Source: Halichondria panicea (taxonomy: Eukaryota > Porifera > Demospongiae > Suberitida > Halichondriidae). From it: a stretch of 64,000 nt of DNA. Positions within the stretch are counted from its first letter, which is position 1, and each line of letters opens with the position of its first letter. The DNA lies in contig NC_087378.1 of the NCBI RefSeq assembly GCF_963675165.1, forward strand, positions 124,001 through 188,000, read 5' to 3'. This document shows positions 1-64,000 of this stretch, piece by piece. The notes under the pieces are model-generated. The model was not told the origin of the DNA. It ran no database searches and saw only the letters and a program-made list of their open reading frames with translations. The translations under genes and the position numbers were made by a program.

Positions 1-1482
1 CATGCAGATGCTGCCCCAGGCCAAAGCCATACAAATCCAAGACCACCCAACTTCATATTTATCCTCGCTGATGATCTTGGCTACGGAGACGTTGGTTACA
101 ATGGAGGTAGGGCACACACCCCTCACATAGACACACTCTCGAGAGGCCCACACAGTGCAAGATTCAACCGTTTCTACAGTGGCGCTCCAGTTTGTACGCC
201 CACGAGAGGAACACTGTTGACAGGACGCAACCACAACCGTTACTGTCTCTGGAAAGCAAACACTCCCGGGAAAAAGTGTCGCTCCCGGAGCGATGACTTT
301 AACTGCCCAGCCCAAGTGCTCTTACCGGACTCTGAAATTACAGTCGCTGAAATTCTCCAAAAGGAGGGCTACCGAACGGCTGTATTTGGAAAATGGCATC
401 TTGGAGATCTAAAACAGCTGCCTGGAGGAAAACTGCCCTCGAGCCCAGGAAACAATGGATTTGATGCATGGAAAGTTACAGAACGCTCTGCTCCCACCTC
501 CACTCCAAACTGTGCCTGTTTCGACAAGTCGCTATGCAACCTGGGCCATTACTCGAGTATTAGCCCACCCCCGTGCACCAACTATCATTCCCGCTCACCA
601 GGTTCTGACACACTGACAGCACACGCAGAACCTATACTCAAAGATGACTCAGAATTTGTTGTTGATCTGTTTGAAGAATTCCTACAAGATGTTGTTTCAA
701 GTCAAGAAACAAAACCATTTTTTGTTTATCTACCACTTCATGGAGTACATCAACGATTCATTGCAACCTCTCCATATGATTCTCCCTACAAAAATAACTT
801 AACTCTTAGTACAGAAGAAATTGATTATTTTGCTACCGTAACAGCCATTGATAGTGCAGTTGGGAGAGTGAGAGACATGCTTAAAGCATACAACCTGAGT
901 GACAATACGATGCTCTGGTTCGCAAGTGATAATGGACCAGAAAACGGGACACCTGGCGAGACAGGTGGCCTCAGAGATAGGAAAGGAAGTTTACACGAAG
1001 GTGGTATTCGTGTTCCAGGCATAATCGAATACCCAGCCCTAATGAACACTAATTTAGTGTCGGACATCCCTATAATTACAAATGACTTCCTCCCCACAGT
1101 GTGCGATGTATTGAACATACCAGTACCCACAGACAGGCCGTTAGATGGCATCTCAATTCTACCCTTCTTGAGTAAAGATGCCGAGAAACGAAATTCAACT
1201 ATAAAATGGGCATTCAAGATCAAAGGAGATTTCAATCAAGGACGATACAGTGCTGCTATACTGGACGATAACTATAAACTTGTTGCTAACTATTCGAAAG
1301 GAATTTTTCAGAAAGCAGCCTTGTATGACCTCAGTGTTGACAAGAGCGAACAATCTAAGATCAACTTTTTGCTGAATTATAAAGAAATGAGCATGTATAC
1401 AAAGCTAACGAAAGAACTAGAAGAATGGAGACAGTCAGTGGAACACAGCGCATCAGAATGTCTTAAAAAACAAGATACTTAA
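1..1482 (+). CDS. Arylsulfatase (type I sulfatase), 5' end outside window
   Basis: Hydrolyses sulfate esters, probably on glycans in the lysosome or outside the cell. The frame is open from base 1 and the start codon and signal peptide lie upstream, so 493 codons are visible. Near the N-terminus is the metal-binding ADDLGYGDVG segment. The sulfatase signature CTPTR has its Cys codon at 193-195, the residue converted to formylglycine. The second signature GYRTAVFGKWHLG follows. Later come the metal ligands SDNGPE and the active-site lysine region RDRKGSLHEGGIRVP. A Cys-rich insert (NCACFDKSLCN) sits between the catalytic halves. No intron is visible in about 1.48 kb, unlike every neighbour. 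It resembles the ARSB/GALNS group, but substrate cannot be read from sequence. It converges on CCT7, with 330 bp between stop codons. Confidence 0.9.
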   Translation, partial: HADAAPGQSHTNPRPPNFIFILADDLGYGDVGYNGGRAHTPHIDTLSRGPHSARFNRFYSGAPVCTPTRGTLLTGRNHNRYCLWKANTPGKKCRSRSDDFNCPAQVLLPDSEITVAEILQKEGYRTAVFGKWHLGDLKQLPGGKLPSSPGNNGFDAWKVTERSAPTSTPNCACFDKSLCNLGHYSSISPPPCTNYHSRSPGSDTLTAHAEPILKDDSEFVVDLFEEFLQDVVSSQETKPFFVYLPLHGVHQRFIATSPYDSPYKNNLTLSTEEIDYFATVTAIDSAVGRVRDMLKAYNLSDNTMLWFASDNGPENGTPGETGGLRDRKGSLHEGGIRVPGIIEYPALMNTNLVSDIPIITNDFLPTVCDVLNIPVPTDRPLDGISILPFLSKDAEKRNSTIKWAFKIKGDFNQGRYSAAILDDNYKLVANYSKGIFQKAALYDLSVDKSEQSKINFLLNYKEMSMYTKLTKELEEWRQSVEHSASECLKKQDT

Positions 1483-1812
1483 TATAATTATGCTATCATT
1501 TTTTTGATTCATACTCCTCCTCTCACGATACATGCCAATCAACTATAACATAGAAACAAGCAGGTGTCCCGGTGTGTTAATTATGTGCTAATAATTGCTC
1601 AAGATTATTGTCATTGTGCGTTCTGTTGTTTTTTGATTCCTTAGTGTTCATAATTATTACAAATTAAAATCAGCCATAAATTATGTCTTGGTTTATAATA
1701 CATCAAAGACAGAGAGGGTCATAGTTAGACATAACAATATGTGTATATTGCACAGTACTTCAAGTCTCATTGAGCACACTAAGGACAGCTATGTAGCTAT
1801 ATAGTCGAATAC
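1483..1812. other. Convergent 3' intergenic gap, sulfatase/CCT7
   Basis: AT-rich spacer between the two stop codons, presumably holding both 3' UTRs. I see no further coding potential in it. Confidence 0.6.
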
Positions 1813-4800
1813 TTAACGAGGTCTTCCCCTGCCACGCCCCCTTGGACCGGGTAGAGCGGCGGTGGGGTCATTACCTCCGGAGCGTGGGTTCTTTATTGTC
1901 TCGTCAACAGACAGAATGAGAGCAGCTGCCTCCGAGGCACCAGTAAGAGCGTTGATCTTTACCATGGCAGGTTCCCACACAAAAGCCTCAAAGTTGTCAG
2001 CAATGTCTTCTCGATTGATGTCCACACCAAACCATTTGAAACCTGCAGTAAAGGAACAGACAGCTTTACATGACAACACTACCTCATACAGTCGCATATA
2101 ATATTAAAGAACACGTCAGAAGCATGCAGGCATGTGAAGTAAGTGTACCCAACAATATGTAAGTATTCCATTCACGAAGTCAACCATATGTGTGTTGTAA
2201 GCCAGCTCTAGGTACATGTATAGAGAAAGCAGTTACAGGATGCAGAAAGGATGTTTGGCCACAGCCTATAGTGGTGTTATCAGAGCAAACACTATCCATC
2301 CTTGTGAAGATGACACACAGATAGAAGATCAAAGCCCACTACAGAAACTCATCTATAGTGGAATTCAAATAGCACACACACACACAAACACACTCTATTT
2401 AGTACCTTCATATTCTTAGAAAAGAGCAGGGGGGAAGCTCAAGCATTGCAGGGGCACACACATTACACTGAGAGTGACTGACCATGCAGTACTCTATTGA
2501 GAAGTCCATACAACCTAATTCCTACATAATTGAGGGTACAACCATTACCAGCTGTTCCCACGGGCCACCTAGTAACAATCATCCTTTTATCTCCAATGAA
2601 TATGCTCTGGCAAAGGCTGTTCAGAGTCTTTACAGGAGTACTATATTACAGCTTTAAAATGTTATTGCTTTGATGGACCCCACAATTCATGAACTTTCCC
2701 TAACCTCTAACCTTTGGTATGCTTCTCTCTGAGTCTGTTGAGGATGTTGGTAGAGTCGAAGCCAGCGTTGTCACACAGCTGTCTGGGGATGATTTCCAAT
2801 GCCTTGGCAACGGCTGTTATGATCAGCTGCTCCTTTCCAGCCACCGTTCGAGCATAGTCACGTAAATACTTGCTCAGCTCCAACTCAATAGCTCCACCAC
2901 CTGCACAAGTAGTACATATGATACACAACAGTTGAAATGTGCTGTGCTGTGAATACATATAAAGCTACTACACACATACATGTCATGTCATGTCCTGAGG
3001 CTGTTTGCAACACAGGTGGTCTTATACACTATGGGGGTCTTATACACTATGGGGGTCTTATATACTATGGGGGCTACAGGTTGGAGCCGCCTCATACATT
3101 CCACCACATTCAGAATGTCCCTACATACATAGTGTATTTATGGTAGGGGGGTGGAAACCTGACACAGGTGTGTGGTCAACTATACCCACCATGGCAACAG
3201 GGATGGAAACAGGGGTAATGTGGAGTAAGGTGTAGGGTGTGTCCACATTACCACTACTATTTACACAGTATCTGCAAGCCACTAGGCAAGAAACCTGAGC
3301 TAAGGGGCTGGGCAGATAGGGAGGGATATACCTCACAACATCCATTATCATAAAGTTGTTCCTCTTAGTGGGAGATATAAAATCTAGAGTAGCCAGTAAT
3401 GAAAGGAATTGTTAGAGTAGCTCAATATTACTAGATAATGAGGTACTGAGCTAGGTACATGACATTGCTACTGCTTGCATGTATATAAGCACAGATATTG
3501 CTAGTCTAAGAGAACAGAGTCACTACCCACGCCCACACACCTGCAACCACAGCATCATTCTTGATGGTCCTCCTCACAATCATAATGGCGTCATGAAGAG
3601 ATCGTTCTGTCTCCTCGATGAACTGTTCAGCCCCACCTCTCAGAATCAGGGTACAAGTCTTTGCCTGAGGGCAACCAGTGAAGATGTTGTACCTGTGGAA
3701 CACAGAGGGAGAGACAAGTAAATCCCATATAATAGGCACTATTACAATATTGGAACTGTGTGGTGTTATTCATATCTCTAGCAATCTTTTGGCAAGAGCA
3801 ACAAAGCCAGAAGGTGAGCTACAGTCTTGATGATCCTTACCAAATAGCAAGCTACATGTATAATTACATGGCTTGTATGGACGGACTATAATATGTAGTT
3901 ACTCGGCAATAACTGGTACAATGTGTGTGTGTGTGTATGCAGAGTCCCTGACCTATCCCCTCCGATCTGCTCCTCCTGGAAGAGCTCACACGTCCCGAGC
4001 ACGTCCTCCATGAGACCGTTGACTGAGGTCTGGATGGCCCCACCACATGCCTTCATTGTCCTCCTCAGGTCCTCGTCCACCACTCGTCCAGCACAGAATA
4101 TGTCCCTACAAGTACAGGCAATGGTATGTGATACTAAAAGACAACAGTACATTGATTAGCCTTAGGAAAATATATTATTATTTTGGGTCCAAGACCAATA
4201 TCTAGTCGAAACATATCCTGTATGACCAGAGTAGAGCTAGGGGTACATAATGCATCATAATGCATCATAGTGCATCATAATGCATCATAGTGCATCATAA
4301 TGCATCATAATTATGCTTGCTCTATTTTGAAATGGGAACTTCTAAGCGTGAGTCACTAATAGTGAGTGTGAGTGAGTGACCTACCTGTCTGCAAAGTACT
4401 GAGTGGCTACATCTCCGATGGGCAGCTTAGAGAGCACCACTTTAGCTCCACTCTGAACTATCTTGTCCAACTTGTCATAGAGGATCTTCCATTCAGCGTC
4501 CACCACCTTTTGGTACTCCTATGGGAGGGTGGGGGGGGGGTGACTGTTTTTGACAAAATGGCTATAGCCTATGGTCTTTCCCGAAAATGATAAATTAGGG
4601 CCCGTTTCAAATTTGATAATTGAGCATACTATCTGAAAGAGCTTCTTCTAAGCTTTCATAAAATCATAAATCGTTGAAATTGGACCACCAAAACTCCTAG
4701 AGACGACTTTGCATAGTACTAAAAAAAATGCAAAGGAACTAGCGTTAGCCAGCAAGCACACAACATTACATTGTGCAATTACCTCCACATTCTCAATCCT

Positions 4801-4953
4801 GAGTTCAGCATTTTCTTTTTCTGCCTTCAACTCGAGCTCGACGTTCAGTAGCACTATCTTGGGATAGTTGAACTTCTTACGTTGCATCTCAAAGCCAGCG
4901 TAGGAGAAGGTCTTCTTAAAGGCCACTCCATCAATCAGTCGTGATTCCTGTGT

Positions 4954-4984
<31 letters not shown>

Positions 4985-6602
4985 TATGAATATCACAAAA
5001 GTACACACTAATTTTAAGTCTAGTAAAAACTAACAAGTTTTAGGACTTCAAACTGAGTAATTATGCCACATTACATTACAATTGACCTACCTCCAGTGAT
5101 CCTCCCTGCACCTTCTTAATACCAATCATGTTGAGGGGAAGGAGGTCATCCAGGAGAGACACAGCATCCACCACCATATTGGAGAAGAAATCCTTCTGTT
5201 GGGCAATCAGCTTTGAGCTCATTGAGGTGGCAGCACACTTGAGCAGCAGACTACGCTGTTCCCTGCACAACAACATAGGTCACTTAACAAGACAGTTGCT
5301 GGCATGATTCCGATATCTCTATCTCATACACGTAACAACCAGAGAAGTACTCTTGAGTTCAGTGATGACAACAATATGAAAGGAAAGGGGCACCCCCTTT
5401 TCATCAGTGAAACTAACCCCCTCCCCACACCCACCCACACACTATACAGACATTACTCACTGTATATTATCCGTCTTGACTGTGACAGCAATCTCTTGGA
5501 TCTTCTCCAGCGCTAGTTGAGTGGCTTTGCGTATTCCTCTAACAATGATCTGAGGATGCACGTTGTCCTCAATAAACGGTTTGCATTTCCTGAGAATCTC
5601 TCCAGCCAACAGCACCACAGACGTGGTACCATCTCCCACCTGCACAGGGGGGGGGGGGGGGGGGGAGGAATATATTATACAGTCAGAATCCTATTAGGAA
5701 TGAGTTGTTTGTGATTTATGATTCCAATTGGCTAAATGGAAGTGAATGACTCACACTATAAAAGCATATACCCTTAGAACAATAGAGATTATTATTATGC
5801 CTACACAGCAATATCATTGACAACAATAGGTAAGGCTCATCAAAGTAGCGAGTACTTTACCTCAGCGTCTTGTGACAAGGAGATGTCCACCAGAGTCTTG
5901 GCAGCAGGATGGACCACATCCAGCAGCTTCATGATGGTAGCTCCGTCATTGGAAATAGTCGTCTTGCCTACAAAAAAAGGGGTCACAAATAAAGTATAAT
6001 TATATCACACTTCTGGTCCAAATCAGAGCATCAGTGTATAAGATGCTCACATGGGAGCAGTAGCATACATGCAAGCCAGGTCTGGCAGTGCATCAATAAT
6101 CAAAACAGCCTATACTTGCAAACTTTAAGGGCTTGGAAGAATGAAGTCCACAGTACTTCACTGTGTATAGATTAGTATACATAGATAACCAGGAAAGCAG
6201 TTATCTCCTCAAGCAATCAACGATCATCCCAATAAATGTATTTTACATCTCATATTTAACCGCATCATCATTACACAGATTAACCCATCTACGACTCATT
6301 CTGGTTTAACCCCCTTCAGCACCGTTTCCGTCCACTATGAGTTTGTCCATGCCCCGAGGGCCCAGAGTGGAGGCCACTGCTCCTACTATCACCTCACACG
6401 CATTGATATTGCTGATTATCTGGGGTACTCCCTGAGACGTGTCTGTCCCCTGCTTCAGCAAGATGATGGGTGCATTCTGGGACATTGATACAGAGAGGAC
6501 ATTATGACAGTGGACAGTAGCAGCCACTAATTCTACTAGTTACAAGTCTCAGATCTACTCAGTAGGTATCACAGAAGCACGTAGACTTTCTGCCCTCACC
6601 AT
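1813..6602 (-). CDS. CCT7: T-complex protein 1 subunit eta (CCT7)
   Basis: One of eight subunits of the cytosolic CCT/TRiC chaperonin, which folds actin, tubulin and other proteins using ATP. Exons in transcript order: 6602-6600, 6476-6323, 5967-5861, 5639-5461, 5262-5091, 4947-4783, 4518-4385, 4105-3953, 3692-3541, 2900-2712, 2042-1813. Together they encode 545 aa (human 543). Group II chaperonin motifs are present: [28 protein letters not shown] and VVAGGGAIE. The C-terminus is GRGRGRPR, as in other eta subunits. The first coding exon is the ATG alone (AAGATG then GTGAGG). The alternative start MSQNAP inside exon 2 would need no splice. Two acceptors follow pure C-runs. A CACGTG box lies 68 bp upstream of the ATG. 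Confidence 0.96.
2990..3080. repeat. Short 18-bp tandem repeat (3 copies) in CCT7 intron 9
   Basis: Three head-to-tail copies of an 18-bp unit containing cttatacactatggggg. Purely intronic. Confidence 0.7.
4245..4312. repeat. 11-bp tandem repeat (tgcatcataa) in CCT7 intron 7
   Basis: About six copies of an 11-bp unit alternating tgcatcataa and tgcatcatag. It lies between exons 7 and 8 and has no coding role. Confidence 0.7.
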
Positions 6603-8719
6603 CTTGGTAGAATTAGAGAACTTGTGAGTATATAAATGAGAAGAACCTTTTCCAGAGATTTGATACAGCCACGTGGTTTGTATGTAGCGCATGCGAGTTG
6701 AGCTATCGTGATCGTGCCCCACCCCTTTTTCTGCAACTAGTGGGGCGTGCAGCAAAAACGAGGGAGGAGTTCAATATGGTTGAAGTATATTCATTAGTAT
6801 TATAGTCTCTGTACTAAAGCTATAGAAATCTTACTAGGGACCACTTTTGATGTGAGCATGCTGTATACACCCTGCTGAAAAATCAGAGCTTATTTCTCAG
6901 TCTCAGAGCTTGCAAGGAATCGCTACTGTTGCAGAAGCATCAAAGATTAGCACATCTCGCGCAAGAAGCCACTAATTTACTGTCTGCAAGCCATAACATC
7001 AGAAGAAACCTTCTGAAGTGAACCACCTTACTACAAGACAGAAAATGGTGGGCGTGTGTTTGTGTGTGTACTTTACCACTAGCTAAGTGCTTACTACTAC
7101 TATACTACTAGCTCTATGTAAGCTTTTGCATGGCTGATTGACCATTTGTACACTGAGGCTTGCTTTTGGGGGTGGGCCTCAGGCTGTTGTTCACTGAAGC
7201 CATGCTTTGGTGTGGAGCCATTCAGTAAGCATTTGGTTACTGCGATAGAAGTGAGCTTGAAAGCAATCTGGGATTCAGTTACCAGTGTTCCCTGAGCTAG
7301 CTAGCTCAAAAACTGACCAGCTACAAATCTATATAGTGTGTTTGCCGATTGTTTGACTGCTCATTTTTCGCAACACAATGTTTGTAAACTTTACAATGTA
7401 TGGACTGGTCCTTTTGTACATGCAGCCTCCATTTCCCCTGAGCTTTAGCACTAAACAATATAAAATATTTAAGTGCAATAACTAATCTCAACCCGATATC
7501 TACCATACAGTTTTGTACGGGTTTTCAATTGTACCCTTAAAACCAATCAACACAATGGTATCATGAATGATGCCTAAGGCCATTCATACGACTGTACACT
7601 GTCTTCACTTGCAGTATTGATCAGTTTATACTTTTGGGAGAATTAATATAATCTCTGTGTTGATTAACTATCTGAGGGTTGATCTAACTAGTACCTTGCT
7701 CTTATCATCAATTCCACTTGTTTTCCTAAACACCTTTTCGGGGAGGTTTTCAGTATTTAGTAATCTAAAAAGACTGTTGATAAATTGATGATAATAGCAC
7801 TTTAAACTGTACCGAGCATTATCTATCTACTTAGATCTCTAACGTTTACGTTTACGATAAGAAAAATGAGTCTAAAACAAAAATTATTCCCAAGGGCATC
7901 ATTAATACAATGAGCATCTACTTTCCCTTTGTGTTAACCAAAGTATAACATTTTCTCTGAACATTACTAAAATTTAAAGCACGTACAATGACACATTTAA
8001 AAATACCACAGTTCACATCAAAGACACATTTCTTAATCTGGTAATCTCATGGGACCGAATTCGAACAATGCGGTGGGCAATTCGAGGTTCTCTGGTTATG
8101 GTCCTCCCCACAACATTGTGTAGAGCACAATATGCATCCACACACACACACCCAGTACATCCAGGCATGTATAATGTACTACCATAAGAGTTAATCAGTA
8201 CTATCTCTGCAATACAATGCCTTTGGTCAGTCCTTCTTTATCAACCAGACTAGGATGAACTAGCAAGTGAGGGATATTTTGGCTTACCATTCCAGCTGTT
8301 TAATGAGCTGATGCAATTTTTATAACTTGCAGGGGTCCGGGTCAGTTCTTGTGGCTTGCACAAATAACCACGGATACTCGATCTGACCACTCAGACACAA
8401 TATTAAACATGTTGTTGTTGATTGTATACAGATTGTTAAAATGACATGTATTGGGAAAAATTGTAATCTTGGAGTTGGAATGCAATGAATAATAATATCA
8501 TCACCATTTTGGTATTAGTGTGGAGGCAAGGTCCGAAACATGAGATTGCACACAGTGCTTACCCCGAATTAACCCACAGTTGTATGCAACATTCTCTGAA
8601 TATAAATTCATACTTAAAAGGTAGACAGTAGGAAGGAAACGAGCTCTAGTGTATTCCCTTGTTCCATTAGGGTTCATCCTTCATAATAATTATGTAGAAT
8701 TTGATCTTGCAGAGTTTCC
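6603..8719. other. Divergent intergenic region CCT7/EBF
   Basis: 2.1 kb between the CCT7 and EBF start codons, with no conserved protein segment on either strand. An acceptor-like tract (tcttgcag) just before the proposed EBF exon at 8713 suggests an upstream non-coding or N-terminal EBF exon somewhere in this region. I could not locate that exon. Confidence 0.6.
6670..6675. promoter_or_regulatory. CACGTG E-box, CCT7 promoter
   Basis: Canonical palindromic bHLH-ZIP site (GCCACGTGG context) 68 bp upstream of the CCT7 ATG. It is one of a set of such boxes in front of the housekeeping genes here. Confidence 0.6.
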
Positions 8720-11700
8720 ATGGTAGCGAACACGGGACTTCCCCTTATCTCAGTCCCATCAGTGATGTCACTGGTTTGGTCTCCGCAAGCCCAACAGGAG
8801 GAGTGGGGGACATCACAGACCAGCACCTGCACATCACGACAGCAAGGTGAGTCATCATTGTACACTATGATCTAATAGCAAGTCGTTAATTATATGAGTT
8901 TTAGCTGGCTACGTTAATGAGAGAGTAGCTACGTGTGTAAGGAAAGTGCTTCAACATTCCTAGCTGTAAAGTTGATACCGTTATATTGGGCATTCTTAGA
9001 GGTCCTTCTACAAGAAGTAAGTCAAAGGGAAGTTTTGTGGTGAAATGTCTGTAACTGGGGTGAAACTTGTGGGCCTGAAATCAGATCATGGATAACATTA
9101 CAAGCACATTTTACCACAACATTACTTTGTGGGATGACTTGGTGTAAATATGATTGTAACATCAACATTAGAGCAGATCTAAATGCTACTACAAAGACTC
9201 CATTAACTTTATTAGTACACTATGTTATGCATGGTATCCTTTGATTCTCCTCACTGCACTGCAGAGCTGACCCTCACCATAACCTGTCCGTGGTACACTT
9301 TGAGAAGCAGCCACCAGACAACATGCGGAAAAGCAATTTCTTTCATTTTGTTATCTCCCTCTTTGACCAAAACCATCAAGCAGTGGAAGTCTTGAAAGCG
9401 TCTTTCAAGGACTTCTGTGACACCATTGAAGTGAGTGCACATAGTCATCTCTTGAGAGCACGTAGTCATTATAACTTTGTTCAACCACAGAACGGGCAAG
9501 AGTACAGAAATGGTCTAATTTACAAGCTCTACGTAAGCTACAGCGACGGTAAGTTACTGTAATGTATAGTATAGATAGATTTACCTATTGTGTTTTATTA
9601 TAGGTGTCCAAAAAGAAGAAGAGTTACATGTTCGTCTGATCGATTCAAGCACCAAACAGGTATTATATAATTACCTATTTATGACTCCACTCATACCTTT
9701 GACCTTATATAAGAGCACATGACAACCTATAAGCATTTTAATTATAACTAATGACAATCGGCAAGTATACACAGGAAAGCTGTGACCTCTCCCTCCCCCA
9801 CTCACTGTCTACATTAGCCACTAATTGCACGCATACTGGACACGACTTGATACTTCTCGTGTTACTCACAATCAAAACCATGAATTTGCATAACTCTGGT
9901 CACTCTCCAATAGCTCATCCCCTACGAAGGAACATGCAAAAACCCAGACTTCAGGCGAGTGCTCCTGACTCATGAGCTCATCTGCAGTCGCTGTCTCGAG
10001 CATCGATCTTGTGGAAACAAGAACGACACACCCTCTGATCCGATATTGATTGACAGGTAACTACAGAGAATGACTGATTTTGTTTATCTATTCATTTCAT
10101 GTGTTTACAGGTATAGGCTGAAGTTTTTTGTCAAGTGTAATCAAAACTGTCTCAAAAATGCTGGTAATCCTAAAGATTCTCGGAGACGCTTTCAGGTAAT
10201 TGCATACAACAGTATATGGTGTATCACATGATTTGTGGGCAGCTGGAGCAATTAAGCTTTTAAGTCTAGACAATTTCCTAATTCATTTCCATACTTATAA
10301 ATTATGCACTCTATACTAGATAATTAGACCATAATTATACTGACTATTATGGTTGCAGGTGGCTGTATATATTCCACCGAACAGTGACACTCCCATCGGC
10401 TGTTCTGACGCCATGTTTGTTCACAACAACTCCAAACATGGACGGAAGGCGAACCCAGTGTTGTACCCAGGGAGAGAAGCTATGGTGGGAGATGGTAAGA
10501 GGCGTGAGTATAAAAAAAATTATACGTATATATTGAATACTGTACTTAATATCAAGCATGCAGCGTAAATTATATTATGACATCATTCCTTGTGCGTACA
10601 GGGAAGCCGTACATCATCTCAGTACACCCCCACGAAGGCTGGACGACAGGGGGGTCTAGCGTTTGCATCATTGGAATGAACTTCTACGAGGGAACTGAAG
10701 TTGTGTTCGGGACACTGCCTGCTGCCTCGGAGGTGAGCTAATGTAATTGGAACCATTTTAGAATATTCACCACAATATCTACCACAGCTCATCAGCCCGT
10801 GTGCCATTGCCGTGAAGACACCTCCCAGTCCTCGGTCAGGAGAGGTAGACATCACACTTGTCTATCAAGGATCGCAATACTGCATAAATAACCCAGGAAA
10901 ATTTGTCTATCTAGGTAAGCATAATCAATGCAAGACTTACGCCTATAGTACCTGATTAAAGCAGTACTACTGTTGTTGGTTTCCTAAGTATCTTGTTATC
11001 CATACACCAGTTTGTGGTTAGCTGTTTTGTCTGTCTGTTTCATGGACAATAACTTAAATTCCCCAGCCAATATCCATGCTCAATCATGCTTGCTTCCTGA
11101 CCCCCACAGCTCCTGATGAGGCTCATTTCGAACACAATTTCGCACGACTAGAAAGATTACTACGAAATCCTGAAGAGCCTGATGACATTCCAAAGGTACA
11201 GACAATAACACACAATTGTTTACATGTGTGCTGGTACAATTAGACATTTCTCTCATTTATGTATTTTCATCAAACAATTTTAGACTGACATTTTGTTCAC
11301 TTTCAGGACATTCTGCTCAAGCGAGCAGCTGATGCCTTGGAAACCTTCTACTCCCTACCAAGGCCTAACTACAGTAGTGGAGGTGGTGCTGGCCCTCTCA
11401 CACATGGCAACTACTACCTCAGTTCTCCTGCATTGTTCACTGTTGCTCCACAGCAGATGCAACAGCATCCTCTCCTATCTCCAAACAGAGGCAAAATGAA
11501 CGCCCTATCAAGCATAGAGGGTGGGGACACGAGTAACACTAACGGAGTCAGTCGCTGCAGTAGTGGCGATCAGCCGGTAGGGGTGGAGGGAAGTGGACAA
11601 CACTTCTTCAGTTTCCCCACGACCCAAGGCTTGGGCCAAGCGGACGTGAAAATTGAGCATATGTCGAGTATCCACAAGCCCAAACCAGTCACCCCTGGAG

Positions 11701-12845
11701 GAGTGTATCCGGTCGCTATGCCATTTCTACAAGTGGCTCATATGCCTCAGGGCATGTATGGTTACCCGTCCAGCAGTGGAGACATGAATGGATTCATGGC
11801 CAGCAATATGGGCGAACACCACGAGAGCAACAGAAACAACAACAATAGCAATATTGGATTTGGCCATCCCATGGTAGCGGCCGGTTGGCATGGAAACCCG
11901 ATCCACCTCATTCCTCCCTCCCCTCTCTTCATGGCACCAACAGGTACATATTTCAGTAAGTAGCACAAACAAACAAAAAAGTGCCTAATGAGTATAATTA
12001 TTCAGTTTTTATAATGAGTATGTTTCTGTGTACAGCTTCCCCTGGGCCACTGCCAATCACTCCCAATGGTCCTGGAGGCTCAACGGTGTTTAATTTTCCA
12101 ATGATGTCACCAGCTAAACCAATGCGCTCAGTGTTGCAAGGCAACAAAGGTGGTAAGAGCAGCGACGGTCTCCTTCATCCTGGAGGAGGAGGAACAATCA
12201 ACTATCAGCAAACTATGCTTGCAGGTACGGTTACCTAATAATATTAATAACAGCTATAATAATATTATAAGTGATATAAACTGCATCCAACTTAAATTCC
12301 ACCCTCATTTACAATCATTGTACGCATTGCTACTGCATGCTTTTAGAGAACTCCCCATTTGTCCATACCACTGCAAGTATTTGCTGTGCATGCTAGCTGT
12401 GTATAGTTGGGCAGTCACTGATATCAGTATCATCTCTGTAGCACTGCCCTCTCCCGGGATGCCTGGTACTTTCGTGTTCCCACCGTCTACTCCAACAAGC
12501 CTCATTGCCCCTATCAGCCTGCCAGGTAGGAATAAACACATCAGCACTGTGTCACTTAATATATAAATTACAGTAAATTATGCAGTGTGAGCAATGCACA
12601 TACGTATACCTCATTGTATTATGCAGTGTGAGCAATGCACATACGTATATCTCATTGTATTATGCAGTGTGAGCAATGCACATACGTATACCTCATTGTA
12701 TTTTCCTCTGCACTACACAGACTTGACTACCATGTCTGAGGCTGTCACTACTTCTGTTTCCTTCGTCTCCACTGCACCAACAACACAGCAATCTATGGCA
12801 GACATGGAGGCACCCTTGTCAAAGAAACGAAGAGGCTCCCCCTAA
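8720..12845 (+). CDS. EBF: COE/EBF (Collier/Olf/EBF) transcription factor
   Basis: Nuclear DNA-binding factor of the animal-specific COE family. Exons: 8720-8846, 9267-9430, 9491-9548, 9604-9659, 9914-10056, 10111-10195, 10359-10494, 10602-10732, 10788-10914, 11110-11195, 11307-11943, 12036-12224, 12442-12525, 12721-12845; 715 aa. The DNA-binding domain (about residues 53-250) opens with [20 protein letters not shown]. It carries the COE zinc knuckle H-x3-C-x2-C-x5-C at about 155-168 and [17 protein letters not shown]. An IPT/TIG domain follows (about 257-342). The HLH has one helix 1 (FARLERLL) and one helix 2 ([15 protein letters not shown]). The C-terminal half is Ser/Gly/Pro-rich transactivation-like sequence ending in a KKRRG basic patch. 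The first exon is the least certain part: it joins in phase only by using a GAG acceptor at 9266, and its sequence is not conserved. Confidence 0.93.
12582..12704. repeat. 41-bp tandem repeat, 3 copies, last EBF intron
   Basis: Three near-identical 41-bp units beginning tgcagtgtgagcaatgc, ending just before the acceptor of the last EBF exon. Confidence 0.85.
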
Positions 12846-13257
12846 CCACCTGCAACACTTAGCAACCCTCACTAGCTCTACGCGTAGTCTATTTCACCAC
12901 AGATTTTATCGGCTTTGTATTTGAGAATTCATATCGTACTTTCATTACGCCTTTTTATACCTGCAAACTTTACTCAAATCACATACCTTTATCTCCCTTG
13001 TCCATCCCGTCTGCATGCATTTATCCAGAATAAAAAATTTATACTATTGACCTCGATCAACAAGGCGGCCATATATTGAGCCAATGAACCACGCCCCCAT
13101 GTATTACCTCGATTCCAAGTCGCATACATATGCGGCAAGGAATCGAGGCCACTAAAGAAGAAGACACGTGTTATCCAGAGAATCATCAAAACTAAGAGGT
13201 CTAGGTAAGAGAACATTTTGATGACAACTATTCATGTATTCCATCTGCCCCCAGAGA
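12846..13257. other. EBF 3' region and TIMM8 5' UTR/promoter
   Basis: 412 bp between the EBF stop and the TIMM8 ATG. It contains a probable non-coding first TIMM8 exon ending near 13204 at a GTAAGA donor. A short intron then closes at ccccag just before agagATG. No other coding signal seen. Confidence 0.55.
13165..13170. promoter_or_regulatory. CACGTG E-box, TIMM8 promoter/5' UTR
   Basis: Box (gaCACGTGtt) 88 bp upstream of the TIMM8 ATG, near the probable transcription start. Confidence 0.55.
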
Positions 13258-13515
13258 ATGTCTTTTGGAGGAGGCTCTTCTGGAGGAGGTGAAGTGGACC
13301 CTCAGCTGCAGAGGTTCATTGAAGTGGAGACTCAGAAGGCACGATTCCAAGCCAATGTTCATCAGTTTACCGATCTATGTTGGGACAAATGCATGCCTGA
13401 CAAGTTGGGCAACCGAATGGATGGAAAGACAGAACTATGTTTCAATAATTGTGTGGGACGATTTTTAGACACCACTGAATTTATAGTTCGTAAACTGGAA
13501 ACAATGAAACAATAA
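13258..13515 (+). CDS. TIMM8: Mitochondrial import inner membrane translocase subunit Tim8
   Basis: Small chaperone of the mitochondrial intermembrane space; with Tim13 it escorts hydrophobic precursors to TIM22. A single 85-aa coding exon holds the twin CX3C motif (CWDKC and CFNNC), which forms two disulfides. The [19 protein letters not shown] start and the FLDTTEFI segment match TIMM8A/B closely. The Gly/Ser-rich N-terminus follows the ATG right after a 5' UTR intron acceptor. An in-frame ATG at 13234 lies inside that intron and is unlikely to be used. The stop codon lies inside the AATAAA polyadenylation signal. Confidence 0.95.
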
Positions 13516-13517
13516 AA
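13512..13517 (+). promoter_or_regulatory. AATAAA poly(A) signal overlapping the TIMM8 stop
   Basis: The hexamer includes the TAA stop at 13513-13515, so the TIMM8 3' UTR should be only a few tens of bases long. Confidence 0.6.
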
Positions 13518-13665
13518 TTTCAATTGAACCTGTTCAATAATTTATTGTCAATTTATGTACTGCAATATCTCACATTGAAATGTATTGTACAAGAATATTC
13601 GTTGAGCTTGGATAATACATGTATATATGACTGAAATTCTAGCTAAAACCTAATACATAGTGTCC

Positions 13666-15251
13666 CTAGACCAGTTTCTTGGCTTCAAAAAAGCTCTTGA
13701 GATGTCTCATTTGCCAGATGCCCATTAGAATCAGGACAATGGTTTGGCCCAGTGACCACCACAGGACTCGAGCATTGGTACTGTCACTCACTTGTCTGAA
13801 TCGTTCCTCACGAACCTACAGTGTGAGAGTAGGAATTAAACAATGTTTAACAGAGTTTATATCATAGACCTTGGTAATAATATGGTCAGAACGGTTCAGC
13901 TACAATAGCTCAGTTATAGTATCAACTAAACCACTAGGCTTGTTACTGTACAGTTAAGCTACCTACATGTACATGTAGGCATGCTAAGTTAAAGTAACCA
14001 TAATAAACTCACTCTTTGGTATTCTTGTTCCTTTGTGATCTGCTCCACCTGATCCAGCAGCTGTCTCACTCGCAGCTGTAGCTCACTCAGTTTCTCCTTG
14101 GATGCTATCTGGGCGTAGTCAACGGCATGCTCTCCAATCGAGATATCTAGATGAACTCGCTGCGGGGAGGGAGGGAGGGTACACACCAAGCATAGTAGCA
14201 ATGTATAGAGGCGATGTACACACACCAAGCATAGTAGCAATGTATAGAGGCGATGTACACACACCAAGCATAGTAGCAATGTACAGAGGCGATGTACACA
14301 CACCAAGCATAGTAGCAATGTATAGAGGCGATGTACACACACCAAGCATAGTAGCAATGTACAGAGGCGATGTACACACACCAAGCATAGTAGCAATGTA
14401 TAGAGGCGATGTACACACACCAAGCATAGTAGCAATGTATAGAGGCGATGTACACACACCAAGCATAGTAGCAATGTATAGAGGCGATGTACACACACCA
14501 AGCATAGTAGCAATGTACAGAGGCGATGTACACACACCAAGCATAGTAGCAATGTATAGAGGCGATGTACACACACACACACTCCTATTAAGAAATCCAT
14601 ATAATCATAAGTGCACATAATTTATGCAGATATCTGTTCTTGTTGAGCAATAGTGTAGACATCAATAGAATTGCCTTATACTCAATGTACTGCACACACA
14701 GTCATTCATTATACCAGTCTGTTCCCTCCGAACCAACGAGTGCTGTTGGTACCGATGCAGATGGTGTGCTCCCCTGACTCGTGGGAGGTGAACGTGAACC
14801 GACCCTCGGCAGCATAGTGTCTCGAGAGAATCACTTTAGACGAAGGATTCTTTATCTGGAGAAGGGACACAAATATATTACTAAGTATACATTGCTTCCT
14901 TCCTTCAACAAATTAACCGATGGATTTCAATCAGTCATAAATCTAAACACAACACGTGATAATACAATACGACACCCTAAACTCGTACCTCCACATGCAT
15001 GCCGATCCCCGGGCTTGATGGCAACCAGTCTTGTCTATTGTCATCGTATAGCTGCGTCTTGTACTTCCCTACAGGGGAACGTTAATTGATTGATCTATAG
15101 ACGACCCTGATGACCTACCAACTATCATTGTTTCAGCTGGAACTTCCTCAATGAAACATTTCTCCTCAGTCTCAGAAATGTGAAAATATAATCCATTCCC
15201 CAACGATACACATACTGCCAAACAGAGTGTAACTGCTCCCCAAGCCTTCAT
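13666..15251 (-). CDS. TMED9: p24 family cargo receptor TMED4/TMED9-like
   Basis: Type I membrane protein of COPI/COPII vesicles that cycles between ER and Golgi. Exons in transcript order: 15251-15119, 15068-14989, 14855-14715, 14159-14013, 13815-13666; 216 aa. A signal peptide (about residues 1-20) is followed by the mature N-terminus [18 protein letters not shown] and a GOLD domain (CFIEE...TICIGTN, with paired cysteines). Then come a coiled coil ([23 protein letters not shown]) and a transmembrane helix around [14 protein letters not shown]. The cytosolic tail ends FFEAKKLV, with a dilysine KKxx retrieval signal and FF motif. It belongs to the alpha subfamily; the choice between TMED4 and TMED9 is arbitrary for a non-vertebrate. 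The start codon is 384 bp from that of CK1, head to head. Confidence 0.95.
14178..14576. repeat. 39-bp minisatellite, 10 copies, TMED intron 3
   Basis: Ten almost identical 39-bp units (core ccaagcatagtagcaatgta). Their only regular difference is a C/T at one site (tatagagg or tacagagg). The period is a multiple of 3, so long open frames arise on both strands; these are not genes. Confidence 0.95.
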
Positions 15252-15337
15252 AGTATTTTAGGGGCTAATGTCTTGATGCTTGAGCTCTGTGAAGTACACT
15301 TTCTCTTATGCTTGACGTGGACAAAGGAGACAGCTCT

Positions 15338-15343
15338 CACGTG
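15338..15343. promoter_or_regulatory. CACGTG E-box in TMED/CK1 shared promoter
   Basis: Box (ctCACGTGgt) 87 bp upstream of the TMED ATG and 293 bp upstream of the CK1 ATG, in their 384-bp divergent spacer. Confidence 0.5.
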
Positions 15344-15635
15344 GTCCTCACATGAAAAAAAAATCGACCATGGGCGTTACCACATAATTATTATGAACGC
15401 GAGAGGTGAGGTCACCTATCAAGAAGGAAAACAACACAGCTTTTTCGCCTCTCCTAGTCGTCTACTTTGGACATTTTATCTCTCGGGTACGTACACATAC
15501 TCAAGCCAAGACTGACACGTCTCAAGCGTAACGGGAGCTATCTTAGCAGCGGTTTTATTGAAGGACTCTTGGACTTGAAGCTGCCACTTATTAACTTGTT
15601 GATCAAGTTTTATGTCAGGCTTGAATGGACGAGCA

Positions 15636-20385
<4,750 letters not shown>

Positions 20386-21039
20386 TCTACCCAACCAACT
20401 CTCACTATTATATCCACTGGATTTTATAACTTTAATTCATTTTTCCTCTGATTTGTCTCAGTATTGTAGCTCTCTGCTGTACTATGGTTTGTATACTCTT
20501 CTTCCTATCTTGACTTTTCTTTTTTCTGTACTCAGTGTTGTCTGTGATAGTCTGGTTTGTACGCTAATGTAGTATGTATGTATGTATGTATGTGTCTGTC
20601 TCATTTGGTACTCTGTGTCTAAGTTGCACTTATTTTGTGTGTACTGTATATACGTCACATTTATGTTCTCTCTAACTGTGTATATTCAGCATTGCTAAGT
20701 TTGTAGTTGTAAGTACATTCTATTTATTCTGTTACTGTACTTTTGCACTATAATAATATTTTTATGGACAAATCAATGTATGGATCTAGTGGGCATGTTC
20801 GCATTTATATTCAACATTGCTAAGTTTGTAGTTGTAACTGTAGGCAGGCCCTGGCAAATAGTTTATGTGGGGCACAGCATAATAGGCTGAATTTGGGGCA
20901 GTGCTCAAAAGCCAGGAGAAAATTCTGTTAGTGCGCATGTGCAAATGTGTAGTGGGCGTGGCTTGTAGCTCCACCTGGCTATAATTAGAAGTGCAAGCAG
21001 TGTTGAATCTTATATACTATTATACTGCATGCATGAATA
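20386..21039. other. Intergenic CK1/SorCS
   Basis: 654 bp holding the CK1 3' UTR, a short TATG tetranucleotide run near 20573-20592 and a repeated segment (attgctaagtttgtagttgtaa at about 20690 and 20814). No other gene visible. Confidence 0.6.
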
Positions 21040-24000
21040 ATGTTCTCTACGAAGTTGCTTCTATTTGCTCTTGGAGCATGTCTGGCTGGGGAGGGCTGTT
21101 GTTCCGTGTCGGGGCCTAAAGACAGTGCCAATGGTGTGAGAGGAAGAGGACAGAGAATGCCACAAGTGTTTGATCTTGGTAGCCTGGAAGAGCTCAAGGA
21201 CATTGCAAGCCAGTTCAATGGGAAGGACTACTCTTCTAGGTACGTGCCTGTCCTGCATATTAATCATGAGCCAATCAAATTAATTGGTAGTATTTATATA
21301 CTACGCATACCTACTAGTAGTTACCCACACAAGCGCTTAGGCGTTGATTGCAAGGTGAATAATAAATTATTTGCAATCTGAGTTCACATGTACTCGTGTT
21401 TATTGGCATAATTTGCAGGAAGTGCACACACACACTTAACAGCAGTAAACTAGTAGGAATTCATTAATACGAACGACTTTGATGATCTATTGTTTAGCAA
21501 GCGCCACTATTCTCGATTAGAAACGGCAGTGGAATAGGCTTACTATTTCTGGACAATAACTATAGTAAACTAATAATAGTGATTGTGCTCTTGTGGGAAG
21601 GTGATGCCATACATACAGTCATGGTTGATCCATAGACAAACATCTATGGTTGATCTCACAGATATATGACTAATAAACACTGCACTACTGTACTCTGACT
21701 TCCCTGGGCACCTTTTAAGGTGGCTATTGACTGGCAGATGGTTAAGTGGTAGATCAGGTAGTGTATTTCTAGGACTGCTATTGGCATTTGCTTACTTTCT
21801 AGTCATGCACAGGTGTCACTTCAGAGAGTTTCATGGCTTTTTAGAGGCTTTCCCAGGGCCATAAAAGTAACATGTTCGATATTAGTCGACTTCAAAGCTA
21901 ATGTGATTAATCTGTACTCATCACTAATTTTTTTCCCAACTCTGTTTCACAGACTTCAAAAGAGACAGGCAGATTTGCAGGACCTGGATCTGTCCACGGC
22001 TGCTATATTGACCAATGATTCGCATTTTCATGCTATTGTACACTGGACTGGCTACCCTCACGAGAACATCTTCATACTCACCAGACAACCCTCTGAGTCA
22101 ACTGGGCTCTCAATAGAGACCTGGCTTTGGAGGTTAGAGATACACTTATTTAGTTTGTATAGAGAAGGTGTTTGTATAGAGAAGGTGAATGTATGATGTT
22201 GATTATATATACAGGTCTACTGATTATGGTAAGACATTTATCAACGAGACTGACAAACTCGAAGACTATTTGATTCAGAGCTACTATGTCGGCGTCAACA
22301 CTTCATATGTAAGTTGAATATATAAATTTTTGCTTCACATTAAACTTTTTTTTTCAGTTGGTTTTTGCTGATGTAATAAACCAAACGCTGCAAGTCACGG
22401 AGGATGTGGGAGAGACCTTCACTGCTCGTAGCACGCCATTCACTCCTAACAGTATCATCTTCCAGAGCAGACTAGCACCCAACTCAACCCAATACAGCAA
22501 GTTCATCCTCAGCCAAGACTACGCTGAAGAAGCGGTCAGTTGTGTTTGTTTAATAGTAAACTTTCAGCTTCACTTGTTATATGCTTTTGTGTGGGTGCAA
22601 CGTTGAATCGGCTATTTTACTTTAGCTAGCAGTTCGTTTTTTCTGTATAACAGTTATATATAAAATAAGCACACCTGTTAAATGTAGCTTCACTTTAATA
22701 TCATTGGTTTGTTCTCTTTAGCTGTGGGTGTCGAGTAACCTCGGTGTAAACTGGACCAAGATTGGAGACAATGTTCCGTTTCAGCGCTTCTACTGGAGGA
22801 GACTGAACGAGGAAGTCGAGGGAGACCTCACCACAGTCTACTTTGAGCAGAGGACATCTAAAGAAAGTTAGCAAAAGAATAGTATCAGCCACTCTTCCCT
22901 CTCCTTTCTTTACCAGATGATTTACTAGAACTAGGAGCTTACTATTGTGTACATTTCAACAAAGTCTTAATATTATTATCTGTGTACTTGTTAATTAATC
23001 ACAATTTGTAATAAAATAGCTGAACATTATTTTGTTTGTATGCAGACAAGCCATTGCTATTATTTCTATGCCCAGGTACTCAGTCCCTGCTCTACTTCTC
23101 AACCTATCCTTACACCGAGGTCCAACTGTTTGCTCCCGAGCTGGGACCATTTGAGAGTGGCTCATTTGTAATGACACATGAGTACATGTTTGTACGGGTG
23201 AGTCATACCATTACATAGCTTGGTGTCTGTAGCTAAGTTATCCAAACAACGTAGCCTGCATTTAGAACTAAACATCACATTAGGTTGGTTGGTTTTGTAG
23301 ACAGAATGAGTACAATCAGCTTTTCAAAACATACTCTATAAATTAGTTCTGGACAGTTGTGACATTCATGTTATGTGTGTTTATGTACACAGATTTCCGG
23401 GTCAGCAGCTAATAGCAATGTGACCTACTCCAGTCCACTCTGGGTCAGCTACAGGAGGGACAGGATTTTCAGACAAGCACTATTTCCATTCCTCTCAGAC
23501 GAACTTGAGCACCTGGTAAGATTAATATAAGACCATGGCCTGCACGACTAGCTACCAAGTGTGTGCATGCTATTTCCAAGTGGAGCTATTTTCCATACAA
23601 CATTCCTCCTAAAAGGATTATGTTAGAAATGTTAATATTCATGTTTGAATCAACCTCACATGGTGTTGTCCATTCAGCACTACTCTGTGATAGATGGCAG
23701 TGAGGGGGAGGTCCTTGTAGGGATCTACCATAACAACATCACCTCTCACCTCTACATATCCGATGCGACTGGAACTAGCTACTCCCTCTCTCTGGACTAC
23801 ATTGTACAAAGTGGTGGGGAAAATGGGAACCCAACCTTTGACGTCCATTTGGTAAGTATATCTGCATGTAAAATGGCCTACCCTCTATACTTGTTAATCG
23901 ATCATAAATTGAGTTTGGAACGTCCAATTTTTCTATGCATTCTGTAGCTCTAACTATACCTGATTATGTGGTATACTTATCTCCCAGTGATAGCACTCAT

Positions 24001-27000
24001 TATCGTAGACTGTATACACTGTCACAGGTGGACGGTATCAGAGGTGCTGTGCTGGCTAATCGTAAGGTACCTGGTGACAGCTTTGGTGGCACCCTCATCA
24101 GCCACAACAAGGGAGGGCAATGGTCCCCCCTCCAAGCACCAGCAGTAGACAGGAATGGACTACCCACTAGCTGCTTCCCGGTAACTGGCCCCAGTGTACT
24201 GTTCACATATATACTGTACATACATATCGTAAAACTTATTGATTAACTGAAGCAAAAACACAGCTATTGAGAGAGCTAGTACTGCCTACCATAAGCATTG
24301 CTGTGTATATTACATCACTAGAAGAGTATCTACTCTTGATTACCCGTATTGTCTCCCCCTTGCAGCCAGGGTGTTCTCTGCATGTGCGGATGGAGACTGA
24401 TGTTGAGAATGGCTACCAGTCCATCCTGTCACAAGACACTGCTGTGGGTCTAATCATGGCTGCCGGTGAGTATAACCTCTTGAGCATGAGATTCTTGAAT
24501 ATATCCACTATTTGCTTGAGGAAAAGTTAAATATAAACTATTTATAATACGATCTATGATAATTTTGAGAGCCTTTGTTCATGCGACACATTTCCATAAT
24601 ACATGCTGTCTATTCATATCCACACCCCAGGCAACCTTGGCACTGGCTTCTCTACTGCTGCTAATTCGAGAATCTACTTATCAAGAGACGGTGGCTTTAC
24701 GTGGGCAGAGGTGGAGAGCGGAAATTGGGAGTTCCAGTTTCTTGCTCTCGGCTCGATCATTGTCATGGTAAATAAGCGAATCCTCGTGGATGATTTCAAG
24801 TGGTCATGTGATGAAGGAGCTACCTGGATGACCAATAAGCTGGAGAAGGATGTGCCCTTGCCTCGAGTTGCTGTGATTGGAATGAAGACTGAGATTGGAG
24901 AGAAACCAAGACTAGTCTCGTAAGTGTCTAGTAGCCTCACTGCTAACTGCTATTGCTGGGCATTAGTGCAATTCACGCTTCCCCACACTTATGTATGCTA
25001 GCAGATAACCCATTCTCTCTCCACATGCACAGAGTGTTTGGTGTCGACTTCTACCAATATCTCGCCAATGACCTGGTGTTTGAGTGGCTTGTATTCACAC
25101 TCAACTTCACGTCTGTAGTCCCGAGACAATGTGACACCTTCGACTACTTTGAATGGATCCCAACGGACGATCGACTGAGTGAGAGCTGTCTCTTAGGGGA
25201 GGTGGTCCTCTATGAGCGGAGAAATGGGTCAGCCTGCTGCTATGTGGATCCAGACTACCAGAAACCAGTGAACACCTCACGTTGTCGATGCTCCCTTGAA
25301 GACTTTGAATGGTGAGTAAAACATTGTACTGCGTTTGAATATTTGACAATCTCTCACCCGACTACAATTATACAAAATTAATATTGAGTACTCTTTTGTT
25401 GCAGTGATTTAGGTTTTGCTCGGCAGACTCTGAACAGTCCCTGCACAGCGGTGCCTGGACACGTCTACCCTCCCCCAGCACCAATCATCTGTCCTGAGAG
25501 CAACAACTACACCTACTCATCAGGGTAGGTCAGAATCACTCATAGAATTCTATTACTTTCATCCTAGGACCTACTGACCATCAACTACTCTTTACAATAA
25601 CTTTTTCTTTCTTGATCACCTTTAACTAGCTAACTTGAACTGTTTCACATTTGCCTCAGATACCGTAAGATTCCTGGAGACAAGTGTGAGGAGGAGAACA
25701 TCAATGTTGATTTCCTACTCCCCCAAACAGCCCCCTGTCCACTTCGTGCTGCAGGAGGGTTGTCCATTGACTTCCCTGAATCTATCCGACCAGATGAGCC
25801 AGTAACCTTCACACTCTCACAATCAAGGGTAAGAACCATTTGTCTATACTGCACTAGTTGACGGTGATGGTATTTATTTAGGGGAGCAAGCTCTCAACTG
25901 TCTATGTGTGGAGCTTTGGTGATTCCACTCCATTGCTTCAAAATGTTAGCCTCATCTCGGCCCAGACACAGCAGCACAGCTTTGCCTCTCCTGGTATGTA
26001 TAGGGTCACAGTGAGCACAAGGAATGACGCAGGACTGTCTGAAATAAGCGTATCTGTAACAGTACTGGGTAAGTCAAGTGAACGTGTGTGTACATGTGTA
26101 CATGTGAGTAGTGAGCAAAGCTAGCTAGTGTACGTGTGTACTTGTGAGTAGTGAGCAAAGCTAGCTAGTGTACGTGTGTACTTGTGAGTAGTGAGCAAAG
26201 CTAGCTAGTGTACGTGTGTACTTGTGAGTAGTGAGCAAAGCTAGCTAGTGTACGTGTGTACTTGTGAGTAGTGAGCAAAGCTAGCTAGTGTACGTGTGTA
26301 CTTGTGAGTAGTGAGCAAAGCTAACTAGTGTACGTGTGTACTTGTGAGTAGTGAGCAAAGCTAGCTAGTGTACGTGTGTACTTGTGAGTAGTGAGCAAAG
26401 CTAGCTAGTGTATGTAATTATTGCTTTGATAACAATTTATAACCCCCCTCCCTCCTATAGATACTCTCATCGGGTTCTCCGTGGGTTACCCCTCAGAGCT
26501 GTACATTGACGACAGTGTGCCCATTGGATTCTACATACGGTTTACAGTCAGCATCAGCACGCAGTTTGGTACTAGACATCTCGGAGAAGTGCCGTTTGAG
26601 CTAGCATGGGACTTTGGTGATGGAACTAACTTCACGGCTGGCCCTCAGGCAATAGTCGGGCACGTCTACGAGAGCCCTGGCAACTACACTGTGTCCACTA
26701 GTCTAACGGCCGTGTTCTCCAACGTTGAAAAAATAAAAACCAAGTCTATTCGTACATATGCAGGTAAGTCTAAACCATGTCCTCGTGTAGTTGTATTATT
26801 ATCCCAGCGTATACTACATACAGCTGCTACTAATGTGAACATCACGAGTGATGCTCTCATCATAAAAGAGGGAATTGCTTTCACTCAAGTCGGACAATAC
26901 ATCGATTTCCAAGTGTCACCACCGTCCTTCACTGAAATACCACCACAGACTGCATTCTCCTGGCTAGTGCAACGTCCTCGTCAATCAAGTAGTGAGACTG

Positions 27001-29196
27001 TCGGGACCGAGCGAACAATCTCGTACCAGTTCTCAACATGGGGGCAGTACGTGGTCACAATGCGTGGCTCCTATCTGGCTACAGGATCAGTGCAGGGAGT
27101 CATCAGTGTCTACGCTCAAAGTAAACAACATTAATTTATATGTACATTATGACAGCTGCAATTTCGATTTTCTACGATTCACACACAAATTAATTTTTTC
27201 CATTCTTCAGATAACATCACAGTGGTTGCCCCATCCAAGCAGACTGCTCGATCAGGACAACTGATAACACTCAATCTTATTCTACAAAACAGTCAAAACT
27301 CTCCCTATCAGGGGCCGATCAAAGTGACCCTTGAGTCTCCCACTGGTTCTAGACTGGCCAACTATCATTCCATCATCTCAGATGATGCAGAGATTAAGCT
27401 TCACTTCACTATGAAGCAGCCTGGATCAACCGATGCCATACTGAGAGCATCAAATGACGTATCTAAATACATGAACAACTTGAAACTCATTGTTGTTGGT
27501 AAGTTCAACACTTTATTGCTACTACATGTATGTACATATTTAATTGTTAAGTTCACTAGCTAGCTATAATTATACCTCTATTTTTAGTAAATTTCCGGCC
27601 ATGTGTCTATTTAACCCCCTCCCCTATCTTATACTAATATACAAACAGGGTCTGGACAATTCGGAGCTATCACGATTCTATTTGATGCTGACAAACTCCC
27701 CTCCAACTACAACACTCCTGAGTGGCAGGAGAAGCTCTCCTATTCTCTAAGGCAATTCATTGCCATGAAGTTCGATGGAGATGCGTCACTGATCGAGGTT
27801 GTGGGAGTGTCCACAATAGTCAGGACTGACTCACGTAAGAGGTCCCCCGGCATGTTCCTGGCTTTGGATGTTAACCTGCTCCCTGCTGACTATACAGAGC
27901 AAGCTTTTCAGGACACTATGCAGGTTAGACCAGACGCCTTCTCCAAAACATTGCCAATATTGTCAATATTGTTTGATTTCTACGTACTTACATGTACTTT
28001 CCTGCATGGTCTGTACGTGCATGCACTAAAGTTCATGTCGTATAAATGTGTGTTAAGTTATGGCTTACCTTAATTCTACCAACGTTAATACCAATAATTA
28101 TGCTTCTGCACATTTCCGGGGTCTAATATGAAGTATGAATCCCACTAATCTATTTTTGTTCTCTTTACACCTGTTCACTTTCAGATGGCCGACAAGGTGC
28201 TGGCAGACATTGCTGATGAGGCATTCACATTCAATGTTGATGATGTTGTGTTGACTGCCGACAGCGCCGTCAATCGGAACGATAACGACCGCTCTGGCCC
28301 AGAACCAGTTTCTAGTAACCCTCTGGTTGACATTGTCCTGGCAGTAGTATTCACAATCATCCTAGTCGCTGTTATCGTGGTCGTGGTGATTATCAGTGTC
28401 TACTGCTACAGGTCAGATCATTTGATAATAATGATATCACTGTCTTCCACACAATACTAAATAAGAACTAGAGATTGTAGATTGTACATATACTCATGAA
28501 TAATGTCCCAAGGTGCTGGTTGTGTGTAGGTGTAGTACGCGTAGGTATTGTACGTGTAGGTGTTGTACGTGTAGGTATTGTACGTGTAAGTGTTGTACGT
28601 GTAGGTATTGTACGTGTAGGTGTTGTACGTGTAGGTATTGTACGTGTAAGTGTTGTACGTGTAGGTATTGTACGTGTAGATATTGTACGCGTAGGTATTG
28701 TACGTGTAAGTGTTGTATGTGTAGGTATTGTACGCGTAGGTATTGTACGTGTAAGTGTTGTACGTGTAGGTATTGTACGTGTAGGTGTTGTACGTGTAGG
28801 TATTGTACGTGTAAGTGTTGTACGTGTAGGTATTGTACGTGTAGATATTGTACGCGTAGGTATTGTACGTGTAAGTGTTGTATGTGTAGGTATTGTACGC
28901 GTAGGTATTGTACGTGTAAGTGTTGTATGTGTAGGTATTGTACGTGTAGGTGTTGTATGTGTGTAGTCAGTTACGTGCTCTAAAGTGAAATACTACATGC
29001 TCAAGCTTCTCGTGTGTTTCATGCTTTTTAAGTGAATCAGTGACGAATTATCGTTTGTTTGGTATTTGTCGTGTGCAGGAGGAACAAGCAGCTGCAGATG
29101 AAGTACTCTATGATGGAAGAGCCTAGAGACGGGAATCTGAGCTTCAATGAAGCGTTCGGAGAATCTGCCGACACCAAGGAGAGTGGAAATGAGTGA
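21040..29196 (+). CDS. SORCS: SorCS-like VPS10-domain receptor
   Basis: Type I sorting receptor of the sortilin family. Exons: 21040-21239, 21953-22132, 22215-22308, 22358-22534, 22722-22866, 23076-23197, 23393-23515, 23678-23851, 24028-24180, 24366-24465, 24631-24919, 25033-25311, 25405-25524, 25660-25828, 25882-26068, 26461-26763, 26824-27120, 27211-27498, 27649-27923, 28185-28411, 29079-29196; 1339 aa. Signal peptide, then a propeptide with furin-type site RGQR. The VPS10 beta-propeller has Asp-box repeats (STDYGKTF, SRDGGFTW, SCDEGATW). The 10CC module (CRCSLEDFEWCDLGF, GYRKIPGDKC) ends near residue 745. PKD domains follow (WSFGDSTP, WDFGDGTNF), then further beta domains and the SorCS membrane-proximal domain (about 1134-1225). 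One TM helix (about 1273-1299) leads to a 40-aa tail. It has more extracellular domains than vertebrate SorCS (about 1,200 aa). Confidence 0.9.
26087..26412. repeat. 40-bp minisatellite, 8 copies, SorCS intron 15
   Basis: Eight 40-bp units (core gtgagtagtgagcaaagcta), nearly identical. The unit contains GTGAGT donor-like strings but lies inside the intron between the two PKD exons. Confidence 0.95.
28525..28965. repeat. 15-bp higher-order satellite, about 29 copies, SorCS intron 20
   Basis: Tandem 15-mers of the form gtacgtgtaggtatt / gtacgtgtaagtgtt, arranged in longer blocks that themselves repeat. The long open frames across it are artefacts of the 15-bp period. Confidence 0.95.
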
Positions 29197-29412
29197 TAAC
29201 TGTTCAAGAACTTATTTTGGCATGTTGTGTTACCATTGTACACAGGTGTGCTATTCGTGTCATGTATATAGATTAGATATTTCAAATGAAAAAGATCACA
29301 ATAAAATTTTAATTTGACATCAAATGGTACAGTCGAGTGGTATAATTATAATTATATGATCACCAGTAGACAGTCAAATAGCATAACATAATGAGATAGT
29401 AATGGCAGGGGT

Positions 29413-32400
29413 TCAGTTTCGAGGTCTTCTCTTGGAAAATCTATTTCCTTTGCCTCTTGACTTCCATCGCCGCTTCCCGGCACCACCTCGACCACGCCCC
29501 CTTCCTCCTTTACCTGCAATATCACAACCACAATAATCCTATACATCAACACTACAATATTGAAAAGCTCGCTCACTGTACATGTATAGAGGCAACGTTT
29601 ATGTGCATACTACACACTATAGCTAGCTAATATATATATTAATCACACTTACTAGAGCCAGCAAGTTCCTCGAAGTCACTGCTCCACGTTCCACCAGTAG
29701 CTACAGCTGCTCTGCCACCACGACTCTTGGGAGGTGGTCTATTAAACTGGTTCCTGTATCTCTCTCTGTCCTTGGCTGTCATATCACTGATCTTAGTGAA
29801 GCTGCGTATAGGTGAGTTGCTGATAGTGCTCTCATCAACCATGAAGCCTCCGTCCTCAGTGGGAATCACCCGTAGCTCCTTCAATGATGTGGTCACATGA
29901 TTGTCATCTGATTCGATACTACCGTCCAGTGCAGAGCTGAGTTTGTCCAGAAGTGGGTTATCATTCTCATCAGGGGGTCCGTATGTTGAAACATCGCTAT
30001 CGGAATCGATGCGATCCCCTGTTTTAGTCAACACCTCTTTCTCTTTTGCTTGCAGTTGGTGAAGGGTGGGTTGGTATGATCGTCTGGTGGCCCTCGAGGC
30101 AGTTTGCTTCGTTCTAAAGGAGGATGGGGGAGAGGATGTGTTGTCAAGGCCATCGCACTGGGCTGCATGGACTGCAATGACTGACGGGAGGAACTGCTTG
30201 GAGCATAGCGGACACGTTGACAGCTGTTGTTTGCTACTACGAGTGTAACGTGTGTGTGTGGTGGTAGGTGGAGGGGAAGTCCCTTGTGTGTCCTCCGTCA
30301 GGTCAATCACACTGGATGGGACAACACAGAACATTATAATTACATGACTGTATCACACTTCACTGTACTGACTGCTAACATTCATATACAGTGTGTTCAA
30401 ACAACAAGTTAGTGTCCATTCTGTACTATAACTATGCCTTAGCTAATGCCATACACAAAACATAACTCCAGATTATACATTACCCTGTTCCACGCCTCTC
30501 CTCCGCCATGACTGTAGCTTCCCACTCACTCTCACTGCTCAGAGGTAGCCATTTGTTCCTCAAACTGTTCCTCCTCCGCCGCACACCATCACTCTCCACA
30601 TCACTCAGGTCAGTCCTCTCCGGTACATCACTCAGGTCCTTTTGAGGAGGGGTTAAAGTCCTCTCCGGCACATCACTCAGGTCCTCTTGAGGAGGGGTCA
30701 AAGTTCTCTCCAGTACAACACTCTCCTCCTCAGATTCTGATTGGGGAGTGACTTCAAGTATCATTTTGGCAGCAGCAGATTTTGGTGGTTTTCTGATTTT
30801 TTGGCGTTTCATTGTTAATGATGGTGTTCTCTTACGATTGCTAGTGGGTTTGGAATTGCCCACTTTTTGTGATCGAGAATTGAGCCAGTTTAAAGGAGGT
30901 GTCGCTTCTTTATCAAAGTCGAGGGCAGAGTTTCCTTTTTGATTGGAAGATGGTGTTTTCTGGGACACAGTTTCTGGTAGTTGTCTTTGTGATCGAGTGG
31001 ATCGTTTTAAAGTAGATAGTGATGTGTGTGATGCTCCAGAGGCAGCGGGTGATGTGTGTGATGTGTGTGATGTGTGTGATATGTGTGATGTGTGTGGTGT
31101 AGTTACTTCACCCTGAGTGTTCAACATGATCAGATCATCACACACATCCTCACCAGTTGGTGACACTGGTTGACTTCCGTTCATTGAGTTGGACTTATCA
31201 GGACTTCTAACAGCGTCTGTTTCCATGGCGTCTGATTCCAAGGCATCATACGCTTGATCGTAATCATAGTTCATGGGAGAATTTTCTGCTGACAATTGAC
31301 TTGCTGTAGATTGCTGAGTTAGCATTTCATCCTTTTCCTCTGGAGTAGATTCTTCTAACGAGAAAGTTTTGTTTTTATTCGAACTCTCAACAGCTGTTTT
31401 CGTCCTAGTTCTTTTAGGTAGTATTAAATTAAATCTATGGGTCATTTTTGAGCGACGAGTTGTTCGTCCTGTGGTGACACCAAATACAAGTTGTTGTGAA
31501 GAACCCATTTTAACAGGTTCTCCCCATTTCAGTCGAGTCAGCACTTTACTCTGTGCCTCGCGTAGTTGAGAGAAGTAGCTATTGAATCGCTCTATGATTT
31601 TAGGCGTGTGCTCAGTAGGGGAGCTTCCAGAGGGGCAGTACATCTTAGGCAGGCGGAGGTTGAGAGCGTGGACGTCCATTGAGGGCCGACTAGACACGTG
31701 CAGTGGAGGGGAACCTGTAGAGAGGGATAATTAAGGGTGATTACAAAATACAGGAAGAAAGTATCAATAAATTAGTGTTTTCGACCTAGCGTTCTATTAG
31801 AAAATAGTTGGCCTAGTGATGAGACTAAAAGAAATAATTATATTTACAGTATAATTATAACTTACGCGTATCTTGTGTAGACAAAGCCAGGCTCTTGGAG
31901 CAGTTGCCTTGGTTGACATTTGAGTCACTAGTATTATCAACATCACGAGTAATTTCCTTGACATCACCTGTAGAGATAGGATAAAGGGTGATTACAAAAT
32001 ACAGGAAGAAAGTATCGTAGAGCGGGTAATTTTCGTATGAACTACCCATTTAAATATTCGTACAGCTCAAGATAATGACGTTGAATCTATTGCAGTAGAC
32101 GTAGTTTTCGTAGTTTTAATTTTTGTATGATGCTCTTCGATATGAAAATTTTCACCACACGAAAATACGCTACACGGTATCATTTTTCACTACTAACCTA
32201 ACATTCTAGAAGAGCCTAGTGATGAGGCTAAAAGAGAATACAGTATAACTTACGCGTATCTTGTGTCGACAAAGCCAGGCTCTTGGAGCAGTTGCCTTGG
32301 TTGACATTTGAGTCACTAGTTTCATCAACATCACGAGTAATTTCCTTGACATCCTCTGGAGTAGCTGCTGGTAAATGTTCATTAATGGCTGCATACTTCA

Positions 32401-34486
32401 CAGTAGTAACTTCCTCTTCTTTAGACAGCACTACTTTGCTCACTTCTTCAACTGATTTAATTCTCTTTACTTGTGGTAACTTCATTGGCGACGAATTGTC
32501 CATCTCTTGGAACAGGATTTTTTGGGGTGAAGATCGTTTTCGTTTTTTCCTACTTAGACTGAGACAACTGCTTCGAGTTCTTCCCCTCCCACTTGTATCC
32601 ATGTGTTTGTTAGGCTCTGTGGGGGGTGGGGTTCGTGTTATGCCCCTCCCACTTGTATCCATGTGTTTGTTAGGCTCTGTGGGGGGTGGGGTTCGTGTTA
32701 TGCCTCTCCCACTTGTATCCATGTGTTCGTTAGGCTCTGTGGGGGGTGGGGTTCGTGTTATGCCTCTCCCACTTGTATCCATGTGTTCGTTAGGCTCTGT
32801 GGGGGGTGGGGTTCGTGTTATGCCCCTCCCACTTGTATCCATGTGTTTGTTAGGCTCTGTGGGGGGTGGGGTTCGTGTTATGCCCCTCCCACTTGTATCC
32901 ATGTGTTTGTTAGGCTCTGTGGGGGGTGGGGTTCGTGTTATGCCTCTCCCACTTGTATCCATGTGTTCGTTAGGCTCTGTGGGGGGTGAGGGATGGCTGA
33001 CCACTTGAAACGGTATTGAACGACTACCTGATGATTGAGTATTGGGCTCCAAGTTGCTAGAGCGTGTTAACACACCTGCTGTAGCTAGATCCAGATTTGC
33101 CTCATCAGAAAGCTTAGAATCATATTCAGCATGTGAGTTGTCAGTATTAGTTGCCACCGGTAACTGTTCTCTAATACTATCAACACTCTGAGCAGCTGTT
33201 GAGATAGGAGGTGGTTCAATAGAGGCCTCTCTAGACAATGGAGGGGTAGCATCATCTGACTCAACTATATTCTCATCTTGAGCAATGCTCTTAGCATCTC
33301 TAGCCACAATACTTGTAATAACAGTTTTATATTCATCACTTCTCTTCTTCGATTTTAGAGACCTGATACTAACTTTCTTCATCGACAATCGCACTTGTTT
33401 CGTGTCTGATTTAGTTGATGGCAGAGGTTGTGTGGACTTGGTATCTTCAGGTGTAGCTTCTTCCTTGTGCTCTGTAGCTCTCAGAATCTGGGAAAGAAAC
33501 GAGTAAAGAATTAAATATAAGGTACAGCAATTCTAACAATACTAACATCTCTCTCTATCTGCATGTCTTGTTTGCACAAGTCCCGGGCCCTAATCACAGT
33601 CTCAATGGTCTCCCGAAGGTTGTCTTTCTTCTGCTGCAGTTGGTGTAGAATTTTGCTCTGTTCACTCTCTTCCCTGATGGTCTCTCTTCGTCTCTTCCTG
33701 TCCTCTCTCTCCTTCTCCTGGAGACTAGCCTCTAGGGCCTTCTGAAGGTGTGTGTGTGTGGGGGGGGGGAAGTTATGTGTGTGTGTGTGTGGGGGGGAGG
33801 TTATGTGTGTGTGTGTGAGGGGGGGGGGGGAGGTGAGGTATTAAGAAACGTTACTGAGCAGCAATGCAATTGAGATAGAAACAAAATTAAAAGCTTTGGG
33901 GAAGAAAGTCAGTACTATAATGATATTTTAGAGAGGTGCATTAAGTACCTTTATTTCTTCCTCTTCTCTTTGGTGTAGCCGTTCCTCCTCGGACAAGAAT
34001 AGAGGAGCTGACAAAAAAAGTCAAATATCAAATGGTGGATCATGATTACTCACATCTCTTATTGGCCTTTGCTCTGGAACTAGATGGAGTGACATGAAGA
34101 GACCTCTTCTCCACATACACTGGGGTCGTGGGTACTTCCTTCTTGGCAGGAACCCTCGTGTTGTCATCATCAATGTGTAGCCTCTTTGCCCGCCGAGTGT
34201 CTTGCCTGAGGCTCTGGGTATCTATGAAGTCATACTGTGAGGAGAGAGTGATACCATAACATAGTGCAATGTAGTACCATAACATAATGGTATAGGAGGA
34301 CCACGCCCCCTCTCATACAATGAGGGGCGTGGTCGCAGTGGTCCTTGTGTAGCTAGTTAGTGTGCTTACTGGATCCCCGTCAACCTCCAGAGGAGCAGCA
34401 CTGGTGGACCCGGCCGTCTTCTTGCGTCCTGATAGCAGATCAAGTATATTTCCTCCACCTCTCAGTGATCTTTTCTTACCAGCCAT
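29413..34486 (-). CDS. UIMC1: RAP80/UIMC1-like BRCA1-A complex subunit
   Basis: RAP80 brings the BRCA1-A complex to K63-ubiquitin at DNA breaks. Exons in transcript order: 34486-34370, 34234-34054, 34007-33949, 33741-33547, 33487-32254, 31967-31866, 31714-30484, 30311-29653, 29513-29413; 1292 aa (human 719). An N-terminal UIM (EEEEIKKALEASLQ, about 113-130) leads into a charged coiled coil. Seven 20-aa repeats (PPPTEPNKHMDTSGRGITRT) follow. The region at about 652-698 (MYCPSGSSPTEHTPKII ... LKWGEPVK) matches the Abraxas-interacting region, including the GEPV end. A SUMO-interaction motif VIDLTED precedes a UBZ4-like finger CPLC-x14-H-x3-C with flanking GL, as in RAP80. Next comes SPIRSFTKISD, as in the human C-terminus, then a Gly/Arg basic tail. 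The second human zinc finger is missing. The assignment rests on this ordered set of motifs. Confidence 0.82.
31866..32370 (-). repeat. Tandem duplicated exon/intron segment in UIMC1
   Basis: The end of exon 5 and all of exon 6 encode almost the same 33 residues (DVKEITRDVD(E/N)TSDSNV...STQDT), each followed by C|GTAAGTT donors. Intron sequence beside each copy also matches, as does a further piece (gggtgattacaaaatacagg) near 31730 and 31987. This is a tandem genomic duplication that kept phase 1. Confidence 0.9.
32014..32182. mobile_element. MITE-like element, GCGGGTAATTTTCG family, copy 1
   Basis: About 170 bp with imperfect terminal inverted repeats (tagagcgggtaattttcg ... cgaaaatacgctacacggta) in UIMC1 intron 5. 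Two related copies sit in NOP56 introns. Confidence 0.7.
32585..32988 (-). repeat. 60-bp coding minisatellite, 7 copies, UIMC1 exon 5
   Basis: Seven 60-bp units in frame, each encoding a 20-aa Pro/Thr/Gly unit with only K/E differences and one diverged terminal copy. Nearly identical DNA implies recent expansion or ongoing homogenisation. Confidence 0.97.
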
Positions 34487-34575
34487 TTTGCCAGTCAGTA
34501 ATCGTGAACTTTGACTCTCGTATACTAGTACTGTCGTGAACGGAAACCACGTGCTTCTGAACACTGATTGAAGCA
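34487..34575. promoter_or_regulatory. Bidirectional promoter UIMC1/MRPL46
   Basis: Only 89 bp separate the two start codons. The spacer holds CACGTG (34548-34553) next to an ETS-like CGGAA. No TATA box seen. Confidence 0.7.
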
Positions 34576-35836
34576 ATGAACTCTAAGCTTCTACTCTCAT
34601 CCCTTCAAGCAAGATCACTGTATAAAAGTAAGTTTCATTCATCACACACAAATCATGCTAATCCAGCTCTACGTACTGTTCAGGTGCCCAGTTGTGTAGG
34701 CTGGCTGTGTCCAGTGGCTGTGTCTACACTAGTACCAATGCTGCCGTCAAGGAGGCGTCACCCACCCCTCAGCCATGGAGGATAGTAGCAGCCACCTGTG
34801 TTCAGAGGATGCCCCTGCTTAGTCGAGAGAAACCTGACCTAGAGGTCCGAGTGGAGGAGCTCAAGGACAAGTTGCGCTGGGAGAGGGCACGACTGTCTGA
34901 CTTCGAGCTGGAGGAGAGAGAAAACACTCGTCTAAAGAGAGAGAGAGAAAAGAGGGCTCTTGATGAAGATCTCGATGGTGGACAAGTAAGTAATGAAGTT
35001 TTTTGTATAAGATCATCCTGTCATATGTTAAAGGACTGCTTATTTGCAGTGTTGTATTAGCGTACCTTATTCCCAGGGTGCTAATGACGACTCCATGGAT
35101 GCATTTGATGAGCTGATAGAAGCCAGGGAGACAGAGTTGTCATCCTTCACCCCAGCCTCTCGCCAGACAGAGGCAGACAGGAGTAACAATCTCAAGTCAG
35201 TACAGCGCAAGTTGGATCAAGTCCTCTACCTACTGGTCAAGAAGAACAGGAAAGAGCATGCCTGGCAGATGCCCCAGGGCGGGCTAGAGGGAGACGAATC
35301 ACTAATAGAAGTAAGCTAGATACTGTCGGCTGTTTTGGTATGTTCTATTCAAGAGCAACATGTGTTTATGATTGCCCATGTATAGTTTAATGCGAATTCT
35401 ATGTTTTACTGTCTCATTTTGTTTCAGACTGCCCAGCGTGAGCTTTCTGAGGAGTGTGGGTTGGACCTCAAGGTTACCTTCCTCAGCAGTGCCCCATCTG
35501 CCCACCTCACGTACAAACACAGTGCAAGGGATGGAGTTAGTGGATCAAAGGTAACCACACTTTATTCCAGGGGAAACAAATAAATCCCTATGTACATTAG
35601 GGAAATCCCCCATGGGGATTGATAAGAGACACTGTTTTACATACTCATTTATATGCCCCCCCCCCCCCCACACACACACACACACACAGGTCTTCTTCTT
35701 TAAGGCTAACTATACTGGAGGAGATATAGAGCTAAACAAAGAAGTGATTGACTATGTTTGGGCTACAAAGGAAGAAATGAAAGACTATCTCTCAAAAGAC
35801 TTGTATAGCTGTATATCACCATCTATACCTCAGTAG
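34576..35836 (+). CDS. MRPL46: Mitochondrial ribosomal protein L46 (Nudix fold)
   Basis: Component of the mitoribosome large subunit. Exons: 34576-34627, 34684-34985, 35077-35310, 35428-35550, 35690-35836; 285 aa (human 279). The N-terminus is a plausible matrix-targeting sequence (Ser/Leu/Arg-rich). A charged helix (EELKDKLRWERARLSDFELEE) precedes a degenerate Nudix domain (AWQMPQGGLEGDESLIE-TAQRELSEECGLDL). That domain keeps the general Nudix outline but is expected to be non-catalytic in this family. It ends VFFFKANYTGGD...VWATKEEMKDYL, like human. The last intron ends in a C-run plus CA repeat joined directly to the exon. Confidence 0.93.
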
Positions 35837-35960
35837 CAGCTCAGTTATATTATTATATTCTGGAATTTTGATATAAACATAATTATACTCAACTTTGATA
35901 TAATATTATTGTTTGTCATACAGAAAAGGTTACAGAGACAATCAGCATATTGATAAATGA

Positions 35961-36929
35961 CTATACAATTTTCTCTAGTTCTCGGGCATAACCTAAAGCT
36001 TGAGAAATGAGTTCATTGTTTCTAACAAAATGGAGATCTTCTTTTGTCTCGTCTTTGGCAAACAGGAAGCACTGCCCAGTGGGGTCTTGTTTCCAGCCTC
36101 TCTTGGCAGCATACTCCATGAGTAGAGCATGACTCTCAATCATCAACGTCTTGGTGGCCTCACCAACAGAGAGCTGCATGAAAAATATTATTTTATATAA
36201 TTTGCACGGCTATAAAAATGGCAGTTTCCAGCTAATAAAGGTATAATTATGCGTACATTGTAGTAAGGCATTAGGTAATGGTGGTGGTAGTTACTGGTCA
36301 CTGTTAACCACTCACTACACTCTACAGCAGCTGACCTGTGCATAAGCCTTCTCAGCACAAGAAGCAATCTCGTCTCTCATTGTATTTATCAAGATGTCAA
36401 TGAAGAAGCTGTAATTCTCTGCGGGAACATTGCCTTTATCGAGAAACACTTTGTGGAAACTTCCCTCCATTAGAAACTGCTCGAGGCGAATGGGATACTT
36501 GATGTACATATTCTTCTGTTCTTCAACAGAAAGCAGTTCCATTTCAGTATGAAATTCGGCGAGACGATTTTCAGCCAGTAGACAGAGAAGATTCAATCCT
36601 AGTATCTGGTACTTGAACGGTGATTCTTGGAGTAGGGAGTCATAGTCGTAGTAGTAACATTTCAACTGGGCCACATAGCGTTGAAATGAAGGTATCTCTT
36701 TGCTTTGTATACTCCATAATGCGCCGATTTCTAGAGTATTTCGAGCCAAAATCAATTCCCTCTGGTCCAGGTTCCCGGATTGTGACGAACTAGGTAGAAA
36801 CGATAGATTTAAGAGGATTATTTTCATTTGAGGGAGGAGTTGACCCACAACTCCAATATTGCCCGAGTTCCAGGCACTTTCTAACTGTTGGTACAGCAAT
36901 GCTGCTTGTTCGATACCAGCTGACGCCAT
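35961..36929 (-). CDS. PSMD8: 26S proteasome non-ATPase regulatory subunit 8 (Rpn12)
   Basis: Lid subunit of the 19S regulatory particle, needed for lid-base assembly. Two exons, 36929-36336 and 36173-35961, give 268 aa. Recognisable segments are LILARNTLEIGALWSI, IPSFQRYVAQLKCYYYDY, QFLMEGSFHKVFL, and the PCI-type region FFIDILINTMRDEIASCAEKAYAQ. It ends LGYARELEKIV, as in human PSMD8 (EYARQLEMIV). The ATG in ctgacgccATT orientation (MASAG) is chosen; upstream in-frame codons lie behind a likely 5' UTR acceptor (tttgcag). It faces NOP56 across 234 bp and converges on MRPL46 (124 bp between stops). Confidence 0.95.
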
Positions 36930-37163
36930 TTCTAAACTTTTCTCACAACCTGCAAAACAAACATAGAGTAGTAGACTTTTAGAATAGCCTGTCAAAGCTT
37001 TGTATAACTTACAGAGAGAGTACAGAGGACTTGCTTTCAATTAATTAATTAAAGATCTTTTTTAGTTGCCACACATTTCACCACATATTTCCATTTATAG
37101 AACATCAATACCACGTGAGTAACTCTCAACCACGTGGCTCTAAAGAGACCAAGCAAAGCAAAA
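36930..37163. promoter_or_regulatory. Bidirectional promoter PSMD8/NOP56 with two CACGTG boxes
   Basis: Spacer between the start codons with canonical E-boxes at 37112-37117 (cCACGTGa) and 37131-37136 (cCACGTGg), 19 bp apart. The nearer box is 28 bp upstream of the NOP56 ATG. Confidence 0.65.
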
Positions 37164-40100
37164 ATGGCAAGTTTTTTCTCCCCTTACTTCAATGATATAG
37201 CCCTGTAATCATTTGTTCACTTTCCTCAGGTGCTGTTTGTCCTGTTTGAACATGCTGCTGGCTATGCCGTATTCCGTTGCAAAGATGTGGAGGATGTTGG
37301 TTCCCTCCAACCTGAAGTGCTGGAGGCCATGTCAGACTTTGCTCGCTTTGGTTCCACTGTCTCTCTGGAAGCTTTCTGTCCCTTCAAGACCGGAGCAAAT
37401 GCACTCGAGAATATCAATTGCATATCTGAAGGTACATAACTTTATATATAATACACACAAAAATGTAATTTAACTGAATTATGAATTGTAATGTTAAGTG
37501 TGAACATCCCACATTGCATGCATGCAGTGAGTGGAGCAATACTGCCTTGTCAGTAGCTCTAAGAAGGTCTTTCATAATCATGTCCATTCCCTCCTCAGGT
37601 GTGATGCATGATGACCTCAAGGTGTTCATCGCCAACAACATACCACAGGGCAAGAAAAAGAGCAAGGTCCTGTTGGGAGTAGCTGATCCTAAATTGGGCT
37701 CAACTGTTCAAGAGACCCTCAACATCCAGTGCATATCAGGTACCCTATCACATTTAACATCCTTATATCAATTTCCAAACACTCTCAAATTTCAAATTTC
37801 TCCAATTTCTTGCTAACCGCTGTTGATGGCATAAGGGGGTCCACTGTTGATGGCATAATTATGGTAATGATCTATTGTGCTCTGTATTGACACACTAGGG
37901 GGTGTGGTGTCAGAGTTACTGCGAGGGATTCGTCTCTTCTTCCCCAAGCTTGTCAGTGGACTAACACCTCCCATGACAGCTCAAGCTCAACTTGGTCTTG
38001 GGCACAGCTACTCTAGGGCCAAGGTCAAGTTCAATGTTCATCGATCAGACAATATGATCATCCAGTCCATCAGCTTGCTGGATCAACTAGACAAAGACAT
38101 CAACACTTTCTCTATGAGAATCAGGTGTGTACATGCATACACACATGGTGGATTTTTGTTATAGAACATTTGTATATTACACAACCCTCATATCATCCAA
38201 GACATGTGTTCTAACTATGTGGTTGACCTACTTGCAGGGAATGGTATTCATATCACTTTCCAGAGCTTGTGAAGATCATTCCTGACAACTTTCTCTATGC
38301 CAAGGTGAGAGAAAGATTGTGATGGTGTGACTGTTGTGAGTGTGTGTAGGTGGTTCGGTTCATTGGTTCAAGGAAGAATCTAACAGAGGACAAGTTGGAC
38401 CCACTAGAAGAGATTGTCATGGACTCCACCAAGTGTGAGGCCATCTTTGAAGCTGCTAGAGTCTCCATGGGTAAGTTCATCGGTTCACTGTGATGATCTT
38501 TACCTACCAAAATGTACAGTATAATCATAGTGTTTTAGTTGCACACTCTTTACCTAATGAACAGTTTCAACTTTTTATTTTATATTTCAGTATTCTTTAA
38601 TTATGGTTCTCTTGCAGGAATGGACATATCTCCAATTGACCTGATCAATATTGAGCGTTTTGCCACGAGGGTTGTAGAGTTGGCTGAGTACAGGAAGGAT
38701 CTCAGTAGCTATCTCTCCTCTAAGATGACCAATGTGGCACCTAACCTCACCACTCTCATCGGGGAAACGGTGAGTGGAGGGGTGGCCGGGGGTGGTGTAA
38801 TAGGGAGGAGCTTGTGTGGAGGGGGGCCGGGGGGTGTAATAGGGAGGGGCTTGTGTGGGTGGAAATTAAGTAGTTGGCAAATATTTATGGTTGTTCAAAA
38901 GCTTGTAATTGTGCAAACAAATTAAGTATGTGCGTGTTTGATATGTGTGGGTGGATTAGCAGATGTTTGTAGTCCTGTGTAGATACCTTGTAGAAATATT
39001 GTAGTGTTTGTAATGGTACAAGAATGATGATGTAATGGCTCAGCTAGATCAGGCAAAGGTGTGGTGTTCCTCTTGTTAAATGAACAACATTCATTGGCTA
39101 TGTGAGACTACTATGTACTGGTAACTAAGCCTTCACCTTTGAACCCACCTATATATAAAGGTCAGTAGGTCAATCACTTGAGCCCAGCTAATCATTACCA
39201 TTTAGGAGTCAGATATCTCTCTACTGAGTTGTATGAATGTACAATACTGCTGTCCCTTGAATTCTGAGTAACGTATAGCAGGTAATTTTCGTTAGTGTAA
39301 ATTTTCATATGAACTGCCCAATTAATTTGTATTTGCAATATTTGTACAGCTCAGGATAGTGACGTTGAGCGTATTACGGTAACTTTAATTTTCATATGGT
39401 GCTCTACAATACAAAATATACAAACATTTCTACTATGTGAAAATAACCCGCTATAAGGTAGGTATCAGATTATGAGACCTTGAGATCAAATAAGAAGTTG
39501 TAGAGACTCTGAGTCCTATAAGGCAAATAAATGGGTACTGGTGTATATTAGATACAGTAAATATTTTCTGGCTTGCATTTCAGTTTTCCAGCTGCTCTGG
39601 TTACAGCTGTGCACACGTCCCGTCCCATATATAGCGCCTCCTCCTCGGGAACAATTACCTCCTCTCTGTGTTTCTCGTCTGCATTAGAATAGTCTGGTTC
39701 ATAATTAGACAGTATTGTGTTCCCACATGTAACCTGAGCTATGGATATTTAATTTATAATAATGATATTCACAGAGTGTTTCCCTCTGAACAATGTTTTA
39801 GCCTCCACCTTGTAACTCTAGTAGACTATCCTCGCACACAAGCACACCTCCACTCTCGTCAGAGCACGTAGTTGGAACTATCGTAATTAGGTGGGTCAAC
39901 CTTAACTAATTGAGTTGGCTTGTATATACGTGGAGGTGCTAATTGGTTGGTACGCCAGGCGTGAAGTGTGTTATAGGTGTATTAATGACATGATAATTCC
40001 ATTTAACTAGTGATACATTTTTACAGCTCAGCAGTTTTTACACTTTGCGAACGTATACACACAGTGGTAGTTTAAATTTGGGAATGTTTTGTTGTTTAAA

Positions 40101-43100
40101 CATGTGCTTATGTCTGTTTATGTCTGATGACAGCAGGGGCAAAACCAAGCACGGCTATACATGTCTGATGACAGCAGGGGCAAAACCAAGCACAGCTATA
40201 CATGTCCTGTTTAATTAAATTGGTCTTTTGTCTTCTAAGATTGTTGTGAGATTGCTCTGCCAATAGGAACAGACCCTAGCTAGCTTCTTATAGTTGTCAG
40301 TGTCAGTGGCAAGCCCCTTCAGTGTTTGTTAGGAAATAAGTATCTGTATAATTATGGGTGTGCTATTAAAATGATTCTCAGATGGTCATACGGTGTGTAC
40401 TAGTTGATGGTTGAAGTTCCCCTCTTAAGTAAGTGGATAGGTTTCTTCTTGGCATAAACAGTTTTGTAATTTTATCGTATACACATTGGCTCTCTTGAAA
40501 AGCACCTCTTCACTTCAAAGTCATATTCCATCTTCTAGTGGCAAAACATTAATAATAAATACTTGTTGAAACCCTCTTTTTAGCTATTTCCCCTCACTCT
40601 CTCGCTTGCTCAGTCATAGGGCTGCTTTAGAGATAGGCCTTTGCAATGGTAGCTAGCTACCCACTCAATCGAGGTTTGTCTGCTTGAAGAGGTTTCAGAC
40701 CCACTCCCTGTCATGCCCCACTAAACCCTGGCCTTAGGTGTGGGCTTCTCTGATATTCTCTTACAGTGATATATATAATTATCATAGCTTTAATTATGGA
40801 CTGTACGTTGTGTGGTTAGTCCACTACGGAGACAGGAAGCTTCGGGGGTTCTAATCAGTGAGACAGTTGGGCCCCATTACTACCATAAAGGATTTATAGT
40901 TCTTCAAAGTGTTTGTTATATAGCTTTGATCTTTTCTTAGAAATTTGTTTGCCTGTTTTTGTTCGAGATTAACGCTTAACCATTTTTGAGAAACGTATCT
41001 ATTATTGGAATATATCACCGTGGGTGTGGGTGTGCATATGGACATGTTAGCGACCAATTAAATTGTTTGTATATAAAATTACTGGTATTGTCACTTTTGC
41101 ATTATTCTCAATTAAGCTTCTCTGGTGACATGGGTAGCAGCGAACCATGAAAGAGCATGTGTTTATTCTGTTCACCGTATGGAGGGCCATATCATTAATT
41201 AGTATCGTGGGACGCATTAATTTGTTCGTATAGTATATACGTGTCGGACTGTATTTGGCATTTCGGCTCAATTTCTGGTATCTATATATCTTTGATCATT
41301 TCCATACATGTAATGTCTTGCATACCGTTCACCTGACTGCCCCTCGCGCAGCTTACTGGAATTTTGGAGTAAATTTCCCAAAACTTCCAAGTGAGCTGTT
41401 TAAATTACCACAAAACAATTATTACGGCTGCTTCTATAGTTACTGTGGTAGACACCGTGGTATGTGTATTGCCTGGAGGGTCATAGCTATTAATTAAATA
41501 TTGAACTAGTTCCTTTAGTGTCATTGAGCCAGTCCTAGTCACGTCCACTACCTACTCTTATGGTGACCCTTGGGAGCAACTTGATAGCCCTGGCAATAGA
41601 GCGTGACTAACTTGTACTGTACTACATTTGATTATTCATTAAGAAATTTAATACCTCTATTTGAAGAATTGTACTATGAAAGTATACATCCCATATGGTA
41701 CCTGTTCTACTGAAGCAGCTTCTACAATTTCTGTGTAAGTGAACACACAGGAAATTGACACCCTTTTCTTACTTATTCGAGCTGGTTTTATGTTTATACC
41801 TCGTGACAACTTTCCCCCCATTTGGTCAGTTCCTTGTGTTGTCGTTGCATCCATTGCAACCACCTTCTAGTCATATCACTATTATCTATTTGATATGAAC
41901 ATACTTGTCCTGCTTGTCTAATCATCCGTGTTGTTTTAATTGATGAGGCGTGCGTAGCATTTATCAAAATACAAATTGACTTAATTATTATAACAATATT
42001 GTGGCTCATTAAATAAAGATGAATATTCAAATATTACCGTGTCCCTATCATGTTACACAGTGGGGTGGAGGGTGGGGGTGTCGACACACTTCTGTGGTCA
42101 GCTGTATACACGACACTAATTAGTGTGGGCTTACGAGTAATTAGATTCCTTCTACTACTATAGTCAGGTTTGTAAAATTGAGTGTATTCATCTGAAAGAG
42201 CTCCCTTGAACACTGCTGCCTCCCCCACACACGCACGCACAACCTTGTACCCTCCTGTATGTAGTTGACTAACTGACTCAATATCGTTGTTCTGATTACA
42301 ATAACACGGTTCACACTTGACTAGGTGCAGAAGGTCGACTCGTTATCCCTTGATACGTAGACCTACAGGTTACACCCTAGGCTATCAAGAAATTTCAGTG
42401 TCCTTGAAATTTTGTCTGTAATAGTTCTGGTTAGTACCGTATCAATTACCGTAAATTGCATCCTTAATTCACCCGAAGGTATCCGCTAGTTAGGAACTCC
42501 ACTATGCTAGCTACCGTACTGTAAAGAAATATCTACTACCATTCTTTATCTCTTCAAGGAGCTGGGTCTAGGAAATGTGTTTAATATCCTTCCGAGTACT
42601 TCCTTTGCTTAGTGTAGGTTGGTGTCAGTGTGAGGTCCTGTAGAGATGTACTAGTGCTTAGTGTAGGTTGGTGTCAGTGTGAGGTCCTGTAGAGATGTAC
42701 TAGTGCTTAGTGTAGGTTGGTGTCAGTGTGAGGTCCTGTAGAGATGTACTAGTGCTTAGTGTAGGTTGGTGTCAGTGTGAGGTCCTGTAGAGATGTACTA
42801 GTGCTTAGTGTAGTTGGTGTCGGTGTGAGGTCCTGTAGAGATGTACTAGTGCTTAGTGTAGTTGGTGTCGGTGTGAGGTCCTGTAGAGATGTACTAGTGT
42901 GTGTGGCTTTGCTGTGCATGTGTTCAATAGTGTCTTATCAACCATTGTATATATTGTAATTGTTCCTCTTGGCAACCACAAGTCTGAGGCCATGTTGTGG
43001 TCTTGTTGAGGAATAGAGATAGCCTCCGCTGTCCCTCCTACACTGAGCTTATCAACCATACTCCGTCTTTTCATCCTGAACATCAAACACTAAGAAACCC

Positions 43101-46100
43101 CATACTTTATCTGATAGCCTGAACAAGAGTCGATTATCATAATGTTGTCTCCGCGATCATAACGATAACGATAGGACAGCCCCCTTTGAATCCCTACACT
43201 CTGTTCTAACTTAACAAGTGCAGTATTTCCGTGTCATTAATTGCCTGTTGTTGCTGCAGTGTAAGCTAGGAGTTGTGTAATCAAATTACAAAATACAAGA
43301 GGAAATAAAGAAGCTTTAGTTCCCATTGTTTCGCCTTATTAGGCCGATGAGCACTACATTTGGTAGCCTGAAATGAGAGGCCCACAAACGATTGTTTACA
43401 CAGAGTGAGGTTTCCTCTCTCTATAGAGCGTATGGGAAGCTCTCTAACCATCTTCTCAATAACGAGGTCAACTGTTGAAATTAGAATTAGCGTGCTGGGT
43501 AATTAAGTGACCTGAACCCATACATGTACACAGCTAGAGAGCCGTGTATATTACACATGTACCTTCCCATGTACCACTACCCACACACACTCACACACAG
43601 GTCGGTGCTCGTCTCATCTCCCACGCTGGCTCCCTCACTAGCCTGGCCAAGTATCCAGCAAGCACTGTACAGATCTTGGGAGCAGAAAAGGCTTTGTTCA
43701 GGTGAGCAATACTGGGCCTTTGTATTATACACTAAGTTTGCCATCATCTGAAACATAGAAAGAATGAGAAAGAATGGGTGCAATTTGGTCTCAGTTGCAT
43801 TACTTGTTTTGTGTGTAATAGAGAGTGTTATTTAGTTATAGATAGCTGCAGTGTGTGGGGTGGGCCGTGCCCTGGCCCTATCTGTCTCTGTTGTTCCTGA
43901 ATATATAAAAAATCAATAGTGCATAATTAGTGTAGAGCGTAACCTCGTGTGATGAGGTTGGTCAGTATAGAAAATCTACTTCCGTATTTGTACTTGCTTT
44001 TAAGTTGCCTGAAGCTTGTTTTTTGCACGTTCTAGACTAAAAAGCAATTCCTAACATTCCACCTCCTGCTGTAGACAAGAGTACAACAGTATGAATAACA
44101 GGTGGGTTCATTGAGGTCATATGAATAGTACCTTCCTCCAAGTTGTTAATAAGTTTATAACAGCTAGCGTCAAAGTTCTTGCACTCGTAATTATCAATCC
44201 ACTCTACTAAATGGCGTGTATTTACACTAACTGGTTTGTTTTGCTGTTCTCTGTATTAATTGCTACTAAATATAAACCCCCTCAAATAAGGTGTGTTTAT
44301 CCCTAGTGTTGTACTAGTTCATATTTCCCTCCTCTCCTGGCTGACATTGTTGGTCATAACTTGTCATGTGTGGACACACGTTGCCATTCATGGTATTGGC
44401 ACACTTCACACGTTAATGATATTCACGATCGTGCATGATTTCCACCTCTTCCATAAAAAGGTGTTTGGTGCTAATTTAATTACCAGTGTAAACAATGTAT
44501 ACAGTGCAGCTCCTGAATGGTTAGCGTTATTCATACTTGATGAGCTGTGGGGGAGCACAGTTGATAATTAGTATCGTGATATGATTATCGTTACGGTAAT
44601 GTGTACTGATCGATAATGTGTTACACAATCCAGCACAGGTGTGCTTGATTGAATTCGCTTACCAGCTTCCTTATTCATCAGTACTCGGTGTACCCACTGG
44701 TCTCGTGGATACAGTCACAGGTCACCTCTCCTATCCATACATATCTTGTGGCTGAAACCATGCTGTGTCACTAGCTCCAGAAAAAAAAGTTCTTTTTTAC
44801 CAACAGTAATTTTAGTCTGACCTAAAGTTCTTTTAAATCTTGAAATTATTTGATTTTTAATTTTTTTCTATGCATGTTGTTGTGAGTGCAGCTGCCATGT
44901 ACATGTGCTGTGTATTGTTGCTAGGCATGTATACGTCTTGTTTGTTTACATGCCCAGAACATTGTGGTCACAGTTGCTGATATTCACTGCAGGGAAGGGC
45001 TCCCACAAAACTGTAGTCACAGCTACAAGATCCTGCCGCTAGATAATGCTTTTCTGTGTTTTCCAGTAGAGACAGTATTCTGCTTCCTCGTAAAAAATGT
45101 TGTTTCTTAAATGACAATAGCTTTGTTCATCTTTTATCAGCTCTTTTGTGTGTGTGCGTATTATAGCCATATATAGGTACTGCAGTTTTTGCCCACCTTT
45201 TTGTCACAAGATTACCAGCTGGGCTAGCTGTCATTGGGTGGGTGTGTGAACGCATTGATCAAGTGGTTAGCTCATGCAGCTGCATGGTGTACGTGTGATG
45301 TAGGTGTCAGTCCACCCCCATTCTCGTGGAGTGTGCTTTATGATCCTTAATTTCATTATCGCCTCATTATCGCCTTGGTAACCGCCTCCTACCGGACCTA
45401 GTGTGTCATTGTTGGTATATGCTCAAAGTTGATGTGTTTTCTAAACCTCTAGCTAATTGTAGATTGCATGTATTGTTTCAGACAGACAGCATCTTTTGTT
45501 GCCCATTTTACAGACAAATTACTTTAATTAACCTCCTTTTTGTCTTGGCACTTATTGTAAGCAAACACCATACTTCCTAGACTTACAAAATGGATGAAAA
45601 GACTTGACCTTCCAAATAACTGTTTGTCTCAATACCACGTATATACTCTATATATGTTTTTGCAGCATGTATATATATTATGTTGTTCTTGGTAATAATT
45701 GATCTCCAATTAATTAAATTGGAATTTCTCGTAGGTTTTTCATATCATTCAGAGGTAGTTACATTTATGTCTCAAAACAACCTAGTGGGTTGATTATGTA
45801 AGGCTTGTCACAGCTGTACTGCTGCAGATGTACGAGCCATGAAAGACTTGCTGTTAAGTTGGTATGCCTAAGAATGATTCTTTGATCCAAGTTGTGTATC
45901 CCATAGCAACGTAAATGACCAATAGTGCACTAGTGTTCATTGATGGGTGAAGTTGTTTTGTACACTTGTGTGTGTGCCTGGGGCAATGTGTATAGTCTAG
46001 TTCTGTGTTGATGGTTTGATACCTTCCACCACCTACCTACATGTTTTGGTTGAGCATTTAGTTAACACTTTTCAAAAGTGGATTACCTTAGAGGTACTAT

Positions 46101-48415
46101 ACGCTTATGGGAGTTATATCATATACACCTTCGTATAGACACACACTAATTCACTGTTGTTTCACCCCCCCCCCCCACACGCGCACACACACACGCACGC
46201 ACGCACACACACACACACACACACAGGGCTCTCAAGACAAAAGGAAACACTCCAAAGTATGGTCTCATATTCCACTCATCTTTCATTGGACGTGCAGCCT
46301 CTAAGAACAAGGGAAGAATCTCCCGTTACCTTGCCAACAAGTGCTCCATCGCCTCAAGGCTCGACTGCTTCTCTGGTGAAAAATAATTTTCTTATGATTA
46401 TCAATATTTTTTTGGTTTTATATTGCGCCTAAAATTCTACGTTCCTATTGAACTCGTATTTTGACATTCGTGGAAAAAAATATGCTTGTTTACTGTTTTC
46501 GGTGGCGCCGGAAAAATTGTTCCCCACGGACAAACAAAGTCAGACGTCTGGTCCTATGGGATATAGGGTTCCAATGAAAGCTATTACTTGTAAAGTGATA
46601 CTCATCTTGTAGCTCACCATCAGGAGATGTTGTTGGTATTATGGTCATTACATCCGTACAAAACACGAGTCTTGTGATGTCATGTGACTCCTGTACATTT
46701 GTGTATGTGCTTACGGCATACTCACTTAATGTGTGGAGTGAATAACAACATCTGCTTAATTCTGGCGCCCGAAATATATACTCTAATAATATAATTTTTT
46801 GCTCAATACGTTGTTACGTAATTTGTTGCTCTACTGACATTATTGGTTAATTCTGCCTTGACAACCTCTTTTTGTCTCCTACAATACACCACATGGCAGG
46901 TAATCAATGTCACAATATTTATACTGGAAACTGAAGCTCTCTTATTAGTATTCTATCTATATTAGGCCCAGGGCTGTTGGCATGCAATAGAGCACTGTCA
47001 AGTGTATTTCTGGAAGTCTCTTCCTAATCTAACTAGGATCTGTCGTAATCAAAATTATCACTATTATCCAAATTTGTCCCTGCTGCAAGTTTCCCTCATA
47101 ACAAACTATGATTGTTTATTCCATCCATCCGTGCAGACACTCCTTCAACCAAGTTTGGTGAGAAGCTTCGTGAACAGGTAGAGGAAAGGTTAACTTTCTT
47201 TGAAACCGGACAAACCCCACGTAAAAATGTCGACGTCATGAAACTTGCGATTGATGAGCTTGCAACGGAAGAGGGAAACACAATAAAAGAAGAGTAAGTA
47301 TCACAATATATGGAGTATCTTTGGGGAAAGTTGTTTGTTTATTTGTGTTCTTGAGACCAGGAAACGTAACCTGATATATAATAAATGTTGCAATCGTGAT
47401 ATTTTTGGGTTGTCACAATATTGAAAGTGATTTGTGTATGTGACCGGGTGTTGCTGAAAGAGCAAATTGTTTGAGTAACCTTAGTAAGTATGTGCATGGT
47501 GGATTAATGTGATTAGCAACAGCTGCATGTCTCAGTGATTCTCCGTGCGCCCATGAAATTATTCGTGCACACCCTAACTACTGTGTCAGATGATCTGTTC
47601 TAGTGATTTCATCATGTTAGAGTCAATCATGTGTCCGCTAACCTAGTGAAAATTGGCTTCATTGAGGATATATCCCTTCCTATTTGATCAACAGTGCACC
47701 ATGTGCTATAATAACAGACAATGGAAATAACCTGTATACCGTAAGCTAGAAATTTCTGCGGCCCAAAAATGCTGTAAAAAGACCTTTTGCGGATAATATT
47801 TCTGCGAATTAAACTTTCAACTGTTAAATTAGGCGTGGTTAATAAGCATTTGCAGATAATATTTCTGCGTTTACTCATTCATTCGGAGAATTCGCAGAAT
47901 TTTTGTGCCGCAGAAATTTCTAGGTATACTGTAAAGCGGGTAATTTTCGTGGGGTAAAATATTCGTTATTTTCGTGGGCAAGCTGGCCTCCACAACATTT
48001 TAACGTAGGCGTGGCTTACCGGAACGTAGGAATGCAGACAGGCAACCAGACTTTTACTCACAAAAACCACCGTTTCTCGAATTTTTACCCCACAAAAATT
48101 ACCCGCCATACGGTAGTCAGATAATTATTTTGTACTAATTATGTTATTTACACCTTCAGAGCAATGGAGGTAGATACCACGACGTCTTCTGCTAAGAAAA
48201 AGAAAAAGAAGAGAAAATCAATGGGCAAGGAGTCAGAGGAAGGTCTCCCTGAGGCCAAGAAGGTCAAGCAGGAGGAAATGGACACGGCTGAAGAGACAGT
48301 GACTCCCTCCAAAAAGAAAAAAAGAAAGAAGCAGCAGAGTGGTGAAGATGAGGAGGGGCCAGTGGAGGCAGTTGACACACCAAGCAAGTCTAAGAAGAAG
48401 AAATCAAAGAAATGA
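37164..48415 (+). CDS. NOP56: NOP56 box C/D snoRNP core protein
   Basis: Nucleolar core protein of box C/D snoRNPs that direct rRNA 2'-O-methylation. Exons: 37164-37166 (ATG only), 37230-37431, 37599-37739, 37899-38124, 38238-38304, 38350-38470, 38618-38769, 43601-43701, 46227-46375, 47137-47293, 48160-48415; 524 aa. The N-terminal domain starts [15 protein letters not shown]. The coiled coil and Nop domain follow: [74 protein letters not shown]. The tail holds KKKRK-type lysine clusters, as in NOP56/58. The LEH-type start and the tail order fit NOP56 over NOP58. Intron 1 would begin GCAAGT (GC-AG type). Introns 7 and 8 are 4.8 and 2.5 kb, far longer than others here. Confidence 0.95.
39268..39460. 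mobile_element. MITE-like element, GCGGGTAATTTTCG family, copy 2
   Basis: About 190 bp, ends gtatagcaggtaattttcg and aaataacccgctataaggta. Shares interior words (catatgaactgccca, tacagctcagga) with copy 1 at 32014. Confidence 0.7.
40121..40203. repeat. 41-bp direct repeat, 2 copies
   Basis: Two adjacent units beginning tgtctgatgacagcagg, differing by one base, in NOP56 intron 7. Confidence 0.9.
42607..42899. repeat. 49/48-bp minisatellite, 6 copies, NOP56 intron 7
   Basis: Four 49-bp units (gcttagtgtaggttggtgtc start) followed by two 48-bp variants that lack one G and carry an A-to-G change. Confidence 0.93.
43702..46226 (+). other. NOP56 intron 8, 2.5 kb
   Basis: No gene or RNA structure recognised. 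It ends with a C-run, then CA/CGCA repeats, then the cag acceptor. Confidence 0.6.
47731..47933. mobile_element. MITE-like element, TAGAAATTTCTGCGG family
   Basis: About 200 bp in NOP56 intron 10 with inverted ends (gtaagctagaaatttctgcgg and ccgcagaaatttctaggta). It directly abuts, and shares bases with, a second element of another family. Confidence 0.72.
47926..48116. mobile_element. MITE-like element, GCGGGTAATTTTCG family, copy 3
   Basis: About 190 bp with ends tactgtaaagcgggtaattt and aaaattacccgccatacggta. Inner inverted pieces (ttttcgtggg / ccccacaaaaatt) extend the stem. Located 44 bp upstream of the last NOP56 exon. Confidence 0.75.
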
Positions 48416-48640
48416 ACTGCTGAACTTATTTGAACATTGTAACATTCCTTTTGCTTATGCTGCACTTGATTGGTTTCTACAAATTGTATTACTTCCGCTC
48501 TACGCTATAAATTTGGTAATGAAACTTGAGACTCTTGATCTGTACATTTATATAAACGAGTGCATGTTCTGTAGAGCTTAGAGTAAACTACTACAACCAA
48601 CAAGACTATAGTAAGAACAAAACATCGCTACAAAGTGAAA

Positions 48641-51381
48641 ATGTACGGACTAAACTATTCAACTGTTGCAATTCTGCTGATTCTATGTGTACCAGGTATG
48701 AACATTTCTGCAGTGCATTTAAAGCCACCTGCACTATATTGCTATTGTGCTTGCATGCATGGCAACCAGTTGTCCTGCTAGATTATAACTACTTGCATGC
48801 TTAACTTTCTCTGCTTTATTTCTTGTAGGATGCTACTTGGAACTGGATGCAGTTCGTACTCAACCTGAAAGATGTACTCTACCTAAACCAGCAAAGACGA
48901 TGGAGTGCCCTGAAAATAAAACAAGCCGTTGGTTCTTCCACGAAACAAAGGGATGCAAGAGATCCGGCTTTTGTGCCCCCGAAGACACAAGTGTCTATGA
49001 CGTACGAAATGACCAGAACTACTTCCTGACTAGAGAAAGTTGTGCAGAAAACTGCCATATGCGTGAGTCACTGACTTCTTGTTAGTTCTACTGAGAAGCC
49101 TAATCCACCCACATGGCTGTGCTTGTGATTGTGATTCATGCATAACTTTTGACTACAGTTGTGTAAACATCTACCCCAACACTGTTGACAACTCACCTTA
49201 ATAATGTGTTTTCGATCCTCATGCATTTACAGATGTGAGATGTCCCACTTTGAACCCTGTTGCCAACGGTATCGTCAGCAATGATGGAATTGGTTATTGG
49301 GTGAGCAGTGTGACCTATAGTTGCAACAAAGGCTTTATCCTCTCCGGAAGAGCAGTCAGAACTTGCGAGAGTAATGGACAATGGACATCAGAAGCCCCTT
49401 CATGCATAGGTACATTCTATAACAAATCCCCCAGTTTCATTTGTCCTGTTTAAAGTGCTAAGCTGTAGCATTATTTGCTCTGTTATGTTGTATATCAGTG
49501 CTGCACTAAACACTCATTTATGATACAATTCCCTTTCTCTTTGCAGCAAAATGCCCCAAGCCTAACACAGATGGTCAGTTTACCTTCTCTCCTCTGCAAG
49601 AGTTCTACACACCTGGGGACACTATTGTGTATGCTTGTGAGCACGGCTTTGGACAAGTGGGGGACAATGAGGCCCGGACTTGTCTTGAAGATGGTACCTG
49701 GTCGGGCAAAGAAGCTTCCTGCGAAGGTGAGAGATTTACTACGTAGATGGCGGGTCATGAATGACTGACTTGTGTACAGCTTTGTCTCGTGAATACTGTC
49801 CAGCTAATCACCATGCTAAGGGCTAGGTGGGCTGATCCACACTTGTAGCTAATTAGCGTGTGAGAATTGATAATGACCATGACTCTGTTTATAGTAATGT
49901 CTTTTTAACAAGATGTCCATTCCCCCCTGCACAGTGGAGTTACAGTGCTCCAAAGATGCCCTGAGGCCTATTCAACATGGATCAAGGATTGCACAGAATT
50001 CCACCAGTGTAGGATCAACAGTGTCCTTTACCTGTAATGATGGCTACATAATGGAGGGCATTGACACCATCCAGTGCGAGAGGTCAGGAGTGTGGAGTGG
50101 AGACCAACCTACCTGTTGGAGTAAGTCAAAGAAAACACTTCCTTTTAGTCTAATCAATAAGTCTAGAGGTCCGTGTACGTAGCCATAATTATTAGTCCAG
50201 ATATACAGTATTGTAGGATATAAAACTATACATTATTCATGATGTACTGTTTTGTTTCCTACAGAGATTATTATTCAAATGTGTGAGGAGGACAACCCTG
50301 CCCACGGTGGTAGTGATGTTACCAACGTAACTATCCCAATCCAACAAGGCGAAAGAAATACTTTCTTCATACCGTCAATCAGCAACCCTAATCCATTTGA
50401 CAACGGAACATTTGTTTGGGACGAAGAACTTGCCAAAGTACAAGGAGTGAGTATTCACGGTGATCGACTCAAGATAACGACCGTTCTAGCATCAGGAGAG
50501 AGAAAGTATCATGTGTCTTTCTCTGGATTCAGAGCTTACTTTGGACTAACTGTAACCGAGGTGACACACAAAACACCAGAGGCCATCCTAAACCCACAAA
50601 GTGTCGAGAAATCACTCGGAGATACACTTGTAATGATGTGTGTGTTCCAGGGCTGCCCCACTCCAAATGTCATGTGGTTTCATAACGGAGAACCTGTACA
50701 AGCGGACGGTGTCGCAATCAAGATATCGCAATTTTCGCAGTCTACGTTTACAACATCTGAGCTGATCATTCCAGTGATGAGGGAAGAAGACACGGGAAGT
50801 TATGTTTGCCAAGGAGAGAACGGGGAAGACCGTGTAGTCGACTCTATGGTTGGAACTGTAACATTAGTCTCGAGCACAAAACTAGCAAAGAGGTCGACTG
50901 AAGAGAATCCTCTCTGTAGAAGCAAGACACCCTCTGATACTGGTGAGTTGTGTGAATAAATAGATGGCTTCCTTAGTGGTTATCTAGTCAGGCTATTACC
51001 TCACATGTGCGTGCAGGACCCACCCCTAGATTGTAGCACTGATTCACCCCATTCAGTGCACATGTGTTGACCTTTTCTTGCCCTCTTACAGTGACTATTG
51101 TTGGGCGAGTACGGAGAGAATCAGTGAAGCTCAACACGGCTATCTCAACAGTGTATAGAATGAGTGTGGAGAGTGTGATCTCACCTAACTCTCAGAGATT
51201 ATCACAGAGAACTGTACGTACAATTGTACTCGACCATAACATTGAAACTGAACATAAACTCAACAACAATGGACTGTATATTTTACAAGGAAAACTACGA
51301 GACAATACGTTTTTCGTAGCATCGCACGACTCGATATTAAATCATTCCTTAGAATTGGAGCATACGATTCAGCAGTGCTGA
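48641..51381 (+). CDS. Secreted Kunitz-like / CCP x3 / Ig protein with possible NTR-like tail
   Basis: Exons 48641-48695, 48829-49062, 49233-49409, 49547-49726, 49935-50120, 50265-50942, 51092-51381; 599 aa, all junctions phase 1, which is typical of shuffled extracellular modules. Signal peptide about 1-19. A Kunitz/BPTI-like module follows (WFFHETKGC ... YFLTRESCAENC, six Cys, unusual spacing). Then come three sushi/CCP domains, one per exon (CPTLNPVANGIVS..., CPKPNTDGQF..., CSKDALRPIQHG...), each ending W(T/S)...PSC-like. A 678-bp exon holds a beta-rich region and an I-set Ig domain (LVMMCVFQGCPTPNVMWFHNGEPV ... DTGSYVCQGENG). The last exon (GRVRRESVKLN ... LYILQGKLRDNTFFV) might be an NTR/C345C-type fold; that is weak. 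No TM segment follows. I do not know a named orthologue. An AATAAA lies near 51692. Confidence 0.87.
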
Positions 51382-53326
51382 AATCGTTACCAACTTATGT
51401 TGCTTTTTTAATCCATGTCCTTAATTTATTCACTGGAAAACTTCAGAATTCACTGTAGTAATTGAAGCACTCAACAACCCACCCTCCTCCCTCAGCTCAC
51501 ATGATCTGTGTAATTTGACTGACCCTACATGTGACTCACACACAAAACCACTTATCTCATTGGTGTTTTGTATCTGTCATTTCTGTGTCATAGACTTTTC
51601 CAATCTCATTTTATTTTTTTGTGTCATTTTTTGTTTTATCATCAATACTGGTATAGCAAGCACACTGTTATAACCTTGACTTTTAATGATATAATAAAGT
51701 GAACACACTCAACAATAGGGGGCCTAATCGGCTTATTAACTAAAAAGGATAGCCTATGTACAATATGAGGCTATGGAGCCAGCGCATTCCACTCTCCTTT
51801 GTAGACTAAGTGCATGTGCACTCCCAAATTAGAGGTAATGAAGTGCATGCATGCGCCAAGTGTGAGATCAAAGACATTCTGATGGGGTATAAGAGGGCGG
51901 GGCTCATTAATTATATTCATTACCGCTTTATGCTTCTCAGCTCAGGAGTATTTTTAGATGCAGAAGCTTGACAGCCAAACAGCAGAAGGAAACTTACACT
52001 AATTATATATAAGTCCATCACCAGTCATAAGTTTGGGAGACCTTCCTCTCATGTGTGCTGCATGGTATTTCCTATCAGCCACATAACTGCATGTTTTATA
52101 CAATTTGCACTGATTCTGAAGCCTCTATTAGGCCATACAAGAGGCAAACTGTGCACAAAACAGTCAACCACAAAGTACACAATCAACAGCAAGCACACAA
52201 TGATATCACAGTCACAATATGTGCAGCTGTCTCTTTCAGGGAAGGCAACGTCACCACTCAACCTCAGTCCCGTAACAAACAACCCTCAACCTCAGTCCCA
52301 TAACGAGCAACCTCAAGAGGGTGGTCGACAATCTAATTGATTTATCATGTTCCATGGGAATGCCAGACCTTATCATATGCGAGGTGTAGACGCTTAGAGG
52401 GAGGAACGTGTGCAAGTAACGTTGCAGTCCATAAAACCACATCAGCTGATCGATTCTCGTGACAAACCTCTAACCCATGCCAACTAGCTATAATAACACT
52501 CTTAAGTGTGTTTATACTGTACACATGCAAAGTGACCACAGCCTGCTCGATGAAGTCATAGCAACTACACTTTACACAGCCAAAATACATTAACAAGCAC
52601 CTACATACCACTTGACTTTTATACATACCAATATCAGCAATTTGTAATTGATAGGTGAGCAAAACACACTTATGACTGCACTAGTATTATTAAACACACT
52701 TATGACTGCACTAGTATTATTTATAAATAAGCACATTATTAAATTGAAACATGTTGTGGTTTTGTGGATTGCTAAGTCAGCAAATTTATCATGTAATCAC
52801 TGAATTACTCCCACTGTTGCCATGACACTACCGAGCAACCTACGCCTAATTACCCAATCCATTAAACATACATCTCATACATGTAAGCTCACACCCTCTG
52901 TCCTGTACAATAACAGCTGCTATAATAGGAACTCGCTAGGGACGTTGAGTGATGATTGGCCGGTCCTCCCGAGCCCCCTCCCACTTCAAGCGTATATCAA
53001 CCCACGTAGTCACCCACACATAAACACTTAAAAGAGTAAACAATTTATATTATCGTTTGCTGTTTATCTTACACAGAAATTGAATAATGATCACTAATTA
53101 AGTCAGTGCACATGCACACTCTTAGTGAAGCATGCAGAAGCCCTCAGGGTGATGGCAACTAGTTTCAAATTACTATGGCTATAATCTTCCTGCATGATCA
53201 TAATTATAGCAGAAAACACGAGAGCAAAATTCTTAAAACTCCACAATATATTGACAAGAACCAATAATGTGTAAACTACCTAGAAATAAGAAACTGACGA
53301 AACTGAGAAATAGTCGGTTCATGTTC
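51382..53326. other. Convergent intergenic region, 1.9 kb
   Basis: Between the Kunitz-CCP stop and the DDX56 stop. Contains the AATAAA near 51692, a 28-bp direct repeat (acacacttatgactgcacta, 52668-52722) and no credible coding exon. Confidence 0.6.
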
Positions 53327-62504
<9,178 letters not shown>

Positions 62505-62550
62505 GGCAGATACAATCTTCTCTGTGTGTCTATCTTTCTCTAAATAGGTA

Positions 62551-62556
62551 CACGTG
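62551..62556. promoter_or_regulatory. CACGTG E-box, DDX56 promoter
   Basis: Box (taCACGTGgg) 46 bp upstream of the DDX56 ATG, in the 293-bp gap to the SH3 gene stop. Confidence 0.55.
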
Positions 62557-62797
62557 GGTACTAGCAAATGATCGTCAGTTACAAAAATGCAAAATGGATT
62601 TGATGTTCTCTCTGGTAAAGGGTCATGTTTTTTATGAGTGCATACACCACGCCCACAATAATACTTCAACCGCAATCACAATAAATTAAAACACAATGCA
62701 CAAAACTATTGTCTAAAAAAGTTTTATTGACAATTTAAGAGAAAACAAAAAGTCAAAAACTAACATCTCGGTCTATACACTGTGCTACTCTACATGT

Positions 62798-63989
62798 TCA
62801 AATGAGCTCGACATAGTTAGCGGGGAAAATGCCAGTGGTGCCATCCAGCTCTCTGGTCCCACTCCACCAACCATCGTCAATCTTTTCTATGTCTGTGATG
62901 ATTTCGTCAACATCAAAGGTAATTTCACCATCATCATCTGTGTGTGTGGGGAGGTGAAGAAGATCATAATAGTGTAGCAACTTCTAGTGATGCTAGAACT
63001 ACAATTGTCATTGTATATTATTATTGTCACACAATATACAAATCTAAGTACTCTAAAAAAGAAGTGATATCTGAGAATGAACACAATGGTTGTTATGGTT
63101 ATGTGTGTACCTGCTTGGTAGTCATACAAGGTCCTGGCTCTCAGTCCAGACTGCACGAGAAAATAAAGAGAAATTAAAATCCATGTACAACAAAACTCAC
63201 AAAGGATTGTGATTTTAGCTAAGGCTTGTTAAGATACATGCTCATTCACTTACTCCGCCCTGGTCCTCAGCTTCCTCTAAACCTTGAACATCATCATAAA
63301 GGGGCTGATCAGGTTCCATTTCTTGACCTTGAACATCATCGTACAATGGCTGCTCTGGTTCTGGTTCCGGTTCCGGTTCCTGAGCTTGCACATCGTCGTA
63401 CATGGGCTGGTCAGGTTCCGGTTCATCCCCGTACCCTGCAGCTGCATCATAGTAGGCATCCTGTGGTTGCTCCACCTGCGGGTCAACATCATCATACAGA
63501 GGCTGCTCTGGCTCAGCTGGGTAGTCATCAGCTGGGTAGTCATCAGCTGGCTGCTGCTCATAGTCTCCATATCCACCTGGAGTGGAAACAACAGTCTGTG
63601 CTTAGAATATAAAAATTGGTTTAGCAATGACCTTAAGCATAAGCATTAAAATGTTAGTAAGCTTTTTGAAAAGAGGTAACAAGTGCCCCTCCACACACAC
63701 ACACACACACACACACACCTGACTCCTGAGCACCTGCCACGTCATCATACGTTGGCTGATCCTCATCTGCCCACTCATCAACATCTTCTGGCTGGGGCTC
63801 AGGGGTTGGCTCTCTTGGAGGGGGGGTCAGCTCTCTGGGGGGAGGAGTTTCTTCCCTCGGAGGGGGAGTTGGCTCTCGTGGAGGTGACGGTTCACGGGCA
63901 GCCGCAGGGGGTGGCCTAACTACTCGTTTCGGGGGTCTTGATGGTGGTGGCCTGACTTGTTCAGCAGCCTTCTCTTCAAAGGCAGACAT
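62798..63989 (-). CDS. YDDV-repeat adaptor with C-terminal SH3 domain
   Basis: Exons in transcript order 63989-63719, 63576-63254, 63150-63111, 62937-62798; 257 aa if it starts at [11 protein letters not shown] (aaaATGt context). The frame stays open to the window edge, so an upstream exon cannot be excluded. Residues about 10-70 are Pro/Arg-rich (PPPRE repeats, possible SH3 or profilin ligands). An acidic region then repeats QP(T/L/M)YDDV five times, each a pYxxV-type SH2-docking candidate. The C-terminal SH3 (about 198-257) reads [30 protein letters not shown] and [10 protein letters not shown]. It is closest to the Abp1/drebrin-like and cortactin class. No ADF-H or cortactin repeats are visible. 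A role in actin or endocytic signalling is inference. A poly(A) signal (AATAAA on the minus strand) lies near 62721. Confidence 0.85.
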
Positions 63990-64000
63990 TTTCCCACGAA

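Follow-up and report, generated by a model that had tools for sequence, protein, structure and literature searches.

Ribosome-biogenesis (RiBi) and exosome genes of the sponge Halichondria panicea form the class in which the E-box CACGTG is a strong promoter feature (seven of nine genes); in other housekeeping families the excess is smaller (10 of 31). The Myc-type signal is real, but similar ones have been described in animals before. We consider it probable that proximal CCACGTG(G) E-boxes are read by MYC:MAX and raise the output of RiBi genes and of some other growth genes.

The box was noticed in a single window (the whole stretch of 64,000 nucleotides analysed), in which the original prediction placed it upstream of every housekeeping gene. 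All of the promoter boxes that it named exist, as do the four other copies, two of which begin one base away from where they had been put (18426 and 31695, not 18425 and 31694; Table 1). If only the nearest box is considered, the claim of a distance within about 190 bp for all genes but CK1 is correct (25–187 bp, and 271 bp for CK1). The nine genes amount to six promoters because three pairs are arranged head to head, each with a common box. CCT7 was named from its translation and a sub-cutoff Cpn60_TCP1 match, and NOP56 from a Pfam Nop match, with its ATG placed by eye. TIMM8, TMED, CK1, the UIMC1-like gene, MRPL46 and DDX56 were named by eye from their translations; the UIMC1-like gene on the minus strand also has a zf-C2HC_2 match and DDX56 a sub-cutoff DEAD match, and a 51-aa piece of DDX56 found no match in the PDB.

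Table 1 Copies of CACGTG in the window. Distances run from box centre to ATG; ATG positions are from translations.
Position	Strand	Box with flanks	Setting
6670..6675	.	CCACGTGG	187 bp upstream of CCT7 ATG (6485, -)
13165..13170	.	ACACGTGT	90 bp upstream of TIMM8 ATG (13258, +)
15338..15343	.	TCACGTGG	Head-to-head promoter common to TMED (ATG 15251, -; 89 bp) and CK1 (ATG 15612, +; 271 bp)
34548..34553	.	CCACGTGC	Within the 89 bp that separate the ATGs of UIMC1-like (34486, -; 64 bp) and MRPL46 (34576, +; 25 bp)
37112..37117	.	CCACGTGA	First of a pair in the divergent promoter of PSMD8 (ATG 36929, -; 185 bp) and NOP56 (ATG 37164, +; 49 bp)
37131..37136	.	CCACGTGG	Second of the PSMD8/NOP56 pair; 204 bp from PSMD8 ATG, NOP56 ATG 30 bp downstream
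62551..62556	.	ACACGTGG	49 bp upstream of DDX56 ATG (62504, -)
14953..14958	.		Downstream of TMED ATG, in the gene by eye; taken as background
18426..18431	.		About 300 bp past a short-repeat stretch; background, though SorCS first exon not located
31695..31700	.		Within long ORF 30480-31730 (-); background
59531..59536	.		Within DDX56 gene body by eye; background

With CCT7 (-) on one side and EBF (+) on the other, the box at 6670 may belong to either gene. The claimed lack of boxes upstream of EBF, SorCS and the Kunitz-CCP gene, whose first exons were not located, is only partly verified. Going upstream from the DNA-binding exon of EBF (9248), the first box is that at 6670. For the first matched exon of SorCS (23639) the nearest upstream box, at 18426, is 5.2 kb off, and the 13 kb upstream of an Ig-domain gene that the original prediction did not mention (50,246-50,956, +) contain no CACGTG. 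Scans of the window for tRNAs and Rfam families gave no matches.

With 11 copies, compared with 10.9 in shuffles, the total number of boxes in the window equals chance and is therefore uninformative. Seven of the copies are concentrated in the 1.6 kb that make up the six promoters. Subject to the caveat, which applies to all of the window statistics, that both word and genes had been chosen in the original prediction after looking, CACGTG ranks first of 2,070 hexamer classes in these promoters (6/6 with a box, p 4e-9, or about 8e-6 after correction for the number of classes). None of 1,000 random interval sets was as extreme. When the six promoters were shuffled 2,000 times with dinucleotides kept, no shuffle reached this either, and a mean of 0.24 of 6 carried a box. 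The observation in the window holds, and the enrichment is replicated in RiBi families.

For this replication, test genes were picked by Pfam family outside the window in the 131 Mb genome and were scored for a box in the 700 bp that precede the domain start. By this rule seven of the nine RiBi/exosome genes, labelled with the boxes in view and not blind, have one, where 1.0 would be expected. Boxes precede the ATG in seven of the eight genes in which it was located, the nearest at 19 bp (DDX10, EXOSC5, RPF2), 29 bp (RPF1, two boxes), 31 bp (DDX55), 40 bp (EXOSC9, four boxes) and 100 bp (DDX21). In PPAN, boxes occur downstream of the ATG only. The 1.66 kb that precede the EXOSC4 domain start contain no box, and because no ATG was found for this gene the ATG-based count covers eight genes and not nine. 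CACGTG is again the top hexamer in the RiBi set (p 1.6e-9), and dinucleotide shuffles of the eight promoters have a mean of 0.39 of 8 with a box. Among solved chains, the best matches were DDX10 for DDX10, Nucleolar RNA helicase 2 for DDX21, RRP46 for EXOSC5 and Ribosome production factor 1 for RPF1; DDX55 matched an unnamed helicase best and then SPB4, which we take to be of the DDX55 type. The labels of RPF2, EXOSC9, PPAN and EXOSC4 (four of the nine) are provisional, given by Pfam family.

Proteasome, LSM and mitochondrial carrier families together gave the 10 boxed genes of 31, where 3.5 were expected (p 0.0016). Under the 700-bp rule the box is absent from 5/7 proteasome core, 14/19 mitochondrial carrier and 2/5 Sm/LSm genes. 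Of the three boxes at LSM matches, two are distant (-627 and -684). GTPase genes (PF01926), mostly GIMAP-like expansions and so taken as the control class, were boxed in 0 of 16 cases (1.8 expected); at least three of these (L087, L096, L101) resemble other GTPases by eye, upstream sequence for L093 is limited to 571 bp, and the box of L099, at -720, narrowly misses the 700-bp rule. Because many housekeeping genes, like the GTPase genes, have no box, 'every housekeeping gene' was too broad a class. The proposed promoter code for constitutive genes fits RiBi/exosome genes and, more weakly, the other families, and is not supported as a general rule.

Loci fetched numbered 22 for 40 listed DEAD matches, 4 of 8 for RNase_PH, 5 of 12 for LSM, 16 of 66 for MMR_HSR1, and 19 for 78 mitochondrial carrier matches, the last chosen for an early profile start. 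The counts leave out a C-terminal Brix exon (L039), L035 (the same gene as L036), an inner RNase_PH domain that is PNPT1-like by eye (L084), all HLH loci, internal or C-terminal parts of the proteasome profile (L012, L015-L021, L024, L025, L027-L030, L033, L034), three proteasome matches without a locus, and the proteasome-like array of C9 (L006-L011, L022), in which copies L010 and L011 are preceded by a box at a distance of 456-459 bp.

The bases beside the core also distinguish promoter boxes. At least one C flank occurs in 17 of 18 promoter boxes and in 23 of 55 elsewhere, a count that omits L001-L004 (found with the box pattern itself) and duplicates, and in which any real promoter boxes among the 55 would make the contrast smaller. 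By half-site the figures are 26/36 versus 30/110 (p 3e-6), and outside the window alone 11/11 boxes versus 22/51; the only promoter box without a C flank is that of TIMM8. A C flank is probably preferred by MYC:MAX. T flanks show the opposite tendency, which is not significant per box (2/18 versus 19/55, p 0.07) and reaches p 0.025 by half-site (2/36 versus 25/110), with no promoter box having T on both sides. A is not enriched (7/36 versus 34/110 half-sites). In the published excerpts available to us, a 5' T favours MITF and disfavours MYC (PMC10539308, PMC5515408), and many MYC:MAX-bound array probes have A beside the core (PMC5515408). The CLEAR element of MITF/TFE, TCACGTGA, as given in part of PMC10539308, has the same core hexamer but T flanks, which here are rare and confined to one side. 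As far as can be judged from sequence, the flanks speak against MITF/TFE as the reader.

Genes for the favoured partners are present: a MYC bHLH-zip (L042) has Myc proto-oncogene protein as its best match (1.5e-18), and a MAX exon (L045) has Max. USF-like exons, one of them followed by a leucine-zipper exon (L053), were found by eye, as were HES/HEY, ARNT, CLOCK-like and SREBP-like bHLH genes; some factors of these kinds are able to bind CACGTG. The replication outside the window, the flanks and the presence of MYC and MAX genes support a bHLH-ZIP factor as the probable reader, and of the predicted candidates (MYC/MAX, USF or MITF/TFE) the flanks speak against the last.

In the mechanism that we propose, the MYC:MAX heterodimer would occupy CCACGTG(G)-type E-boxes, which precede the start codon by ~20-270 bp and so probably lie near the transcription start. 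MAX with MXD/MNT-type partners probably opposes MYC:MAX at these boxes. In growing cells, the boxes would raise the output of RiBi genes and some other growth genes, and where two genes lie head to head, as PSMD8 and NOP56 do, a single box or box pair could act on both. It is possible, though we advance it only tentatively, that the C-flanked G-box marks a wider growth set (chaperonin, proteasome lid, mitochondrial import/ribosome, splicing), acting in both directions at shared promoters, and that the narrow RiBi pattern known to date would be the conserved part of an ancestral MYC growth code that was broader.

An alternative that we regard as unlikely holds that the RiBi boxes are real and that the window boxes at non-RiBi genes reflect chance or other readers. 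The many unboxed proteasome and mitochondrial carrier genes, the atypical TIMM8 flanks and the little conservation outside RiBi genes described in the accessible part of PMC2570694 are consistent with this. However, only 0.24 of the six window promoters is boxed on average after shuffling, four of the six have no RiBi gene, and the excess among non-RiBi housekeeping genes also runs counter to chance. Somewhat less credible is that USF (or MITF/TFE) is the chief reader of a constitutive promoter element. The USF-like exons fit this idea, the boxed UIMC1-like, CK1 and TMED genes are not plain growth genes, and from the portion of PMC5515408 available C flanks are no proof of MYC; yet MITF favours a 5' T (PMC10539308, in part), which few promoter boxes have, and the strongest boxed class, ribosome biogenesis, is the published Myc class (PMC2570694, in part). 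It is improbable that the box belongs to divergent promoters per se, whatever the genes do. Half of the six window promoters have a head-to-head arrangement, and an excerpt of PMC4773876 reports the Amphimedon E-box to be four times commoner in bidirectional promoters, but CCT7, TIMM8 and DDX56 lack such a close partner, and the RiBi set, chosen by function-linked families rather than by orientation, and not scored for the latter, is boxed in 7/8. The idea that CpG-richer promoters simply accumulate CpG words (observed/expected CpG 0.67 in the six promoters, 0.46 in the window) is refuted by the shuffles, with means of only 0.24 boxed promoters in the set of six and 0.39 in the set of eight, and by the control words CTCGAG (13 in the window), GTCGAC (9), GACGTC (5) and CAGCTG (44), none of which, the three same-letter CpG palindromes included, occurs in the six promoters.

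MYC:MAX as the reader would place the sponge boxes beside the holozoan E(CG) RiBi regulon read by Myc:Max, described by Brown, Cole and Erives in 2008 (PMC2570694), whose gene lists, in the part available, include BXDC1, BXDC5 and NOL5A. Shared features are CACGTG in RiBi core promoters, the presence of MYC and MAX genes and a low box rate in GTPase control genes. We take the three listed names to be old names of RPF2, RPF1 and NOP56. Unlike in that regulon, some non-RiBi housekeeping promoters are boxed here too, and the flank described for Drosophila, MAACACGTGYG, has no copy on either strand of the window and fits 0/11 RiBi boxes by eye, promoter boxes being flanked mostly by C/G (CCACGTGG). 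The word 'sponge' occurs once in the accessible text of PMC2570694, in the bHLH-tree methods.

In the compact genome of the sponge Amphimedon, a G-box is enriched at starts (Fernandez-Valverde and Degnan 2016, PMC4773876); the portion available lists it as near starts and more frequent where promoters are bidirectional, records an enrichment of NRF-1 sites as well, does not tie the G-box to a gene class, and contains 'Myc' nowhere. Judged by their distances to ATGs, the H. panicea boxes probably lie similarly close to starts, and with at least one C flank in 17 of 18 they fit the presumed Amphimedon G-box sequence, CCACGTGG. For the FAU promoter of Suberites domuncula, part of PMC4515611 describes an E-box with c-Myc proposed, again CACGTG in a sponge growth-gene promoter but in a single gene. 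A Myc-type box at ribosome-building genes can be read straight from a compact animal genome sequence, and its flank preference narrows down the reader. It would join the sponge G-box (PMC4773876) to the holozoan Myc-RiBi regulon (PMC2570694), which are not linked in the accessible parts of either source, and gives concrete sites for testing the age of the MYC growth programme.

Genome-wide, the palindrome ACCACGTGGT shows no global excess (124 copies, and 129 of the reversed word). Among the first 50 places in contig order, 30 fall in one 2.7-Mb stretch of C1. Box pairs spaced as in PSMD8/NOP56, the cores 13 bases apart, occur at 17 places, versus 23 for the reversed control, and several of the 17 are repeats of one another.

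CACGTG occurs 11 times in the 64-kb window, against a mean of 10.9 in 100 dinucleotide shuffles, and seven of these copies fall within six promoters serving nine genes. The promoters were taken as the 300 bp 5' of the ATG, or as the full space between the ATGs in head-to-head pairs (1,583 bp in total), and all six contain the box. CACGTG ranks first among 2,070 hexamer classes in these intervals (p = 4e-9), followed by ACCACG and ACGTGG, words that overlap it, and three further CpG palindromes built of the same letters are present in none of the six. When the six intervals were placed at random 1,000 times, no hexamer was ever equally extreme. Promoter-wise, dinucleotide-preserving shuffles gave a mean of 0.24 promoters with CACGTG and reached six in none of 2,000 rounds. 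Because both the word and the genes were picked after inspection by an earlier reader, the window enrichment alone is a strong hint only.

The animal genome containing the window (G000:C2:124001-188000) comprises 131.5 Mb in 39 contigs. Pfam matches among 30 chosen ORFs of the window include COE1_DBD (EBF), Sortilin-Vps10, Nop (NOP56), Ig and PKD; the chaperonin match of CCT7 and the DEAD match of DDX56 lie below the Pfam cutoff. PSMD8 aligns with solved PSMD8 chains, and the names TIMM8, TMED, CK1, MRPL46 and UIMC1-like were assigned by inspection of translations.

For replication, the genome was searched with Pfam families and the upstream DNA was then inspected under a uniform rule (a box no more than 700 bp 5' of the residue at which the domain match begins), with expected counts taken from the window rate. 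Seven of nine ribosome-biogenesis and exosome genes carry a box (1.0 expected). The box is also found in 2/7 proteasome core, 3/5 Sm/LSm and 5/19 mitochondrial carrier genes, in 5/19 other DEAD/DEAH/RecQ/RIG-I-like genes (2.2 expected, p = 0.06), and in 0/16 GIMAP-like and other GTPase genes (1.8 expected; chance probability of zero, 0.15). The ribosome-biogenesis set exceeds all remaining classes (15/66; Fisher p = 0.002), a comparison weakened, like the class counts themselves, by gene-class labels having been given with the boxes visible to the labeller. Five of the nine gene identities were checked against solved structures; the other four are presumed from Pfam family. The original prediction had placed a box upstream of every housekeeping gene with its promoter in the window and read it as a code for constitutive genes, which is too broad: pooled housekeeping genes outside ribosome biogenesis have it in only 10 of 31 cases, still above the 3.5 expected (p = 0.0016) and above the GTPases (p = 0.01).

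The ATG could be placed for eight of the ribosome-biogenesis genes, and in seven a box lies upstream of it, the nearest at 19 bp (DDX10, EXOSC5 and RPF2), 29 bp (RPF1), 31 bp (DDX55), 40 bp (EXOSC9) or 100 bp (DDX21). The boxes of PPAN are all downstream of its ATG, apparently in intron 1, and those of RPF1 are 1.1-1.2 kb from the domain start. PPAN is thus a match and RPF1 a miss under the 700-bp rule, and the reverse under the ATG rule, so both rules total seven. CACGTG also ranks first among the hexamers of these eight promoters, taken as 250 bp each (p = 1.6e-9), and seven promoters with CACGTG were reached in none of 2,000 shuffles. The signal at the window promoters, present in all six and replicated elsewhere in the genome, is genuine.

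Genes for a possible reader are present. Locus L042 is MYC (best match Myc proto-oncogene protein, 1.5e-18) and an exon at locus L045 is MAX (best match Max), a second MAX exon being recognised by eye. Inspection of 19 of 20 HLH matches further revealed, by eye, MXD/MNT-like, SREBP, ARNT, CLOCK-like, AP4, HES/HEY and USF-like genes. The base 5' of CAC was scored on each strand of 18 promoter boxes (seven in the window, 11 at seven ribosome-biogenesis genes) and 55 others. It is C in 26/36 promoter half-sites versus 30/110 at the others (p = 3e-6). Boxes with C on one or both sides make up 17/18 of the promoter set versus 23/55 of the others, and, outside the window only, 11/11 versus 22/51. 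C is probably the preferred flank of MYC:MAX, which is the likeliest reader of the promoter boxes; the main rival is USF, a USF-like gene being among those recognised. A bHLH-ZIP reader of MYC/MAX, USF or MITF/TFE class had been proposed, and this guess at the factor class is sound. No MITF/TFE gene was recognised by eye among the 19 of 20 HLH matches, which does not imply absence from the genome. T flanks occur at 2/18 promoter boxes versus 19/55 others (p = 0.07), or 2/36 versus 25/110 half-sites (p = 0.025), a scarcity that speaks against the MITF/TFE option. A T flank is reported to favour MITF and impair MYC binding (PMC10539308, PMC5515408), and many MYC:MAX-bound probes have A adjoining the core (PMC5515408).

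We propose that MYC:MAX would occupy the box, mostly C-flanked and about 20-270 bp from the start codon, and that binding would make genes for ribosome construction, together with some other growth genes, more strongly transcribed. Dimers of MAX and MXD/MNT-like proteins might lower transcription of the boxed genes. In the three divergent window pairs, the box between both starts could act on both genes.

We take BXDC1, BXDC5 and NOL5A to be RPF2, RPF1 and NOP56, respectively. All three names are in the lists of Brown and colleagues (PMC2570694). In the holozoan genomes of that study, the nematode excepted, ~50-90% of ribosome-biogenesis genes had CACGTG no farther than 600 bp from the 5' end, as did ~20% of human control promoters. 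The boxes of Halichondria panicea resemble these in occurring at promoters of ribosome-biogenesis genes. The accessible text on Amphimedon describes an E-box near starts that is almost identical to the plant G-box and four times commoner in bidirectional promoters, with no mention of Myc in that text (Fernandez-Valverde and Degnan, PMC4773876), and a sponge FAU promoter also carries CACGTG (PMC4515611). Given these published examples, the ribosome-biogenesis promoter box is a further case of an already described kind of signal. The open-access literature searched, some of it in excerpt, yielded no report tying the G-box to ribosome-biogenesis genes and flanks in a sponge-like genome, and doing so is a small step beyond published work.

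Other words and repeats were also observed (see table). Three of the eight ribosome-biogenesis promoters (loci L062, L082 and L036) have the NRF-1-like word TGCGCA in the 250 bp before the ATG; the whole window has one copy. A 25-base stretch with two boxes recurs on contigs C1 (twice) and C12; dispersed repeats therefore carry boxes.

Coordinates of additional features in the window and elsewhere in the genome (G000; C, contigs; L, loci)
Feature	Position	Strand	Description
GCGCATGC	window 6687		NRF-1-like, 11 bases beyond the CCT7 box
Minisatellite	window 28524-28962		30/45-bp units, 14.6/9.8 copies
Minisatellite	window 32572-32988		60-bp unit, 6.9 copies; overlaps long minus-strand ORF 32228-33532
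NOP56 start	window 37164-37229		First coding exon apparently ATG alone, then GC-AG intron (ATG/GCAAGT ... CAG/GTGCTG), by eye
Ig-domain gene	window 50246-50956	+	Ig_3, I-set; absent from the original prediction
ACCACGTGGT	G000:C1:14731814-17386592		2.7 Mb holding 30 of the 50 copies listed; 124 copies in genome
USF-like exon (named by eye), L053-L059	G000:C1:15719282-17195321		Seven HLH matches in 1.5 Mb, six inspected; next exon at L053 resembles a leucine zipper
Proteasome-alpha-like exons (PSMA7-like by eye), L006-L011, L015-L018, L020-L022, L027	G000:C9:1081963-1149146		Tandem array, at least six copies, ~67 kb
MMR_HSR1 matches	G000:C12:1114842-2078732		Twelve, weak, within very long open reading frames of 870-4555 aa, which may be GTPase genes of very large size
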